In this document: positions 1-64,000 of the stretch, in pieces | Numbering within the stretch: the stretch's first letter is position 1 | Layout of the letters: each line of letters starts with the position of its first letter | Source of the DNA: Rhodococcus jostii NBRC 16295 | Lineage (GTDB): Bacteria > Actinomycetota > Actinomycetes > Mycobacteriales > Mycobacteriaceae | Assembly (NCBI RefSeq): GCF_001894825.1 | Contig: NZ_BCWY01000026.1 | Location: 1 to 64,000, forward strand | DNA length: 64,000 bases | Direction: 5' to 3' | Position numbers and translations under genes: made by a program | Notes under the pieces: generated by a model | What the model saw: only the letters and a program-made list of their open reading frames with translations | What the model was told of the DNA's origin: nothing | The model's database searches: none

Positions 1-998
1 CGTCAGTTCCAAAGGGAGGCCCACCACGCCGACCGTGGAGGGAGCCGGTGACCGACCGCCATGCGATACCGGTTGTACTCCGTTTCCCTGTGTGTCCGGT
101 CCGGCGCGCAGCGCCATGTCGTCGACCGGGAAGCCGTGGGCGCGTTGCAGGGTTCGCAGTTCCTCTCCGAAGTCGGCAGCGGCGGTCGGGCGCTGACCGG
201 GCTCGCGGGACATCGCCCGTGCGATCACCGCGGACACGTCGTCGGGGATCCCGTGCTCACGCAGATCGGGCACCTCTTGCGTCGTGATGCGCAGGAACTG
301 CGCGACCACCTGTTCACCGCTGCGACGTTCGAACGCGGCATGGCCGGTGAGAGCACTGAACAGGGTGGCACCGAGGCCGTAGACGTCGGCGGGCGGATGC
401 GGTGGCTCACCTCCGAGTACCTCCGGTGCGGTGTATGCGGGCGACCCGGTGACGGCGCCGGTGGCGGTTTCGAAGCCGCCGCTGACGTGCGCGATGCCGA
501 AGTCGGCCAGTTCCGGCTCGCCGTAATCGGTGAGCAGGATGTTCGCGGGCTTGATGTCCCGGTGCAGGATGCCGAGCCGGTGCGCCGACTCCACCGCGCC
601 CGCGATCTTCACCCCGAGGCGCAGCGCCTTCTCCACCGGCAGCGGACCGCGACGGCGGATCCACACGTCGAGCGAACCCTGCGAGTGGTACGGCATCACG
701 ATGTAGGGAAGTCCGCTGCCGGTGGCACCGACCTGTAGGACGCCCACGATGTTCGGGTCCCGGTGAGCCGCCCCATCGCCCGCTGCTCCCGGAAGAACCG
801 GGCCCGGTTCTCCTCGTCGAGTTCGACGGTGAGTACCTTCACCGCCACCGTGCGATCCAGGTCCTCCTGGGTGCAGCGATAGACCACGCCGAAACCGCCG
901 CGTCCGATCTCCTGCACGTCAGCGAAACCAGCTCCACCCAGTTCGGCGGCCGGGGACGGCGGGTACCGCTGAGTGTCGAGCGGATCACCTTCACCCAT
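1..998 (-). pseudogene. PknK-like serine/threonine protein kinase, frameshifted, cut by window edge
   Basis: The start at 998 opens a Hanks-type kinase with a glycine-rich loop GRGGFGVVY (residues 32-40) and the ATP-binding lysine in VAVKV (Lys54). Near position 761, just after MGRLTG, the frame breaks. The expected H-P-N-I-V sequence continues in another frame, as if one base were missing. In that second frame the reading stays open to position 1 and carries the catalytic loop HRDIKPAN, the ADFG metal-binding motif and SPAYTAPE. The protein runs off the window, so the C-terminal region (an AAA/LuxR-type part in PknK relatives) is not visible. As written the gene would give only about 100 residues and no active kinase. 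A sequencing error is the alternative to a true mutation. Confidence 0.8.
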
Positions 999-1214
999 CG
1001 GACGGTCTACTCACTCCGCCGACTCGTGGCTCCGCACTGGTCCCGACGGCACGACCAGCGCAAATACAACCGTGGACCCACCTCTCGATAGCGTCCTCTC
1101 AGAGGATATCTCTGACTGTGACCGGTCGCGTCGGCCGCGCACTCGGAAGGCATCATGCAGTTCTTTAGTACTGCATCGCCAGTCTGCGACTGATGAGACT
1201 GGCGTGGTAACTGA

Positions 1215-2095
1215 TCCGATGTGGAGTCAGAGGTGCTGGAGCGACCGGTGGGGTTCACTGCGTTCTATGTGCTATTCGCGCATCGGTTTCGGGGGTGGAG
1301 TCGCGGCGGCGGATGGGCGCGTACGTGCGCGGGACTGCTGGGTGAGGTCGAGCGCATGAACGGATGGACACTGGCGGAGGCGGCCGGTGATGCGGGCCCG
1401 GAGGGCATGCAACGGCTGCTGAACTTCTATTCCCGGGGACTGCGACAGGACCCGCGGAGGGCGTGACGTAGGGTGAGGTCTTTCTTCGAGGCGGTCGATG
1501 ACCTGGGCGAGGACGTGTTTCGTTGACCAATGCCGACGTCGGGATACGTCACGAGACAGGGTTTTGATGAAGGGCGCGCGCTCGGCCGAGGTGGCCCGAC
1601 AGTACTCCGGGTCCGCTGGGCGGATTGTGAACGCCAGATCGGGGTGTTCCTCGCCCACGCCTCCGACCGGACCGGGCGTTGATCGACTGGGAGTTGTACC
1701 CGCCGAAGGCCGCGGGCCGTGGACGGTGCCGCGCCGCCGGGATCGGCGACGAGGCGGAACTCGCCACCAAACCCGAACTGGCGCAGACGATGAGCAAAAG
1801 AGCCCTCGACGCCGGGGGGCTGCCGTTCCGGTGGTTTACCGGCGACGAGGCCTACGGGAAGGTCGGCAGGCTCCGCATGTGACTCGAATCCCGTGGTGTG
1901 GCCCATGCTCTCGCTATCCCGAAGTCACAGATGATGATCTCAATGAAGCTGCGTCAGCGCCGAACCCACGCCGGGATCGCCGACCTGCCCGAAACCGCGT
2001 GGAAGCGGATCAACTGCGGCGACGGACCCACGCTCTACGACTGGGCGGTGGTCGACAACCGGGCACTCCGGGAGCTCGGTCGCGGTCACTAGTTG
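1215..2095 (+). pseudogene. IS701-family transposase remnant
   Basis: Pieces of an IS701-type DDE transposase occur in order but in different frames. An N-terminal piece contains GLLGEVERMNGWTLAEAAGD (near 1340-1400), a middle piece RQYSGSAGRI (near 1600), and a later piece FRWFTGDEAYGKVGRLRM (near 1825-1880), followed by an in-frame stop and then LESRGVAHALAIPKS. The C-terminal part ends near 2090. Several frameshifts and the internal stop make it non-functional. Terminal inverted repeats were not identified. A second, oppositely oriented remnant of the same family lies at 17960-18290. The family assignment rests on remembered motif similarity. Confidence 0.75.
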
Positions 2096-2129
2096 CTCGC
2101 CCGACGCTCTAAACCACCAAGGAGACCGG

Positions 2130-2536
2130 CAAGAACACTACTGCTGTCATGCGACAGATCGAGGTCTCGCGCACGATGGTCTTTGACCCGCAGCGACGGG
2201 CCCCGGGCGTAGACCGTGATCAATTCGCCCTACGCCCTGCGCTGTCACCGGAGTCTGACCAATCTCGACAAAGCCCGTGACGTCAACCGTCGCACGCTCG
2301 ATCTTGAATGCGTCCGCGCAACGGACTCATCGAACGCCTACCGCACACCAACACCTACGTCCACTCCGGCGGCGGGCAGCGCGGCGCGATCATCTACATC
2401 AAGGTCCACCCGACCCCTACGTCCACTGCTGGCAGCGAAATACCCGCCCGCACCGCCGGATCTGCGTCAAGCTCTGAAAACCATCGATCACCACATCCGC
2501 GACTACGTCGATACAGCACGACTCGCCGTGGTCTGA
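2130..2536 (+). pseudogene. Degenerate fragment of an uncharacterised mobile-element-associated protein
   Basis: After the IS701 remnant there are coding-like stretches in shifting frames: INSPYALRCHRSLTNL near 2220-2270, NTYVHSGGGQRGAI near 2350-2395, and PPAPPDLRQALKTIDHHI near 2450-2500. They resemble the C-terminal half of a roughly 500-residue actinobacterial protein of unknown function that I know only as a hypothetical protein. A possible N-terminal fragment of the same family is at 17600-17920. No intact frame remains. The identity is weak and the function unknown. Confidence 0.35.
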
Positions 2537-2565
2537 AAACCGTGAGTGCTAGCGATCAAGGTGCG

Positions 2566-3660
2566 CTAGCGCCAGACGTCGCGGATGGGGGTCGCCGAGG
2601 TCGGTGGGGCGGCCGGGATGGCGCTCGGAGTGCGACTGAATCGTGGAGCCGGTGCGTGCTGCATGGTGTGGTCGAGCTCGATCAACGAGCTGCGCGCCTT
2701 GATGTGGGGATGCTCGCTCGCTTCCGCGAAAGTTAGCACCGGAGTTACGCATGCGTCCGTTGCGCCGAACACCCGGACCCATTCGTCCCGTGTCTTCGAC
2801 CGAAATCGATCGGCGAGTATTCGTTGCAACTCGGGGTGCGTCGAAGTCTCGTACTGCGCGGGTAGCTCCTCGGGGTTCAACCCGAGCCCGCGCAGCAGCT
2901 CGGCGTAGAACGGCTGCTCGATCGCTCCCACCGCCACGTACTTCGCGTCCGCGGTCTCGTAGGTGTCGTAGTAGGGGTGCCCGCCGTCGAGCACGTTGAC
3001 ACCGCGCTCGTCCGACCACTGCCCACGAGCGCGCAGTCCCCAGATCATGTGCGAGATCGCGAGGGCACCGTCCACCATCGCGGCGTCGACCACCTGACCG
3101 AGTCCGGACCGCTGCCGCTCGACCAGCGCCGCAAGCACACCGACGATCAGCAGCATCGAGCCGCCTCCGAAATCGCCGATCAGGTTCAGCGGTGGAACGG
3201 GACGTTCACCGCGTCGCCCGATGGCGTGCAGGACACCGGTGAGTGAAATGTAGTTGATGTCGTGACCGGCGCGTTCGGCCAAGGGCCCGTCTTGGCCCCA
3301 CCCCGTCATTCGCGCGTAGATCAGGCCCGCGTTGCGGCGACGACACGTGTCGGGGCCGAGGCCGAGCCGCTCAGTCACGCCGGGCCGGAACCCTTCGATC
3401 AGCACATCGGCACGATCGACGAGGTCGAGTACCTGGGTGACGTCCGAGTCCTTCTTGAGGTCGGCATGGACCAACGCATATCGGCCGCGCAACTGCTGGT
3501 CGTGCGACGCGACGCGTCCGCCACGTTGAACACGGACTACCTCCGCGCCCAGGTCTGCAAGCAATAGCGCTGCGTGCGGGCCCGGCCCGATGCCCGCCAA
3601 CTCCACCACCCGCAGGCCGGCGAGCGGGCCGGCGCCGGGCACATAAGATCTCTCGTTCAT
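2566..3660 (-). CDS. Alpha-methylacyl-CoA racemase-like CoA-transferase family III protein
   Basis: The protein of about 364 residues belongs to the CaiB/BaiF (family III CoA-transferase) fold and is closest to alpha-methylacyl-CoA racemases. It has the [11 protein letters not shown] segment and the GDFGGGS segment, which carry the histidine and aspartate of the racemase active site. Such enzymes epimerise 2-methylacyl-CoA so that branched chains can enter beta-oxidation. The start at 3660 is chosen over an upstream in-frame codon at 3702 because a GAGGAG ribosome-binding site sits just before it. It reads in the same direction as the SDR and aldehyde dehydrogenase upstream, but has its own promoter region with a perfect AGTA-N2-TACT site. 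A transferase rather than racemase activity cannot be excluded. Confidence 0.85.
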
Positions 3661-4028
3661 CCAGAACTCCTCACGCCGAACTCGACCAACCGCGGAGACC
3701 ACAACCCGTTCCGTCGCGTCGCAGCGTTTGCTGACCGCGGAGGGAACCCGACTGCCGACTACCGAACCGGTGACGATGCCCGATCATTGCCTGACGCCTC
3801 AAGTAAATACTATACAACTTTCTCGGTGATTGTGCCTTGATCTCGGCGCCGGCCGCGCGAGCCCACATCGGAGTCCAACCTGCAAGGAAGCGGAGCAGCT
3901 GATGAATGCGGCCTTCGATGCAGAACCAAGACGAACTGCGAACGTCCGTGTCGTTTCCTCGAAGCGAGGTCTCCCGAATCGGGGGTCCGCCGACTCATGG
4001 AGATGGCTAAAGGGTATGAACCTTAGTC
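3661..4028. other. Intergenic region, 368 bases
   Basis: This gap separates the end of the SDR gene from the racemase start. It contains the racemase ribosome-binding site and the AGTA-N2-TACT site. I see no convincing gene in it. Confidence 0.5.
3802..3811. promoter_or_regulatory. AGTA-N2-TACT palindrome (perfect), upstream of racemase gene
   Basis: The site AGTAAATACT is followed by ATACA, so on the minus strand it reads TGTATAGTATTTACTTGA and overlaps a TATAGT-like -10 box. It lies about 140 bases before the racemase start. Together with the related sites listed below it is inferred to be an operator of a shared regulator. Confidence 0.6.
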
Positions 4029-4874
4029 TCAGACGGGTGCGGGTTTCAGCATCGCTCCGGCATCGACACGCAGGTTGACTCCTGTCATGTAGCGCGACTG
4101 CTCACTGGCGAGGAAGGCAACGACATTGGAGATGTCGATCGGCTCGATATACGGGATCGGCATCGCTTGCATAGCGGGGAACGCATCGACGACGTCCTCG
4201 CGGGTCGGCTCCTCCAAGTCGGGGCGGAAGGCCTTGTATACGTCAATGTTGTGCAGGAGCAGAGTGTTGCAGTTGGTCGGGTGGATTGCGTTGAGTCGTA
4301 TCGATTGTGGAGCAAGCTGCAGGGCCAGCGCCTCGACGTAGCGCGCGATCGTCTGCTTTGCCCACGAGTACCCGGAGCCGCCTGGGCCGAGCTTCTCGGT
4401 GGCTCCCTCGATCATTCCGGCGGTCGAGCCGGTCACGATGATCGACGCTCCGGCCTGCAGATGCGGCAGACTGACCGCGACTGTGTTCATCACTCCGATG
4501 AGGTCGACATCCGTAGCGTCGATGAACGCCTCGCAGCGCGAGCCCCCTTGACCCGGATAGATCCCCGCGTTGGCGACGACGATATCCAGACGACCGAACG
4601 GGGTGAGCCCTTCGGCCACCGCCTCGGTCAGCTGGTGACGGATCCGAACGTCCGCGACGGACGCAACGATTCGCCGGTCGAGCTTTTCGACTTGCCGAAC
4701 GGTCTCGGCCAGATCGTCCGATGTGGCCAACGGATAGTTGACGGTACCGATCTGATCACAGATGTCGACTGCGATAATGTCGGCACCCTCGGAGGCCAGC
4801 CTCACCGCGTGACTGCGGCCCTGCCCTCGTGCAGCCCCCGTTACGAACGCGACTTTACCGTCCAGATTCCCCAT
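4029..4874 (-). CDS. SDR family mycofactocin-dependent oxidoreductase
   Basis: This 281-residue short-chain dehydrogenase has the nucleotide motif TGAARGQGR, an NAG motif, a serine in TGSTAG and the catalytic pair Tyr169/Lys173 in YSWAK. The RGQGRSHA sequence and the long insertion after the first strands are typical of SDRs predicted to hold a non-exchangeable nicotinamide and pass electrons to mycofactocin. The expected reaction is oxidation of an alcohol to a ketone or aldehyde. It lies 139 bases downstream of an aldehyde dehydrogenase on the same strand, which fits an alcohol-aldehyde-acid sequence. The substrate is unknown. Close relatives here are the genes at 10630 and the decayed copy at 35368. 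Confidence 0.88.
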   Translation of the reverse strand: MGNLDGKVAFVTGAARGQGRSHAVRLASEGADIIAVDICDQIGTVNYPLATSDDLAETVRQVEKLDRRIVASVADVRIRHQLTEAVAEGLTPFGRLDIVVANAGIYPGQGGSRCEAFIDATDVDLIGVMNTVAVSLPHLQAGASIIVTGSTAGMIEGATEKLGPGGSGYSWAKQTIARYVEALALQLAPQSIRLNAIHPTNCNTLLLHNIDVYKAFRPDLEEPTREDVVDAFPAMQAMPIPYIEPIDISNVVAFLASEQSRYMTGVNLRVDAGAMLKPAPV

Positions 4875-5013
4875 CAGATGAACCTCTCAATCTCATTTTC
4901 TCGGTGTGGTCCGTGGGCAGACGTTGCGCACCTACAGTCGGGTCGCGCTGTTGGAGCCGTGTCGGTCCCCGCTGCGCTGCGGGTCTGCTTCGATCGCGGG
5001 TGACGGAGAGTAC

Positions 5014-6552
5014 TCACGACCAGGTCAGCGTCTTGAGTTCGGTGAACTCGGCGAGACCGTGCTTTCCCCATTCGCGCCCGAAGCCACTCTGTTTGAATCC
5101 TCCGAAGGCTCCCCACGTTCCGATCGAGGACGGTGCGCGACCCCATCCCGGTCCCTGGTCCTCTCCTGGCGGCTGTTGTGCAACTGATCCGTTCACCTCG
5201 GTCTGAACCGCCATGTATCCCGAGCGGATCTTGCGAGCGACGTTGAAGGCGCGAGTCGTGTTCGCGGACACGACTCCGCCGGCCAGACCAAAGATGGTGT
5301 CGTTCGCCAGGTGGACGGCTTCGTCATCCTCGCCGCTATACTCGATCACGGTCAGAACCGGGCCGAAGATTTCCTCCTGCGCGACCCGCATGTCATTGCG
5401 CGCATTCATCAGAACCGTGGGTTCGTAGTAGTAGCCGTACTTCATGTGGTCAGGGCGCCTTCCTCCCACAAGAACGCTTGCGCCCTCATCTACACCTGAC
5501 TGCACCATGCGCTCCACACGGTCGCGTTGCTCGGCCCTGATCAGGGGGCCCAGCGTGGTGCTCTCGTCGCGCGGATCGCCAATCTTGACCGCGGCGTAGG
5601 CAGCGTTCACGCCCGCGACGTAGGCGTCGCGCAGATGGGCCGGCAGCAGCAATCTGCTCTGCACGACGCAAGCCTGACCGCAGTGGGCAAGGACGTCCGT
5701 GAAGCCTACTGAGGCGGCGTAGTCCTCCGAAACGTCGCCGAGGACCACGCGTGCGCTCTTTCCCCCCAACTCCAGTTTCACTCGCTTGATCGTCGCTGCC
5801 GCGTTGGCCATGATGCTCCGGCCGGTCACAGTCGATCCAGTGAACGTGACAAGGTCGACCAACGGACTCGCAGTCAAAAGGTTTCCGACCTCGGCACCGC
5901 CCGACACGACGTTGACAACCCCTGGGGGTATGCCGGCATCCGTGGCAGCGCGTGCGATCTCATACGCGTCCAGCGGAGTCCAGGGGTGAGGTTTGAGGAC
6001 CACAGTGCATCCGGCGGCAATCGCCGGGATCGTCTTGAACAGGTTAATTTGGAACGGGAAGTTGAACGGCGTGATGGCACACACCACACCGGCCGGCTCG
6101 CGTACGACGGCAGTGCCTCCCATACCGCTCAGGCCACCGACCGGCAACCCCATCTCGACCCAGTCGAGCGCGCTGTGCAGGTTGTCTCCGTACCAGTGAA
6201 CCGCATCGACGGCGCCGGCGCACTGGATGAAATCGACGGTGCCGATGCTGTTGCCGCCTACTGTGGCACCCGTCTCGGCCACGATGAGGTCGTGAAGCTC
6301 GGGGTGGCGCTCGGTCAGAATGTTCGCCATCCTCTTGATGGCACGTCCCCGTTCGACAGGGGTCGTTTGAGGCCACGGGCCGGTGTCGAATGCTCGGCGT
6401 GCGGCCTCTATCGCCCGTCGGGCATCCTCTGCCGTGGCGTCCGGGACCGTACCGATGATCTCTTCGTCGGCAGGGTTGAGAACTGTGATGCGTTCGGCGC
6501 TCGAGGATTCCACCTCACGACCGTCGATGTACAGATCATGGTTCCACTTCAT
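5014..6552 (-). CDS. NAD(P)-dependent aldehyde dehydrogenase
   Basis: About 512 residues long, this is a standard ALDH-superfamily enzyme with the ELGGKSA motif, the catalytic cysteine in GQACVVQS (Cys295) and the EEIFGPVLTVI motif. It should oxidise an aldehyde to the acid. The start at 6552 is preceded by a GGAGG ribosome-binding site; an upstream in-frame start would add 56 residues with no resemblance to ALDH. Near the C-terminus a Gly/Pro-rich stretch (about residues 450-475) is inserted before GGFKQSGFGRE, longer than usual. It probably forms an operon with the SDR at 4029. A one-mismatch operator site lies about 275 bases upstream. Confidence 0.9.
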   Translation of the reverse strand: MKWNHDLYIDGREVESSSAERITVLNPADEEIIGTVPDATAEDARRAIEAARRAFDTGPWPQTTPVERGRAIKRMANILTERHPELHDLIVAETGATVGGNSIGTVDFIQCAGAVDAVHWYGDNLHSALDWVEMGLPVGGLSGMGGTAVVREPAGVVCAITPFNFPFQINLFKTIPAIAAGCTVVLKPHPWTPLDAYEIARAATDAGIPPGVVNVVSGGAEVGNLLTASPLVDLVTFTGSTVTGRSIMANAAATIKRVKLELGGKSARVVLGDVSEDYAASVGFTDVLAHCGQACVVQSRLLLPAHLRDAYVAGVNAAYAAVKIGDPRDESTTLGPLIRAEQRDRVERMVQSGVDEGASVLVGGRRPDHMKYGYYYEPTVLMNARNDMRVAQEEIFGPVLTVIEYSGEDDEAVHLANDTIFGLAGGVVSANTTRAFNVARKIRSGYMAVQTEVNGSVAQQPPGEDQGPGWGRAPSSIGTWGAFGGFKQSGFGREWGKHGLAEFTELKTLTWS

Positions 6553-7268
6553 CTTCGGTTCCTCCGCCTCGGTTGCCGACCGACCGATCTGCTGTGTCTC
6601 GAACTCGTACGGACCGCCGGGGATGGCCACCCGTCTCCAGCGAGGCGGCCCACAGATTGGGCGACTCTCCGCTCCGCACCTGCTCTTCGGCGACGGCGCG
6701 CGGGTGGCCGCCAAAGCCAAGGGCGTCGCCGATCACGATCGGCCTCTTTCAACGATCTCCGTCGCGTCTGATCCGCGACGAGGGGTGTGCCGTCCGTCAC
6801 AGTATTGAAGGACCGCTTCTCTGTCAAGTAAATGCTATACATCTATAGTGAATCGATGCGCACACGGCGTGTGCCCGCTGCCGCGTCGGGGCCGACCACG
6901 GTCACCGCTGCGATGTCGCCTTGCTGCGGGGCGTGCCTCCGTGCTGGGCTAGGCCTTCCGCATCACGCTGAAGCCTATTTCTCCTTTCGCCGTTGATCGT
7001 TGGGGCCTGGGTCGCCCGTCACCACGCCGCGCATAGCCGTGTCGGCGCGCCGGTCGGCTTGAGCCGCGACAGACCGGAGGCCGTTGTCGAGCGGCAAGCC
7101 AGTGAACTGGGGGTTGGGTTCGCCGAACCGCGCTCGTCGAGGTGGTCGGGCGGACATGGGAACAGCGACCGATCATGGGCGTTTTGAACCGGGATCCACT
7201 GACGCGGCGACCGGCGCCAGCGGTGCAGGCAGGACCGCAACCGACACCGCCACGAAAGGGGACACATC
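6553..7268. other. Intergenic region, 716 bases
   Basis: This region lies between the divergently read aldehyde dehydrogenase and DoxX genes. It contains the site at 6827 and the ribosome-binding site of the DoxX gene (AAAGGGG near 7255). The overlapping frames seen in it look like random high-GC reading frames, and I recognise no gene. Confidence 0.5.
6827..6836. promoter_or_regulatory. AGTA-N2-TACT-like site (one mismatch), upstream of aldehyde dehydrogenase
   Basis: The site AGTAAATGCT is flanked by GTCA before and ATACA after. On the minus strand it reads TGTATAGCATTTACTTGACA, almost the same extended sequence as at 3802. It is inferred to be an operator/promoter for the aldehyde dehydrogenase-SDR pair. 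Confidence 0.5.
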
Positions 7269-7802
7269 GTGAGTTCGATCGGCATCGGCCTCCTCCTTCT
7301 CCGGATCTGCCTGGGCATGACCATGGCTGCACACGGTTATGGAAAACTCTTCCGCGGAAACGGTATTGCCGGTACCGCCGACTGGTTCGACAGCATCGGC
7401 ATGCGCCCGGGCAGGGCGCACGCATGGCTGACGGCGCTCACCGAGGTCGGTGCCGGGTTACTCCTCGCGATCGGCCTGCTCACACCGTTCGCCGCGGCGG
7501 CGTTCGTCTCGCTGATGATCGCCGCCGCCTGGACCGTGCATCGTGGGCACGGATTCTTTGTCGTCGCCGACGGGTGGGAGTACAACCTGGTGCTCGCCGT
7601 CGGTGCGCTGTCCGTCGCCGTCGCTGGCGCCGGGCGCCTGAGTGTCGACTGGGTGATCTTCGGCGGGAATCTCCTGTCGGGCTGGGCCGGCTTCCTCATC
7701 GCGGGGATACTGGGCGTTGCGGCTGCCGGCGGCCTGCTCGGAACGTCATTCCGCCCTATCGCTCCACAAGACGGCCTCGAACTGCAACGAGAGTCAGCCT
7801 GA
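7269..7802 (+). CDS. DoxX-family integral membrane protein
   Basis: This 177-residue protein is mostly hydrophobic with about four membrane-spanning segments. The N-terminus GLLLLRICLGMTMAAHGYGK and the following GTADWFDSIGM are typical of the DoxX family. DoxX proteins have been linked to quinone/thiosulfate chemistry and redox stress, but most have no assigned role. The start is GTG at 7269, preceded by AAAGGGGA. It stands alone, with IS debris downstream. No catalytic residues can be pointed to. Confidence 0.85.
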   Translation: MSSIGIGLLLLRICLGMTMAAHGYGKLFRGNGIAGTADWFDSIGMRPGRAHAWLTALTEVGAGLLLAIGLLTPFAAAAFVSLMIAAAWTVHRGHGFFVVADGWEYNLVLAVGALSVAVAGAGRLSVDWVIFGGNLLSGWAGFLIAGILGVAAAGGLLGTSFRPIAPQDGLELQRESA

Positions 7803-8139
7803 AGGATATTCCGAGAACATTCGGCGCGCGAATCCGTATGTGACGTAGTCGCGACCTACGCGCACTCGGGTGGTCGCCTGACTTCAATGAGGGCGGAGGT
7901 GATCATGCTGCGGTCGCCAACCATCACCATCACGCGCAGCCCGAACGCGGTGCGCACGGTCTCGACGAGGGGCGGGGTCGGCGGTGTTCCCAAGATCACC
8001 AGCACCGCGCGATCGGGCGGCACACCGGGTCGGTCGGCGACCGTATTCGATCGGCGAGAGTCCTTCTTGTCCCGCGCTGCCGGCCGGGACAATCGAAGCG
8101 GTACGCGCGGCACCGCCCCGCGCCGCGACGGTGACGACC

Positions 8140-8340
8140 GGGACAGTGGAGGTGACGCGGTCGCTGCCGCACGGTCACGTGGCCGCGGTCGCCACGCAGG
8201 CCGGGCGCTGGGTCTGCTGACGCTGCCTGACCCGGCCGGCCGGGCCGGGGCCTGGCGCTGGCGGTGACCATCGCCCGAGTGACCCGCCTGCCTCGCACCC
8301 GGCTGGCTCGCCATATGGCAACCGCCCCAACATCACAGCG
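8140..8340 (+). pseudogene. IS1634-type transposase N-terminal fragment
   Basis: The frame reading VEVTRSLPHGHVAAVATQAG, followed after frameshifts by LALAVTIARVTR, resembles the N-terminal part of IS1634/IS4-type transposases, where SLPHGHVAAV and RDLALALI-ARV occur in this order. Only about 200 bases are recognisable and stops interrupt it. It is a dead fragment; the family call rests on these two motifs. Confidence 0.5.
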
Positions 8341-8792
8341 AAACCTGCCAAAGACACGCGGAACTCTTGATTACACCAATCGGTGCTTGGCTGCGACTTC
8401 CCGCAGCCCACCCCACAGAACCGGAATCGACCGCCGCAAATTCGGTCTCGAGCTGGCACTTTTGAGGGGAATTCGAGATTCGATTGAGTTTCTCCATGCA
8501 CGGACCGCTTGCCGCAAAGTTGGCCTCACCTGGCCACCAGTTCTTTCAGTCGATATTCACACATTCCGATGCAGTAGAGACAAAGGAACGCACGCGTCTC
8601 CCCCGGCTCGTGGGCTTCGAGGGCTCAGCTTTGCTTGCGGGATCCACCAAGATCAACCGAAGCTCAGATCAGATCACGCACGCCAGCTCACGCCAGGTGA
8701 ACCCAGATTCCAATCAGCACCGGATCAAAGAAATCTGTCGCCGACGCTCCGAACACCCGATAAACGTAGGCATCAACGCCTTAATACTGTAT

Positions 8793-8802
8793 AGTACTCA
8801 CT
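8793..8802. promoter_or_regulatory. AGTA-N2-TACT-like site (one mismatch), upstream of MftD-like gene
   Basis: The site AGTACTCACT follows CTGTAT, so the strand reads TGTATAGTACTCACTTCATG in the direction of the gene, matching the extended form seen elsewhere. It ends 30 bases before the TTG start, so the TATAGT element could be the -10 box of a short-leader transcript. Confidence 0.55.
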
Positions 8803-8832
8803 TCATGAAGGTTCTGTGATAGGAGGCTCGAG

Positions 8833-10014
8833 TTGTCCATTGACCGTCGAGGGCGTACTCAGGGCGACTATCGCCTTCCATATCGCTGGCACTTCGATTC
8901 GGTCGCCGAAGCAGAGGCCCTGGCGCGCAAAGTCCTTCCCCGCGCTATGTATCTTCGCCTCAATAGCGGTGCTGGCGAGAGCCGAACGATGCGGGCAAAC
9001 GGACAAGCATACGGTGACGTGACATTCCGCCCACGAGCGGCGACCGTCCCGCCGATCCGCGCGACATCGACCACCATTCTCGGCGTTCCGATCACTGCAC
9101 CGGTATTGTTGGCGCCGGTCGGCGCCCTCAGGCTGCAGCACCCCGAAGGGGCCGCCGCAGCAGTGGACGCGGCTGGGCAGTTCGGCACAATCTGCGCCAT
9201 CAGCCCGGCCTCGGGACACTCCTTCGACGAGCTTGCATCGAGATCCGGCGCCACACCACTATGGTCCCAGGTCACCACGGCGATCGGAGGTCGAGATGGC
9301 GCCGAGAAGCAGATCGCCACGGTGCACGACCTGGGATACCACGCGCTCGTTGTGACTGTAGATTCAGCGCTGCGCCCCAAAGTTCCACCGATTCGATTGA
9401 ACACCCGCACGGTCGTCGGATTTGCGCCCGATCTCATCCGTCACCCGCGTTGGACGGCAAAGTTTGTGCGGGATGGAATGCGTTTGGGCGTCGCGAATCG
9501 GGCCGTCGGAGCCACACCCGATCCCGACGCTCGCCCGCTTGCATGGGATGACCTACGTTGGATGTCCGAGTTGTGGCGCGGGCCGATCGTAGTCAAGGGC
9601 ATTTTGACGGCCGATGATGCCCGACGAGCAGTTGATCTCGGCGCTGCAGCGATCGTCGTCTCCAACCACGGCGGACTCACCCTCGACGATGTTCCTGCCA
9701 CTCTCAGCGTGCTGCGGGAAGTCGTCGAGGCGGTGAATGGACAAGTGCAGGTACTTATCGACGGTGGAATCCGTTCCGGCAACGATGTCGTCAAGGCGGT
9801 GGCGCTCGGTGCTGACGCTGTTCTCGTCGGCCGCGCCTATGTGATGGGTCTCGCTGCGGGTGGCGCCGCCGGCGTCGGGCGTGTCCTCGATATTCTTCAG
9901 GATGATATCCAGCGTGCGCTGGCGTTTCTCGGCTGTGCGTCGATTGATGAAGTCGACCTTTCGCACGTCCGAATTCCTGCAGACTGGGCCAGCATACGTA
10001 GCGAACTCAATTGA
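8833..10014 (+). CDS. MftD-like FMN-dependent alpha-hydroxy-acid dehydrogenase homologue with altered active site
   Basis: The 393-residue protein is a flavin TIM barrel of the glycolate oxidase/lactate dehydrogenase family. By memory of the sequences it is closest to MftD of mycofactocin biosynthesis, sharing FAP-x2-I-x-P-x-W, an AWDDLRWMSELW-like segment, SNHGG, IDGGIRSGNDVVKA and ADAVLVGRAY. The catalytic histidine is kept (His279 in SNHGGLTLDD). The position of the substrate-carboxylate arginine that follows SNHG(G/A) in glycolate oxidase is Leu282, and the usual FQLY tyrosine region reads LWSQVTT. A normal alpha-hydroxy-acid substrate is therefore unlikely. The TTG start at 8833 has AGGAGG six bases upstream. 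A cupin gene follows closely. Confidence 0.8.
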   Translation: MSIDRRGRTQGDYRLPYRWHFDSVAEAEALARKVLPRAMYLRLNSGAGESRTMRANGQAYGDVTFRPRAATVPPIRATSTTILGVPITAPVLLAPVGALRLQHPEGAAAAVDAAGQFGTICAISPASGHSFDELASRSGATPLWSQVTTAIGGRDGAEKQIATVHDLGYHALVVTVDSALRPKVPPIRLNTRTVVGFAPDLIRHPRWTAKFVRDGMRLGVANRAVGATPDPDARPLAWDDLRWMSELWRGPIVVKGILTADDARRAVDLGAAAIVVSNHGGLTLDDVPATLSVLREVVEAVNGQVQVLIDGGIRSGNDVVKAVALGADAVLVGRAYVMGLAAGGAAGVGRVLDILQDDIQRALAFLGCASIDEVDLSHVRIPADWASIRSELN

Positions 10015-10028
10015 CGAAGGGGTCGAAA

Positions 10029-10556
10029 GTGGTATCGAACATGACCGATGAGGTCCGAGTCGTAGTAACTGGCCACGATGGCCAGGGGCGCAGTGTAGTT
10101 CGTGACGATCGTCCGGTGCGCCGATTTCCGGTCCCGTCCGCGGGAACCGTTTTCCATCTGCTTTGGGGTGCTGATTCGTTGCCGCGCTTTCCGGACGACG
10201 GTGGCGCCGACGACAGTGTCGTGCCCTTCCCTCCGGTGGGCGGGATCAGATTCGTTCAGATGATGGTTCTGCCTGACGGGAAGGCCGACGACGCAACCGA
10301 TAACGTTGAGAACGTGCATCTCGCCGAGGGTGAGAGGCCGGGAATGCATACCACCGCGTCAGTCGACTGCTGCGTAGTGATCGAGGGCGAGGTCTGGCTC
10401 GAACTTTCGGACGGCGTCGAGGTGCACCTCAGGCAGGGTGACAGCATCGTGCAGAACGGGACCATGCACGGATGGCGCAACCACACGGATCAGGTCGCTC
10501 GAGTTGGGGTGTTCCTCGTGGGTACCGAGCACGACGGCCTCGCACCGCGCGCGTGA
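10029..10556 (+). CDS. Cupin-domain protein
   Basis: About 175 residues, with a cupin barrel in the C-terminal half. One strand pair carries MHTTASVDCCVVIEGEVWLEL and another carries GDSIVQNGTMHGWRNHT. The first cupin motif keeps only one of the usual two histidines, so metal binding is uncertain. Proteins of this type act as small dioxygenases, isomerases or sensor domains. The GTG at 10029 is chosen because AAGGGG lies just upstream; a TTG at 10011 would overlap the preceding stop. It is co-transcribed with the MftD-like gene and followed at once by a strong terminator. Confidence 0.8.
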   Translation: MVSNMTDEVRVVVTGHDGQGRSVVRDDRPVRRFPVPSAGTVFHLLWGADSLPRFPDDGGADDSVVPFPPVGGIRFVQMMVLPDGKADDATDNVENVHLAEGERPGMHTTASVDCCVVIEGEVWLELSDGVEVHLRQGDSIVQNGTMHGWRNHTDQVARVGVFLVGTEHDGLAPRA

Positions 10557-10622
10557 CCAAACGCGGACGCCCTGCGCCTCCGATCTCAGTTCGGACTATG
10601 GCGCAGGGCGTCTGCGTTTGGT
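10556..10622. terminator. Bidirectional terminator between convergent genes
   Basis: Two 23-base arms, 10556-10578 and 10600-10622, are inverted copies with a single mismatch, separated by 21 bases. The hairpin lies between the stop of the cupin gene and the stop of the convergent SDR gene, so it can serve both. Confidence 0.85.
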
Positions 10623-10629
10623 TCGAGGC

Positions 10630-11466
10630 CTACCAAGCGAACGACAGACCCAGGTCCACTGGCAGTACGATACCCGTGACATAGCGTGCCTCGTCGGATG
10701 CGAGATAGGCTACTGCCGCGGAGATGTCGGCCGGCTCGATCCAGGGTTCATCGAGGGGATGCATCTTGCGCATCACGTTTGCGGCGTCTTCGACGGTCGG
10801 GTTCTCCTTGTCTGGGCAGAAGATTTGATACAGCCGATCGTTCAGAACGAAGTCGGTGGGGACAGCAGTTGGGGCCACACAGTTGATTCGAATCTTGTGT
10901 GGCGCCAGATCATTGGCCATCGATTTCATCATTCCGATGACTCCGGTTTTTGCCGCAATGTACGGAGCCAGCTGGGGGGCCGCCTTGATCGCGGCCGCCG
11001 AGCTCGTCATTACGATTGAGCCACCACGGCCCGCGTCGATCATCGAAGGGACCGCTGCTGAGACCGTGTTCCATACTCCGGTCAGGCATACTGCGAGAAC
11101 ATCATCCCATTCTTGCTGCGACACCTTCCAAAACGGAAGCGAGTTGATACCGATCCCCGCGTTGGCGATCACGATATCGATCTTGCCGAACATGCTGAGT
11201 CCCTCATCCACAATTGTGGTGATCTGCTCACGATCGCGGACGTCGGCCCTGCCCGCGACGATCTTACCTCCGGCGGCCTCGACCAACCTGACCGTCTCGT
11301 CGAGATCTTCTTGGGTGGCCTGCTTATAGGGGACGGTGTCGTATGTGCACAGTCCGTCGAACCCAATGATCGAAACACCCTCCGACACAAGACGAAGTGC
11401 GTGAGAGCGACCTTGCCCACGCGCGACGCCGCTTACGAGTGCGACCTTGTCCGTCAACCTTCCCAT
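10630..11466 (-). CDS. SDR family mycofactocin-dependent oxidoreductase
   Basis: The 278-residue SDR has VSGVARGQGRSHA as nucleotide motif, an NAG motif, a TSSAA serine and the catalytic pair Tyr169/Lys173 in YIAAK. The RGQGRSHA signature and the long loop after the second strand place it with the mycofactocin-coupled SDRs. It would oxidise a secondary or primary alcohol. The start at 11466 has GAGGGAG upstream and removes a nine-residue extension. It follows another SDR (11567-12394) by 100 bases on the same strand, so the two may handle successive or alternative alcohol positions. It ends in the shared terminator. Confidence 0.88.
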   Translation of the reverse strand: MGRLTDKVALVSGVARGQGRSHALRLVSEGVSIIGFDGLCTYDTVPYKQATQEDLDETVRLVEAAGGKIVAGRADVRDREQITTIVDEGLSMFGKIDIVIANAGIGINSLPFWKVSQQEWDDVLAVCLTGVWNTVSAAVPSMIDAGRGGSIVMTSSAAAIKAAPQLAPYIAAKTGVIGMMKSMANDLAPHKIRINCVAPTAVPTDFVLNDRLYQIFCPDKENPTVEDAANVMRKMHPLDEPWIEPADISAAVAYLASDEARYVTGIVLPVDLGLSFAW

Positions 11467-11566
11467 GACCACTCCCTCTGGTGCTGTATCCATTTGCTTG
11501 CTGTGTTTGCTGTGTTGTTCTCAACCCGGCGGTTCGCCTCAGGGCAGTGATCGCGGGGCCTGTGCG

Positions 11567-12394
11567 TCAACCCGTAAGATCCGCACGCCACCTCTCGATT
11601 CGCTGATCGAATCGGTCGCGCGACCCGGGATGGGGGGCGAGCAGGAATCGCCCCTCTTCTACAGCTGCCACAGTCGCTTGAGCCACCTCCGATGCTTGGG
11701 CGAGCTGCCCGGTGGACGCCGCGAAGGTTCCAGGGTTCGAGCGCGGGTCCACCCCGCGGTCCGCTTTGGGTCTGAGGTGCGCGGGACGGTCCCGCGGACC
11801 GTCCGTCATCAATCGAGTCAGTGTCGGTCCTGGGCACAGGACGGTGACGCCGACATCGATGCCTCGCTCGGCGAGGTCTAACGCCAGCGTCTCGGAGATC
11901 GACACGACTGCGTGCTTGGCCGCGTTGTACGGGCCATTGAGGGGGACACTCGCAATTCCTGCCATTGACGCGGTGTTGATGACGTGACCGGATCCCTGGG
12001 ATACCAGATGTGGCACGAAGGAGGAGATCCCGTGGATGACACCCCACATGTCAACGCCGAGGAGCCACTTCCATTCGACGTGCTCGAATTCCCACAGGGG
12101 CATATTCTTGCCGACGGTGCCGGCGTTGTTGCAGACCACATCCACTCGGCCGAAGTGCTCGAGCGTCCTAGCGGCGAGGCGATCGACGGCCTCCGGATCG
12201 GTCACGTCGGTGGGGACTGTCAGGACCCTACCGGGCTGCCCGTTCAGCCCTTCCGCGGCGGATGCGAGTGCTGCCTCATCGATATCGCTAATCACGACGT
12301 CGAGGCCGCGCTGCGTGAATTGCTCACACAGCGCGAGGCCGATGCCGCTTGCGCCACCGGTGACTACCGCAACCTGCCCTGCTGTCAATTTCAC
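11567..12394 (-). CDS. Classical SDR family oxidoreductase
   Basis: This 275-residue protein has TGGASGIG, NNAG, the serine in NTASMAG and the catalytic pair Tyr156/Lys160 in YNAAK. It lacks the RGQGRSHA signature, so it probably uses free NAD(P). The reaction is a reversible alcohol/ketone interconversion of unknown substrate. It begins the two-gene unit that also holds the mycofactocin-type SDR. The 432-base divergent region upstream holds two operator-like sites. Confidence 0.88.
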   Translation of the reverse strand: MKLTAGQVAVVTGGASGIGLALCEQFTQRGLDVVISDIDEAALASAAEGLNGQPGRVLTVPTDVTDPEAVDRLAARTLEHFGRVDVVCNNAGTVGKNMPLWEFEHVEWKWLLGVDMWGVIHGISSFVPHLVSQGSGHVINTASMAGIASVPLNGPYNAAKHAVVSISETLALDLAERGIDVGVTVLCPGPTLTRLMTDGPRDRPAHLRPKADRGVDPRSNPGTFAASTGQLAQASEVAQATVAAVEEGRFLLAPHPGSRDRFDQRIERWRADLTG

Positions 12395-12670
12395 GATTCA
12401 ACTCCATTGTTGTCGTGGCTCGAACACCTTGTCGAGTACCGTGTCCAACTATGCGTCACGCGCGCTATCCGGGCGACGCCGTTCGAACTCGGACCTGACT
12501 GACGAGATTCGAACCTCTCGGACGGCGAGTGGGGCGATAGGCGCCCCGCACCGACAGATCGCCGTGGCCCTCCGAGTGCGGCACCGACCTCGGGGTTGCC
12601 GAGATCTGTGGTGATCGCCGCCCGAACGGGCATATGTTTCGGCGCTTTGGACCAAAAGAACTTCCTATCA

Positions 12671-12680
12671 AGTAAGTAAC
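12671..12680. promoter_or_regulatory. Weak AGTA-N2-TACT-like site (two mismatches)
   Basis: AGTAAGTAAC follows TATCA and precedes AACTATACTAG. It shares the AAGTAAGTA half with better sites, but its second half is poor. It may serve the SDR gene, whose start is about 277 bases away. Confidence 0.3.
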
Positions 12681-12740
12681 AACTATACTAGTATGACCCA
12701 TTGGCGCAAGGCTTGCGCCTCTACCACGGCACGTATATAG

Positions 12741-12750
12741 AGTATCTACT
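12741..12750. promoter_or_regulatory. AGTA-N2-TACT palindrome (perfect), upstream of beta-propeller gene
   Basis: AGTATCTACT lies within ATATAGAGTATCTACTTACC, 77 bases before the start of the Asp-box protein gene. It is a perfect match to the shared palindrome. Confidence 0.55.
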
Positions 12751-12826
12751 TACCTTTACCTGATAAGGGTCGTTCCCGCCGACTGGACCGGAACACCGAA
12801 GACGTATTTCTCGGAGAAATGAGGGT

Positions 12827-13873
12827 GTGGTGGACTATTCGATCTGTCTGGCCACGACAGGAGCCGGGCTGTGGACGAGTCACGATGGTGGCAAGAGTTG
12901 GATCCTGTCGCATTGCGACAATCCGAAGTATCCCTACGAACTGTGTGTCCGGGCGATTACCGCGTCCCCTGATGGTTCCGGCGCGGTGTGGGCGACGATC
13001 GATTCCGAACGCGGCGAGGACATTCTGGCCCGGAGCGTCGACCGCGGCGAAACGTACCAGTACGTGGGTGTTCCGGCCCAGGGTAGGCAGGTACTCAGCC
13101 TGGCCGTCGACCCGCACTCTCCACGGACAATCTTGGCTGGCACACGGCCGGGCGGAGTCTTCCGCAGCACCGACGGCGGTGTTAACTGGACCGAACTTCC
13201 CGTCGGAGTGTCGCCGGAATGCAGCATCGGTGCGACCCGGGTGACTGCGATCCGATACACCGATGTCCCCGGCGAAATCTGGGTGTCGGTCGAGATCGAC
13301 GGGCTGTACCACAGCACAGATGGGGGTGGGAGCTGGCGACGGTTCGAGGTATCCGGAGGGCAGGTACTCCTCGGTGAGGGTGAGATCTGGAAGGACGAAC
13401 GCCACGCCGACATACACGATGTGGTTGCCGGACGCAGCGCCGACGGAAGGCGCAGCGTTTTCGTTGCCACCCCGATCGGGTTCTTTGCATCCGACGACGG
13501 CAATCGTACGTGGCGGTGCACGCGGTACCCGGTCGACGACACGTACGAGTCATCGCTTTTCTATACCCGCAGCCTCCACGCCAATGCCGCCGAGCCTTCC
13601 GTGCTGGTCGTGGGCGTGGGCCGTCGCCCACCGGACCACGGGTCGCTGGGCGCGATTCATCGCAGCGAAGACGGCGGCCTCACCTGGCGGCCGGTCAGCC
13701 CGGTCCTGCGCTCGGTCGTGTGGAAGATCGCCGGACACCCGCACGACGCCAACGTGCTCGCTGCGGTCACGCTGTTCGGACAGGTCGCGACCACGACTGA
13801 CGGCGGCTCGTCGTGGCAGCTATGCGAACGTGAGTTCGGCGAGATCCGCGGCGTGGCAGTGGTCGGGTCATGA
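12827..13873 (+). CDS. Asp-box (BNR-repeat) beta-propeller protein
   Basis: The 348-residue protein contains repeated Asp-box motifs (S/T-x-D-G-G-x-S/T-W): SHDGGKSW, STDGGVNW, STDGGGSW, SEDGGLTW and TTDGGSSW, spread over the whole length. This predicts a multi-bladed beta-propeller of the sialidase/Ycf48/sortilin-type fold. No signal peptide is visible, so it is probably cytoplasmic. It starts with two GTG codons (12827 and 12830); either could be used. It heads a same-strand series with an aldehyde dehydrogenase and a small barrel protein. I cannot assign an activity; assembly factor, hydrolase or lactonase-like role are all possible. Confidence 0.8.
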   Translation: MVDYSICLATTGAGLWTSHDGGKSWILSHCDNPKYPYELCVRAITASPDGSGAVWATIDSERGEDILARSVDRGETYQYVGVPAQGRQVLSLAVDPHSPRTILAGTRPGGVFRSTDGGVNWTELPVGVSPECSIGATRVTAIRYTDVPGEIWVSVEIDGLYHSTDGGGSWRRFEVSGGQVLLGEGEIWKDERHADIHDVVAGRSADGRRSVFVATPIGFFASDDGNRTWRCTRYPVDDTYESSLFYTRSLHANAAEPSVLVVGVGRRPPDHGSLGAIHRSEDGGLTWRPVSPVLRSVVWKIAGHPHDANVLAAVTLFGQVATTTDGGSSWQLCEREFGEIRGVAVVGS

Positions 13874-13997
13874 ACGTATGCCTGGTATCGGACCTGACGT
13901 CTGTCCGATGGCAAGACAACTCCCCCCGCCTGAACGGTCGTCGAGGCACCGCCTTTGGGCCGTTCTCGACGATCCCTGAATCCGAGGTGATGAACGC

Positions 13998-15527
13998 ATG
14001 AAGGTCCAGGACTCCGCGGTCGCCGACCGACCTGAGTCGGTCGCATCCGCGATTGCTCACAACAGTGGCGGCCTCTACATCGGGGGCAAGTGGACGCCCC
14101 GGTCGACCGCGGCGACGACGCCTCTTGTCGCGCCGGCCACCGAACAGATCTACGCGCACGCCGTCGTCCCGACGATCGCCGACGCTGACGCTGCGGTCAC
14201 TGCGGCTCGCCGAGCATTCGAGACGGGTACGTGGCGTACGACTCCCGTTGCCGAGCGGGTTGCCGTCATCGACCGAGCGTGCGCCCTCATCGCCGAACGA
14301 GCAGGCGTTATCGCCGAGATCGCCGCGCATGAGATGGGTGCACCAGTCCAAGTGACCCGAATGATGACAGGCGTCGTCCTCGACGTCGTCCGCGGGATGG
14401 GTGAGCAGGCCCGATCCGTTCCCGACGTCGAGCCGGGCACTGGGCTGTGGGACTTCGAGATCCAGCGCGATCCCGCGGGTGTCGTGGTGGACATCGTTCC
14501 GTGGAACAGTCCATTCACGGCCACGATGATGAAGTCCGCGCAAGCCCTGCTCGCCGGTTGCAGCGTGATCAGTAAGCCGCCACCAACCGCACCGTTTGCA
14601 GTGGTGGAGTGGGCGCGGGCCCTCGAACTCGCTGGTCTGCCGAATGGCGTCTACAGCGTCCTTGCCGCCGATCCGTCAGTCGCCGAGCACCTGGTGGCAC
14701 ACCCCGGGGTGGACCTCGTCGTGTTCACCGGTGGCACCGGGGTGGGACGGCGCGTGGCCGAGCTGTGCGGGCGCAACCTCAAGCGGGTCGTTCTCGAACT
14801 CGGTGGCAAGTCAGCGGCGGTCGTGCTCGACGATGCCGACCTGCGACTCGCGGTGGACAGCGTCGCGGCAAGCGTGTATTTCAATTCCGGCCAGATCTGC
14901 AGCGCGTTGTCCCGCCTCGTGATTCCCGCTCACGCGGTCGACGACGTCGTCGAGATGCTCCGTGTGAAGGCCAACAGCGTCGTAGTGGGTGATCCGCTCG
15001 CGGACACGACGACGATGGGCCCGATGGCCACCCGCGAACATCATCAAAGGGTTCTTCAACGAGTCCGCGAGGGACGCGAGGAGGGCGGCCGGTTGGTCTA
15101 CGGCGGCGAACGACCGACCGAGCCGGCGCAGGGGTGGTACGTGACGCCGACGCTGTTCGTGGGCGACAACTCGTTGTCAATCGCCCGCGAGGAGATCTTC
15201 GGTCCGGTAGTGACGATCCTGCCGTACGATCACGCCGACGAGGCGATCACTATTGCGAACGACTCCCCCTTTGGGCTCGGCGGGAGCGTGTTCTCCCGCG
15301 ACGACGAGCGCGCCCGAGCAGTCGCCGCACAATTGGACACGGGCAGCGTCACTATCAACGGGTACACCACGAATCTGCTTGCACCGCGTGATCCACACAA
15401 GGACTCCGGAATCGGTTCGGTGACCGGGGCAGCGGGATATCAAAATTTCCGGACCAGCCGACTGGTCAACCTCCGCGCCGGCGGCCGCGCGTGGCGGCCG
15501 ACGGAGCTCTTCGCCGACGCCGAGTAA
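13998..15527 (+). CDS. NAD(P)-dependent aldehyde dehydrogenase
   Basis: A 509-residue ALDH-superfamily member with VLELGGKSAAVV, the catalytic cysteine in NSGQICSAL (Cys301) and EEIFGPVVTIL. The N-terminus carries a 25-residue extension before GLYIGGKW. It is the second of three aldehyde dehydrogenases in the window. It follows the beta-propeller gene by 124 bases and precedes the dimeric-barrel gene by 142 bases. The expected role is aldehyde-to-acid oxidation; the substrate is unknown. Confidence 0.9.
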   Translation: MKVQDSAVADRPESVASAIAHNSGGLYIGGKWTPRSTAATTPLVAPATEQIYAHAVVPTIADADAAVTAARRAFETGTWRTTPVAERVAVIDRACALIAERAGVIAEIAAHEMGAPVQVTRMMTGVVLDVVRGMGEQARSVPDVEPGTGLWDFEIQRDPAGVVVDIVPWNSPFTATMMKSAQALLAGCSVISKPPPTAPFAVVEWARALELAGLPNGVYSVLAADPSVAEHLVAHPGVDLVVFTGGTGVGRRVAELCGRNLKRVVLELGGKSAAVVLDDADLRLAVDSVAASVYFNSGQICSALSRLVIPAHAVDDVVEMLRVKANSVVVGDPLADTTTMGPMATREHHQRVLQRVREGREEGGRLVYGGERPTEPAQGWYVTPTLFVGDNSLSIAREEIFGPVVTILPYDHADEAITIANDSPFGLGGSVFSRDDERARAVAAQLDTGSVTINGYTTNLLAPRDPHKDSGIGSVTGAAGYQNFRTSRLVNLRAGGRAWRPTELFADAE

Positions 15528-15669
15528 TGCACACCGGCCCGGAGCGCACCCGAGCCACAGCGGCACGAGTGGGTGACTGTAGTCCGACGCCGTACGGCAA
15601 CACTGCTCGATCGGACCCACAAATCAGGCTCGACGGGAAGCCGTCGAGGACAACAAAGGAGAAACGTTC

Positions 15670-16071
15670 GTGTACATCACACTGTCGCGCTTTCGCGTCG
15701 AAGGGGATGGCCAGGCGTTCGACAATTGGCTACTGCCCTTGGCTGACAAGCAGCGCGCTTTACCCGGAAATGTCATGTATCAGGTATTGCATGACCCGCA
15801 TGACCCGCAGGCGCGCGTGCTGACCGAGGTTTGGGAGACCGAGGACGACCACATCGCCCACCTGACCGACCCTGATCACGTCGAGATCATCGCCATGGGG
15901 TCAGAACATGGAATGCGCGATGTTTACGTCCATCACTGGAGCCGTGCTGAGGGGCATATTGAACGCGGTCGCGGACGCACCGAGCACCGGCTCGCCGATC
16001 GCGACGAACGGTCCGACATGTACCACTTGATCGACGAGCTCCGCACCGCGCGAGGACTTCCCACCAGCTGA
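15670..16071 (+). CDS. Small dimeric alpha/beta-barrel protein (antibiotic biosynthesis monooxygenase-like)
   Basis: The 133-residue protein starts with a GTG preceded by AAAGGAGA. Its first 95 residues follow the pattern of dimeric alpha/beta barrels of the ABM/quinol monooxygenase type: an N-terminal strand MYITLSRFRV, a helix, then PGNVMYQVLHDPHDP, LTEVWETEDDHIAHL and a further strand. The C-terminal 40 residues are charged and of unknown role. The fold covers cofactor-free monooxygenases, isomerases and dehydratases. It is likely in one unit with the aldehyde dehydrogenase upstream. Confidence 0.65.
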   Translation: MYITLSRFRVEGDGQAFDNWLLPLADKQRALPGNVMYQVLHDPHDPQARVLTEVWETEDDHIAHLTDPDHVEIIAMGSEHGMRDVYVHHWSRAEGHIERGRGRTEHRLADRDERSDMYHLIDELRTARGLPTS

Positions 16072-16786
16072 TTCACGATCACCGGCATCGAGCGCCGTTT
16101 GTAGCTGGGCGAGGTGGATGGACGGGCGGGATAAGACTTCAGTGTCCCATCACCATTGGGCGCCGGCGCCAGGTACATCCTGGCCCCGCCCGCCTTCATC
16201 TCGAGCGGCGCGGGCTCTCGTCATGGATCGGAGGACATCGGCTGAACGCATACACGCACCGTCCGTTGCCGAGCGATTGGCCGGGAGTACCCGGCTGGCG
16301 CTTACTGATCGTCAGCGGTGGATGCGCGGTCACCTGCCAGCCACGCCCGAATCTGGTCCTCGAAGCCCAACAGTTGATCCCCGGCGGCACCGTGCCGGTT
16401 CGGACGGACCGTGCGCACCGCCTCGATCACCTGCCGATAAGCGAGTCGTCCAGCGCCTCGTTCCTGTCGATGCGCTGCAGACCCGCGGCCTCGGCATACC
16501 GGCGCGCCTTACGCAGGCACCCAGCACTGCTCCGCAATTGTGCCCACCCCCACCGGGATCCAGGCACCCGAGCCTGACCCTGGAGCACATCTTGACGTGT
16601 CGTTCCCATTGACCTCCCGAAACGCCATGCCGATCCCTCCGTACCGGGAATACCGCCGCGACGACCCGAACCTTCCGACGGGATTCCGACGCGGCGCCGA
16701 GATAGTCCCATGACACTGGCAGAAATCAGGCCAGAACGATCCCACCCTTATGTCCGGCGACACCATCGAGTTCCCAAGGAAGATTC
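16072..16786. other. Region without intact gene, 715 bases
   Basis: No intact gene is recognised here. An IS21-like fragment on the minus strand occupies 16304-16540. The region before it shows no clear coding signal, and the stretch after it holds the upstream region of the hydrolase-fold gene. Confidence 0.5.
16304..16540 (-). pseudogene. Possible IS21-type transposase (IstA-like) fragment
   Basis: On the minus strand one frame reads LRKARRYAEAAGLQRIDRNE and ALDDSLIG, then after a shift VIEAVRTVRPNRHGAAGDQL and LLGFEDQIRAW, ending in a stop at 16304. The pattern resembles the N-terminal helix-turn-helix and linker of actinobacterial IS21-like transposases. It is short and frameshifted, so the assignment is tentative. 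Confidence 0.4.
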
Positions 16787-17374
16787 ATGACGACCAGGGA
16801 GACAAGGCTGGATCCGCGGTCTACCGCGCTACTTGTCCTCGACATCCAGGACGGTATCGTCGCGTCATTGCCCGATCCGCAGCCGTTGCTCGACTCAGTT
16901 TTCCGGGCGATCACTTGCGTGCGGTCCGCAGGCGCCACGGTAGGCTACGTGCGGGTGGCGCTGACCGAACGGGACCGCACCGCCGTTCCCCCGACGAACA
17001 TCACATTCACCGCCATTGCCAGGACGAAGAAACTGGTCGAGGGCGACCCGTCTACGGGTATAAGCAGCCGCGTAACCCCTGCGCCAGGTGATCTGGTTGT
17101 CCGCAAGACACGGATCGGGGCGCTGTCCACCACCGACCTCGACGACCAACTCACGCTTCGGGGCATCACAACCGTCATACTTGCCGGGATCAGCACGGGC
17201 GGTGTCGTACTCAGCACGGTCGCAGACATGGCGGACCGCGATTATGGCGTGTACGTCCTCAGCGACGCCGTCGCCGACATGGACCCCGAAGTCCATCGGG
17301 TTCTCGTTGAGAAGGTCTTCCCTACCCGGGCGCGTGTCATCAACGTCGACAGGCTACTCGACCTACTCACCTGA
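16787..17374 (+). CDS. Isochorismatase-like hydrolase-fold protein lacking the nucleophilic cysteine
   Basis: The 195-residue protein has the isochorismatase/nicotinamidase fold: LLVLDIQDG near the N-terminus with the catalytic Asp19, a lysine in VVRKTRIGAL, and a core segment ILAGISTGGVVLSTV. In active cysteine hydrolases that segment carries a cysteine (T-x-x-C-V). Here the aligned position is Val140 and there is no cysteine nearby. It may therefore be a non-hydrolytic paralogue, as isochorismatase-fold proteins without the cysteine are known. It has no obvious operator site and is flanked by IS debris. The ATG start at 16787 is preceded by AAGGAAG. Confidence 0.78.
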   Translation: MTTRETRLDPRSTALLVLDIQDGIVASLPDPQPLLDSVFRAITCVRSAGATVGYVRVALTERDRTAVPPTNITFTAIARTKKLVEGDPSTGISSRVTPAPGDLVVRKTRIGALSTTDLDDQLTLRGITTVILAGISTGGVVLSTVADMADRDYGVYVLSDAVADMDPEVHRVLVEKVFPTRARVINVDRLLDLLT

Positions 17375-17599
17375 CTCTGAACCATACTTGGATCCGACCT
17401 GCTTAACTCGCTCGCCGATCGACGTTCCACCATCCGCGCGGCGCGCAGGACACCCACCGTGGAGTCGGTGTATCTACGCAACGTACCGATGTGTATTGCC
17501 TTGCTCTAGAGGACTTCCGACTTCTGTTCAGGATGCCGCCATGATGCTTGGCGGCATAGCGCAATCCCAAGTAGCTGAGAAACTCAGCTAGAGCGCGAA

Positions 17600-17920
17600 G
17601 CGGCGTAGCCGGATTCTGGGTCAAGTTTGCGGTGCTCGGGTCGCGTTTGGCCGCTTGTGTATTTCAGGCTTCGAATTGCGCTGCGGCGGTGAGGAGATCG
17701 ACCCATCCCGAGACTGGGGGCGTCGAGCATCTGCGTCAAGGACAACTCCGCCAGCAGGATGGACAGGTCGTAGCGGTAGCCTGCGTCCCGATCGGCATCG
17801 GTGAATGGACCCAACAGAATCGCCAGCCACTTGCGCAACAGCGCGTCGACCCGGGTGTCGCACCTCCCGACAAACCCAAACTGTGCATCGACGGCCACCA
17901 CCGAGCCCGACGTCAGACGG
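17600..17920 (-). pseudogene. N-terminal fragment of an uncharacterised mobile-element-associated protein
   Basis: On the minus strand the sequence QFGFVGRCDTRVDALLRKW, then ILLGPFTDADRDAGYRYDL and SILLAELSLTQMLDAPSLG, forms a coherent coding stretch that then loses similarity. It resembles the N-terminal part of the same hypothetical family whose C-terminal part seems to lie at 2130-2536. The function is unknown and the relationship is from memory. Confidence 0.35.
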
Positions 17921-17959
17921 GCGAAGGGCGGGCTAGTGTCCACCGCACTCGCCGCCGTA

Positions 17960-18290
17960 CGCCCCCAATCTACAGCAGGCAATCTGCGACCGGTTGACCG
18001 ATCTCGACCCCAAGGACGAACGGGCCGAAGTCGGCGTCGATGCAGTCGATCCGATGCCATCCGGTCGCAGGTTGCTCGGCGATCGCACTTTGGGCGCGGC
18101 ACTGACGCAGCTCCACCCAGCTGACCCTCTGCGATGTCGGGATGGCGAGGCCGTTGGCCACACCGCGGGATTCGATCCACATCGGAGCCTGCCTACCTGC
18201 GCGTAGGCCTCGTCGCCGGCTCCGCCATCCGAAAGCCACACTCGAGTCGAGAGTTTGTTCGATCATCGATTGTGCCAGTTCGAGTTTCGA
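17960..18290 (-). pseudogene. IS701-family transposase C-terminal remnant
   Basis: Minus-strand pieces LPSKLELAQSMIEQTLDSSV, GDEAYAQVGRL and WIESRGVANGLAIPTSQ match, piece for piece, the IS701 remnant at 1215-2095 (KPELAQTM, GDEAYGKVGRL, LESRGVAHALAIPKS). They lie in different frames, so the copy is dead. It is inverted relative to the copy at the left end of the window. Confidence 0.65.
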
Positions 18291-18339
18291 AGGCAACCTC
18301 AGCGCCGATTCCGGCCGCCCGGCCGCGATCTCCGGCAGA

Positions 18340-18861
18340 TCAGTGCTTGCCGATAACGACTGGGTCGTCGAGCGATGCAGTGCCCTCCCCGGCGCGGATG
18401 TTCGATGCCACCAGATACTTTCCTGTCTCGACGATCTCGATATTCTTGCCATCGGGGTCTTTCAGGATCATGAATTTCGATCCCGCAACAGGTCCGTGTT
18501 CGGTCACCTGAGGCTTTGCGTGGATCGTGTATCCCTTTGCCGTCCACTCGTGGTATGCCGCATCGATGTCTTCGACCGACAGGCAGGGGTATGCATAGCC
18601 GATGTCGTCCTGTCGTCCGTCGAATTCAGCACGACGGACAGGGTGGAACTCAATCAGCTCGAAGATCACATCCCCGATGGCTAGGAGCGCAACTCGCTGC
18701 TCATGTTCGGGCAGGCCGAGGGCCTGAGCCGTGTCTGCTCCCGACTTCACGTGCAGAGCCATCCCGGGGACCACGCCGAACGCATCCTCGAAGAACGCGA
18801 GAGTGCGCTCAAGACTTGTAACGGTGATGCCGATGTGATGGAACTTGACTTGCACTGCCAT
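18340..18861 (-). CDS. VOC-family (glyoxalase/methylmalonyl-CoA epimerase-like) protein
   Basis: The 173-residue protein starts VKFHHIGITVTSLERTLAFF, the classic opening of a vicinal-oxygen-chelate fold, and has a second half ending in KFMILKDPDGKNIEIVE. The metal ligands expected are His9 or His10, a central residue in FELIEF, and the glutamate in NIEIVE. Members are epimerases, lyases or ring-cleavage dioxygenases. The ATG at 18861 has GGAG before it. It sits in front of the reductase and acyl-CoA synthetase genes on the same strand and ends just before the IS debris. Confidence 0.8.
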   Translation of the reverse strand: MAVQVKFHHIGITVTSLERTLAFFEDAFGVVPGMALHVKSGADTAQALGLPEHEQRVALLAIGDVIFELIEFHPVRRAEFDGRQDDIGYAYPCLSVEDIDAAYHEWTAKGYTIHAKPQVTEHGPVAGSKFMILKDPDGKNIEIVETGKYLVASNIRAGEGTASLDDPVVIGKH

Positions 18862-18881
18862 CTTTCACTCCAGTCTTCGGT

Positions 18882-18891
18882 GATATCTACT
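18882..18891. promoter_or_regulatory. Weak AGTA-N2-TACT-like site upstream of VOC gene
   Basis: GATATCTACT is followed by TTTGACAG. The second half TACT is intact and the flank resembles the TTTACTTGACAG flank at 6827, but the first half is degenerate. It lies 21 bases before the VOC start. Confidence 0.3.
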
Positions 18892-18947
18892 TTTGACAGA
18901 CGATCGGGATATGGGCTGTGGACTCCCGAACGTTGCGAATTCCGTTG

Positions 18948-19937
18948 TCACAAATCCAGTACGAGACGTGGGGTCTTCGACCGTCCCACGCAAATCATCA
19001 TGGTGACGCCCTCTGCTCGTTCTTCCGGGGACAGCAATTCATCGTGATGTTCGGGTCGCCCCGCGAGTACCTTCGTTTCACATGCCCCGCAGATACCCTG
19101 TTCACAGGAGAATTCAACATCGCCGATTGCATCGATCACAACATCAAGAATCGATCGGTCTGCCGGCACAGTGACCGTTACTCCGGACCGACGAAGTTCC
19201 ACCTCGAACGCTTGCCGCTCCCCCTGCGGCTCGTCGGGCGCGACGAACCGCTCGATGCGTAGCTCGATGTCGTCGCGGGTCGCCGACACTTCATGCTCGA
19301 TCGCCGCCAGCATTGGTGCTGGTCCGCAGCAGTACACTGCCGCCCCCGCGGGGGCGTCTCGCACAACCGCTCGCAGATCTGGGAATCCTGCCTCGTCCTG
19401 CGGGACGAGCTCGACGCGGTCGCTACCCAACGCGGTGAGGTCATCGGTGAATGCCATTCGGTCGAGGGAGCGCCCCCCGTAGACAAGACGCCACGGCAAA
19501 CCACGTGCTTCGATCTCTCTTACCATTGCGGAAATTGGGGTAATTCCGATTCCACCGGCAACGAACACATATTTCTCTGCGTTGACCAGGGGGAACCGGT
19601 TTCGTGGCGGACGGATCCCCACAATCGCGCCGGGCAGCAGGTGCTCGTGAACCTCCATCGATCCGCCACGGCCATGGTCGACCCGGTGTACCGCGATTTG
19701 ATACGCGCCAAGGCGGCTCGGATCACCGCACAACGAGTACTGGCGGGTTAGCCCCGACGGAAGTACGAGATCCACGTGTGCGCCCGGCGACCATGGGGGT
19801 AGCTGTGAACCGTCAGTGGGGCACAATTCCAGCGCGACGACATCCAATGCCACGTGTTCTCGACCGACGACTTCAACCGGAACCACCGCATTGGCCTTGG
19901 TCAGGTCGTCGGAAGATCCCTTGTCGATCACGCTCAC
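18948..19937 (-). CDS. PDR/VanB-type flavin reductase with C-terminal 2Fe-2S ferredoxin domain
   Basis: The 329-residue protein has an N-terminal flavin-binding barrel with RQYSLCGDPS, a nicotinamide-binding domain starting VFVAGGIGITPI, and a C-terminal plant-type ferredoxin domain with the cysteine pattern CEQGICGAC and a last cysteine in MICVGRSK. This is the phthalate-dioxygenase-reductase/VanB layout, passing electrons from NAD(P)H to an oxygenase. No Rieske oxygenase or P450 is present in the window, so its partner must be elsewhere. The start is GTG. A perfect operator-like site lies about 150 bases upstream. Confidence 0.88.
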   Translation of the reverse strand: MSVIDKGSSDDLTKANAVVPVEVVGREHVALDVVALELCPTDGSQLPPWSPGAHVDLVLPSGLTRQYSLCGDPSRLGAYQIAVHRVDHGRGGSMEVHEHLLPGAIVGIRPPRNRFPLVNAEKYVFVAGGIGITPISAMVREIEARGLPWRLVYGGRSLDRMAFTDDLTALGSDRVELVPQDEAGFPDLRAVVRDAPAGAAVYCCGPAPMLAAIEHEVSATRDDIELRIERFVAPDEPQGERQAFEVELRRSGVTVTVPADRSILDVVIDAIGDVEFSCEQGICGACETKVLAGRPEHHDELLSPEERAEGVTMMICVGRSKTPRLVLDL

Positions 19938-20086
19938 ACCACCACAATCTTCTTCGAGAAGTCGCGAATCACCACAATCTCCTTAGGGCTTCCCTCCGGC
20001 ATCGCAGGGCGAACAGTGCGCCCGGCCCAGCGGCTAGCCGCGGAGTCGGCGCGGGAGTTCCGGATCTCTCCCAATTCAGATTGGTT

Positions 20087-20096
20087 AGTACTTACT
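20087..20096. promoter_or_regulatory. AGTA-N2-TACT palindrome (perfect), upstream of reductase gene
   Basis: AGTACTTACT lies in GGTTAGTACTTACTACATTA between the reductase start (19937) and the 3' end of the acyl-CoA synthetase gene. It is a perfect palindrome of the shared motif and suggests that the reductase has its own promoter. Confidence 0.6.
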
Positions 20097-20150
20097 ACAT
20101 TAAGTGGCCGATACCACACCGTCAAGGCCCTCACCGCCATGCTGGCGCCT

Positions 20151-21674
20151 TCAGGACAGCAGTTGATCGCGGCGAATCTTGCCCAGATCGTTGCGTGGCA
20201 GCGCGTCGACGAAACGAACCTCGGTTGGCCGCTTGTACGGTGCTAACCGCTCTGCTGCCCAGTGGATCACATCGTCAGACGACAGCCCGTCAGCAACGAC
20301 GAATGCAACGACCGACTCACCCCACTCTTCGGATGGCCGGCCAGCGACTGCCGCCTCGACCACGGCTGGATGGCGACCAATCACTTCCTCGACCTCGCGG
20401 GGATAGACGTTGTAGCCTCCCGAGATGATGAGCTCCTTCGAACGCCCCACGATGGCGAGGTAGCCGTCGGCGTCGAACTCCCCCAGGTCACCAGTCCGGA
20501 ACCAGCCGTCGTGCGTAAAGGACTCCGCCGTAGCAGTCGGGTTGTTCAGGTATCCGCCGAACACACTCGGTCCGCGCAGCTCGATCTCACCCGCACCGCC
20601 CAGGCCATCGGTTGCGAGGCGCACCTCGACACCGGGGAGTGGGGTCCCCACTGTCCCCGGCTTACGCTCGCCGTCATACGGATTCGATATCGTGATGACT
20701 GTCTCCGTCATTCCGTACCGTTCGAGGACGTGCTGGCCGCAGCCACTCTCGATTTGAGCATGAAGCTGCGCAGCGAGTGGAGCGGATCCGGATACGCACA
20801 GTCTCAGTCGACGCAGCGCGGGGAGATGTGGTCCATTCGCGAGCCTGTGGTACATGGTGGGTACGCCAAAGAACATCGTGCCGCCCGCCTGTGCTGCGTC
20901 CGCGACAGCTTCCGGGGAGAACCTGGGAATCAACCCTATTGACGCTCCTGACACCAACGAGCCGTTGATACCCATCCCGAGCCCGTGCAGATGGAACAGG
21001 GGCAGCGCGAGGATGAGTCGGTCATCTGGGCTCCACCGCCAGGCCAGCCGGACCGACTCGGCCGACGCGAGCAGGTTTCCGCTGGTCAGTACTGCGCCCT
21101 TGGGCGCGCCGGTCGTCCCCGAGGTGTGACAGATCAACGCTGGCGTGTCGCGATCAGCGACGTCGAGTGTGGGCACGCCACCGCCGGTGGGCAGGCGAAC
21201 ATCGCATCCGGTGATGACAATCGGCTCGGTCGACGCTTCGGATACCAGTTGTCCCCGTCGCTTATCGTCGACAATAGCGGCACGTGGCGTCGTGTTTTGG
21301 ACGACGTGTCGGATCTCAGTCGGCCCGTACGCCGTGTTTACTGGCACAACCACCAAGGACATTCGGTGCGCGGCAACGTACGCCACGAGCATGTCGATCG
21401 AAGGACCGGACGAGAGGATGAGCCGATCACCAGCGACCAGACCGGCAGATGCTAGTCGGGCCGCCACGGCGGCGGATCGTTCCTCGAGTTCGTCGGCACG
21501 AATCTGCGAGCCGTCCTCGGTTCGGGCGACCACCGCACGGGGATTCTCCAACCATCGCGCGCGCCACGCACGCGGCAGCGATTCCTCGCTTAGCACGTCA
21601 GTGGCCAACACGTCGAGCGGTAGGTGCCGGGCCGTGGCCGTAGTGGCCGGCCGGACATGTGTCACGGTTTCCAT
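20151..21674 (-). CDS. AMP-forming acyl-CoA synthetase
   Basis: The adenylate-forming enzyme of about 507 residues has the P-loop-like CHTSGTTGAPKGAVL, the GYLN and YGMTETVI motifs, GWFRTGDLGEFD and the C-terminal GRSKELIISGGYNVYPREVE. It activates a carboxylic acid to its CoA thioester. The start at 21674 is chosen because GGAGG precedes it; an upstream codon at 21707 lacks one. It is divergent from the cupin-like gene at 21844. The C-terminal catalytic lysine region is intact (PRNDLGKIRR). Confidence 0.9.
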   Translation of the reverse strand: METVTHVRPATTATARHLPLDVLATDVLSEESLPRAWRARWLENPRAVVARTEDGSQIRADELEERSAAVAARLASAGLVAGDRLILSSGPSIDMLVAYVAAHRMSLVVVPVNTAYGPTEIRHVVQNTTPRAAIVDDKRRGQLVSEASTEPIVITGCDVRLPTGGGVPTLDVADRDTPALICHTSGTTGAPKGAVLTSGNLLASAESVRLAWRWSPDDRLILALPLFHLHGLGMGINGSLVSGASIGLIPRFSPEAVADAAQAGGTMFFGVPTMYHRLANGPHLPALRRLRLCVSGSAPLAAQLHAQIESGCGQHVLERYGMTETVITISNPYDGERKPGTVGTPLPGVEVRLATDGLGGAGEIELRGPSVFGGYLNNPTATAESFTHDGWFRTGDLGEFDADGYLAIVGRSKELIISGGYNVYPREVEEVIGRHPAVVEAAVAGRPSEEWGESVVAFVVADGLSSDDVIHWAAERLAPYKRPTEVRFVDALPRNDLGKIRRDQLLS

Positions 21675-21702
21675 CGGTGTGCATCCTCCACGCAATTTGT
21701 TT

Positions 21703-21712
21703 AGCACTCACT
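21703..21712. promoter_or_regulatory. Weak AGTA-N2-TACT-like site (two mismatches), upstream of acyl-CoA synthetase
   Basis: AGCACTCACT followed by ATCGATG lies 29 bases before the synthetase start. Each half-site has one mismatch. It is near the better site at 21816, and the pair could serve the divergent genes. Confidence 0.35.
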
Positions 21713-21815
21713 ATCGATGATGTCCATTGAACGGCGAGAGTTGGTTCGATAGAACTTGCTGGCCCCACATCGAAGGGCCCGAAAGGGCTGGACTACCGCT
21801 CAGATAAGTATGTAT

Positions 21816-21825
21816 AGTACAGACT
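21816..21825. promoter_or_regulatory. AGTA-N2-TACT-like site (one mismatch), upstream of cupin-like gene
   Basis: AGTACAGACT follows GTATGTAT, giving TGTATAGTACAGACT in gene direction, as at 8793. It ends 18 bases before the GTG start, immediately before the AAAGGAGG ribosome-binding site. Confidence 0.5.
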
Positions 21826-21843
21826 CCAGCAAAGGAGGTTGGG

Positions 21844-22590
21844 GTGTTCAAATTCGTCGCCTTCGATCAGGCCGGCTACGTCCGGGAAGATGCCCATGGC
21901 TTCGACAGCCACGTCTTCTTCGGGGACCGCAAGGCCGAGGGGCCCGGTCCGCAGATCTACATCAACGCGGTCGACCCAGGTGTCAAACTCGCCGCACATT
22001 TCCATCGCATCGATCAGTTCCAGGTCTTCTTCGGCACCGAAGGGGCGGTGTTCCAGCGCAAGCCTATTCCGTCGGTGTTCGTGCACTACACAGATGCATA
22101 CTCGTCCTACGGTCCATTTTCCGCCGCACAGGACGCGCCGTTGCTATATGCAACAATCAGGGCGAAGTCCAGCAACTATGGCGGTGTCATGCCGGGCGCA
22201 CGCACCGAGCGACCGCACGTCGGCCGGCGCCAGCTATCGAAGTCTGTGGATGGTTGGCAACCGAGCGGCCTCCCCGGAACCGGCGCCTACGATACGGTCG
22301 AGATTTTCCCATGCGACCAGGACGGTCTCGCGGCAACACTCGTGCGGCTCGGTGCCGGGGCGACGTACGCTACCCCGTCGACGTCCGCAACGGCTGGCCG
22401 CGCGTGGTGCGTACTCGCCGGTGACATCCTTACGTCCGACCAATCAAAAGGCCCCCGATCGATCGGCTGGCAGGAACACTCCGACGATGACGATGTCGCG
22501 ACGCTCACCGCAGGCGCGGACGGCGCGAGTCTTCTCGCGCTCGACTTTCCATGGCCCGCCACCGACGCCGTGACGGTGGATCCGACCTAG
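21844..22590 (+). CDS. Cupin-like protein of unknown function
   Basis: This 248-residue protein reads as a double-barrel cupin-type fold. The first barrel contains NAVDPGVKLAAHFHRIDQFQ with an H-F-H-R metal-binding-like motif and VFFGTEGAVF. The second half (from about residue 145) has alternating hydrophobic strands ending in LLALDFPWP. The GTG start has a perfect AAAGGAGG five bases upstream, so it is likely well translated. It probably stands alone: a hairpin follows. An enzymatic role (dioxygenase or isomerase) is possible but not shown. Confidence 0.6.
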   Translation: MFKFVAFDQAGYVREDAHGFDSHVFFGDRKAEGPGPQIYINAVDPGVKLAAHFHRIDQFQVFFGTEGAVFQRKPIPSVFVHYTDAYSSYGPFSAAQDAPLLYATIRAKSSNYGGVMPGARTERPHVGRRQLSKSVDGWQPSGLPGTGAYDTVEIFPCDQDGLAATLVRLGAGATYATPSTSATAGRAWCVLAGDILTSDQSKGPRSIGWQEHSDDDDVATLTAGADGASLLALDFPWPATDAVTVDPT

Positions 22591-22603
22591 CGGATCCGTA
22601 TTT

Positions 22604-22644
22604 GTGATGCCGTCCGCCCGATCAGTCCGGTAGGACGGCGTCAC
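22604..22644. terminator. Hairpin terminator after cupin-like gene
   Basis: Arms 22604-22615 and 22633-22644 are inverted 12-base copies with one mismatch, 17 bases apart, just after the stop of the cupin-like gene. Confidence 0.55.
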
Positions 22645-22709
22645 TGTCGCGTGTGCACAACCGGAGGGTGTACCCCGCCAATCCCCCTGCCACGACCGAG
22701 AGGACCCCG

Positions 22710-23717
22710 ATGAGTTTGCCCGTCTCCCTGAGCAGAGGCCTACGCCTGCCCGTAATTGCCTCACCGATGTTCATCGTGTCAGGACCCGAACTAGTGGTCG
22801 CGCAATCGACTTCCGGTGTCGTCGGCTCCATCCCGTCACTCAACGCGCGACCCCAGGCCGTACTTGCAGACTGGCTCGCCCAAATCGGGGACGATCTGGC
22901 GGCACACGACGCCGCTCACCCCGACCACCCATCCGCGCCCTACGCAGTCAACCTGGTCGTGCATCGCAGCAACGACCGCCTCGACTCCGACCTGGATACC
23001 ATCGTCCGTCACCGAGTCCCGATCGTCATAACCTCACTCGGCGCCCGTCCGGAGGTCAACGATGCAATCCATTCGTACGGCGGGGTCGTCTTGCACGATG
23101 TCATCAACAATGCATTCGCACATAAGGCCGTCGAGAAGAATGCCGATGGCCTGATTGCCGTCGCGACAGGAGCGGGCGGACACGCAGGCACGCAATCACC
23201 GTTCGCACTGTTACAGGAGATCCGCGAATGGTTTGACGGGCCACTCGTGCTGTCGGGTGCGATCTCGCACGGGCGCGCGATACTCGCAGCCCAAGCCGCA
23301 GGCGCGGACCTTGCTTACATCGGCTCGACCTTCATAGCGACCGACGAGGCCAATGCCGATATCGCGTATAAGCAGATGATCGTAGACTCCACCGCTTCCG
23401 ACATCGTGTACTCGAATCTGTTTACCGGTATCCATGGGAACTATCTGCGGCCGAGCATCCTCGCGGCCGGTCTCGATCCCGACAACCTGCCCTCCTCCGA
23501 CCCGACCGCCATGAACTTTGCGGAGAAGTCGCAGGTGAGTATCGTCAGTGAATCGAAACCGTGGCGCGATATCTGGGGTGCTGGGCAGGGCATCGGCGCG
23601 GTCAATTCAATTCAGCCAACCGCCGCTGTCGTGGACAGGCTGGTCGACGAGTACGCCGAGGCACGGCGTCGATTGGTCGGCAGCAGCGAGTACGGGTGCC
23701 TGACGCAACCGTCCTGA
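22710..23717 (+). CDS. Nitronate monooxygenase-family FMN protein
   Basis: About 335 residues forming an FMN-binding TIM barrel of the nitronate monooxygenase (former 2-nitropropane dioxygenase) family. Seen motifs are LPVIASPMFIVSGPELV at the start, GAGGHAGTQSPFALLQEI with the catalytic histidine, LVLSGAISHGRAI and GADLAYIGSTFIAT. These enzymes oxidise nitronates; some relatives act as enoyl reductases. The start at 22710 has GAGAGGA upstream; a GTG at 22653 would add 19 unrelated residues. It is the last gene before two strong hairpins. Confidence 0.88.
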   Translation: MSLPVSLSRGLRLPVIASPMFIVSGPELVVAQSTSGVVGSIPSLNARPQAVLADWLAQIGDDLAAHDAAHPDHPSAPYAVNLVVHRSNDRLDSDLDTIVRHRVPIVITSLGARPEVNDAIHSYGGVVLHDVINNAFAHKAVEKNADGLIAVATGAGGHAGTQSPFALLQEIREWFDGPLVLSGAISHGRAILAAQAAGADLAYIGSTFIATDEANADIAYKQMIVDSTASDIVYSNLFTGIHGNYLRPSILAAGLDPDNLPSSDPTAMNFAEKSQVSIVSESKPWRDIWGAGQGIGAVNSIQPTAAVVDRLVDEYAEARRRLVGSSEYGCLTQPS

Positions 23718-23734
23718 CCGAGCATTTCAGAGGA

Positions 23735-23773
23735 ACTGACGGCACCGCCCCGGATGGGGACGGTGCCGTCAGT
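23735..23773. terminator. Hairpin terminator after nitronate monooxygenase gene
   Basis: Perfect 13-base arms lie at 23735-23747 and 23761-23773, separated by 13 bases that can pair partly themselves. The position, 18 bases after the stop, fits an intrinsic-type terminator. Confidence 0.75.
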
Positions 23774-23815
23774 CGTTGGGGCATCCGACGAAACTGCTCG
23801 ACAAGGGGAAACCGA

Positions 23816-23856
23816 AACGACGCCTCATCCCTGCCGGCTTGGGATGAGGCGTCGTT
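23816..23856. terminator. Hairpin terminator between convergent genes
   Basis: Perfect 16-base arms lie at 23816-23831 and 23841-23856 with a 9-base loop. It sits 20 bases from the stop of the ABC permease gene and should terminate that operon. Confidence 0.8.
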
Positions 23857-23876
23857 GGGTGTGGCTGTCGAGGACC

Positions 23877-24986
23877 TCAGTGACGTCGGCTCGGTGCTAC
23901 AACCTGCGTGAGGCGATGCATCCAGCTTCCGGAGGTGGGCATCCCCGACCGTGCAACGCGCACGGATTGGAACCCGACCGCGATCAAGAGCGCAACTCCG
24001 TTTGCTACCTCGGTCACCCAGAACGGCGCGCCACCGAGTTCGAGCCCTTTGACAACGATCGCGAGGGTGTAGACCGCGAGCAGTGTGCCCCACACGTTGT
24101 AGGTGCCAGGTTTGACCTGGGTGGAGCCGAAGAACATCGCGGCCGCCGCCGGGAAGAGATAGTGCGGGCCGATTGCAAAGTCTCCGGTACCCACGCGTGA
24201 GGACACTAGGACGCCTGCGATTCCTGCGAGCAGCGCGCTGGCGACGAACGTCAGGAAGATCAATCGTCGCACCTGCAAACCTGCCAATCGCGCCGCCTCG
24301 GTGTTCCCGCCAATGGCGTAGAGGTAGCGGCCGAGTGGGGTGTGACGGAGCACGTACCACAGCACGACAGCGATGATGATCAGATAGTAGAAAACTACTG
24401 AGACACCGAAGATCTCGTTCTGCGAGAGGGCGAGGAAGCTCTGGGGCAATCCGAAGATCTGCTGGCCATTGAACGCTGCCGACCCGACTGCCTCAATCAT
24501 CGACATCGTCGCAATTGTTGCGATCACTGATTCGATGCGGATGACGGTGATCAGGAATGCGTTCAGCACACCGATCAGTGAGCAGAAGGCGAGCGCGATC
24601 ACGATCGCCGCCGGCCAGGGCACGCTCCCGCTGGTCATCAGCCACGCGCAAACGAGCGAGCTGACGCCGACCGTCGCACCTACGGTCAGGTCGAAGTTGT
24701 GCGTCGTGTAGGGGATAAGGAAGGCCAGCGCGACGAGGGCCGTGATCGCCTGCTGGTACAGGAGCGATTTGAAGGTCGTCTCTGTGTAGAAGAGATCGGG
24801 AATCCAGAACGCGAACACGATCATCGCGAAACCTGCGACATACAGTGCGCTGACTTTACTCGGCGAGAGTGCGGACAGGACTTGCGACAGTGTCTTCCGC
24901 GGTGGCGATGGTGTCTTCGCGCGGCGATCGGGCAATGTATCAGTGGTGGACGTCGTTGTGGAGTCGTTGACGAGGTGTTCGCTCAT
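23877..24986 (-). CDS. Ribose-type ABC transporter permease
   Basis: This 369-residue integral membrane protein has about nine to ten hydrophobic segments. The first 45 residues are polar and cytoplasmic. The motif TPLGRYLYAIGGNTEAARLAG is the conserved cytoplasmic loop of RbsC-like permeases, and GVLVSSRVGTGDFAIG follows the next segment. It would form the channel of the importer encoded with the two genes upstream. It is the third gene of the unit, 38 bases after the ATPase gene. Confidence 0.92.
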   Translation of the reverse strand: MSEHLVNDSTTTSTTDTLPDRRAKTPSPPRKTLSQVLSALSPSKVSALYVAGFAMIVFAFWIPDLFYTETTFKSLLYQQAITALVALAFLIPYTTHNFDLTVGATVGVSSLVCAWLMTSGSVPWPAAIVIALAFCSLIGVLNAFLITVIRIESVIATIATMSMIEAVGSAAFNGQQIFGLPQSFLALSQNEIFGVSVVFYYLIIIAVVLWYVLRHTPLGRYLYAIGGNTEAARLAGLQVRRLIFLTFVASALLAGIAGVLVSSRVGTGDFAIGPHYLFPAAAAMFFGSTQVKPGTYNVWGTLLAVYTLAIVVKGLELGGAPFWVTEVANGVALLIAVGFQSVRVARSGMPTSGSWMHRLTQVVAPSRRH

Positions 24987-25024
24987 GATGACCTATCGGA
25001 GAGTGCCGGGCCGGTTCGATGTGT

Positions 25025-26536
25025 TCAGGAGGCGCAGGAGGCAAGCAATTCGTGCTGGTTGAGGCGATCGCCGGACAGCTCGTCGGCGACCTTTCCTCGG
25101 CGCATGACGACAACGCGATGGCATACGTCCGGCAAGTCTTCAGGCTCTGCAGTACACAACAGGACCGCTGTGCCGTTGGCGGCCGATTCGCGCAACAGTT
25201 CGTAGATGGCGCTTTTCGCGCCCACGTCGATCCCCTGGGTCGGCTCGTCGAGGACGAGCACCTTCGGGTCGAGGCGTAGGGCTCTTGCGAGCAGGGCTTT
25301 CTGCTGGTTGCCGCCGCTGAGGGTCGAGATAACTCGCTCTGGGTCGGAGGGTCGCAGGCCGACTGCGTCGATCCATTTTCGGGCTTCATTCGTCTCGGTC
25401 GCCCGACTGAGTGTCGCGTGGCGCCAGAGCGAACTCAGCTGGGCCAGTGTGATGTTCTCGCGAACCGTGAGATTCGGTATCACGCCGCGGCGCAGCCGGT
25501 CGCTCGGAACGACGGCGATGCCCTGATTTATCGATCGCCGAGGTGAATCCGCCGTGACCGGATGCCCGGCGATCTCTACCACTCCACTTGTTCGTGGATT
25601 GGCGCCGAAGACTGCGTCGGCGAGGAGCTCGCGGCCAGACCCCAACATTCCTGCCACACCGACGATTTCACCGAATCGTACGTCGATGTCGATGCCCTCG
25701 AGCCCGGGAGCGTGTAGTCCGCGGCATTGTAGTGCAATATCGGAGCGCGGCGCGGCCAGGGATCGCGGCGTGGACAATCGGTCCCCGATCATCATGGTGA
25801 CGAGTTCCTCGCGGGTGAGCACGTCCGTCTCGCGTGTGCCGACCAGACGTCCGTCCCGTATGACTGACACCCGGTCGGCGAACTCGAAGACCTCGTCGAG
25901 ACGGTGGGTGATGTAGAGGACGCCTGCGCCTCGGGCGACGACCGAGCGGATCGACTTCACCAGGACCTCGACCTCGTCGTGAGGCAGTGCCGCGGTCGTC
26001 TCGTCGAGGACCATGAGCCCGTACTCTGTCTTCCATCCCAGCAGACCGCGTGCGATCGCGACGATCGCCCGTTCACTGGCGGTCAGCTTCGTGATCGGCG
26101 CCTCGAGGTCGAGGTGGCCCAAGTCGAAGCCGTCGAGAACGGACTGGACGCGGGCGCGGGCGTGGCGCCAGTCGATCTTGCCGAAATGGTTGGTGCGGTA
26201 TCCGTGTGACAACCCTATGTTGTCGAGGATGCTCAGCGACTCCACAAGACCGAGGTCCTGGTGGACGAAGTGTGTCCGTGTGCGCGCCTCGGCGTTGAGT
26301 GGGAAGCCGGACTCTTGTCCGAATACCGACGCCGTGGCCCCGGGTTCGGGTGTATGGAATCCGGACAATACTTTGGCGAGTGTGGATTTGCCGGATCCGT
26401 TCTGACCCACGATCGCGTGGATCTCTCCGGAGCGGACTTTGAGGTTTACTGAATCGAGAACGGTGTTGCCGCCGAACGCCTTCGAGACGTCGTGGATGTC
26501 GAGAGCGAGCGGCACGGATTCAGGCGACTCATTCAT
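25025..26536 (-). CDS. Ribose-type ABC transporter ATP-binding protein (two nucleotide domains)
   Basis: The 503-residue protein has two ABC domains. The first has a full Walker A (GQNGSGKST, about residues 39-47), Walker B LMVLDETTAALP, and a signature region reading TKLTASERAIVA. The second has the degenerate GMLGSGRELL in place of Walker A, signature LSGGNQQKALLARAL and Walker B VLVLDEPTQGID. This is the RbsA-type layout used for sugar or autoinducer-like import. Its start overlaps the stop of the binding-protein gene by four bases. Confidence 0.93.
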   Translation of the reverse strand: MNESPESVPLALDIHDVSKAFGGNTVLDSVNLKVRSGEIHAIVGQNGSGKSTLAKVLSGFHTPEPGATASVFGQESGFPLNAEARTRTHFVHQDLGLVESLSILDNIGLSHGYRTNHFGKIDWRHARARVQSVLDGFDLGHLDLEAPITKLTASERAIVAIARGLLGWKTEYGLMVLDETTAALPHDEVEVLVKSIRSVVARGAGVLYITHRLDEVFEFADRVSVIRDGRLVGTRETDVLTREELVTMMIGDRLSTPRSLAAPRSDIALQCRGLHAPGLEGIDIDVRFGEIVGVAGMLGSGRELLADAVFGANPRTSGVVEIAGHPVTADSPRRSINQGIAVVPSDRLRRGVIPNLTVRENITLAQLSSLWRHATLSRATETNEARKWIDAVGLRPSDPERVISTLSGGNQQKALLARALRLDPKVLVLDEPTQGIDVGAKSAIYELLRESAANGTAVLLCTAEPEDLPDVCHRVVVMRRGKVADELSGDRLNQHELLASCAS

Positions 26537-27681
26537 TGTGGGGTGCCCTTCCCCCAGATTCGGGCGAAGTGCTCGTCCAGCTCCGGCAGGACGATGGTGC
26601 CTTCTTGGTTTACGTTGGCGCTACCGACATTCGCCGGGGTCAGCAACTGCGTGGGCATCAACCACTCGTCTGCGGTCTGCATGGAGCCGCCGAGCATGCC
26701 TCGCGCGAGCGCGTCGACCGCGACGTATGCCATGTACGGATGGGTGTAGGCAAGGTCGGCGGCCTCGGTACCCTGATTGAGGTATTGGATGTTGCTGGCG
26801 CCGGCGCTTTGTGTGAACAACTTGACGTCGCTCAGGCCTGCTGCACGCAGTGCGTCGGGCACGCCTGTGACCATGTCTCCGAACGCCAGGAAGACGTACT
26901 TGACGTCGGGATGCGACTGCAGGTAGCTGACCACCGTGCCTGGCAGGTCCTTGCCGATCGACGAGAAACCTTTGACGTCGACGACCTCGACTCCGCATCC
27001 GGGGCATGTTTCGTTCAGGCGGGTGCGGTATGTATCTCCGATTCCCGCCAGCGTCCGCTGCACGGGGATTGTGAATACGACGCTTGATCCAGTTCCGTTG
27101 CTGTCGGCCACCATCCAGTCGGCGGCGTCCTCGGTGATCTGCTTGACTACCCGGCTCGACGACATGACGTTGACCGACCGTGAGGTCCACGCTGGGTCGT
27201 CCGTGATCGCGCCGAGCACGATCGGAACGCCGCGGCCGGTGATCTGGTCGAACTGGGCCTGCCACAGGCTTGGATCGCGGCTGTTGACGTAGAGTCCGTC
27301 AAGGTTGGGGTCACGGGCTATCTCGTCGAACGTGTCTGTGATCTTCTCCGACGACGTGTCGACGGTGCGGATTTCCACTTTGATGCCGAGCTGTTCCGCC
27401 GCGTGGCGGAACAATGCGTCGTTGGCTGAGCCTTTTGCGGTTGTCGGCAAGACCACGACGATGCGCTTGCCGGCGGGGTTCCCCGGGAGCGGCCCCGGGT
27501 CGTAGTCGACGGTTGGTGGCTGCTCGAGTTGGGCGACCCGTGCCCGTGCATTGTCGATGTTTTCCTGGGGTGTGGTCCCTCTGTCTGCGCCGCTGCCGGA
27601 GCTCGAACATGCTGCGCTCGCACTGATCACCAGTGCTGCTCCCGTGATGACTGTGCCGATCCGACGGCCGATTGTTCGCAC
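26533..27681 (-). CDS. Periplasmic-binding-protein-type solute receptor lipoprotein
   Basis: About 382 residues. A basic N-terminus and hydrophobic stretch end in SASAACSSS, a lipoprotein cleavage site with the cysteine near residue 24. The mature part is a type I periplasmic binding protein of the sugar family (KRIVVVLPTTAKGSANDALF, then VVSYLQSHPDVKYVFLAFGD). The GTG at 27681 is chosen as start because GAGGAG lies five bases upstream and it gives a proper signal peptide; an upstream start at 27759 would bury that signal. It is the first gene of the importer unit. The ligand is unknown; the family binds sugars, polyols and related compounds. Confidence 0.9.
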   Translation of the reverse strand: MRTIGRRIGTVITGAALVISASAACSSSGSGADRGTTPQENIDNARARVAQLEQPPTVDYDPGPLPGNPAGKRIVVVLPTTAKGSANDALFRHAAEQLGIKVEIRTVDTSSEKITDTFDEIARDPNLDGLYVNSRDPSLWQAQFDQITGRGVPIVLGAITDDPAWTSRSVNVMSSSRVVKQITEDAADWMVADSNGTGSSVVFTIPVQRTLAGIGDTYRTRLNETCPGCGVEVVDVKGFSSIGKDLPGTVVSYLQSHPDVKYVFLAFGDMVTGVPDALRAAGLSDVKLFTQSAGASNIQYLNQGTEAADLAYTHPYMAYVAVDALARGMLGGSMQTADEWLMPTQLLTPANVGSANVNQEGTIVLPELDEHFARIWGKGTPQ

Positions 27682-27719
27682 TGCCACTCCTCTGAGTCGT
27701 TCTCGAGCCCAGCAGGCCG

Positions 27720-27739
27720 AGTGTGTCGTACGACACACT
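27720..27739. promoter_or_regulatory. 20-base perfect palindrome upstream of ABC importer
   Basis: Positions 27720-27739 form a perfect palindrome with half-site AGTGTGTCGT. It lies 39 bases upstream of the binding-protein start and 24 bases from the AGTA-N2-TACT site at 27764. It looks like the operator of a second, dedicated regulator (for example of LacI or GntR type); no such gene is in the window. Confidence 0.55.
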
Positions 27740-27763
27740 ATGACGCCCACGATCAGCATGTCA

Positions 27764-27773
27764 AGTAAGTACT
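27764..27773. promoter_or_regulatory. AGTA-N2-TACT palindrome (perfect), upstream of ABC importer
   Basis: AGTAAGTACT follows ATGTCA. On the minus strand it reads GGATAGTACTTACTTGACAT, matching the extended form at 3802 and 6827. It lies 83 bases before the binding-protein start. Confidence 0.6.
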
Positions 27774-28102
27774 ATCCTTCATTAATTGAGATTGAAATAT
27801 GGTACTTGGCAGTAGTTTTGAGCCGTCATGATCGAATCGATCGGAGCGATAGCCTCACTTAAGAACTCTGCTCTCACGTCACCTGCAAACGCCGGCCGGA
27901 GGCATATACCGAAGGCGCGCGGGGTCGCGCTAGTTGCGACCATCCGCGGACGCTGGTCATCGGGTTCGGGGCGCACGCCGACAGTCCGCAAGGGCGCTCG
28001 GACACCGGGAGGGTCGCCCGCTTGTCCGCCTCATCGGGTGGTCGACGAGGCGGTTCCGTGCGAGAACTTCAGGATCCCGAGCGTGTATTTGATAACTGCG
28101 GA
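27774..28102. other. Intergenic region, 329 bases
   Basis: This gap lies between the importer promoter region and the end of the acyl-CoA dehydrogenase gene. I see no gene. A short 7-base inverted repeat (28026-28032 with 28047-28053) is the only possible terminator. Confidence 0.4.
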
Positions 28103-29218
28103 TCAGATTCCGATACGGCTGGCGAGTTGTTCCCGATGGTAGGTCGGGTCACCGAACAGCAGTTCGCTCGTCTTGGCCCGTTTGAAATACAGGTGTGCGG
28201 GGTGCTCCCAGGTGAATCCGATACCGCCGTGGATCTGGATGTTCTCGGCGGCCGCATGGAGGTATGCCTCGGAGCAATAGGCCTTGGCGAGGCTCGCGAC
28301 CGCCGGCAGTTCGTCTTCCCCGCCGGTGGCGATCCATCCGCCGTAGTATGCGGCGGATTTTGCCGACTCGACTTCGAGCAGCATATCGGCGCACTTGTGC
28401 TTGATCGCCTGGAATGTGCCGATCGGCTTGCCGAACTGCACTCGCGTTTTCGCGTATTCGACGGACATCTCCAATACGAACTGGGCGCCGCCGACCTGCT
28501 CTGCGGCAAGGGCCACGGCGGCTAGATCGAGCATGTGCGAGAGTGCGCTCCAGCCGTCTCCGTCCCGACCGATCAGCCGCGCGGGTGTCTGCGCAAACGT
28601 GATCCGGGCCTGCTTTCGCGTCTGGTCCATGGTTGTGAGCGGTTCCACCACGAGCCCTGGTGCCCCCGCCGGTACGGCGAACACCGACACCCCGGCCGCC
28701 GTGCGCGCAGCGACGAGGATCAAGTCGGCGACCGCCCCGTCGAGCACATACAACTTCTCACCTGTCAGTTGCCAGGAACCGTCCGTCTCAATGGCGCGCA
28801 GCTGTACACCCTCGGCATCCCAGCGACCGGACTGTTCGGCGAGAGCGACCGTCGCGATGGTTTCCCCCGAGGCGAGGCCTGGCAGGTAGTCCGCGCGAGC
28901 GCTGTCGTCGTCGACGGCCAACAAAAGGTTCGTGGCGAGCGCGACGGTTGAGAAGAATGGTCCGCAATACAGTGCCCGTCCCATCTCTTCAAACACGAGG
29001 ACCAGTTCTGGGTAGCCGAATCCACTGCCTCCGAACTTCTCGGGGATCGCAAGCCCTTGCAAGCCCAGCTGTTCAGCTGCCTGTCGCCATACGGCGGGGT
29101 CGTAGCCCTCAACCGTCTCCATCAGCCGGCGGACCTCCGACTCCGGCGACTTCGCCTGCAGGAATCTGCGGAGGGTTGTGCGCAGTTCCTCCTGGTCGGT
29201 ATCGAAGGTGAAGTTCAT
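28103..29218 (-). CDS. Acyl-CoA dehydrogenase, small-subunit type
   Basis: The 371-residue protein has the acyl-CoA dehydrogenase fold with GLAIPEKFGGSGFGYPEL, VALAEQSG and the C-terminal HGGIGFTWEHPAHLYFKRA. In actinobacterial FadE enzymes made of two different subunits, proteins with this C-terminal pattern are often the partner that lacks the catalytic base. The partner could be the dehydrogenase at 32257 or 41594. It introduces the 2,3-double bond in an acyl-CoA. It is separated from the SDR-thiolase unit upstream by a hairpin. Confidence 0.87.
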   Translation of the reverse strand: MNFTFDTDQEELRTTLRRFLQAKSPESEVRRLMETVEGYDPAVWRQAAEQLGLQGLAIPEKFGGSGFGYPELVLVFEEMGRALYCGPFFSTVALATNLLLAVDDDSARADYLPGLASGETIATVALAEQSGRWDAEGVQLRAIETDGSWQLTGEKLYVLDGAVADLILVAARTAAGVSVFAVPAGAPGLVVEPLTTMDQTRKQARITFAQTPARLIGRDGDGWSALSHMLDLAAVALAAEQVGGAQFVLEMSVEYAKTRVQFGKPIGTFQAIKHKCADMLLEVESAKSAAYYGGWIATGGEDELPAVASLAKAYCSEAYLHAAAENIQIHGGIGFTWEHPAHLYFKRAKTSELLFGDPTYHREQLASRIGI

Positions 29219-29351
29219 TGCTGTCTCCGCTTCCTACGGTCGAATGTCGGGGACCGCCCGCGGCTGGTCCACCTCTCCCCCGTCGTACGGGGTTCACAAA
29301 GCCTGTTCGGATTCGCTGGACGGTGACCGAGCGGTCACGCGGCCAACGGCT

Positions 29352-29388
29352 GCCCGGGCCCCGTCGAAGTCTCTGGCAGGGCCCGGGT
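29352..29388. terminator. Hairpin terminator after SDR gene
   Basis: Arms 29352-29361 and 29379-29388 pair over ten bases (one G-T wobble) with a 17-base loop. It lies just after the stop of the SDR gene on the minus strand and before the acyl-CoA dehydrogenase gene. Confidence 0.6.
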
Positions 29389-29393
29389 GCGTA

Positions 29394-30335
29394 CTACTGC
29401 TTGGGCAACCGCACGTACCCTCGCGGTCCCTCGTACACGTTGGACCCGATCTCCTTGAACAGTCCGCCGTGCTCAGCAACCAGTTCATCGATCGTCCACC
29501 GGCCGTCCTTGACGATCAGGTCGGCCACATGGGGCAACCTGACGTGTGCAACGATCCCGCCGTACACGATGAAGGTCTGGCCAGTGATTTCGGCGGCAGC
29601 GTCGGTACCGAGGAACGCGACGAACGGTGCGATGTTCGACGGATCCATCGCGTCGAAGACACCGTCGACGACCTTGAATTCGCCCGCGCGGTTCGATCCG
29701 TCGAAGGTCGTGGTGGTCAGCCTGGTCCGCGCGCGCGGTGCGATCGCGTTGACCGTGACCCCGTACTTGGCCGTTTCCTTTGCCACCGCGATGGTGAACG
29801 ATACGATGCCCAACTTTGCCGCGTCATAGTTCGACTGGCCGGCGTTGCCAAACAGGCCCGACTCGCTCGTGGTGTTCACGATCGCGCGGTGCTTGGTTGT
29901 ACCCGCTTTCGACTGCTCGCGCCAGTGCGCGGTAACCGCGCGCGTCGGCAGATAGTGGCCGAGAATGTGCACGTCGATCACCGACGCCCACTGCTTTGGT
30001 TCGGAGCTGAATACCATGCTGTCGCGGAGGATTCCGGCGTTGTTGACGAGGATGTCGACGTCGCCATAGGTTTCGAGCGTCTGCTTGACCAGTCGCTCGG
30101 CCCCGGCCGGATCGGCGACGTTGTCGAAGTTCGGCGTGGCCTCGCCACCGAGCGCGCGAATCTCGTCGCACACGGTCGCCGCGGGCCTTTCGTCGCTGCC
30201 TTCGCCGTTCCAGTCACCGCCCATGTCGTTTACGACGACCTTCGCGCCTGCCGCGGCCAATGCGAGGGCTTCCTCACGTCCGATGCCACGTCCAGCACCG
30301 GTGACGATTGCTACCTTGCCGTCGAGCTGTCCCAT
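29394..30335 (-). CDS. SDR, 17-beta-HSD4/multifunctional-enzyme-type hydroxyacyl-CoA dehydrogenase
   Basis: This protein of about 313 residues has TGAGRGIGREEALALAAAGA and the NDMGGDWNGEG insertion characteristic of the dehydrogenase part of peroxisomal-type multifunctional enzymes. It also has NNAGILRDSMVF and the catalytic pair Tyr170/Lys174 in YDAAK. It is expected to oxidise a 3-hydroxyacyl-CoA. The start at 30335 has GGAG upstream. The order OB-fold protein, thiolase, SDR on one strand with gaps of 13 and 38 bases makes a beta-oxidation unit. Confidence 0.9.
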   Translation of the reverse strand: MGQLDGKVAIVTGAGRGIGREEALALAAAGAKVVVNDMGGDWNGEGSDERPAATVCDEIRALGGEATPNFDNVADPAGAERLVKQTLETYGDVDILVNNAGILRDSMVFSSEPKQWASVIDVHILGHYLPTRAVTAHWREQSKAGTTKHRAIVNTTSESGLFGNAGQSNYDAAKLGIVSFTIAVAKETAKYGVTVNAIAPRARTRLTTTTFDGSNRAGEFKVVDGVFDAMDPSNIAPFVAFLGTDAAAEITGQTFIVYGGIVAHVRLPHVADLIVKDGRWTIDELVAEHGGLFKEIGSNVYEGPRGYVRLPKQ

Positions 30336-30373
30336 GTTCTGTGTCTCCGTTCTCGGTTCAGGTGAAAATCGAA

Positions 30374-31576
30374 TTACGCTGCGCGTTCGAGGATGTGGAT
30401 GCCGCAAGCGGAACCCAGCCCGATGACATGGGCAAGGCCGACCCGTGCGCCGTCGATCTGGCGATCGCCTGCCTCGCCGCGCAGGTGGGTGGCGACCTCG
30501 TAGAGGCCGGCCACGCCGGTTGCTCCGATCGGGTGGCCCTTCGAGATCAGGCCGCCGGAAACGTTGACCGGGGTCGATCCGTCACGGCGCGGCGCGCCCG
30601 AGTCGATGAACTCGCCGGCGCCGCCGGGCTCGCACAGACGCAGGTTGTCGTAGTGCACCAGCTCCGCGGTCGCGAAGCAGTCGTGCAACTCCACCAGGTC
30701 CAGCTCGGCTGGTCCGACACCGGCCACCTCGTAGGCCTTATCGGCTGCCTGACGGGTGAGTGTGTTGATATCGGGCATCGCGTGACCGGTTGGGGTGTAG
30801 GGGTCGGTCGTCAGAATCGAGGCACTGATCTTGACACTTCGGTCACGTTGCGCGGCGTCGAGGGACCGTCGCTTCTCGTCCGAGACGAGCACCAGGGAGG
30901 CCGCTCCGTCCCCGGTTGGGCAACACATGAGGACGCTGTTGGGATAGGCAATCATCTCAGCGGCCATGATCGCTTCGACGTCATAGACATCGCGGTACTG
31001 GGCGAGCGGGTTGAGCGACGAGTGGTAGTGATTCTTCTCGGCGACCTTGGCGAACTGCCGGAACGTAACGTCGTGCTGGCGCGCATAGTCCATGCCCGCC
31101 TGGGCAAACACGCCCGGCATGAGGCCGGTCCCCAGGATTCCTTCGGTTCCCATCACCGCGCCAAATCGGCCACCCGGGGTATACACTTTGCGGTCGGAAC
31201 GAGCCTTTGCGCCCGCCCCGAGCATTCCCATCTTGCCCATCTTCTCAACACCGACAACGAGCGCGACATCGGCCTCGCCCGCCTGGATCGCCAGGTGAGC
31301 GGCACGCACGGCTGTCGCCCCCGTCGCGCAGGCGTTAAAGACGTTGTACGTCTCGATTCCCGTTTGACCGATCTGCTTTTGGATTCTCTGTGCGACCATC
31401 CCGCTCGACTCGTAGGCGTTACCCACGGCGAAGACCTGAACGTCGTCCATCGTCATGCCCGCATCCGCGAGCGCGGCCTGTGCTGCGGAGGCACCGAGAT
31501 CGATCAGGTCCATGTCCGGGAGACGGCCGAAGCGGGTCATCGCTGCACCGACGATCCAGGTGGATTGCTTACTCAT
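30374..31576 (-). CDS. SCPx-type thiolase / lipid-transfer-like acyl-CoA acyltransferase
   Basis: The 400-residue protein has the thiolase nucleophile in NVFNACATGA (Cys83), the HDCFATAE segment and GLISKGHPIGATG near the C-terminus. Thiolases of this branch (SCPx/Ltp-like) usually work with a small zinc-ribbon OB-fold protein, which is encoded directly upstream here. They cleave 3-ketoacyl-CoA, or in Ltp2-like cases act as aldolases; the HDCF region would have to be compared to decide. It is followed by the hydroxyacyl-CoA dehydrogenase-type SDR. Confidence 0.9.
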   Translation of the reverse strand: MSKQSTWIVGAAMTRFGRLPDMDLIDLGASAAQAALADAGMTMDDVQVFAVGNAYESSGMVAQRIQKQIGQTGIETYNVFNACATGATAVRAAHLAIQAGEADVALVVGVEKMGKMGMLGAGAKARSDRKVYTPGGRFGAVMGTEGILGTGLMPGVFAQAGMDYARQHDVTFRQFAKVAEKNHYHSSLNPLAQYRDVYDVEAIMAAEMIAYPNSVLMCCPTGDGAASLVLVSDEKRRSLDAAQRDRSVKISASILTTDPYTPTGHAMPDINTLTRQAADKAYEVAGVGPAELDLVELHDCFATAELVHYDNLRLCEPGGAGEFIDSGAPRRDGSTPVNVSGGLISKGHPIGATGVAGLYEVATHLRGEAGDRQIDGARVGLAHVIGLGSACGIHILERAA

Positions 31577-31589
31577 CAGTCGAACTCCC

Positions 31590-31997
31590 TCACTGTTCCT
31601 GGATGTATCCGAATGCGACGGCCTCCGTGCCGTCGTCGTCGACGCCGGCCACGAATGTTGTGAGCCGGACGCGCCCGCCGATGTTCACGGCGTCAGGGTC
31701 CGGCCGGACGTCGACGAGGTTGGCCTTGATCACTCCGCCGCCGTCGAGTTCGACCACCGCCGAGACGTACGGTGCGGGCACCTTCGGCGCAGCGCGGTGC
31801 ACGATTGTGTAGCTGCGGATGTAGCCGGTGTTGGCGACCGGATGACTCTCGAATTCGGTTGCACTGCAGCGTGCACAACCATTCCTGCGATCGAAAAACA
31901 ACGCGCCGCACGCGACGCAACGCTGCGCGACCAGATGCGGTTCATCGTCGAGCACCAGATAGCCGACCATGGGGATCTTGGCAGTTGTTACGGTCAT
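31590..31997 (-). CDS. Zinc-ribbon OB-fold (DUF35-type) thiolase partner
   Basis: The 135-residue protein has a zinc ribbon with two cysteine pairs, CVACGALFFDRRNGCARC, followed by an OB-fold beta barrel. DUF35-type proteins bind acyl-CoA and pair with SCPx-type thiolases and aldolases. The start at 31997 has AGGATGAGG before it, and the gene is 13 bases upstream of the thiolase. A perfect operator-like site lies 20 bases before the start codon. Confidence 0.9.
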   Translation of the reverse strand: MTVTTAKIPMVGYLVLDDEPHLVAQRCVACGALFFDRRNGCARCSATEFESHPVANTGYIRSYTIVHRAAPKVPAPYVSAVVELDGGGVIKANLVDVRPDPDAVNIGGRVRLTTFVAGVDDDGTEAVAFGYIQEQ

Positions 31998-32017
31998 GAC
32001 CTCATCCTAGGTAGTAA

Positions 32018-32027
32018 AGTAAGTACT
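32018..32027. promoter_or_regulatory. AGTA-N2-TACT palindrome (perfect), upstream of OB-fold/thiolase unit
   Basis: AGTAAGTACT follows GTAGTAA and precedes CCACAACTATAAG. It lies just upstream of the OB-fold protein gene and faces the site at 32197 across the divergent region. Confidence 0.6.
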
Positions 32028-32196
32028 CCACAACTATAAGTTTCGCGCAGCTGCGGACCCAGACCTCCGGCGGTGGCAATTCTCACTTCGGGAAGCAGCG
32101 CGTATACGTGCGGAAACACCGAATCGACGCGCACGATCGGGCGACTCGGCAGTTTCCGACACCTTCGATGTTTGAGACGGAGAAGCCCACTGCTGT

Positions 32197-32206
32197 AGTG
32201 TCTACT
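32197..32206. promoter_or_regulatory. AGTA-N2-TACT-like site (one mismatch), upstream of acyl-CoA dehydrogenase
   Basis: AGTGTCTACT lies in GCTGTAGTGTCTACTTTCAT, 50 bases before the GTG start of the dehydrogenase at 32257. The half-site TACT is intact. Confidence 0.5.
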
Positions 32207-32256
32207 TTCATTCGTCGACGGGACGATCGAACTCCGGAAAACTTGGGAGCGACGCG

Positions 32257-33456
32257 GTGACCCTCGAAATTGAGCTCGGCCCCGAGGCCGACATCTTCCG
32301 CGCAGAAGTGCGGAATTGGCTAGAGATCAACAGACCTGCCGAACTGATCGGCGTGGACCCGGACCATGCCACGACCGCCCAGAATGCGGCATTGGCCGAC
32401 TGGGCCGTGACTGTCCACCGGGCCGGTCTGATGTGCATTTCATGGTCGGTTGAACATGGCGGGCGAGGCCTCTCCTCTATCGAGATGTCGGTACTGGACG
32501 AGGAATTCGCACGCGCTGACGTTCCTCGACCAACCCGAGGCGTCGGCGAATGGCTGGTCGCGCCTGCAATCATGGCCTGGGGTACGGACGAGCAGAAGAA
32601 GTACTTTCTTCCGCGGATTCTCGATGGCACCGACGTCTATTGCCAGGGGTTCTCCGAGCCGGAAGCCGGCTCAGACCTTGCCTCGCTCCGCACCGTGGGA
32701 CGCATAGACGGCGATGAGATCGTCGTGAGCGGACAGAAGGTTTGGACATCCGGCGCCACTCGCGCCAACATGCTGTTCTGTCTGTGTCGCACCGACCCTG
32801 ATGCTCCGCGGCATCGCGGGATCTCCTACGTACTGATCCCGATGCGGCACCCGGATGGCTCTGCGAACGGTATCGAGCTACGCCCGATCCGACAGATGAC
32901 CGGCGACTCCGATTTCACGGAAACGTTTCTCGATGAAGCGCGTGCGCCCGTCGACAACATCATCGGAGGCGTGAACAACGGGTGGAACGTCACGATGACG
33001 ACGCTAGGGAGCGAGCGTGCCGGTAGCACAACAACGCAGCACCTTCCCTTTGCACGCCAGTTGCGAATGGCTATTGAGCTCGCACAATCCAATGGGACCA
33101 ACACCGATCCGGTAGTACGCCAGCAGCTTGCGTGGGCTCATACCCATGTCGAGATCATGCGATATCAGGGCCTGGCGTCGCTCGGCGACGCGATCGCAGG
33201 TCGTACGGCCGGTGCACGAGCATCCATCATCAAGATGTTCTGGTCGGAGTATTCACGCGCATTCCTCGATCGGATAGCGAATGTGCGGGGGGCGGAGGCG
33301 ATGGTCCTCCCGCTGCAGTCGGCCGGACGGTACGAACCGGACTATTGGACGGCGAGCATGCTTCAGAGCCGTTCGAGCACGATCTGGGGTGGGACGGCTG
33401 AAGTCCAGCGCAACATCGTCGCGGAACGCGTACTGGGACTTCCACGCGGAAACTGA
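32257..33456 (+). CDS. Acyl-CoA dehydrogenase
   Basis: This 399-residue FAD enzyme has GFSEPEAGSDLASLRT, WTSGATRANMLF and the C-terminal WGGTAEVQRNIVAERVLGLPR. It dehydrogenates an acyl-CoA at C2-C3. The C-terminal form is that of large FadE subunits that pair with small subunits such as the one at 28103. The start is GTG at 32257 with GGGAG upstream. It is divergent from the OB-fold/thiolase unit, and the 260-base region between carries two operator-like sites. Confidence 0.9.
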   Translation: MTLEIELGPEADIFRAEVRNWLEINRPAELIGVDPDHATTAQNAALADWAVTVHRAGLMCISWSVEHGGRGLSSIEMSVLDEEFARADVPRPTRGVGEWLVAPAIMAWGTDEQKKYFLPRILDGTDVYCQGFSEPEAGSDLASLRTVGRIDGDEIVVSGQKVWTSGATRANMLFCLCRTDPDAPRHRGISYVLIPMRHPDGSANGIELRPIRQMTGDSDFTETFLDEARAPVDNIIGGVNNGWNVTMTTLGSERAGSTTTQHLPFARQLRMAIELAQSNGTNTDPVVRQQLAWAHTHVEIMRYQGLASLGDAIAGRTAGARASIIKMFWSEYSRAFLDRIANVRGAEAMVLPLQSAGRYEPDYWTASMLQSRSSTIWGGTAEVQRNIVAERVLGLPRGN

Positions 33457-33464
33457 CGCCCGCC

Positions 33465-33520
33465 CGGCGTCGGGGGCGGCGGCGCCCGAAGCCTTCGAAT
33501 CGCCGCCGTCCCCTACGCCG
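33465..33520. terminator. Bidirectional terminator between convergent genes
   Basis: Two 20-base arms (33465-33484 and 33501-33520) are inverted copies with two mismatches that would be G-U pairs in one RNA. It lies between the acyl-CoA dehydrogenase and enoyl-CoA hydratase stops. Confidence 0.75.
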
Positions 33521-33529
33521 GTCGCCTTG

Positions 33530-34354
33530 CTACGATCGCCCCGGCCAGGCGCCGGTGAACCGCGGGGCGCGCTTCTCGACGAACGCCGCCCGCGCCTCGG
33601 TTGAGTCACTCGACCCGAGATTGTCGATCTGCGCCATCGATTCACGGTCGAGACTCTCGTCGAGCGATGAAGACCCGCCTGCAGTCAACAGGCGCTTTGT
33701 GACCAGCTGGGCGATCGGCGCACCGAGCAGAAGTCGCTCGACGAGCAGGTCCATCGCCTCGTCCAACGCCCCATCCGGTACTACCCGATTCAGCAGACCC
33801 AGCTGCCGGGCTTCCGCGGCCGACACAATGTCACCGGTCAGGCACAACTCCTTCGCGCGGTGCAATCCGATCAGCCGCGGAAGGATCCACGATCCACCGC
33901 AGTCGATCGACAATCCGCGGCGTACGAAGATCTCCGAGAATCGACTCCTTTCCGTCGCCACGGTGAGATCGCACGCCAGAGCGAGGTTCATACCCGCCCC
34001 CACCGCGTCGCCGTCGACCCTCGCAATGGTGACTTTCGGCAGACGGTGCAGCGCGAGCACAACGGAGTTGATCACCTCCATCTGGCCCAGCGGGTGCATC
34101 CGCGGCGACGGGGCAGCGAGATCCGCACCCGAGCAGAACGACCCCCCAGCACCGGTGAGGATCACGATACGGATCGTCGGGTCGAGAGCGATCTCGTCGA
34201 GGACGGCTCGGAGCTCCTGCCACATCGCCCAACTCATCGCATTCTTACGGTTCGGCTTGTTCAACGTAACGGTGACGACGTCGGCGTTTCGGTCGTCCCT
34301 TGTGAGGACGATTCCCGTCTCGGTGGAGGTCGCGGTTTCGGTTGTTGTGCTCAC
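33530..34354 (-). CDS. Enoyl-CoA hydratase/isomerase
   Basis: The 274-residue crotonase-fold protein has the oxyanion-hole segments GAGGSFCSGADLAAP and VDGDAVGAGMNLALACDL. In the second half FSEIFVRRGLSIDCGGSWIL has aspartate where many hydratases carry the catalytic glutamate, which is common in isomerase- or lyase-like members. It hydrates or isomerises a 2-enoyl-CoA. The start is GTG with AAAGAGA upstream. A perfect operator-like site lies 85 bases upstream, between it and a divergent small gene. Confidence 0.88.
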   Translation of the reverse strand: MSTTTETATSTETGIVLTRDDRNADVVTVTLNKPNRKNAMSWAMWQELRAVLDEIALDPTIRIVILTGAGGSFCSGADLAAPSPRMHPLGQMEVINSVVLALHRLPKVTIARVDGDAVGAGMNLALACDLTVATERSRFSEIFVRRGLSIDCGGSWILPRLIGLHRAKELCLTGDIVSAAEARQLGLLNRVVPDGALDEAMDLLVERLLLGAPIAQLVTKRLLTAGGSSSLDESLDRESMAQIDNLGSSDSTEARAAFVEKRAPRFTGAWPGRS

Positions 34355-34438
34355 GGCATCTCTTTCTTCACAGAAGGGGCGCTCACCGACGCCTACGGCC
34401 GCGGCGGCGAAGCGATTGGGTAAAGTCGATGTTATCGA

Positions 34439-34448
34439 AGTAACTACT
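34439..34448. promoter_or_regulatory. AGTA-N2-TACT palindrome (perfect), between hydratase and small isomerase-like gene
   Basis: AGTAACTACT lies in TCGAAGTAACTACTATCCG. On the minus strand it reads GGATAGTAGTTACTTCGA, the same extended form as at 27764. It can serve both divergent genes. Confidence 0.6.
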
Positions 34449-34497
34449 ATCCGTACTAGACTGAGCGGGTCGTAGCCCCCGCAACAGAGGTGGAACC

Positions 34498-34755
34498 GTG
34501 AAGTTCGTCGTCATCGCGACTCCCGTGCCGTCTGTCGACCGCACTCCCCTACAGGCAGAGGAGACTCGCGCCGTGCAGAGCCTGCACAGCCGAGGTGTCA
34601 TCGAACGCGTGTACTCGCGAGTCGACGGCGCGCAGTCGTACACGTTTGTCGAGGCAGAGTCCGCCGCGGCGGCGCGAGCCGAGATCGAACACCTGCCCTT
34701 CTATATCGCCGGCGCGATGACCGTCGAAATCCACGAGGTCAGGCACGTTCTGTAA
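34498..34755 (+). CDS. Muconolactone-isomerase-like small protein
   Basis: The 85-residue protein has the ferredoxin-like fold pattern of muconolactone isomerases and YCII-type proteins: MKFVVIATP strand, a helix with EETRAVQSLHSRGVIERVY, a strand SYTFVEAES, a helix AAARAEIEHLPF and a last strand. It begins with GTG behind AGAGGTGG. No other gene of the beta-ketoadipate pathway is in the window, so a true muconolactone substrate is unlikely. It probably acts on, or protects, an intermediate of the shared pathway. Confidence 0.7.
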   Translation: MKFVVIATPVPSVDRTPLQAEETRAVQSLHSRGVIERVYSRVDGAQSYTFVEAESAAAARAEIEHLPFYIAGAMTVEIHEVRHVL

Positions 34756-34785
34756 CTCGACACATCGCACGATCGGGCGCAGCCC

Positions 34786-35172
34786 TCACTCCCCCGTGAC
34801 GAGGCGGGCCAGGTCGAGACCATGCCCGAACAGCGGTCGACAGGTGATCACCTCGAATGGCACCGAGATCAAGGGCGCAAGGCGCCCCCGGAGTTCGGCA
34901 CCGTTGTCGCGGTGGAGATCCCGATCATGCGGGCTCGCCCACAGTTCGTAGAGCCACACGTGTTGATCGTTCTCTTCGTCCACCTGGACGGTCTGGACCA
35001 GCGTACCGGGCTCAGTCGCGTCGAGCGCGACAATCTCCCGCAGTATCTCGAGCACCGCGTCGCGGTTCGCGTCGTCAACCGTGACGCGGGTGAGTGTCAC
35101 GAATGCGTCGGGATGGTGAACCATCAATGCCTCCATTGCCGCCGCGCCGTGCGCGGTGTCGCCAAGTTCCAT
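34786..35172 (-). CDS. Small dimeric alpha/beta-barrel protein (ABM-like)
   Basis: This protein of about 128 residues has the antibiotic-biosynthesis-monooxygenase pattern: HHPDAFVTLTRVTVD, a helix with AVLEILREIVAL, EPGTLVQTVQVD, HVWLYELWASPHDRDLHRD and a final region FEVITCRPLFG. The start is placed at the ATG at 35172; a GTG at 35181 and a later ATG are possible. It is convergent with the isomerase-like gene and divergent from the dead SDR at 35368. Confidence 0.7.
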   Translation of the reverse strand: MELGDTAHGAAAMEALMVHHPDAFVTLTRVTVDDANRDAVLEILREIVALDATEPGTLVQTVQVDEENDQHVWLYELWASPHDRDLHRDNGAELRGRLAPLISVPFEVITCRPLFGHGLDLARLVTGE

Positions 35173-35188
35173 GGACCACACTAAGTAT

Positions 35189-35198
35189 AGTGCCTACT
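35189..35198. promoter_or_regulatory. AGTA-N2-TACT-like site (one mismatch) between ABM-like and dead SDR genes
   Basis: AGTGCCTACT lies in AAGTATAGTGCCTACTTGAC, which in plus direction matches the extended form TATAGTA-N2-TACTTGA. It is only 17 bases from the ABM-like start and 170 bases before the SDR-like gene. Confidence 0.5.
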
Positions 35199-35367
35199 TG
35201 ACTTGTCTGCGACGGCGTCATTAGGCTCGGTTTTCCAGCGGCGTGGGTACAGAGCGGGACGACTATGGCCGGCACACCGGCGAGTCGATCATCGCACCGG
35301 AGTCGCCTCGCCATGCTCCGGTCCGCCGCGAAGCCACTACCGTTGCGACAGAACAGGAGATATCCCA

Positions 35368-36117
35368 ATGGGGAGGCTCGAAGGTAAGGTCGCCTTCATT
35401 TCCGGCGCCACCCGCGGTCCAGGACGCCGCCACGCTGTCCGACTGGCTTCCGCCGGCGCCGACATCGTCGCTGTCGACGCGAGCGGTCGGATCGACACCG
35501 TCGACCATCCACTTGCAACTGTGGACGAGTTCGAGCGGACGATCGCACAGGTGGAGGAACGGGGGCGCACAATTGTGGCGTCGTTTGTCGATGTTCGCGA
35601 CCGTCAGGGCCTGCGCGCAGCGGTCGACGATGGGGTCCGAAGACTCGGACGCCTCGATCTCGTCGTCGCCGTCACCGGCAACCTGCCAGTTGCCGGCGCC
35701 GATAGCCGGGCAAGATTCGTCGACGCCGTGGACGCAGACCTCATCGGGGTGATGAATACCGTGGCGGTGTGTCTGCCGCACCTGAAGCCGGGTTCGTCGA
35801 TCGTCGTTGTCATCACGTCGGCGGCGCCGGGCACCGCGAGGGGCACGCCAGCACCTGAACCTACGGGTCGGACATGGGCGCGACGGGCGGTCATGCGTTA
35901 TGTCGACGCCCTCGCCCGACAGCTGGTTCCGCACGGAATCCGAGTCCACACTGTGCACGAGACCGTGGGGGAATGCGGGCGCGACAGCGACAATACGTTC
36001 AGCGAGGTGGCATCTACCCGAGCGGAGCACGAGGTGGGAATCGTCCGTCGAGCAGCGGACAATTGCGATCCGATCGGCGGCAGGCCAGGTGAAGCCGATC
36101 TCGATGTCCTTCCATGA
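35368..36117 (+). CDS. Decayed mycofactocin-type SDR without catalytic Tyr/Lys
   Basis: The 249-residue protein is clearly a paralogue of the SDR at 4029: both share MG-L-GKVAF, RIDTVDHPLAT/QIGTVNYPLAT, VDADLIGVMNTVAV and RYVDALARQL/RYVEALALQL. The glycine-rich motif is still GxxxGxG. The YxxxK pair of the relative is replaced by Arg168 and Arg172, and NAG is replaced by VTG. After about residue 200 the sequence no longer follows the family and the normal C-terminal substrate loop and YMTG motif are absent. The start has AGGAGA upstream and an operator-like site precedes it. It is either a decaying gene or a non-catalytic paralogue. Confidence 0.75.
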   Translation: MGRLEGKVAFISGATRGPGRRHAVRLASAGADIVAVDASGRIDTVDHPLATVDEFERTIAQVEERGRTIVASFVDVRDRQGLRAAVDDGVRRLGRLDLVVAVTGNLPVAGADSRARFVDAVDADLIGVMNTVAVCLPHLKPGSSIVVVITSAAPGTARGTPAPEPTGRTWARRAVMRYVDALARQLVPHGIRVHTVHETVGECGRDSDNTFSEVASTRAEHEVGIVRRAADNCDPIGGRPGEADLDVLP

Positions 36118-36849
36118 CGAACGTCGCCCGGCCTGATCGAGGCGATGGCGTTTGATGAGTCACGCGCTGCGCCCATTGGTGGTCGATCCTGCCCAGGCTC
36201 ACGTTGCGCTCCACCGTAGCGCGGTCGTTGGTCGCCATCGAGGTTGCTCGGCTCGCTTTCACCCGGGGTCCTCGCAGACCACACCGTAGCCGAGGCATTG
36301 GCTGCAGTTGTCGACTGCTTTTGTCTGCCTGCCGGACAAGGTCGGGCGCACGACCAGCGGTGAGTCTGAGTTTGCCAGGCTCCCGCTCCCGTCCCCCTCG
36401 GCCAGGGCGCGGAGGATTCGGGTGGCGGTGATGTTCTAGCCGGTCGCTGGTGGGCCTCAGTTTCGGAGATCGGTTTGACCAGGGCATCCACTCGGCCTGG
36501 AAGTGCTCCGGCCGAGCTCTAGGGCAGTCACACAGGTCATCCATTCGCTGCTCTGAGTCATCGACCTGATCGGACCCTCGGGCTGACGGAAGTTCGCCGA
36601 CGACGGTGGCGGCGGCGCCGGATTGCCTCGGCGCTGCCGCAACCGTCGACGTATGAGAGTCGGCGAAACCTGCACGTCGCAGAACGGGCGGATTGGACCG
36701 TGCTTGATGCTCAGCTCCAGAGGGGCCGACGCGCGCTTTCCTCCCATTTGTGCGACCAGCCTTGAACACAATCGGTAGAGCACTCACCGGCGGGGTCGCG
36801 TAGACCGATCGGCCGCGCCGAACACACGTTTACGCTGGAGTCCTTCTCG
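36118..36849. other. Region without recognisable gene, 732 bases
   Basis: Several long frames exist on the minus strand here, the longest about 257 codons (36014-36787), but it overlaps the dead SDR and its composition is Arg/Pro/Ser-rich, as expected of random high-GC frames. One frame reads SEWMTCVTALELGRST and could be a remnant of something real. I cannot identify it. Confidence 0.4.
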
Positions 36850-37107
36850 CTAGGGTTTAGCCAGTGCGGTTGGCCCGTGCGCTACGGCGTCGCGACAGCT
36901 CAGGAGGGCGTCGAGGCGCCGCTGCGTGCGACCGATGTCGTCGGCAGGTGGGTGGGACGTGTTGCGTAGGTCATCGAGTCGTTGCCGACATGCGGCTATC
37001 TCGGCGTCGAGGCGGGTCGCTGCCTCATCCAAAGTGAGCAGGTCCTGATCGTCCCAATCAGATTCACCGAGCATCTCTTCGGCCGGGATCACCGTTTCCT
37101 CACTCAT
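36850..37107 (-). CDS. Small acidic coiled-coil-like protein, coupled to amidohydrolase
   Basis: The 85-residue protein begins MSEETVIPAEEMLGE and continues with TLDEAATRLDAEIAACRQRL and RRLDALLSCRDAVA, a pattern of amphipathic helices likely to form a coiled coil. Its ATG overlaps the stop of the amidohydrolase gene by four bases (ATGA), which points to translational coupling and a shared function. I know no family for it. It could be an accessory subunit or chaperone of the amidohydrolase. Confidence 0.6.
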   Translation of the reverse strand: MSEETVIPAEEMLGESDWDDQDLLTLDEAATRLDAEIAACRQRLDDLRNTSHPPADDIGRTQRRLDALLSCRDAVAHGPTALAKP

Positions 37108-38279
37108 GCGCGCGGGAATCGGAAGAGTTCGCGGGCATTGGTCTCGACGATCTGGTGCACTTCGTCGGATGGCACGGCGTGGCACATCTCCTCGACGATC
37201 TTGCGGCTGTTCGGCCAGAACGAGTCCGAGTGCGGATAGTCGCACTCCCACATCAGGCGATCGACGCCGATCGCGTGGCGGTTGTCGATGCCGTACTGGT
37301 CGACGATGAAGCAGCCCCAGATGTTCCGCCGGAACAGTTCGGAGGGACGCACACTCTGGTTGATGTTCTGATAGAACCGATGCCGCTCCCAGATCAGGTC
37401 CGCGCGCTCCAGTAGCCACGGGATCCAGCCTGTCCCCCCTTCCGAGAGAGCGACCTTTAGATTCGGAAACGTGTGAAACACCGGAGAGAAGAGCAGATCC
37501 GAAGTCGCGGCCATCGAATTAGTCCCCATCAGATTCATCATGACGGCCATGGGTGCGTCGTCGGACGTTCGCTGCACCTGACCCGATGTCCCGAAGTGAA
37601 GATTGATCACGATGCCGCGTTCCTCCAGGACCGCAAAGAGCGGGTTCCAGTGCGTGGAGTGGAACGAGGGATAGCCCAGCTTGGCTGGATTCTCCGGAAG
37701 CGAGATCGAGCGGATGTCGTGGTCGGCGATTCGATCGAGTTCAGCGATCGACTCATCGAGGTCCCAGAATGGCAGAATCGCCATCGGGATGAATCGGTCC
37801 GGATAGGGGGTGAACCACTCCTCGATCACGAAGTCGTTCCAGGCCCTGATGCAGAGTCGGGCGAGTTCGCGATCGGCGAGGGTGCTGAAGAGGGTGCCCG
37901 CAAAACGCGGAAACGATGGGAACAGCAGAGCCGCCTGCACACCGTCGACATCCATATCGTTGACCCTCGCCGCCGGGTCGTAGCAGCCTGGCAGCATCTC
38001 GTCGAACCGGACCGGGTCGGTGCCGAGTTGATCGCGCGGCTTTCCGGCCACGGCGTTGAGTCCGAGCTCGGGATAGATCTGTCCGTCGAGCTGCCACACC
38101 TGACGGCCCTTCGAGACCTTCTGCCCGAATCCGTAGGAGTCGATCTCGTCGCCGGTCGTCTCCACGATCATCGGTCCAATGTCACGGTATTTCTGCGGCA
38201 GGCGGTCTCGCCAGACATTGGGGTGCTCGATGAGATGGTCATCGACTGAGACCAGGTGCATGTGTGATTCGAGTGGCAT
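37104..38279 (-). CDS. Amidohydrolase-2 family metal-dependent hydrolase or decarboxylase
   Basis: This protein of about 391 residues is of the TIM-barrel amidohydrolase type related to ACMSD/LigW decarboxylases. It begins HLVSVDDHLIEHPNVWRDRLP, where D-D-H replaces the usual H-x-H metal site, as is common in this actinobacterial subgroup. Further marks are HDIRSISLPENPAKLGYPSFH, INLHFGTSGQ and MWECDYPHSDS, the last carrying the late metal-binding aspartate. The start at 38279 has AAGGAG upstream; the ORF extends further but without similarity. It may hydrolyse or decarboxylate a cyclic intermediate. No AGTA-N2-TACT site was seen at its promoter. Confidence 0.87.
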   Translation of the reverse strand: MPLESHMHLVSVDDHLIEHPNVWRDRLPQKYRDIGPMIVETTGDEIDSYGFGQKVSKGRQVWQLDGQIYPELGLNAVAGKPRDQLGTDPVRFDEMLPGCYDPAARVNDMDVDGVQAALLFPSFPRFAGTLFSTLADRELARLCIRAWNDFVIEEWFTPYPDRFIPMAILPFWDLDESIAELDRIADHDIRSISLPENPAKLGYPSFHSTHWNPLFAVLEERGIVINLHFGTSGQVQRTSDDAPMAVMMNLMGTNSMAATSDLLFSPVFHTFPNLKVALSEGGTGWIPWLLERADLIWERHRFYQNINQSVRPSELFRRNIWGCFIVDQYGIDNRHAIGVDRLMWECDYPHSDSFWPNSRKIVEEMCHAVPSDEVHQIVETNARELFRFPRA

Positions 38280-39086
38280 GAAGTCTCCTTTTGCCAAGCA
38301 GAATTGTGTGGGGGTCTGTTCGACTCGAAATATGGTGCCGATCACACATGTTAGACGTTTGTGGTCTATATCATCAAGGGCTGCTGACGCTTTCATGTTC
38401 GCAAGCACAATCGAAAAGCACGGTGTCAGCTTTCAAGACGGGCGGGTGAATGATGTCTTCGTTTGATGCTGGCGGAGTTGACCGCGCTGCGAGCAGTTGA
38501 ACCTTCCTGATATCCACTGCGGGGAGTTGTCCGGTGGGTACGCTCGCGGTCGATCGGATCCGATTTGATGCTTGCGTTCATGCCCGGACATTCCGTTGAG
38601 GTCTGCTGTTGTCGCACGCGGGAATCGTTCGGCAACTACGTGTTTCACTCCAGATGCCAATTTGGTGGCGAGCACGGCATGAGCTGGCCGTGTTTTCGTG
38701 GGATATGCCGGCGACAAGTCCGGCATCCGCGGATCGCGACCAGATCATCACCGCCACGTCTGTCACACCACTGAAATGAAGCACAGTTTGCGTCAAAGGC
38801 GTTCGCGTCTGCTGGCGCTCCCCCTCCGGATCAACCGCGGCACCCTACCGAGGGTTTCGCGCGTACGGGTGCAGCCGCCACCAAGCCCGTATCACTCTCA
38901 TTCAACCCGGAGCCGCCGTTGGTGGTGAACCTCGTCGGAGCTGCGGCTCGGCGTCAGCAAGCGCAAAGCCATCCCACGCGGCACCGTCGGGTCCGCCCCG
39001 CGGAGGGACCCGACGGGATGAGCGCGTTCGTCAAGGAACGACCAGTGGCGCACTACTTCGCGCGACCCAGAAGGTCGCCTCCGCGA
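38280..39086. other. Region without recognisable gene, 807 bases
   Basis: This stretch lies upstream of the amidohydrolase gene. It is somewhat lower in GC near 38300-38650. I see no convincing gene, RNA or IS fragment. Confidence 0.4.
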
Positions 39087-39392
39087 TCAGGAAGGTATGT
39101 CGTCCAACATCTTCAACGTCATGCCACTAGAAGAATCCGGCCACTCGGTGTGCTCTAGCGGTAGGCCTCGATCGAGCGCGGCCATCACGGAGAGCCCATA
39201 GATGTGCTCGGAGGAGGTGACACCTTGTTGAAGTCGAGCCAACTGGAGCCTCGCAGCTGCTCGGAGCCGACGGTTGTACTCGCTGATATCGATCGCGAAG
39301 GCGGCTGCAACGTTTTCCGGAGTGGGCCCTCCGAGCGGTTCCCAGAGAAGCGCAAAGTCGAGAATGTCGTTGTCGCGATCGCTGTGCCACAT
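39087..39392 (-). CDS. Small hypothetical protein (DUF3263-like)
   Basis: The 101-residue protein contains ILDFALLWEPLGGPTPENVA, AAFAIDISEYNRRLRAAARL and a C-terminal tail. The pattern F-x-x-x-W-x-P-x-GG followed by a helix ending in F-x-I/M-x-x-x-x-(F/Y)-x-R-R-L recurs in the next gene, so the two are paralogues. It recalls the small actinobacterial DUF3263 proteins, whose role is unknown (possibly DNA-binding). Lower GC in the surroundings suggests transfer. Confidence 0.55.
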   Translation of the reverse strand: MWHSDRDNDILDFALLWEPLGGPTPENVAAAFAIDISEYNRRLRAAARLQLARLQQGVTSSEHIYGLSVMAALDRGLPLEHTEWPDSSSGMTLKMLDDIPS

Positions 39393-39490
39393 TTGAATTC
39401 GGCCTCGTTGCCTACTCTATTTTGCGGTTGTTCGTGGGATCTGTCGGACCGCTCGGTGCCCTGGTCGATCCAAATCGAACATTGAGGGTC

Positions 39491-39790
39491 CTAAGGAACG
39501 GGCTGAGCGCCGCTCGTTCGGCCGTAGTGCGGATATGCGCTTGCCAAGCTGCGTAGTTCTTCTCGAGTACAGTCGGATTCAGGAACTACCTGCCACAAAC
39601 GGTCGATGAACCGGTGCGATGTCATTCCGAAGTGGACGAATATTTCCGCCTCGGTTGCGCCACCGTATGGTGCCCACTTGCTGGCGAACGCGATGAGGAG
39701 CTCTGCCTCAGGACTTCTGTGTTTGCGGTCGACGTCGATCGAAGCGGCACGGCGCCTCTGACGCCGTCGGCGATACTCGTGACAGTTCAT
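39491..39790 (-). CDS. Small hypothetical protein (DUF3263-like), paralogue of the gene at 39087
   Basis: The 99-residue protein has a basic start (MNCHEYRRRRQRRRAAS), then ELLIAFASKWAPYGGATEAE and IFVHFGMTSHRFIDRLW. This core aligns with that of the neighbouring gene 98 bases downstream. Arginine-rich N-terminus and a short helical core fit a nucleic-acid-binding protein, but no function is established. Confidence 0.55.
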   Translation of the reverse strand: MNCHEYRRRRQRRRAASIDVDRKHRSPEAELLIAFASKWAPYGGATEAEIFVHFGMTSHRFIDRLWQVVPESDCTREELRSLASAYPHYGRTSGAQPVP

Positions 39791-39895
39791 GGTTTCGTAC
39801 CTTGCTCAGGAATAGATGTGCCGTGTGAATTGCGCGCGCACGGTGGATTTCGTCCGCACATGGTCAGCCTCGCTCGTCTCGCGCCAGACGGGTGA

Positions 39896-41536
39896 TCAGT
39901 GCGACGAAGGGGTACTGACCGAGGACATCTCGGCGATCCACTCGTCGCGCACGGTGCGTTTGACGACCTTTCCGGTGGCGTTCTGAGGTAGTGGTTTCAG
40001 ACTGATTCGCCACCGGGTAGGTACCTCGAAATACGCGAGTTGCTCGCGTGCGAACGCGGCCAGTTCCTCCTCGGTTACGGTCGAGTCGTCACGGAGAACG
40101 ACGATCGCACCGACCTCTTCCCCGAGGTTCGGGTGGGGTAGCCCGACCACGGCCACCTCCCGGACGCCGGGGTGCTCGAGCAAACGGTTCTCCACGTGGG
40201 GTGTGGCTATGTTTTCACCACCGCGGATCACGATGTCTTTGCGGCGGTCGGTGACATAGAGGAACCCATCGTTGTCGAGCCGGCCGATGTCACCGGTCCG
40301 TAGCCACCGGTCCGGTGTGATCGGATCGTCGACCGGCTCGAGTGAGCGCTCCTCCGCGGTCCAGTACTGCAACATTACCGATGGGCTGCGGACGAGGATC
40401 TCGCCTTCGCCGTTCTCGTCCGGGTTTTCGATCCGGATGGTGACGACGGGTAGTGGGCGTCCCACAGAACCGGGCCTGTTGACGAGGTCGGCGCCGATCC
40501 CGGTGGCCAGGACACCACCGCCCTCGCTGAGCCCGTAGGTGACCGCAACGCCCCGGGAGGCGTTGGGAAACCATCGCGGAACCTTGTTCCGCAGCTGGGC
40601 CCCGACCGGGGAACCGCCCAGACCGACCGTTCGCACTGATGAGGCACCTTCGTGCCCCACTGCCTCCATGTGGTCCATGACGCGGCTGACCAGCGTTGGA
40701 ACCGTCGACCACACTGATACCTGTTCCTCGTCGAGCAATCGTAGAACCTTCTGCGGATCGAACCGTCCCTCTGTGAAGACGAGGGATCCGCCCGCCAGCA
40801 TCGGGGTGATGATCTGCTGCAGTCCACCGACGTGGAAGAGAGGGATACTCAGCAGCGCAGTGCTCGGTGCGGGCAACTTGCTGCTGGCCCCTGGGAGGCG
40901 GCGGGTCAGCAGCGCGAGGCTCTGCAGGGTCGCCAGGACGCCTCGGTGTGAGAGGACTGCCCCCTTGGGCAGGCCCGTTGTTCCGGAGGTGAACAGGACG
41001 ATCGCGGCGTCGTCCTCGGTTGCGGTAGGACGGGTGATCGCGGGGGCGGCGTCGCCTTCGAGTGTGCTTGTGATGTCGGCGAAATCGATCCGCTCCTGGG
41101 TGTCCGGCAGGAGGGGCGCCCGCACGTCGTCGGCGACGACGTAGCGGGGCGTCACCGTGCGTAGCGCATGGTCTACTTCGGTCCGGCTCCACCAGGCGTT
41201 CGCCAGCACGACCACAGCACCCGATCTGATCACCGCCCAGAACGCGACGACCCACTCGATTGAGTTCGCCCCGAACAGCATGACGCGATCCCCGGGGCGC
41301 ACGCCGCGTTCATCGAGTAGCGCGGTGATCCGGTCGACGGCGACTTCGTGTTCCGCGAACGACATGCGTCGCGATCCCTGTACAAGGTAATTTCGATCGG
41401 TGAAGCGTCGCCCGTCGGCGAGTAGGTCCGCGATGTGATGCCGGCGCTTGACGAAGCTGAGGCACGGGTGGCCGAGGACCTCGATCTCCGCTACGTCGCT
41501 ACCCCATGAATCGCCGGATTCGATGATGTCCGTCAT
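39896..41536 (-). CDS. AMP-forming acyl-CoA synthetase
   Basis: The 546-residue enzyme has LFTSGTTGLPKGAVLSH, VTYGLSEGGGV, DRWLRTGDIGRLD and the C-terminal KDIVIRGGENIATPHVE, ending with PQNATGKVVKR that holds the catalytic lysine. It activates an acid to its CoA ester. The ATG at 41536 is followed by a promoter region with an operator-like site about 25 bases upstream. The acyl-CoA dehydrogenase gene at 41594 is immediately upstream on the same strand, so it may be partly co-transcribed. Confidence 0.9.
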   Translation of the reverse strand: MTDIIESGDSWGSDVAEIEVLGHPCLSFVKRRHHIADLLADGRRFTDRNYLVQGSRRMSFAEHEVAVDRITALLDERGVRPGDRVMLFGANSIEWVVAFWAVIRSGAVVVLANAWWSRTEVDHALRTVTPRYVVADDVRAPLLPDTQERIDFADITSTLEGDAAPAITRPTATEDDAAIVLFTSGTTGLPKGAVLSHRGVLATLQSLALLTRRLPGASSKLPAPSTALLSIPLFHVGGLQQIITPMLAGGSLVFTEGRFDPQKVLRLLDEEQVSVWSTVPTLVSRVMDHMEAVGHEGASSVRTVGLGGSPVGAQLRNKVPRWFPNASRGVAVTYGLSEGGGVLATGIGADLVNRPGSVGRPLPVVTIRIENPDENGEGEILVRSPSVMLQYWTAEERSLEPVDDPITPDRWLRTGDIGRLDNDGFLYVTDRRKDIVIRGGENIATPHVENRLLEHPGVREVAVVGLPHPNLGEEVGAIVVLRDDSTVTEEELAAFAREQLAYFEVPTRWRISLKPLPQNATGKVVKRTVRDEWIAEMSSVSTPSSH

Positions 41537-41558
41537 AGTGCTCGATATTAGTATAGTG

Positions 41559-41568
41559 GGTATTTACT
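41559..41568. promoter_or_regulatory. AGTA-N2-TACT-like site (one mismatch), upstream of acyl-CoA synthetase
   Basis: GGTATTTACT lies in TATAGTGGGTATTTACTTTTCAAG, only 22 bases before the synthetase start. The TACT half is intact and a TATAGT element is eight bases away. Confidence 0.4.
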
Positions 41569-41593
41569 TTTCAAGAGTGCTGCACTGGACGCG

Positions 41594-42808
41594 TCAGCGG
41601 GGCAGCCCGAGAACGCGCTCGGCGAGAATGTTCCGCTGGACCTCGTCCGTCCCACCGCCGATGCGCAGACCGGGTTGTCCCAGGACGAGTTCTGACCACA
41701 TGTAGGTTGCGGGCTCCCCGGTGTTCGCGACGATTCGGGGCCCCAAGGCATGCGATACCAACCGGCTCAGAGATGCCAGGTTGTTCGTCAATGCGAGCTT
41801 GCCGATGGACATCTCGGGACCCGGACGCTGCCCCGCCCGCAACCGTGCCTGACTCCGCAACCGGGTCCACTTCGCCACCGCAAGTTCGCTATGCAGGCGC
41901 ATGAACTCCTGCCGCATCACCGGATCGTCAGCTCGCCCGAATCGGCGCAGAAGCGACGCGAGTCGTTCGGTACTGAAGATCCCGCTGCCGCCGGCGGCCG
42001 GACCACCCACCGCGGCGCGTTCGTTCATCAAGGTAGCGATCACGACCTCCCATCCCCGGTCGACCTCACCCAAGCGCAGCTCGTCCGGGATCCACACATC
42101 GGTAAGAAACACCTCGTTAAACGATGATCCGCCCGTCATCTGTCGGATCGGTTTTACCGCGACTCCCTCGCTGTCAATCGGCAACGCAAACGCAGTGAGG
42201 TTCGCGTGCCTCTTGTCAGGGTCGCCGGTGCGGCACACCAGCAAACCGAGAGCACTCAGATGTGCGCCCGAACTCCAGATCTTCTGCCCGTTGATGCGCC
42301 ATCCCTCGCCCTCGCGGACCGCGCGGGTCGCGATTCCGGCCAGGTCTGAACCGGCCCCCGGCTCGCTGAACAGCTGGCACGCGACGATATCGCCGCGGTG
42401 CAGCGCAGTCAGGTAGCGGGACTTGGCGGTGTCGGACCCGTATGCGAGCAGCGTCGGGGCGACCATACCGATTCCGATGTCGTAGATGCGTTGCGCAGGA
42501 AACGTGTAATTGCGCTCGAGGCTCTGATACGCGCGTTCGTGGGCGGAGGTCATCCCGGCGCCGCCGTGCTGGGTCGGGCCGGTGATCCACCCGAATCCGG
42601 CGTCGAACCGCTGTTGCCGCCACGACCGTGCCGCGGACATTTCCGCGGCTTCCTCGTCGGGGGTCAGATCAGGGAACAGTGCGACGCGTTCAGGCGTGGA
42701 CGCGTCAGCCTCGGTAGCCCCGTCACCCCTCCACTGATCGGCTGCCGATTCGAGGAATTGCCTTGCTGTGTCGATAAATTCGGAGGACACATCGACGAGG
42801 TTCGTCAT
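41594..42808 (-). CDS. Acyl-CoA dehydrogenase, large-subunit type
   Basis: This 404-residue enzyme has the N-terminal FPDLTPDEEAAEMSAARSWR, then QLFSEPGAGSDLAGIATRA, WSSGAHLSALGLLVCR, and the C-terminus GGGTDEVQRNILAERVLGLPR. It is a FadE-type flavoenzyme. The start at 42808 is preferred to 42829 because the earlier codon directly abuts the operator-like site, but both are possible. It is divergent from the CoA-transferase gene. Confidence 0.88.
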   Translation of the reverse strand: MTNLVDVSSEFIDTARQFLESAADQWRGDGATEADASTPERVALFPDLTPDEEAAEMSAARSWRQQRFDAGFGWITGPTQHGGAGMTSAHERAYQSLERNYTFPAQRIYDIGIGMVAPTLLAYGSDTAKSRYLTALHRGDIVACQLFSEPGAGSDLAGIATRAVREGEGWRINGQKIWSSGAHLSALGLLVCRTGDPDKRHANLTAFALPIDSEGVAVKPIRQMTGGSSFNEVFLTDVWIPDELRLGEVDRGWEVVIATLMNERAAVGGPAAGGSGIFSTERLASLLRRFGRADDPVMRQEFMRLHSELAVAKWTRLRSQARLRAGQRPGPEMSIGKLALTNNLASLSRLVSHALGPRIVANTGEPATYMWSELVLGQPGLRIGGGTDEVQRNILAERVLGLPR

Positions 42809-42834
42809 GACGATTTGCTCGCTTTCCATAAGTT

Positions 42835-42844
42835 AGTAAGTGAT
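42835..42844. promoter_or_regulatory. Weak AGTA-N2-TACT-like site between dehydrogenase and CoA-transferase
   Basis: AGTAAGTGAT followed by ATACC reads GGTATATCACTTACTAAC on the minus strand. The left half is intact, the right half has two mismatches, but the flank resembles the extended form. It lies in the 130-base divergent region. Confidence 0.35.
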
Positions 42845-42941
42845 ATACCATCTTGCTGAGTGAGGAGCCCCTCGGTCAAGGTCCGCGGGGACTCGAGACG
42901 GGCAGCGCACCGCGCGCCCCTATCAGCAGAGGTGACAAATC

Positions 42942-44111
42942 GTGACGTCAGCACTAGACGGGATTCGGGTGGTCGACCTCACTGTGGCGCGGGCAGGCCC
43001 GGCGGCAGTCCGCCTCCTCGCCGAGTGGGGCGCCGAGGTCATCCGTATCGAGATCCCTGGAGAGACCGGCGGAATTGCGGCCGACCACAACAGCTCGGAT
43101 TACATCAACCTGCACGGCAACAAGCGACTTGTGACCGTCGACCTCAAGGATGTCCGCGGACGGCACATCCTCGATCAACTGCTCGAGTCCGCTGACGTGC
43201 TGGTCGAGAACTTTCGGCCCCCGGTCAAGAACCGCCTCGGCATCGACTACCCGACTCTCGCACAGCGGTTCCCGCGTCTCGTGTACGCGAGTATCTCCGG
43301 ATTCGGGCAGGACGGCCCACTCGGCGACAAAGGTGCGGTCGACCAAATCATCCAGGGGATGGCCGGGTTGATGAGCCTTACCGGGACCGCTGAGGCCCCG
43401 CCCACCCGGACGGGTATCGCGGTCGCTGACATGGCTGCGGGATACCTGCTCGCCAATGGCACGCTCTTGGCCCTGCTCGAGCGCCATGACAGCGGACGGG
43501 GGCAGTGGGTCCGGGTGTCCCTGATCGAGGCGTTGCTGTCGATGCTGGACTTCCAGGCCGCCCGGTGGACCGTCGACCAGGAAGTCCCGGAGCGGGTCGG
43601 CAACGACCACCCCACGATCGCGCCGATGGGAACGTTCGGCACCGCCGACGGATATCTCAACGTCGCAGCACCCAACGACCGCCTGTGGTCGCGACTGTGC
43701 GAGGCACTCGGCACTCCGGCGGAGTTGTCTGATCCGGCCTTCGCCACCGTCGCGAGCCGTTTCCATAACAGGGAGCGGCTGAAGCAATTATTGGAGAAGT
43801 TCTTCTCGTCGCAGACGCGTGCCGAGCTGACTTCGCGTCTTGACGAGTTCGGCGTCCCGTGCGGGCCGGTGAACACCGTTGAAGAGGCGTTCGATGATCC
43901 ACAGGTACGCCACCTCGGCGTCGTGGAACAGATCGTCCATCCGGTCCGTGGCGACGTCGGCGTCCTTCGCAGCCCGATCACGATGAGCCGCACCTCTGCG
44001 GTATCGAAGCGTCCGGCCCCGGGTCCCAGCGCGGACACCGGGGAGGTTCTCCGCGAGCTCGGTTACACACCCGAGGCTATCGCTGAGCTTCGCAGCGACG
44101 GCGTCGTATAG
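42942..44111 (+). CDS. CaiB/BaiF-type CoA-transferase
   Basis: The 389-residue family III CoA-transferase has INLHGNKRLVTVDLKD, LVENFRPPVKNRLGID and the segment GAVDQIIQGMAG, which carries the catalytic aspartate of formyl-CoA-transferase-type members. It lacks the racemase GHDINY segment present in the gene at 2566, so a CoA transfer between acids is more likely. The start is GTG with AGAGGTG upstream. It could activate an acid using CoA from a product, saving ATP. A strong terminator follows. Confidence 0.88.
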   Translation: MTSALDGIRVVDLTVARAGPAAVRLLAEWGAEVIRIEIPGETGGIAADHNSSDYINLHGNKRLVTVDLKDVRGRHILDQLLESADVLVENFRPPVKNRLGIDYPTLAQRFPRLVYASISGFGQDGPLGDKGAVDQIIQGMAGLMSLTGTAEAPPTRTGIAVADMAAGYLLANGTLLALLERHDSGRGQWVRVSLIEALLSMLDFQAARWTVDQEVPERVGNDHPTIAPMGTFGTADGYLNVAAPNDRLWSRLCEALGTPAELSDPAFATVASRFHNRERLKQLLEKFFSSQTRAELTSRLDEFGVPCGPVNTVEEAFDDPQVRHLGVVEQIVHPVRGDVGVLRSPITMSRTSAVSKRPAPGPSADTGEVLRELGYTPEAIAELRSDGVV

Positions 44112-44119
44112 CGCGTAGC

Positions 44120-44158
44120 GATCCCCCACGAATCGGGTCGTGCCGAGCGTGGGGGATC
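44120..44158. terminator. Terminator between CoA-transferase and TetR genes
   Basis: Perfect 11-base arms at 44120-44130 and 44148-44158 with a 17-base loop lie between two convergent stops. Confidence 0.7.
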
Positions 44159-44170
44159 ATCGCGGATCGG

Positions 44171-44869
44171 CTACTTGGAGGTCTTTTTCCGCTGCTTCTC
44201 TCGGACACCGCTGGTGAACAGCGTCGTCAGCCGTTCGGAGGCCTCTGGCAGGTCGAGCTTGCGGTAGCGCAATATCAGGTCTAGTCCGATCGCCCATTGC
44301 GATCCGAGGATCGCCCGCCTGACCAGGTCCGGTTCCAGGCCGCGGTCCGCCCACCCCATCCGATCCGCGAGGAGCACACCGATCCGGTCCAGAATCGGCT
44401 TCAACGATTCCTGATAGAGCCGTCGACCACTGCCCAGTTCGGAGTACAGGGCGACAGCCTGGATCGCCGCTGACTCCGTGTAGAAGCGCAGGCACCGCTC
44501 GTTCACGGCGTTCATGAACTCGATTCGGTCGTCGTACCGGTCGTAGAAGACCTGGATGTCGTAGGCAAGAGCGGCGAGACCGCTGCGGAGCGGCTCGACG
44601 ATCGCAACCTCGTACATTTCCTCTTTGGAGGCGAGATGACGGTACAAGAACGCCTCGGTCACGCCTGCACGCTCGGCGATCTCCTTTGTCCGCGCGCCGC
44701 TGTAGCCCTGTTCGATGAACACCTCGCTGGCCGCGGCGATGATCTTCTTGCGCCGTTCGGCTGCCGATAGGCGCACCTGTTTGGGGCGCTCGACCGCTGT
44801 TCTCGAGTCAGCAGACGCGTCCTCGTCCGCGTGGGAATCCTTCGCTGTTCTGCCGGTCTGTCGTGCCAT
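44171..44869 (-). CDS. TetR-family transcriptional regulator
   Basis: The 232-residue protein has an N-terminal helix-turn-helix (ERRKKIIAAASEVFIEQG, then TKEIAERAGVTEAFLYRHLA, about residues 35-80) preceded by a 30-residue polar tail. The C-terminal ligand domain is typical in length. Its start lies three bases after the stop of the enoyl-CoA hydratase, so both are one unit. It is a paralogue of the TetR at 45802, sharing RSRDIADRAG/RTKEIAERAG and YLYRH/FLYRH. Acyl-CoA-like ligands are usual for TetRs in such clusters. Confidence 0.9.
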   Translation of the reverse strand: MARQTGRTAKDSHADEDASADSRTAVERPKQVRLSAAERRKKIIAAASEVFIEQGYSGARTKEIAERAGVTEAFLYRHLASKEEMYEVAIVEPLRSGLAALAYDIQVFYDRYDDRIEFMNAVNERCLRFYTESAAIQAVALYSELGSGRRLYQESLKPILDRIGVLLADRMGWADRGLEPDLVRRAILGSQWAIGLDLILRYRKLDLPEASERLTTLFTSGVREKQRKKTSK

Positions 44870-44872
44870 TTC

Positions 44873-45664
44873 TCACCGTCCCTGGAACTGTGGGCTGCGC
44901 TTGTCGAGGAAGGCTCGGCGGCCCTCCGCGAAATCCTCTGACTGTCGGCATTGTGCAGCGAGTGCTGCGAGGGCTTCCGCATCGCGGTCGCCGGCGCATT
45001 TGCGACTTTCACCCAGGGCGCGCTTTGTCGCGACGATCGCGAGCGGCGCGTTCCGGGCGATCGAACCGGCGACATCCTGCACGGTGGTCAGCAGTTCGCC
45101 GGGCGCCACGACTGCATTCACCAGCCCGGCCGCATATGCCTGCTCGCCGGACCACTTGCGCGCCGTGAAGAGCAGTTCAGCCGCGCGCGGGTATCCCACG
45201 GCGGCGACGAGTGGATCGACGTCGACATAGGCCATTCCCAGCCGCGCAGCGGGGACCCCCACTAGCGCGTCCCGCGTCGAGTACCGCAGGTCAGTCGCCA
45301 ATGCCAATGCTAATCCGCCTCCGAGGCATGCTCCCTCGATCATGGCGATCGACGGGACGGGGAGCGTCCGAACTCGCGCGAGCATGGCTTCGTAGTGCGT
45401 ATCCAGCGACGATGCGTCCCCTGATTGCGGAGTGTCCGCGACGGCGCTGAGGTCTGCCCCCGCGCAGAAAGCACGACCGCCAGCGCCTCGAAACACAATT
45501 ACACGGGCTCCGGCGCTGCCGATCAGGTCGTCGAGGACCTGCGGGATCGCCCGCATCATCTCGGGTGTGAGTGCGTTGCGTCGTTCGGGAGTGTTCAGCA
45601 CAACCCAGCCGACGCGTTCGGTCACCTCGACGAGGATCTGATCGGTCGGTGAATTGACCGTCAC
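44873..45664 (-). CDS. Enoyl-CoA hydratase/isomerase
   Basis: The 263-residue crotonase-fold enzyme has FRGAGGRAFCAGADLSAV, IEGACLGGGLALALATDLRY and VGVPAARLGMAYVD; the last lacks the canonical hydratase glutamate at the same place. The start is a GTG with GAAGGTGG upstream. It is followed by the TetR at 44171 with a gap of three bases. It acts on an enoyl-CoA intermediate of the pathway. Confidence 0.88.
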   Translation of the reverse strand: MTVNSPTDQILVEVTERVGWVVLNTPERRNALTPEMMRAIPQVLDDLIGSAGARVIVFRGAGGRAFCAGADLSAVADTPQSGDASSLDTHYEAMLARVRTLPVPSIAMIEGACLGGGLALALATDLRYSTRDALVGVPAARLGMAYVDVDPLVAAVGYPRAAELLFTARKWSGEQAYAAGLVNAVVAPGELLTTVQDVAGSIARNAPLAIVATKRALGESRKCAGDRDAEALAALAAQCRQSEDFAEGRRAFLDKRSPQFQGR

Positions 45665-45801
45665 TACTGCACCACCTTCTGGTTTCCCGCCTGGAAGATT
45701 GTATATCGATTACTTCGATGACACGAACGGCTGTTCTGCGGGTCGATCACGACATCCAAGCATGGGCCGATGTTTTTCGCGTGCATCGCGGCGGCCTGCG
45801 C

Positions 45802-46440
45802 CTACCGCGGTCGTCTCCCCACACCGACCGCGAACATCGTGGTCACCTGTTCCGCCACGACAGGCACGTCCACCGGCTTGTCCTCGAGCAGGTGTTCAAG
45901 CGCGATGGTGAGATGAATGCCGATCATTGCATCGACGAAGAGATCGAGCTCGATTGCCTTCGTTGGATAGCCGGTGATGTCGGGGATGACAAGCGCGAGC
46001 ACGTCGCGCAGTCGGGGGAACAGGTAGTCGGCGTAGAACTGGTTTTTTCCGGTTCCTCCCGATAGCAGCGCCGCGGCCACGAGGGGGGCGATCTCGACCA
46101 TGCAGCCGAGGAGGAGTTCGTGTGTACGCCGCACCACTTCGACCCGATCGACGTCGTTGCGGGCGGCCAGCTCGCGGGTGTCGTTACTGAGAACGGTGAT
46201 CATTCGATCGAGAGGTTCGTCGATCGCGAGCTGGAAAAGCTCGTCCTTCGAATGGAAGTGGCGGTACAGATACGCCTCGGTGATGCCGGCGCGGTCCGCG
46301 ATGTCGCGCGACCGTGCACCGTTGACGCCTTCTTCGACGAAGACTTCGCGGGCCATGGCGATGATCTGGGTCCGGCGTTCAGCGGCGGTGAGACGCTTGC
46401 GCGCTTCCGGCCGATCGCCCGGCGCAATTGATCGGGTCAT
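45802..46440 (-). CDS. TetR-family transcriptional regulator, candidate regulator of the AGTA-N2-TACT regulon
   Basis: About 212 residues. The helix-turn-helix (ERRTQIIAMAREVFVEEG, then SRDIADRAGITEAYLYRHF) lies at about residues 17-62, followed by an all-helical ligand domain. The start at 46440 has GGGGG upstream; the frame extends 22 residues further without similarity. The 320-base region upstream carries a weak operator-like site at 46495 and a perfect one at 46570, so autoregulation is plausible. That makes it the better candidate of the two TetRs for the shared regulator. It is divergent from the MaoC gene. Confidence 0.9.
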   Translation of the reverse strand: MTRSIAPGDRPEARKRLTAAERRTQIIAMAREVFVEEGVNGARSRDIADRAGITEAYLYRHFHSKDELFQLAIDEPLDRMITVLSNDTRELAARNDVDRVEVVRRTHELLLGCMVEIAPLVAAALLSGGTGKNQFYADYLFPRLRDVLALVIPDITGYPTKAIELDLFVDAMIGIHLTIALEHLLEDKPVDVPVVAEQVTTMFAVGVGRRPR

Positions 46441-46494
46441 CCCCCGAACTCTAGCAGTGCCTCCCGCTGAAGCTTCGGAAATATGCACGATTGT

Positions 46495-46504
46495 AGTAAA
46501 TGAC
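46495..46504. promoter_or_regulatory. Weak AGTA-N2-TACT-like site upstream of TetR gene
   Basis: AGTAAATGAC follows TTGT and precedes ACACC. Only the left half is intact. It lies 55 bases from the TetR start and resembles the site at 42835 (AGTAAGTGAT). Confidence 0.35.
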
Positions 46505-46569
46505 ACACCATAAAGCTGGCTAATCCCAGGCAGACCGCGTATTTAGGGCTCAGTCACATCAACTTTGAT

Positions 46570-46579
46570 AGTAAGTACT
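46570..46579. promoter_or_regulatory. AGTA-N2-TACT palindrome (perfect) in TetR/MaoC divergent region
   Basis: AGTAAGTACT lies in TTGATAGTAAGTACTTGACA. The TTGACA that ends it could be the -35 box of the MaoC promoter, and on the other strand the sequence reads TGTCAAGTACTTACTATCAA. It is the best placed operator for an autoregulated TetR. Confidence 0.6.
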
Positions 46580-46760
46580 TGACAATATTACGAGGTGGAG
46601 GCATGCTCGAATCCGAGACCGGCTCCCATCCGGGACGTTGAGGCCCAGCATGGGCACTCCGACGCCGGTCGCCCTGCGCGCGATCTCGACACGGCCCGAC
46701 CGTTCGACGCGACGCCGACACGCATGACTCCCCGACCGAGCACACCGAATGGAGCTCCAG

Positions 46761-47930
46761 ATGTCGCAATCCGTGGTCGACCACGTCACCGGTAGTGGCG
46801 AGGACAAGTACGCCAAAATCACCGACCGAGCGCTCGACGACCTACGCAGCCTGATCGGGGTTCCGATCACCGACACCGTCGAACCGTGGTGCTACGAGGC
46901 CACCCGGGACAACATCCGCCACTACGCCCACGGCATCGGCGATGACAACCCCCTGTGGTCGGATCCCGATTACGCTGCCACGACACACCATGGCACTCTC
47001 GTCGCGCCACCCAGCTTCGCGTTCGCCCTGAGCCGGATCCTGTCCGGGTACGTCGGCGGACTGCCCGGCGTGCACGCTATGTGGGCCGGCGCGGACCTCA
47101 CCTGGCACCGGCCGATCCTGCGCGACACCCGTATCCGTACGTCGGCGTACCTGAAGGACCTCGTCGAGCACGACACACGCTTCGCGGGCCGGGCCTTTCA
47201 GCAGATCTACCACGTCGAGATCACGTCCGAGGGAGGCGAGCCGCTGGTCTCCGGCGACTCCTGGTGCTTCCGCACCGAACGTGACGCAGCGCGCGAGCGG
47301 GGTTCGAAGTACAGCGAGCAGAAGGCTCTCGGGAAGACTCGTTACACCCAGGACGATCTCGACCGCATTTACGCGCTGTACGAGCAGGAGTCGATCCAGG
47401 GCGCGACGCCGCGATACTTCGAGGACGTGGAAGTCGGGCAAGAGCTTGCCCCGATGGGCAAGGGCCCGATGACGGTGACGGGCTTCATCGCGTTCGCACA
47501 GGGGTGGGGTGGTCTTTACATCCGCGCCAACAAGATCGCGTATCAGCAGATCAAGAAACACCCCGGTCTCGGCATCCCCAACGCGCTCGGCATCCCCGAC
47601 GTCCCCGAGCGCGTGCATTGGGAGGAGGAGCTCGCCGCCGATGTCGGCACACCCGGTGCCTACGACTACGGCCCGGAGCGTTGCTCCTGGCTGACCCACC
47701 AGCTCACGAACTGGATGGGCGACACCGGTTTTCTCGCACGGCACACGGCGCAGATCCGTCACCACAACATCGTTGGTGACGCGGTGACCATTACCGGTCG
47801 AGTAACCGACAAGAGCATTGACGAGCAGGGGCGCTCATGCGTCACGATCGAACAGCAAGCGCATAACCAGCACGGCAACGTGTCCGCCATCGGAACCGGA
47901 GTCGTCGTGCTTCCCAATCGCACCGTCTGA
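46761..47930 (+). CDS. Double-hotdog MaoC-type dehydratase
   Basis: This protein of about 389 residues has two hotdog regions. The first contains YEATRDNIRHYAHGIGDDNP with LWSDPDYAATTHHG and HAMWAGADLTWHRPI. The second contains YFEDVEVGQELAPMGKGPMT and SWLTHQLTNWMGDTGFLARH. Such fused MaoC/FAS1-like dehydratases hydrate enoyl-CoAs or bind bulky acyl groups. The start at 46761 has GGAG seven bases upstream; an ATG at 46749 is the alternative. A near-perfect terminator follows. Confidence 0.85.
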   Translation: MSQSVVDHVTGSGEDKYAKITDRALDDLRSLIGVPITDTVEPWCYEATRDNIRHYAHGIGDDNPLWSDPDYAATTHHGTLVAPPSFAFALSRILSGYVGGLPGVHAMWAGADLTWHRPILRDTRIRTSAYLKDLVEHDTRFAGRAFQQIYHVEITSEGGEPLVSGDSWCFRTERDAARERGSKYSEQKALGKTRYTQDDLDRIYALYEQESIQGATPRYFEDVEVGQELAPMGKGPMTVTGFIAFAQGWGGLYIRANKIAYQQIKKHPGLGIPNALGIPDVPERVHWEEELAADVGTPGAYDYGPERCSWLTHQLTNWMGDTGFLARHTAQIRHHNIVGDAVTITGRVTDKSIDEQGRSCVTIEQQAHNQHGNVSAIGTGVVVLPNRTV

Positions 47931-47943
47931 GGATCGCACGATC

Positions 47944-47995
47944 GCATACGGCGGATCCGCCCCCGTGTCCGCATGGGGGCGGATCCGCCGTATGC
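47944..47995. terminator. Strong terminator after MaoC gene
   Basis: Perfect 21-base arms at 47944-47964 and 47975-47995 flank a 10-base loop, directly after the MaoC stop. It is the longest perfect hairpin seen in the window. Confidence 0.85.
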
Positions 47996-48340
47996 CCGCG
48001 TCAATTTCCAGCGCTCGCCCGATGTAGATCCGATCGAACGAGACACTGGTACAACTTCGGACCTACTCATGAAGTCAAACGGTCGATCAGGAAGTGGCGA
48101 TACTCTTCCCGGACAACTGGTCTCGCACCAACCCGGTCGATCGCGCGTAGGTGCGCTCCCGCATGGCACTGACACCGGATTCTTCAGGCAGCCGGCGCCC
48201 CGGCCGCTTCACCTGGCCGTCGCTCATCGTGTGACATCGGGCCCTGGACGGACACGCGCCCGCCCCGACCCGTCATCACAGGAACCATTCGGTCCCCACC
48301 TATGCAGGTCGGGGCGGGCATCAGCCGTGTCATCCGCCCG

Positions 48341-49030
48341 TCAGGTCGGCATGCCGCACGACCGCGGGCCGGGCCACAGCTCGGCCATGAACTGTGCGAT
48401 CGCCGCATTTACTTCGGAAGCGTGGGTGCGGTGTGGGTCATGGCCTGCACCTGCGACGTCGCACAGACGCGCCCGCGTCATTCGGGTCGCGATGTAGGCG
48501 CCACCGTCGAGGTAAACCTGTCGGTCCTCTACGCCGCGTACGACAAGTGTCGGCAGGTCAGACCCGGACAAGCGCTCGGCCACAATGAAATCCGTCATCC
48601 GGACGACCTGCGCCGTTTCGGCAGGCAACGACAACGCGGATGTCATACGATCAATCATCTGATTCCAGCGCGTGATCCCTGTGGGGCTACGGAAACCGGG
48701 ACCGGTACTGATCAGCACGACTCCAACGACGGGTGCGGTCGTTGTCAAGGAGCATCGGAGTGCGACGTAGCCCCCCACCGAGTGTCCTACCAACACAACC
48801 GGCCGACTCGCCTGAGCTACCAGAGCCTCGAGTTCGGCGGTCGTCCTGCCGATATCGGCGTCGGTTTCGACCGAACCGTGGCGGTCGCCGTGTCCGGGGA
48901 GGTCCCAGGTGCGGACATCAATCCGAGGTGTGAACGCGCGCACCTGGGCCTCCCACACAGCCCGCGAATCGCCGTAGCCGTGTGTGAGGATCATGGTCAG
49001 GCGTGGGCTCACCCCCGGTTCGGCGTCCAT
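48341..49030 (-). CDS. Alpha/beta-hydrolase-fold protein
   Basis: About 229 residues. The N-terminus reads LTMILTHGYGDSRAVWEAQV, the nucleophile elbow is VLVGHSVGGYVAL with the catalytic serine, and the histidine is in DVAGAGHDPHRTH. It is typical of small esterases, thioesterases or C-C hydrolases. The ATG at 49030 lies two bases after the MaoC stop, suggesting co-transcription with that gene and the dehydrogenase at 49957. An acyl-CoA thioesterase or ring-opening hydrolase role would fit the context; nothing shows which. Confidence 0.85.
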   Translation of the reverse strand: MDAEPGVSPRLTMILTHGYGDSRAVWEAQVRAFTPRIDVRTWDLPGHGDRHGSVETDADIGRTTAELEALVAQASRPVVLVGHSVGGYVALRCSLTTTAPVVGVVLISTGPGFRSPTGITRWNQMIDRMTSALSLPAETAQVVRMTDFIVAERLSGSDLPTLVVRGVEDRQVYLDGGAYIATRMTRARLCDVAGAGHDPHRTHASEVNAAIAQFMAELWPGPRSCGMPT

Positions 49031-49032
49031 GT

Positions 49033-49887
49033 TCAACGGAATCGGAGTACCCCGTGGCTCAGGGCTGTCACGTCCCGTTCCTTTACGTCGACACGAACGA
49101 GTATCCGGTCCGATCCGGACTTCCAGGCCGAGACCACGAGGGTCTCGCCCGGGTACACCGAGCCGGCGAATCGTCCCGACCACCCACGTACCGCCGTCGG
49201 ATCTCCGTCGAGGAGATGGTCGACGACGGCCTTGCAAACGATGCCGTACGTGCACAGGCCATGCAGAATCGGACGGTCGAATCCGGCGCGGGCGGCGAAC
49301 TTCGGATCGATATGCAGCGGATTGCGGTCGCCGGAGAGCCGGTAGATCGCGGCCTGCTGAGGCAGCGTCGGCACTTCCACACGCAGGTCGGGTTCGCCGT
49401 TCACTTCCCACGGTGCTGGCTGCGGGCCCGGATCTCCACCGAAACCGCCCTCACCACGGATGAAAAGGCTGAAGCGGTTTGTGCACAGCTCGGTCCCGTC
49501 GATCGTGCGGGTGTCTGCACGAAGGACCAGCAGCGCGGCCTTTCCCTTGTCATAGACTGCCTCGACCGCCGGGGTCGTCACGATGTCCGCCTCGGGAGGC
49601 AGCGGGTTATGGACCACGAGTTCCTGCTCGCCGTGCAGCATGGTCGACAGGTGGTAGTCCAGACCCGGGCCTTGCATGGCCGGTCGGACGGCCTCGAAGC
49701 CGGGGATGACACTGAACGTCGGCAGCACCTTGAGCACCCGTTCATTGACGTATCCGAGTTCGTCGGCATGAACCGGATTAGCTCCGGCTCCTAGACCGAG
49801 ATGATAGAGCAACACCCGGTCGGCGTCCCAGCTGTCGTGATGATCCTTCTGCGGCGTGGACACGGCGAGATCGGGATCGAGAGGCAT
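49033..49887 (-). CDS. MaoC-type (R)-specific enoyl-CoA hydratase 2
   Basis: The 284-residue protein is a double-hotdog hydratase of the peroxisomal multifunctional-enzyme type. The C-terminal half carries the hydratase-2 motif YRLSGDRNPLHIDPKFA, with the catalytic Asp and His, and GFDRPILHGLCTYG. It hydrates trans-2-enoyl-CoA to (R)-3-hydroxyacyl-CoA. The SDR at 29394 is the matching dehydrogenase of multifunctional-enzyme type. The start has AAGGAG upstream. It is the middle gene of a minus-strand unit of dehydrogenase, hydratase and hydrolase. Confidence 0.92.
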   Translation of the reverse strand: MPLDPDLAVSTPQKDHHDSWDADRVLLYHLGLGAGANPVHADELGYVNERVLKVLPTFSVIPGFEAVRPAMQGPGLDYHLSTMLHGEQELVVHNPLPPEADIVTTPAVEAVYDKGKAALLVLRADTRTIDGTELCTNRFSLFIRGEGGFGGDPGPQPAPWEVNGEPDLRVEVPTLPQQAAIYRLSGDRNPLHIDPKFAARAGFDRPILHGLCTYGIVCKAVVDHLLDGDPTAVRGWSGRFAGSVYPGETLVVSAWKSGSDRILVRVDVKERDVTALSHGVLRFR

Positions 49888-49956
49888 GTATCACTCCTTG
49901 TGAGTCGGGGGGCATTACGTCTGCGCCACGGGTCGGGTACGAAGTCAGGGGCCGGA

Positions 49957-51126
49957 CTACGCGTGTTGCCGGAATCGGTGGCCGGGGAATAGCTGTGCGG
50001 CGATGGCGTTACGCAACACCGGCGGCGATCCACCGGCGACCATCGCAGCGATCGCGTCGCGGTGCAGACGTTGTATCGGGAAGTCCAGCGTCGCACCGTC
50101 GCCGCCGTGGAGGAGAACCCCTTGCTGTGTCAGGTTCGGGAGCATTGTCGCGCCGGACAGCTTGGAAACCGTGGAGTCGAGCGGTCGCGGGAATCGCGAA
50201 TCGATCGCGGTGACCGCGGCCTTGTAGGTGAGCAGCCGGTGCGCCTCAATCGCGACGTGCATGTCAACGAGTGAGTGGTATGTGGCCTGGAACTCGATGA
50301 TGGGACGTCCGAAAGACTTACGTTCCTCGCAGTACCGGACTGTCTCCTCGTATGCGGCCTCCGCAAAGGCGAGGCTGTAGATCGAATTATGCAACCGCTC
50401 CATGTTGAAAGCGGTCATCAGGTCGGAGAATCCTCCTGCGCCACGGATGAGATTGATCCTGGGCACGCGGCATTCGTGCATGTGGACCTCGCCGTGAGGC
50501 AGCCCCCGCGATCCTACGAACTGCGCACCGGGCTCCAGATCAAGCCCGGGGGTCCCCTTCTCCACGAGGATGCACCCCACCCCTTTCGCGCCGGGGATGT
50601 CGTCGAAACGGGCAAATACGGCGTAGATCTCGTTCTCGGGAGACCCGGTAATGAACCGCTTCGAACCGGTAACGATGTAGTCGTCACCGTCGAGCACCGC
50701 AGTTGTCTCGAGGTCCGTCAAATCAGACCCGTGATCGGGTTCGGTCAATGCGATCGCACAGCCCTTCAACCCGTTGACGATGTCGGGGAGAAATTTACGC
50801 CGGGTCTCCTCCTGTTCGGCGAGCAGAACCATGGAGGGTCCCGGACCTGTAGTGCAGAACGGGGGTTCCCCGAGAATCCAACTCTGCGACGAGCGGAACA
50901 GTTCCTCGACCACGATGACGTAATCCAGGGCTGTGCCACCCTTGCCGCCGTATTCGGTGGGGATGGTCAGCCCGAGCAGTCCTGCCTCGCGCATCGACTC
51001 GGTGACCTCACGGTAGGGGCTGGCATCGTCGCGATCCCAACTCGTGTGCCGTCCGCGCCAGGCCATTCCCGCCTTGTGGGCGCGCTCCTTGAGTTCAAGC
51101 TGCTCGGGCGTGAAGTCGAAGTCCAT
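49957..51126 (-). CDS. Acyl-CoA dehydrogenase
   Basis: The 389-residue enzyme has GLTIPTEYGGKGGTALDYV, ALTEPDHGSDLTDLETTA, VTGSKRFITGSPEN and the C-terminal VLLHGGDGATLDFPIQRLHRDA. The last helix contains GGSPPVLRNAIA where many members have the catalytic EGT-x-E motif, so the catalytic base may be elsewhere. The start has GGAGG upstream. A perfect operator-like site lies about 30 bases before it, in the region shared with the divergent acyl-CoA synthetase. Confidence 0.88.
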   Translation of the reverse strand: MDFDFTPEQLELKERAHKAGMAWRGRHTSWDRDDASPYREVTESMREAGLLGLTIPTEYGGKGGTALDYVIVVEELFRSSQSWILGEPPFCTTGPGPSMVLLAEQEETRRKFLPDIVNGLKGCAIALTEPDHGSDLTDLETTAVLDGDDYIVTGSKRFITGSPENEIYAVFARFDDIPGAKGVGCILVEKGTPGLDLEPGAQFVGSRGLPHGEVHMHECRVPRINLIRGAGGFSDLMTAFNMERLHNSIYSLAFAEAAYEETVRYCEERKSFGRPIIEFQATYHSLVDMHVAIEAHRLLTYKAAVTAIDSRFPRPLDSTVSKLSGATMLPNLTQQGVLLHGGDGATLDFPIQRLHRDAIAAMVAGGSPPVLRNAIAAQLFPGHRFRQHA

Positions 51127-51153
51127 TGTGCCTCCGATTGACCGGATAATATT

Positions 51154-51163
51154 AGTAGGTACT
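51154..51163. promoter_or_regulatory. AGTA-N2-TACT palindrome (perfect), between dehydrogenase and acyl-CoA synthetase
   Basis: AGTAGGTACT lies in ATATTAGTAGGTACTATACA. On the minus strand it reads TGTATAGTACCTACTAATA, the extended form with TATAGT. It can control both divergent genes. Confidence 0.6.
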
Positions 51164-51332
51164 ATACATAGTTAGCAGAAGCTGTCCAGCACGACGCAAC
51201 CACCATCGCTGAGGTGCACTCCATTCGGATTGCACTCACCGAATCAAACGACGAGGACACGCGATGGTCAACGACGTGGTGAGCGCCTACTTCACAAGGG
51301 CGGAATCCGGCATGGGTAGGAAGGAGGGTGCG

Positions 51333-52946
51333 ATGAGCACAACGCCAAAGAGTTTCTACGAGATCGCACAGCGATACCCGGACCGACTGGCCGTCGTCGA
51401 CGCCGACGGAACCGACCATGGCACGTACGGAGACCTGCTCGCACGAGTGAACGCCATCTCCAACGCGCTCCGTCGCGACGGCCTTGATGCCGGGGACGTT
51501 GTCGCGTTGCTGACACACAATGCGCCCGCGTTCTGGGAGATGGAACTCGCCACCGGACAGGTCGGCATGTACATCGTCCCGATCAACACCCATCTGACGC
51601 CAGATGAAATCGCATACATACTGCGAGACAGTGGATCCTCGACCTTGGTGGCACACAGTGATCTCGCCGAACACCTCACGTCGATCCAAGTCGACCTACC
51701 AGAGAATCGGTACGCAATCGGCGGCCCGGTCGAGGGATGGCGTCCATACGAAGACCTGTGTGCAGGCGAAACCGACATCCCAACCGACCGAAGATACGGC
51801 CCTGTCATGGGATACACATCCGGGACCACTGGCCGACCCCGCGGTGTCCGCCGGCATGTTGCCGGGATCGACCCCGAGCGGCATGCACAGGGTCTGGTCC
51901 GCTCGATCCGGTGGGGGCTGGGCGGGCCCGGCGGCGTGCACCTGGTGTGCTCACCGCTGTACCATTCCGCACCCGGGATATTTTCCACCGCGGCGCTACA
52001 TGACGGGCAGACAATCGTATGCCGACGGCGGTTCGACCCCGAGGTCACCCTCCGCGACATCGAGCACTTCCAGGTCACCAACAGCCACATGGTCCCGACG
52101 CACTTCCGCCGCCTACTCCAGCTACCAACCGAGATCCGACGCACGTTCGATCCAACAAGTCTGCGGGCCCTCGTACACGCCGGTGCACCGTGCCCCGCCG
52201 AAACCAAACGGGACATCCTCGCCTGGGTCGGCCCGATCGTCTGGGAGTACTACGGCGCAACCGACGGCGGCCTGGTGAGCATCGTGGGCCCTGAAGAATG
52301 GCTCGCCCGACCCGGCACCGTCGGCCGCCCCGCCCCCGGAGTGTCCGTGGCGGTCATCGATGAAGTCGGGGCCGCCCAGCCACCCAACACACCCGGACCG
52401 GTGTATCTGCGGGGATCATTCGAGTTCGAATATCACCGCGACCCCGACAAAACGGCCGCCAGCCGCCGAGGACCATGGACGACCGCTGGAGACATCGGCT
52501 ACCTAGATGACGACGGCTACCTGTTCCTGCTGGATCGACGTGACGACCTAATTATCTCCGGCGGCGTCAACATCTACCCCCGCGAAATCGAGGAGCGTCT
52601 CCTGACGCACCCGGACGTTACCGACGTCGCCGTTATCGGGGTACCCGACCCCGAATGGGGCCAGAGTATAGTCGCGTTCGTCCAACCGTCGGCCGATATC
52701 ATGGGCGACGACAAACTGGCCGCGGAGCTCCTCGCCCACTGTCGCCAGGGACTCGCCGCCTACAAGCTCCCCCGCCACTTCAAGTTCCGCACGAGCCTAC
52801 CCCGTACCGAAACCGGAAAGTTGCAACGCCGATTGCTTCGGTCAGACGACGCGCCACAATCGGATCCAGCGCTCGCACACAATCCGAAAGCACGCAGCAC
52901 AGCCATATCCTCCGCCACCACCTGTTTCAAACAACGGTCCACATGA
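51333..52946 (+). CDS. AMP-forming acyl-CoA synthetase
   Basis: About 537 residues with the adenylation motifs GYTSGTTGRPRGVRR, VWEYYGATDGGLVS, TTAGDIGYLDDDGYLFLLDR and DDLIISGGVNIYPREIEE, ending with TSLPRTETGKLQRRLL. It forms an acyl-CoA. The ATG at 51333 is chosen because AAGGAGG lies just before it, although in-frame ATGs exist at 51264 and 51312. The last 35 residues are polar and atypical. It is divergent from the acyl-CoA dehydrogenase and probably ends the catabolic regulon on this side. Confidence 0.9.
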   Translation: MSTTPKSFYEIAQRYPDRLAVVDADGTDHGTYGDLLARVNAISNALRRDGLDAGDVVALLTHNAPAFWEMELATGQVGMYIVPINTHLTPDEIAYILRDSGSSTLVAHSDLAEHLTSIQVDLPENRYAIGGPVEGWRPYEDLCAGETDIPTDRRYGPVMGYTSGTTGRPRGVRRHVAGIDPERHAQGLVRSIRWGLGGPGGVHLVCSPLYHSAPGIFSTAALHDGQTIVCRRRFDPEVTLRDIEHFQVTNSHMVPTHFRRLLQLPTEIRRTFDPTSLRALVHAGAPCPAETKRDILAWVGPIVWEYYGATDGGLVSIVGPEEWLARPGTVGRPAPGVSVAVIDEVGAAQPPNTPGPVYLRGSFEFEYHRDPDKTAASRRGPWTTAGDIGYLDDDGYLFLLDRRDDLIISGGVNIYPREIEERLLTHPDVTDVAVIGVPDPEWGQSIVAFVQPSADIMGDDKLAAELLAHCRQGLAAYKLPRHFKFRTSLPRTETGKLQRRLLRSDDAPQSDPALAHNPKARSTAISSATTCFKQRST

Positions 52947-53475
52947 AGCAAACCTCAACATGCTACGCCGCGCTACACAAACAAACGGAAGTGAAAATGC
53001 GAGATTCCCCGGCGTCGCAATTCCCGAGAATTATTGCGGCCGTGCAGAGGTGATGGTTATGTATGAATCGTCGCGACTGTCTCGCGGGCCGGACCACAGC
53101 TGCCAATTGTTGCGACTCCTGTCAAGGTTCGGCTGTTGCGACGAACACCGCACAGCGAGCATGAGAAAGCGACCACGCAATCACTGCCAGGAACAGCGGT
53201 GCGGTGCGCCCTAGGTTTCCCTTCCGGGGTGCACTCCCCGGTTGGGTGCAGAACCGCCGGCCGGCGGGCATCATGGCGGCCCGGCCGGCGGCTCAAGCAC
53301 CAGCCAGATACCGATCATCATTGCGCTCCAAGAAACTTTTCTCGCGCATATTAATTCTGCACCGCTCGTCACTAGGTGCAGGTTGTCCGTTTTGCGCCCC
53401 CGTCTGCTGAAGATCATCGTTGGGGCTGCGCTTTGCTTCGTCAGGACCGCGAGCGCCTTTGCGAGAGTTAATCAC
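52947..53475. other. Intergenic region, 529 bases
   Basis: No gene is recognised. Around 53220-53300 there is a G/C-rich imperfect inverted repeat (GCCGGCCGGCGG with CCGGCCGGCGG nearby) that may be a terminator or simple sequence. No operator-like site was seen. Confidence 0.35.
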
Positions 53476-53676
53476 GTGAGTATCGAACGAGTGTCACTGG
53501 AGCTTCCGGCCAACACGGCTCCCGAAGAAGCCGAGAAGAAGGCCATCGCCCAGTTACGGAAGCACCGCATCCGCGAATGGTCTGCCCTCTCCCTGCAGAC
53601 GATACTGACCACCGACACGCCCGGAATCAGTCGCTACTCGTTCACGTACTGGGTCGAGGACGAAGCCTTGGAATGA
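53476..53676 (+). CDS. Small hypothetical protein, 66 residues
   Basis: The frame opens with GTG and reads SIERVSLELPANTAPEEAEK, then AIAQLRKHRIREWSALSLQT and ends in RYSFTYWVEDEALE. The even composition, without the Arg/Pro bias of random frames, suggests a real protein. I know no family for it. The preceding GAGAGTTAA is a poor ribosome-binding site, so the start is uncertain. Confidence 0.45.
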   Translation: MSIERVSLELPANTAPEEAEKKAIAQLRKHRIREWSALSLQTILTTDTPGISRYSFTYWVEDEALE

Positions 53677-54509
53677 TCAAATGCAAGGACTACCGGGGCT
53701 GCGCCCCAGCCCGACAAGGCATGCCGTGGTCGACTCTGGTTTCGGCGCAGGCTTACGCAGGGACTCGCGGTCAGAATGGCCGACCGCCACCACCCGCTAC
53801 GCCTATGTATGTTGACCATGACGCGAAATGAGTTTCGGCAGGTCAGGTGCGCTGTCTTTGCGCTGTGGAGCGAGCACGTTCCACGCTATGCGTTCGAAGC
53901 CGACCCGAGAACAACGAACTTGACTCAAAATACCGGCTCTGCCGGTCCTAGACATCTAGACAATCAACCAAGGATCAACTGCGCCAGTGCCGTCCACCGC
54001 TGCTCTGGTCCCTCGTCAAACGCGAGTGTGAACCTGATGCGGCGATACCACCAAACGCTCGACTCGCCTATCAGAGCCTCCTGACTGCCCGCATTGCTGG
54101 CAATGAGACCAGCCATGACGAAGTAGACGTTCTTCGGTACGGGTGGCGTGCGCGAAGATCCTGTGGGAACGGAGTTCTCGCGGCAGTTCGATCCTATTCT
54201 CGCCGGGCGGCGACGCGTTCTCGTGCGGTTGCGGCGGCCTCGGCGACGGAGCCGCGATGAATCGGCCCATGTCCGGGCAGGAGAATAGTCGGCGTTCAAC
54301 TCTCCGATGATGCGCAGCGACTCCAGCGGCCGCGGTGCGGTCGTGGTCGTGGTCGAACCACTGCTGCCCCTCCACCTCGATTATGTGGACAAACCTCGCG
54401 AGTCAAATCTCGGAATGCCGGTACGCCCGCACCGAGGGGAGTCTTAGCGGCTAGCCGTAGGTAGTGACCACCCGGGAATTCCTGCTCTGCTTCTCACGAT
54501 GACCGTTTT
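53677..54509. other. Region without intact gene, 833 bases
   Basis: On the minus strand, 53964-54130 contains a coding-like piece (VYFVMAGLIASNAGSQEALI, then WWYRRIRFTLAFDEGPEQRW) that is frameshifted from an upstream piece with LLPGHGPIHRGSVAEAAATA-like sequence (54210-54290), which recalls metallo-beta-lactamase folds. They may be remnants of one dead gene, but I cannot confirm it. Confidence 0.35.
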
Positions 54510-55313
54510 CTACGCGTAGGCGGTTTCGTGTTGGGGCCAGAACACTTCGGCGAGCAGCGCCCGCATCAGATCGACGTTCATTCCGGGTGCGCCGGTGAGG
54601 AGTTGAATCGCGGCGCCGTCGACGAGGGCGGTGAATCGTGCAGCGAGCTTGAGGGGATCTCGGTAGCCGACGATGCCGGCCTGTTGGGCGTTGGTGACGA
54701 CGGTGTGGACCAGCGCTCGCCACCGTTCGTAGAGATTGTTGTGGGCCGGGCGGAGCGCCGGAACCAAGATCGCCTCGGTCCAGAACTGGACCCAGACGGA
54801 CCATTCGTTGCGCACTGCCGGATCCACGGGGAGCTGACTGTCGATTAGATGGCGGATTTGCGCGGTCGGGTCGTCGCGGAGCTGATCGAGTCGAGCCTGC
54901 ACGCGCAGAAACATGCGTTCGGCATAGTGCTGGAGCGCCGCGGTGAGGACGTCGTCTCTGGTGGGGAAGTAGTAGTGCACGGCTCCGGTGCTGACGTCGC
55001 AAGCTTGTGCGATGTCCGCGATCCGGACGGAATGGAAACCATGGGTGGCAATCAGCTCGGCCGCGGAGTCGAGGATGCGCCGCTCCGGTTGCAGCGAACC
55101 GACGTCGGTGTCATTGTCCTGCCGGCCGGTCAGTAGGTAGTCGGTGGAGAGTCCGAGGGCATCGGAGAGAGCGGCGAGTTCGGTCGGCTTGAACGTGCGG
55201 GTTCCGGCGAGTGATTTGGACAGCTTGTGGGGGGCCAGCCCGATCTCGGCGGCGACACTGCTCTGGGTGCGTCCCGACCGCGTGATCGCATCCCGAATCC
55301 GATTTCCGTTCAC
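54510..55313 (-). CDS. XRE-TetR fusion transcriptional regulator
   Basis: The 267-residue protein joins two DNA-binding domains. Residues 5-60 form an XRE-type helix-turn-helix (TRSGRTQSSVAAEIGLAPHK, then ELAALSDALGLSTDYLLTGR). Residues 75-135 form a TetR-type one (RRILDSAAELIATHGFHSV, then CDVSTGAVHYYFPTRDDVLT). The rest is a TetR-like ligand domain. It is divergent from the permease operon and is the obvious candidate to control it. It begins with GTG without a clear ribosome-binding site, so it may be leaderless. Confidence 0.88.
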   Translation of the reverse strand: MNGNRIRDAITRSGRTQSSVAAEIGLAPHKLSKSLAGTRTFKPTELAALSDALGLSTDYLLTGRQDNDTDVGSLQPERRILDSAAELIATHGFHSVRIADIAQACDVSTGAVHYYFPTRDDVLTAALQHYAERMFLRVQARLDQLRDDPTAQIRHLIDSQLPVDPAVRNEWSVWVQFWTEAILVPALRPAHNNLYERWRALVHTVVTNAQQAGIVGYRDPLKLAARFTALVDGAAIQLLTGAPGMNVDLMRALLAEVFWPQHETAYA

Positions 55314-55484
55314 ATATCGAATTTACATCGCAACTCAGGTTCGCGAGATCCGCCGCGCCGCCGCCGCCGAGACCGGGGATCGATAGCCCCGCTCCTACGG
55401 TTTTCCTGTGCCGATAAAAACGCTTTGAACTGCAATAATCTACTAAGAACCGGCGGACGCTCCCCGCTGTACGCCGACAGGGGG

Positions 55485-55513
55485 TTGACAGCGGCTGAGA
55501 GCCCGCTCACACT
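55485..55513 (+). promoter_or_regulatory. Promoter of the permease operon
   Basis: A perfect -35 box TTGACA at 55485-55490 is followed after 17 bases by CACACT at 55508-55513. A partial palindrome CTGA-N4-TCAG lies just downstream (55523-55534) and could be an operator for the fusion regulator. Confidence 0.45.
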
Positions 55514-55589
55514 AGCGACTAACTGATGCGTCAGATTGTTGCGATTGTTCGTGAGGAACGGTCCGAAGAAACCTGACTGGAGAGTTTCT

Positions 55590-57140
55590 GTGTCAACACC
55601 CTTGGAGTCGCCGAGCGGCGACACTCCCTCTGCCCCCGCCCACCGTCGAAACGGAATCGAGCGCCGTTCGATCGATTACGTCCCCCGCTCGGAACGTCAC
55701 GGTAAGGCGTGGCATCTGTGGCCCGTGTGGTTCTGCGGTGATGCGCATCTGACGACGCTGGCCGTGGGCGTCATCGGGGTGAGTCTGGGAACGAATTTGC
55801 TCTGGGCTTCCATCGCGATCCTGGGCGGTTGTGCGTTCGGAACCTTGTTCATGGCGGCGCATTCGGCGCAGGGCCCGCACATGGGTTTGCCGCAGCTCAT
55901 CCAGTCCCGGCCGCAGTTCGGGTATGTCGGTGCCCTGTTGGTGTTCGTCGTGGCCATCGCGACGTACATCGGGTACAACGCGTTCAATCAGATCCTGGCC
56001 GGGCAAACCTTCCACGATATTCTCGGTTTCGACGCGGACCGGTCCGCGCTGGGATTCACCTTCTTGGCCATGGTGATGGCCTTCCTCGGCTACTCCTGGT
56101 TCCACAAGCTACAGCGGTACCTGTCGTTCATCCTGATCGCCGCGATGCTGATCTTCACCACGAACGTGCTGCTCTTCGAAAGCTTCCCCGACGGCCAACT
56201 CAGCTTCGACGGATTCTCGGCAACCGCCTTCCTCGCCCAGTTCTTCACCGCCGCCGCCTATCAGCTGAGCTGGGCGATCTACGTCTCGGACTACTCCCGA
56301 TACCTGCCGGCGAAGGTCGACACCCGCGCGACGTTCTGGTGGACCTACCTGGGGGCAACCATCGGCGGCTCGTGGATGATGCTGATCGGCGCCGCGGTGG
56401 CCGCGATGTACCCCGAACTCAACGTCGCACAAGCGCTAGTGGAAACGGGCAACCACGTTTTCGGGGGGTTCGGTGAAATCCTCACCGTCCTAGCCGTGAT
56501 CGGCCTGATCACCAGTGCCGCCCAGAACTTCTACGGCTCGTCGTTGACGATCCTCAGTGCCGTGGACTCGGTGCGCCCGATTAAAGCCACCCTCCTCAAG
56601 CGACTGATGGCGCTGCTGGTGGCCGGCGCCGTCGCGATCTTCATCGCCAAGAACGCCAACGACGACTTCATGACCGAGTTCGGCAGCTTCCTCGCCATCA
56701 TGCTGTACCTGTTCACGCCGTGGACGGCCGTCAACCTCGTCGACTACTACTTCGTCCGCAAGGGTCACTATTCGATCCGCGAAATCTTCAACCCCCGAGG
56801 AATGTACGGGCGCTGGGACTGGCGCGGGATCTCCTCCTACGCCCTCGGATTCACCGCGATGATCCCATTCTTCGTCACCGTCTGGTGGTCCGGCCCGATC
56901 GCCGAGACGCTCGGCGGCGCCGACATCGCGATGCTGCCCGGCCTCGTGGTGGCCTCGGTCTTCTACTACCTGGTGTGCCGCAACCTCGACCTCGACGGCG
57001 AACGCGCCCTCATCGCCCGGCTCGATGCCGGAATCGACGACGACGGAGCCGACACAACCACAACCACCCCTGACTCGGCCGTGAACGCACCACTCGATAC
57101 CGGCCCGGCCGATCCCACCGACGCACTCCCGACCCGATAG
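55590..57140 (+). CDS. NCS1-family (purine-cytosine permease type) transporter
   Basis: The protein of about 516 residues starts at GTG 55590, preceded by GGAGAG, and has about twelve membrane spans. It opens with a polar N-terminus, then WPVWFCGDAHLTTLAVGVIG, HMGLPQLIQSRPQFGYVG and YVSDYSRYLP, all marks of the nucleobase:cation symporter-1 family. Known substrates of the family include cytosine, purines, hydantoins, thiamine precursors and other N-heterocycles. It is the first gene of a five-gene plus-strand operon of oxidation and CoA-activation enzymes, which suggests import of the compound that these degrade. Confidence 0.92.
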   Translation: MSTPLESPSGDTPSAPAHRRNGIERRSIDYVPRSERHGKAWHLWPVWFCGDAHLTTLAVGVIGVSLGTNLLWASIAILGGCAFGTLFMAAHSAQGPHMGLPQLIQSRPQFGYVGALLVFVVAIATYIGYNAFNQILAGQTFHDILGFDADRSALGFTFLAMVMAFLGYSWFHKLQRYLSFILIAAMLIFTTNVLLFESFPDGQLSFDGFSATAFLAQFFTAAAYQLSWAIYVSDYSRYLPAKVDTRATFWWTYLGATIGGSWMMLIGAAVAAMYPELNVAQALVETGNHVFGGFGEILTVLAVIGLITSAAQNFYGSSLTILSAVDSVRPIKATLLKRLMALLVAGAVAIFIAKNANDDFMTEFGSFLAIMLYLFTPWTAVNLVDYYFVRKGHYSIREIFNPRGMYGRWDWRGISSYALGFTAMIPFFVTVWWSGPIAETLGGADIAMLPGLVVASVFYYLVCRNLDLDGERALIARLDAGIDDDGADTTTTTPDSAVNAPLDTGPADPTDALPTR

Positions 57141-57211
57141 CCGCGCCCCGGCACCACGAGCCGTCCCGCCCGCGCCCAACGACCTCTCCCACCTCCTCGA
57201 AGGAAACCATC

Positions 57212-58618
57212 ATGTCCGCCCACCGCACCCGCATCTACGTGCACGGCCAATGGGTTCAGCCGATCAGCGGTTCGACCACCACCGTCACCAACCCGGCCAC
57301 CCTCGAACCGGTCGGCACCGTCCCGTGTGTCCTCGAACCGGATGTCGACCTGGCCGTCGCCGCCGCACGAAGTGCGTTCGAGTCGTGGAGCCGAACCCCG
57401 GTCGCCGACCGCACCGCAGTCCTGCGTCGGGTTACCGAACTCCTCCGCGAGGCCGCGCAGGAGATGGCCGAGGTGATCACCCTGGAGATGGGGGCACCAG
57501 CCGACTTCGCGCGCAGCGAGCACGTGGACCTGCCCCTGACCATCATGGACGACTATCTCGACGAGTTGTCATCGGACGCGCTGTTCCAGAGCACCCTCGA
57601 CAACTCGTTGGTGGTCCGCGAGCCGGTCGGTGTGGTCGCCGCGATCACGCCCTGGAATTTTCCGCTCTACCAACTCGTCATCAAGGTGTTTCCGGCGCTC
57701 GCCGCCGGATGCACAGTGGTCGCCAAACCCAGCGAGCTGACCCCACTGTCCACCTACCGGTTCACCGACATCCTTCACGCGGCGCGGCTGCCCGCGGGGG
57801 TGTTCAACCTGGTGCCGGGCAAGGGCTCTGTTGTCGGGGCGCACCTGGCCTCGCACCCCGACGTCGACCTGGTGTCGTTCACCGGTTCGACCAACGCGGG
57901 GGTGGCCGTCTCGACCGCCGCGGCGCCGACCGTCAAACGGGTGGCACTGGAGTTGGGGGGCAAGTCCGCGGCCGTGATCCTGCCCGGCGCTGATCTCACG
58001 GCCGCGGTCGAGGCGACCGTGACCAGTTGCTTCTGGAACACCGGGCAAACCTGCAGCGCCCTGACCCGCTTGGTGGTGCCCCGCGCACAGCACAACGAAG
58101 CGATCGCGGTGGCCGTGCAGACCGCGCAGACCCTCGCCGCGGACATGGGCCCGGTGATCAGCGCCGACCAGTTCGCCTCCGTGCAGGAGCTGATCAGCTC
58201 CGGCATCGCCGAGGGCGCCGAACTCGCCTGCGGCGGACAAGGTCGTCCGCCGGGGCGGGGCGAGGGATATTACGTGCGTCCCACCGTCTTCGGGAATGTC
58301 TCCAACAAGATGCGGATCGCCCAGGAGGAAATCTTCGGGCCGGTCCTCACGGTCATCCCCTACGACACGGTCTCCGAGGCCGTCGACATCGCCAACGACT
58401 CCCCGTACGGCCTGTCCGGGGCGGTGTGGGGACCGGACAACGAGACCGCCCTCGACATCGCGCGGCGGCTGCGCACCGGCCAGGTCGACATCAACGGCGG
58501 CCCCTTCAACCCCAGAGCCCCGTTCGGTGGCATGAAGCAATCCGGGGTGGGCCGGGAGTTGGGCGTCTTCGGGCTCGAGGAGTACCTCGAACTCAAATCG
58601 ATCCAGTTCCCGCTGTGA
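57212..58618 (+). CDS. NAD(P)-dependent aldehyde dehydrogenase
   Basis: The 468-residue ALDH has VALELGGKSAAVI, the catalytic cysteine in NTGQTCSAL (Cys281) and EEIFGPVLTVIPYD. It is the third aldehyde dehydrogenase in the window and the first enzyme gene of the permease operon. It begins 71 bases after the permease stop. The zinc alcohol dehydrogenase follows 35 bases later. Together they would convert an alcohol to an acid. Confidence 0.93.
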   Translation: MSAHRTRIYVHGQWVQPISGSTTTVTNPATLEPVGTVPCVLEPDVDLAVAAARSAFESWSRTPVADRTAVLRRVTELLREAAQEMAEVITLEMGAPADFARSEHVDLPLTIMDDYLDELSSDALFQSTLDNSLVVREPVGVVAAITPWNFPLYQLVIKVFPALAAGCTVVAKPSELTPLSTYRFTDILHAARLPAGVFNLVPGKGSVVGAHLASHPDVDLVSFTGSTNAGVAVSTAAAPTVKRVALELGGKSAAVILPGADLTAAVEATVTSCFWNTGQTCSALTRLVVPRAQHNEAIAVAVQTAQTLAADMGPVISADQFASVQELISSGIAEGAELACGGQGRPPGRGEGYYVRPTVFGNVSNKMRIAQEEIFGPVLTVIPYDTVSEAVDIANDSPYGLSGAVWGPDNETALDIARRLRTGQVDINGGPFNPRAPFGGMKQSGVGRELGVFGLEEYLELKSIQFPL

Positions 58619-58653
58619 ACTCGCCACCTCGTCAGAAACGATTGGAGACAACT

Positions 58654-59763
58654 ATGGACGTCACCGCAGCGGTATTCCGTGAACCGGGACAGCCCTTGAC
58701 CATCGAAACGCTGCAACTGGCCGGACCCGGTCCCGGCGAAGTGTTGGTCAAGGTCGTCGCCAGCGGCATCTGCCACAGCGACCTGCATGTGGTCAACGGC
58801 GAGTGGTCGTCCCCGGCACCGCTGGTGCTCGGCCACGAGGGCGCCGGCATCGTCGACGCCGTCGGCGACGGGGTGACCACGGTGTCCCCGGGCGATCACG
58901 TCGTCCTGTCCTGGATGCCGTACTGCCGCCGCTGCCACTACTGCCTCGCCGGGCGGCCCAACCTCTGCGCGTTGGTCGAGTCCACCGCCTACAACAGCGT
59001 GATGCTCGACGGCACCACTCGGCTGTCGCAGGCCGGCGAACCGGTCTACAGCTACCTGGCCACCGCCTCCTTCGCGAACTGGGCCGTGGTCCCCGAAACC
59101 GCCGCGATCCGCATCCGCGACGACGCCCCCCTCGACAAGGTGTCCCTCGTCGGTTGCGCGGTAGCAACCGGAATCGGTGCCGTCGCCAACACCGCCCGTG
59201 TCCGGATGGGATCGTCGGTGCTGGTCGTCGGCTGCGGCGGGGTGGGCCTGTCCACGATCAGCGGTGCCGTGATCGCCGGCGCCGGACAGGTGATCGCCGT
59301 CGACATCAACGACTCGAACCTCGAGCGGGCCCGCACGCTCGGTGCCACCCACACCCTCAACAGCCGAACCGAGGACGTGCTGGCCGCCCTACCCGGAATC
59401 ACCGGGAGCGCAGGTGTCGACTACGCCTTCGAGGCGATCGGACTACCGACGACCATCGAACTCGCCTACGACGCACTCGCCCCGGGCGGCACGGCCGTCG
59501 TGGTCGGCCAGGTCGCCGAGGGGAAGAAGATCACCATCGACCCCTTCGTGATGTCCGACCGCGAAAAGACCCTGACCGGAAGCAACTACGGATCCTGCCG
59601 GCCCCCGGTCGATTTCCCGAAGATCGTCGACCTGTACATGAACGATCGACTGCCGCTCGACTCGTTGATCGAGCGCACCATCGACATCGGCGAGATCAAC
59701 AAGGCATTCGACGCCATGGTTCGCGGCGAAACCGCCCGCAGCATCATCATCCACCAACACTGA
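58654..59763 (+). CDS. Zinc-dependent alcohol dehydrogenase (MDR family)
   Basis: The 369-residue medium-chain dehydrogenase has GICHSDLHVVNGEW with the first catalytic zinc cysteine, GHEGAGIV with the second zinc ligand, and the structural zinc pattern C-x2-C-x2-C-x7-C in CRRCHYCLAGRPNLC. The Rossmann motif is VGCGGVGLS with VDINDSN. It resembles class-III-type actinobacterial dehydrogenases, including mycothiol- or mycofactocin-linked ones, which cannot be told apart by eye. Its role next to the aldehyde dehydrogenase is oxidation of an alcohol. Confidence 0.92.
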   Translation: MDVTAAVFREPGQPLTIETLQLAGPGPGEVLVKVVASGICHSDLHVVNGEWSSPAPLVLGHEGAGIVDAVGDGVTTVSPGDHVVLSWMPYCRRCHYCLAGRPNLCALVESTAYNSVMLDGTTRLSQAGEPVYSYLATASFANWAVVPETAAIRIRDDAPLDKVSLVGCAVATGIGAVANTARVRMGSSVLVVGCGGVGLSTISGAVIAGAGQVIAVDINDSNLERARTLGATHTLNSRTEDVLAALPGITGSAGVDYAFEAIGLPTTIELAYDALAPGGTAVVVGQVAEGKKITIDPFVMSDREKTLTGSNYGSCRPPVDFPKIVDLYMNDRLPLDSLIERTIDIGEINKAFDAMVRGETARSIIIHQH

Positions 59764-59901
59764 GCACCGGCCCGGCGCCACACGCAGGTCAGTGGCCACG
59801 CCCATACCAAAAGCCTGAACACCCCGCCACCCTGGCGGACGCGTCTGCCCATCGCAGGTCAGCGTCGTGCCCGTTTTAAGAACTATGAGGTGAATTCGGA
59901 A

Positions 59902-61989
59902 GTGAACCGAATACCCGGCCGAGACTTCTCGGCCCTGTTTGACCCCCGATCGGTCGCCGTAATCGGGGCGAGCAACGACCACAGCAAGTACGGCAATTGG
60001 CTCAGCGCCCAAGCCCTGCGCATGAAGGACCTCAGGTCGGTGCACCTGGTCAACCGGCGTGCGGAGCCGGTACTCGGTTATTCCACGGTCGCCGCACTCT
60101 CCGATGTGCCCACCACCGTCGATCTGGTGGTGATCACGGTGCCCGCCAACGGCTTCGAGGACGCGGTGGACGATGCGTTGGCCGCCGGGGCGAAGGCGAT
60201 CGTGGGTGTGACCGCCGGCTTCGCCGAGCTGGGCGAGGACGGGCGCACAACCCAGAATCGGATCGTTGAGCGTGTGCGCGATGCCGGTGCGATGCTGCTG
60301 GGTCCGAACTGCCTCGGCGTCTCCGACTCGACGACCGCACTGACACTCGCCTCCAACCCATTACCCGCCGGTCGGGTCAGTTTGCTCTCCCAGAGCGGCA
60401 ACATGGCACTCGAACTCGCCGGGTTCTTCGGCCGCCGCGACCTGGGCTTCGCCCGGTTCGTCTCGCTGGGTAACCAGGCCGATGTCACGGTCGCCGACTT
60501 TATCGACGCCTGCGCCGACCACGACGGCACCGACCTGATCGCCGTCTACTGCGAGGACTTCGGCGACGGCCGCGCCGTTGTGGCCGCCGCCGCCCACGCC
60601 CGCCGCCGAGGAAAGCCGGTCGTTCTGCTGACCGTCGGCGGGAGCGAGGCCTCCGTCCGCGGGGCCCGCTCACATACCGGAGCCCTCACGACCAGCTCGG
60701 ATGTCCTCGATGCCGCATGCCGGCACGCCGGCATCTACCGTGTACATACCCCGCGCGAACTCGCCGACGTCGCGGCGATGCTCCTCACCTGCCAATCCCA
60801 GACCGTCAGTCGAGTCGCCGTCATCGCCGACGGCGGCGGCCACGCGGGGGTCGCGTCCGACGTCCTCGAATCCGCCGGGCTGACAGTCCCCGAATTCTCG
60901 GCGCAAATTCGGCAGCAACTGCGGGCGGCACTCCCACCGTCCGCCGGGGTCAGCAACCCGATCGACCTCGCCGGCGCCGGCGAACTGGACATCACCTCCT
61001 TTGCCGCCATCCTGGACACCGCATTGACCGGCCCGGAGATCGATGCGGTGGTCGTCACCGGATACTTCGGCGGCTACGGCGACTACGGTGACACCCTCGC
61101 GCAGGGAGAGATCGACACCGCTCATCGCATGGTTCAGCTCGCGCACCAACACCACAAACCCGTTCTGGTGCACACCATGCGGCCGAGCAGCGCCGCGGCG
61201 ACCGTCCTCACCGCTGGGGGCATCCCCGTCTTCGAGGCGATCGAGGACGCCGCCCGCACCCTAGGCGCCCTCGTCGACGTCCCGCCACCGGCATCGACAC
61301 CCGGCCCGGTCGGGTCGGCGCCGATGCTGACCTCCGACGGATACTGGGACGCCCGCGAGCTGTTCCGGGACGCCGGCGTCGACTTCCTGCCTGCGCATCT
61401 GGTCCACACCCGTGCCGAGGCGGTCGCCGCATCAGATGCGATCGGGTATCCCGTGGTGCTCAAAGCCATGGGGTTGCTCCACAAATCCGACGCCGGCGGC
61501 GTGGTCCTGGGCCTGCGCACCGCCCAGGACGTCGAGCGGGCCTTCGACGCAATGGAGCGCTCACTCTCAGCGCCCGGATACTGCGTCGAAGCGATGGCCG
61601 ACCTCGACGCCGGGGTGGAGCTGATCGTCGGGGTCCAAACCGATCCACGGTTCGGGCCGATCGCCATGGTCGGGATCGGCGGTGTGTTCACCGAGGTCCT
61701 CGCCGACGTAGCCTTCGCGCTCGCCCCCATCGACTCCGTTGCGGCCCGCCAACTCCTGGGCCGTTTACGTGCGGCAACCCTGCTGCACGGTGTCCGCGGT
61801 CGGCCCCCCATCGACCTCGATGCCGCCGCCGAGGCCATCGCCGCCATCACCTCGGTGGCCGCCGAACACCCCGAGATCGCCGAACTCGAGGTCAACCCTC
61901 TGCTGGCGACCCCACGCGGGGCAGTCGGCTTGGACGCTCGAATCATCCTCACAAACAACATGATCGACAACCCTGAAAGGACTTCCTAA
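59902..61989 (+). CDS. NDP-forming acyl-CoA ligase (acetate-CoA ligase type)
   Basis: About 695 residues. A CoA-binding Rossmann domain opens with LFDPRSVAVIGASNDHSKYG. The middle has the ligase alpha-subunit-like domains with ARSHTGALTTSSDVLDAAC, which contains the phospho-histidine, and the C-terminal third (from about residue 460) is an ATP-grasp domain with YPVVLKAMGLLHKSDAGGV. It forms an acyl-CoA from acid, CoA and ATP with ADP plus phosphate. The start is uncertain: GTG 59902 (TGAGGTGA upstream) is preferred to GTG 59890. It is coupled to the next gene. Confidence 0.9.
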   Translation: MNRIPGRDFSALFDPRSVAVIGASNDHSKYGNWLSAQALRMKDLRSVHLVNRRAEPVLGYSTVAALSDVPTTVDLVVITVPANGFEDAVDDALAAGAKAIVGVTAGFAELGEDGRTTQNRIVERVRDAGAMLLGPNCLGVSDSTTALTLASNPLPAGRVSLLSQSGNMALELAGFFGRRDLGFARFVSLGNQADVTVADFIDACADHDGTDLIAVYCEDFGDGRAVVAAAAHARRRGKPVVLLTVGGSEASVRGARSHTGALTTSSDVLDAACRHAGIYRVHTPRELADVAAMLLTCQSQTVSRVAVIADGGGHAGVASDVLESAGLTVPEFSAQIRQQLRAALPPSAGVSNPIDLAGAGELDITSFAAILDTALTGPEIDAVVVTGYFGGYGDYGDTLAQGEIDTAHRMVQLAHQHHKPVLVHTMRPSSAAATVLTAGGIPVFEAIEDAARTLGALVDVPPPASTPGPVGSAPMLTSDGYWDARELFRDAGVDFLPAHLVHTRAEAVAASDAIGYPVVLKAMGLLHKSDAGGVVLGLRTAQDVERAFDAMERSLSAPGYCVEAMADLDAGVELIVGVQTDPRFGPIAMVGIGGVFTEVLADVAFALAPIDSVAARQLLGRLRAATLLHGVRGRPPIDLDAAAEAIAAITSVAAEHPEIAELEVNPLLATPRGAVGLDARIILTNNMIDNPERTS

Positions 61990-63176
61990 TGGATTTCGGA
62001 TACACCCCCAAGCTTGCCGAGCTGAAGGAACGCGCTCGCGCGCTGACCGAGACGATCATCCCCTTCGAGCTCGAGTGCGAACAGAACAACGGGCTCACCG
62101 CACAGGCCCATGCGACGATCAAGCAGGCCGTCCTCGATTCCGGGCTGCAGGCCATCAACACCCCCACCGAGTACGGCGGTGCCGGCCTGAGCGTGCTCGA
62201 ACAGGCCGTCGTCCAGGACGAGCTCGGCAAACTCACCAACGCCCTGTGGGACACAGTATGGCGGCCTGCCAATCCCCTCGCCCACGCCACCTCAGAGCAG
62301 ATCGAGCGCTACCTGATCCCCGGTGCCCGGGGTGATCGCCGCGATGCCGTCGCCATCTCCGAGGCGAACGCCGGCTCCGACTTCTCCAGCGCCGTCACCA
62401 CCGCCAAGCCCGACGGGGACGGGTACCTGATCAACGGCGAGAAATGGTTTGTCACGGTCGGTGACGTCGCCGACTATCTGATCGTGCTCGCCAATGTCGA
62501 ACCCGACAACGCTCCCACCATGTTCCTGATCGATGCCGATACCCCCGGGGTGTCGATCAAGCACATTCCCCGGTTCACCCACACCTTCGTCTACGAGCAC
62601 CCCGAGTTCACCTTCGACAACGTCCGAGTCGGCGCCGACGCCGTCCTCGGCGAAATCGGAGAAGGCCTCGAACTGACCCGGGACTGGTTCACCGAGGAAC
62701 GCCTGATGATCGGTGCCCGCACCATCGGCGCCGCCGAACGCGCCCTGACCCTGGCCGTCCACTGGGCACGCGACCGCGTCCAAGGCGGACAACCACTGAT
62801 CAACCGTCAGCTCATCCAGGGCATGATCGCCGACTCCGTCGTCGACATCACCACCAACCGGGCCCTCACCCATCAGGTCGCGTGGGAGTTCGACCATGCG
62901 GACCTCACCGACCCGGCCGTTCGCAAGACGCTGCACGCCAAGGCGGCAACCGTGAAACTGGCTGCCTCGGAGGCCTCGAACCGGGTCGCCGACCGTGCCG
63001 TCCAGATCTTCGGCGGCCGCGGATACATTCGCGACTACCCGGTCGAGCGGCTCTGGCGCGAACTACGAGTCGACCGCATCTGGGAAGGCACCTCCGAGAT
63101 CCAGCGACTGGTCATCGCGAACGAAGCCAACAAGCGCGGACTCGACAAGCTCCTGTCCTTCCCGCATCCGGTCTGA
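61989..63176 (+). CDS. Acyl-CoA dehydrogenase
   Basis: The 395-residue enzyme has NTPTEYGGAGLSVLEQAV, AISEANAGSDFSSAV, and the C-terminal FGGRGYIRDYPVERLWRELR with WEGTSEIQRLVI, the classical catalytic-glutamate motif. Its ATG overlaps the ligase stop (TAATG), so the two are translationally coupled. As last gene of the operon it would introduce a double bond into the acyl-CoA made by the ligase. It is the fifth acyl-CoA dehydrogenase in the window, but the only one outside the AGTA-N2-TACT regulon. Confidence 0.93.
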   Translation: MDFGYTPKLAELKERARALTETIIPFELECEQNNGLTAQAHATIKQAVLDSGLQAINTPTEYGGAGLSVLEQAVVQDELGKLTNALWDTVWRPANPLAHATSEQIERYLIPGARGDRRDAVAISEANAGSDFSSAVTTAKPDGDGYLINGEKWFVTVGDVADYLIVLANVEPDNAPTMFLIDADTPGVSIKHIPRFTHTFVYEHPEFTFDNVRVGADAVLGEIGEGLELTRDWFTEERLMIGARTIGAAERALTLAVHWARDRVQGGQPLINRQLIQGMIADSVVDITTNRALTHQVAWEFDHADLTDPAVRKTLHAKAATVKLAASEASNRVADRAVQIFGGRGYIRDYPVERLWRELRVDRIWEGTSEIQRLVIANEANKRGLDKLLSFPHPV

Positions 63177-63229
63177 CCCAGCGTCCACCCGTTCTCCACC
63201 CCACGATCTCGCCTCAGGTGTGACGTAGT

Positions 63230-64000
63230 TCCTTCAAAAAGGGAGGCAGCACGAGGGCCAAAGTTCGGGCTGATCACCCTCTTCCCCACCCAAGGGCGGG
63301 ATACCCTAACGACACCGCAGGTTTCGCTTCACGCTACCGGCCGCATCCTCGCTCCCCTATTACAGGGGCTTTCGACACTGGGCTCCGACCCGACCCGACC
63401 CGTTCCCAGACCGAGCCGCCAGTCTGCTACCGGGCCTCCTGGCAGCTACCCGGACCGGACTTCCACCGGCAAGCGACGAAGAGCTTACGAACACGACAAG
63501 ATCGACTACCTCGAACTCAGAGCCACTCCTCTCGAGTTCTGCTGGACGCACCCCAGATCGGATACAGCCGGGGACGTTTGCGGGTGAAGCAACTTCGTCG
63601 CCTCCATCCCGTCCGATCTCCGGCAGCGCCCAAAGGGCGTTTCCAAATCCCAGGTCGGCCGGTTGATCGTGCGCCACATCCCCGACCTCAACCACAAGAT
63701 CAACGATCAGGGCAACGTTGTTCGACACCTGGCGCTTCCACACCTTCTTTGCCACCGCCACCGACCTTGACACCGTCGGCGCGGGCAATGCGCACCGTCA
63801 GCACGCCATCATCGAGCAGGTCCACGCGGACCTGAAGAACTCCGCCCTCGCTCATCTACCCTCGAAATCGTTCGCAGCGAACGCCGCGTGGCTCGTGTGC
63901 GCGGTGATGGCATTCGACCTCACCCGCGCCGCCGGGACTCTCACCGACGTCCCTCAAAGCCACCACCGCCACGATCCGGCGGACCCTAGTCTCGGTCCCG
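63230..64000 (+). pseudogene. IS1380-family transposase remnant, cut by window edge
   Basis: Near 63650-63710 one frame reads QVGRLIVRHIPDLNHKINDQ, then after an apparent extra base LFDTWRFHTFFATATDLDTV and AHRQHAIIEQVHADLKNSAL followed by AANAAWLVCAVMAFDLTRAA. Near the end the frame shifts again to KATTATIRRTLVSVP. This is the C-terminal half of IS1380-type transposases, with the DLKNSALAHLPS motif. At least two frameshifts make it non-functional. The upstream part (63230-63600) is unrecognisable. Confidence 0.75.

Follow-up and report, generated by a model that had tools for sequence, protein, structure and literature searches.

The palindrome AGTA-N2-TACT is very probably the operator of a TetR-type regulator, TetR-A, which would act with or without its paralogue TetR-B and repress a cluster for acyl-CoA catabolism until a pathway intermediate releases it. 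We base this assignment on sequence comparisons of the window, the whole 64-kb stretch of DNA that was analysed, with its own genome and with related loci. According to the proposed mechanism, TetR-A would occupy the -10/start region at some fourteen or fifteen promoters, its own included, where the bound protein would block RNA polymerase. An intermediate, most likely an acyl-CoA, would then release TetR-A, so that the importer, CoA ligases, acyl-CoA dehydrogenases, hydratases, thiolase and SDRs would be induced together. The computed support consists of the local restriction of the motif, the conservation of its sites, the co-occurrence of the operator with TetR-A relatives and the finding that several sites overlap -10-like boxes; from this we infer the binding itself, repression rather than activation, and the ligand. 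For a large catabolic cluster, this supplies a predicted operator together with a candidate regulator and a list of targets, and the ligands of TetR-A could point to the substrate of the cluster.

Distribution and form of the palindrome

The exact word occurs eight times in the window, always in noncoding DNA (8/8). These eight sites had been placed correctly, and between genes, by the sequence-only reading, and the six one-mismatch sites that it listed indeed each deviate at one base (Table 1). At up to one mismatch, the window contains 18 matches compared to a shuffle mean of 2.70, and none of 100 shuffles reached 18; the matches at 12675, 32600, 53629 and 55132 were absent from the earlier list. 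By a hand-made gene list, which assigns 22.1% of the window to noncoding DNA, 16 of the 18 matches are noncoding. Position 53629 is scored as such because the ORF 53242-53676 was omitted from this list, and 32600 and 55132 lie inside coding sequence.

Pattern scans of the whole 9.73-Mb genome returned 22 exact places, nine of them on this contig, and 573 places at up to one mismatch, which corresponds to about 3.8 expected per 64 kb versus 18 observed. At the genome rate, the Poisson probability of at least eight exact sites in 64 kb is 4e-12. Chance or base composition as the source of the motif is ruled out by the shuffle, genome and Poisson counts. The enrichment is local, and elsewhere the bare word shows no promoter preference: a crude ORF prediction puts seven of the 14 exact places beyond the window inside ORFs and seven between them, as expected of background. 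Equal frequency in coding DNA, which had been named beforehand as speaking against the regulon, is found neither for the cluster nor for the extended word.

The palindrome often has a one-sided extension to ACTATAC (GTATAGT on the other strand). A long form with both arms had been claimed for many sites; it is not common, as extended sites usually have one ATAC arm only, and the two-armed TATAGTANNTACTTGA is perfect at 3802 only. A perfect GTAT arm is present in 7 of 15 sites, always on one side only, and is directed at the nearer gene start in five of these seven, with two not clearly so. At up to one mismatch, AGTANNTACTATAC has 11 places in the genome, all on this contig and ten of them in the window; TATAGTANNTACTTGA at up to two mismatches has seven, likewise all on this contig (7/7), with six in the window. 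Since the extensions were derived from window sites, their matching there is built in, and the result lies in their absence elsewhere in the genome. The overlap with a TATAGT-like -10 box, which had been claimed on the strength of the two-armed form, exists at several sites. Seven of the nine sigma70-like matches in the window overlap an operator, partly a built-in effect because the motif contains TATAGT, and the nine matches are no excess over the about 10 found in shuffles.

Table 1. Predicted operator sites and candidate regulator genes (window coordinates)
Feature	Position	Strand	Remarks
Operator, exact	3802..3811	-	TATAGT arm on minus strand; before CaiB-type CoA-transferase 2566-3702; 0 mismatches to AGTANNTACTATAC; aligned JS3073 counterpart AGTAATTACT
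Operator, 1 mismatch	6827..6836	-	Before aldehyde dehydrogenase 5014-6720; no counterpart within the aligned JS3073 stretch
Operator, 1 mismatch	8793..8802	+	TATAGT overlaps promoter-like -10 of 8833-10014
Operator, 1 mismatch	12675..12684	-	With ATAC arm
Operator, exact	12741..12750	+	Before 12827-13873 and aldehyde dehydrogenase 13998-15527
Operator, exact	20087..20096	-	Before ferredoxin-reductase-like gene 18948-19937
Operator, 1 mismatch	21816..21825	+	TATAGT is promoter-like -10 of 21844-22590
Operator, exact	27764..27773	-	Before ABC importer genes 23877-27759
Operator, exact	32018..32027	-	Before OB-fold/thiolase/SDR genes 29394-31997
Operator, 1 mismatch	32197..32206	+	Before acyl-CoA dehydrogenase 32257-33456
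Operator, exact	34439..34448	.	Between enoyl-CoA hydratase 33530-34354 (-) and 34498-34755 (+)
Operator, 1 mismatch	35189..35198	+	Between 34786-35181 (-) and SDR 35203-36117 (+)
Operator, 1 mismatch	41559..41568	-	Before acyl-CoA ligase 39896-41536
Weaker operator	42835..42844	-	Before acyl-CoA dehydrogenase 41594-42829; JS3073 copy unchanged
Operator, exact	46570..46579	.	Between TetR-A (-) and FAS1-type dehydratase 46749-47930 (+)
Operator, exact	51154..51163	-	On promoter-like -10 of acyl-CoA dehydrogenase 49957-51126; divergent ligase 51264-52946
TetR-B, TetR-A paralogue (40% identity)	44171..44869	-	Same strand, probably same operon
Enoyl-CoA hydratase	44873..45664	-	Between both TetR genes
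TetR-A, best candidate regulator	45802..46506	-	TetR_N; relatives among same extended sites

Conservation of the sites and co-occurrence with TetR-A relatives

A plasmid of Rhodococcus sp. JS3073 carries the same cluster, and eight of the nine exact sites of this plasmid fall in it. For the 17 of 19 sites that could be aligned, 9 of 340 site bases are changed, compared to 128 of 1177 in the adjacent noncoding DNA (Fisher P 3e-7). The core is conserved in both half-sites; of its three changes, two belong to a deletion in 18882 and the third affects the base of 21816 that deviates from the motif. Among the five weaker sites of the sequence-only reading, 18882 is damaged in this sister cluster and is probably no site, 42835 is unchanged there, and at 12671 a site exists, but in the better register of 12675.

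In another family of the same class, the genome G498 has six of seven rows of AGTANNTACTATAC at up to two mismatches (five distinct places) between positions 154524 and 171823 of contig C14. This region surrounds a TetR-A relative at 160851, whose recognition helix differs at one of 14 residues. For G530, which belongs to the family of G498, the same search yielded nine rows: four on two contigs with fused TetR relatives, three on a contig with apparent enzyme orthologues and two elsewhere. Apparent orthologues also share upstream sites, namely the FAS1-type dehydratase in the window, G498 (here with the TATAGT arm on the opposite strand) and G530, and the acyl-CoA dehydrogenase 49957-51126 in the window and G530. 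In the genomes G183, G050, G403 and G222 the occurrences of the extended word are spread out and do not cluster, except for one G403 match adjoining its TetR.

Upstream of wider TetR relatives, AGTNAGT-N4-ACTNACT at up to two mismatches is present in 14 of 27 cases with 0.08 expected; the 27 relatives belong to few families and are not independent. The class test behind this count excluded L065, one of 28 loci, whose helix was not located, as well as a place to which no locus belonged and the two rows of the own genome. The remaining 13 fall below the threshold, including the G498 protein, whose sites have the form seen in the window. The window shows no enrichment of the wider family's outer AGTN arms (11 versus 8.05 expected), so the tie to this family rests on the AGT-N4-ACT core. 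A peptide-pattern search of the genome contigs detected nine distant relative loci, none of them with an exact site (0/9). With a profile of the A/B subclade (E 1e-30), 396 genomes drawn from the phylum gave hits in the own genome only; this draw differs from the class draw, which contained G498 and G530.

Mycobacterium branderi and Sphingomonas sp. JE1 both have plasmids that carry related genes with similar neighbours. The stretches used as controls (36 kb and 32 kb, respectively) encode related enzymes, have no TetR among their annotated genes and contain neither an exact nor an extended site. Together with the local restriction of the motif, its conservation in the sister cluster and its joint occurrence with TetR-A relatives, these site-free stretches support the earlier proposal of one local regulon under a TetR of this region. 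The annotations inspected for the related plasmid genes name no substrate. In the open-access literature searched, none of the publications listed for the cluster deals with it, and none on JS3073 or pJE1 was found. In the same literature, AGTAAGT combined with TetR binding site gave, among the matches listed, unrelated ones throughout, and AGTANNTACT together with TetR gave nothing.

TetR-A and TetR-B in comparison with known regulators

With TetR_N (PF00440, gathering score 24), TetR-A scores 52.5 and TetR-B 53.2, which places both in the TetR family. The predicted model of TetR-A is all-helical and weak (pLDDT 67, two sequences); FadR, FasR and KstR2 are among the solved TetR structures that match it, at an rmsd of about 7 to 12, and CecR, RutR and others match it equally well as FasR.

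The proposed mode of action is already familiar from KstR, but the system itself matches none of KstR, KstR2 and FasR in the comparisons below. In PMC1995591, the KstR regulon of cholesterol and lipid catabolism in mycobacteria and rhodococci is described with a TetR repressor, a short palindrome over a putative -10, autoregulation and many intergenic sites before catabolic genes. The window resembles it in that the palindrome lies on the regulator's own promoter as well as on those of catabolic genes, but its sites are concentrated in one cluster. The KstR palindrome TnnAACnnGTTnnA shows no enrichment, with 10 matches in the window at up to one mismatch versus 7.1 by chance, and its sole exact match (55974) lies inside the ORF 55536-57140; the KstR profile NF033703 (cut-off 280) gives 20.6 for TetR-A and 21.1 for TetR-B. 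KstR2, according to PMC3068626, is likewise a local TetR whose palindromes lie within a cluster for the catabolism of CoA esters, but has three motif instances per genome compared to about 15 here. Its motif AnCAAGnnCTTGnT has no match in the window at up to one mismatch. On these window counts of TnnAACnnGTTnnA and AnCAAGnnCTTGnT, we reject KstR or KstR2 sites.

The nearest curated family for TetR-A and TetR-B is FasR of M. tuberculosis, which also ranks with the closest solved structures when HTH sequences are compared and is an acyl-CoA sensor according to PMC7382501. In contrast to the role proposed here, FasR activates fatty acid synthesis, and the match is limited to the HTH region, where the FasR profile NF053731 (cut-off 330) gives 48.4 for TetR-A and 53.3 for TetR-B.

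Mode of action and alternative readings

As a variant of the preferred explanation, TetR-A and TetR-B may each form homodimers that recognise the same sites and respond to different ligands, so that two inputs would meet on one operator. We consider this a possibility of some standing, though not the probable case: the two proteins are paralogues with similar recognition helices, encoded on one strand within three genes in a row, but G498 has a single family match beside the same operator.

Rather doubtful is that TetR-A and TetR-B form a preferred heterodimer, which would read an operator whose core is symmetric but whose arms are unequal, with GTAT on only one of the two sides, often that of the promoter. 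Such pairing is suggested by a distant relative on contig C294 of G530, a single chain that combines an A-like with a B-like unit and is encoded beside the same operator; the first half scores 155 bits with A versus 102 with B, and the second half 105-110 with B versus 60-67 with A. Two G530 relatives are double-TetR chains like Mce3R, whose chain, according to PMC11667970, adopts a pseudo-heterodimeric fold and binds an asymmetric site. TetR-A and TetR-B differ from Mce3R and from these two relatives in being separate ORFs, and the operator core is symmetric here, whereas that of Mce3R is not. Against a heterodimer, the other G530 fusion (C244) has no such A/B split, the best match of TetR-B in that set is TetR-A and not the fused half, the C294 half is a long, weakly placed branch, and in G498 the operator is accompanied by a single protein. 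To our knowledge, a two-gene heterodimeric TetR would be unusual; searching the open-access literature for one gave, among the matches listed, only word-start matches to other things. The C294 fusion could show whether paralogous TetR proteins pair, as a step between homodimers and double-TetR chains such as Mce3R.

We consider it unlikely that TetR-A activates its promoters as FasR does at fas-acpS, a reading suggested by the best curated family, which PMC7382501 describes as an activator. The FasR scores come from the HTH region only and are far below the cut-off; moreover, several sites coincide with a -10-like box some tens of bases upstream of the start codon, a position in which a dimer would be expected to obstruct transcription.

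It is still less likely that the motif is read by another regulator, such as an AefR-like TetR at 67753 of the contig, outside the window, or the HTH-TetR fusion 54510-55313. The former has an exact site with TATAGT arm 35 bp before its gene, in its own promoter, but the palindrome family is present at up to two mismatches upstream of none of its seven relatives (0/7), the best being three mismatches in one relative. In addition, a relative in G064 (78% identical) keeps the TATAG box and a different inverted repeat, AATGAA..TTCATT, but not the palindrome. We therefore reject the AefR-like TetR as reader of the motif on the relatives and the G064 promoter. The fusion 54510-55313 contains the one-mismatch match 55132 but has no adjoining exact site.

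That the motif is mainly a promoter element (a -10 box of the shared form TATAGT with its context, serving one sigma factor) fits the TATAGT arm and the overlap with promoter-like sites, but is highly improbable, as both core halves are conserved in JS3073, the palindrome is shared by the sites, of which only 7 of 15 have the GTAT arm, and the extended word is restricted to this contig and recurs around TetR-A relatives in another family.

The candidate operator and its distribution

Our pattern scan found AGTA-N2-TACT exactly at each of the eight coordinates named by the sequence-only reading, and with one mismatch at ten more places in the window; these 18 matches at no more than one mismatch compare with a shuffle average of 2.70. 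Noncoding DNA holds all eight exact sites and 16 of the 18 matches, and makes up 22.1% of the window according to our own gene list. The preference for intergenic over coding DNA is present in the window, but the bare word does not keep it outside: of the 14 exact places beyond the window, seven lie inside and seven between ORFs, and we take most of them as background. Altogether, the 9.73-Mb genome has 22 exact places, nine of them on this contig, and 573 at no more than one mismatch.

The extended forms TATAGTANNTACTTGA and AGTANNTACTATAC were derived from the sites themselves, so that their match to these sites is built in; the real outcome of the extended scans is that no equally good match occurs elsewhere in the genome. 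TATAGTANNTACTTGA returned 30 rows at up to three mismatches; its seven best (up to two) are confined to this contig, with six inside the window and one at 67710. AGTANNTACTATAC returned 37 rows at up to two mismatches, and here too the 11 best (up to one) come from this contig alone, with ten inside the window and one at 67709. The information in the extension lies in one ATAC arm, which reads GTATAGT on the opposite strand. A perfect GTAT arm is found in 7 of 15 sites examined, always on one side; five of the seven aim at the nearer gene start, that of 12675 at the farther one, and that of 35189 is ambiguous.

The cluster encodes CoA ligases, acyl-CoA dehydrogenases, enoyl-CoA hydratases, a thiolase with an OB-fold partner, SDRs including two of the mycofactocin-coupled type, aldehyde dehydrogenases, CaiB-type CoA-transferases, MaoC and FAS1-type dehydratases, an amidohydrolase and an ABC importer of the sugar type, whose binding protein may truly start downstream of its longest-ORF start.

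Coordinates of sites, regulator genes and neighbouring features
Feature	Position	Strand	Remark
Exact sites	3802, 12741, 20087, 27764, 32018, 34439, 46570, 51154		
TetR-A	45802-46506	-	best candidate regulator
Enoyl-CoA hydratase	44873-45664	-	between TetR-A and TetR-B
TetR-B	44171-44869	-	paralogue of TetR-A
Importer binding protein, longest-ORF start	27759		5 bp from operator 27764, within a promoter-like site
Region of SDR and aldehyde dehydrogenase genes	3749-7252		genes between operators 3802 and 6827 missing from JS3073 at this place
Inverted segment	8068-8282		about 215 bp, in opposite orientation in JS3073, 83% identity
XRE-TetR protein	54510-55313		N-terminal XRE-type HTH (HTH_31/HTH_3) fused to TetR_N and TetR_C_6
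Exact site with TATAGT arm	L042:3713 (contig 67713)		before the AefR-like TetR gene (67753), divergent from a 2-oxoacid dehydrogenase operon
G530 double-TetR protein	L105:9777-11066		429 aa, among catabolic genes
G530 double-TetR protein	L104:10003-11679		558 aa, among catabolic genes

Conservation in a sister cluster

Rhodococcus sp. JS3073 carries a sister cluster on a plasmid, 94.8% identical across the 25 kb that were compared, which points to a Rhodococcus as the source of the window. This cluster holds eight of the nine exact sites of that 1.39-Mb plasmid. In the 17 of 19 window sites that could be aligned, the core differs at 3 of 136 bases: two are a deletion in the weak site 18882, and the third is the mismatched base of 21816. 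The arms differ at 6 of 204, as against 128 of 1177 in neighbouring noncoding DNA (core and arms together, Fisher P 3e-7). Sites 3802 and 6827 are not covered by the aligned blocks because the segment between them is missing from JS3073 at this place; the sole operator left there, AGTAATTACT, aligns with 3802. The surroundings of both sites share TCAAGTAAAT[AG]CTATACA, and between such operator repeats the SDR/aldehyde dehydrogenase pair may have been either acquired or lost.

The candidate regulator and its relatives

Sequence comparison supports well the proposal of the sequence-only reading that the sites form one TetR-controlled regulon. For the regulator assignment, close TetR relatives in G498 and G530, two genomes from another family of the same class, weigh most. 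In G498 the single TetR match has a helix, GITEAYLYRHFKSK, that is one residue of fourteen off that of TetR-A, and six of this genome's seven AGTANNTACTATAC rows (five distinct places) fall within 17.3 kb around the gene; one site is immediately before the FAS1-type dehydratase, with its TATAGT arm on the other strand. The nine AGTANNTACTATAC rows of G530 comprise two each on contigs C294 and C244, which encode double-TetR relatives, three on C235 and two elsewhere. C235 carries apparent orthologues of window enzymes by best tblastn matches (thiolase 71%, FAS1-type dehydratase 66%, acyl-CoA dehydrogenases 62 and 63%, SDR 63%, OB-fold protein 56%), and its site 8259 lies between dehydratase and acyl-CoA dehydrogenase, whose window counterparts bear sites 46570 and 51154. 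Two control stretches with related enzymes and no TetR among their annotated genes, 36 kb of a Mycobacterium branderi plasmid and 32 kb of Sphingomonas plasmid pJE1, contained no exact and no extended site. In four genomes with more distant TetRs (G183, G050, G403, G222) the extended word is scattered, except for one G403 match beside its TetR.

At the thresholds used, relatives occurred in six other genomes of 251 in the family draw and in one other of 249 in the order draw. By eye, AGTNAGT-N4-ACTNACT-type palindromes are near six of eight TetR genes viewed. In a fresh class draw (27 of 28 loci scorable, 520 bases upstream, up to two mismatches), 14 of 27 loci, which are not independent, had this palindrome as against 0.08 expected from shuffles; at the same threshold it was upstream of none of seven relatives of the AefR-like TetR. 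The window sites have the AGT-N4-ACT core of this wider family without its outer AGTN arms. Separately, the G064 relative of the AefR-like TetR keeps a TATAG box and an AATGAA..TTCATT repeat but lacks the palindrome.

TetR-A and TetR-B share 40% identity and a strand. One idea is that they act as a heterodimer. An excerpt of PMC11667970 describes Mce3R as a double TetR that folds into a pseudo-heterodimer and sits on an asymmetric operator, and the C294 regulator is one 429-residue chain made up of two TetR units, the first nearer TetR-A (155 vs 102 bits) and the second nearer TetR-B (105-110 vs 60-67 bits). In the tree, the second half joins TetR-B on a long branch at weak support (69/92), and the first is unplaced; the top match of TetR-B in that set is TetR-A, not the fused half. 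The C244 fusion has no such split (halves 145 and 116 bits with TetR-A, 112 and 107 with TetR-B), and in G498 the operator occurs alongside a single TetR protein.

Promoter overlap and proposed repression

A TetR acting on these sites would work in the way of the KstR regulons, although tests for KstR, KstR2 and FasR membership came out negative and both TetRs score far under the FasR and KstR cut-offs. Since the candidate operator sits on the -10 region, as in KstR, whose palindrome is described in an excerpt of PMC1995591 as overlapping a putative -10, binding would be expected to repress. A plain promoter scan set the -10 on the operator TATAGT at 8793, 21816 and 51154, where 23 to 35 bases separate palindrome centre and start codon, and seven of nine promoter-like matches in 2000-56000 overlap an operator. 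This overlap is support and not proof, because shuffled sequence yields such matches no less often and the motif is -10-like itself. The TetR-A model, built from two sequences (mean pLDDT 67), matches many TetR structures, those of FadR, FasR and KstR2 among them; from this likeness and the CoA-ester pathway, an acyl-CoA would be a likely ligand.
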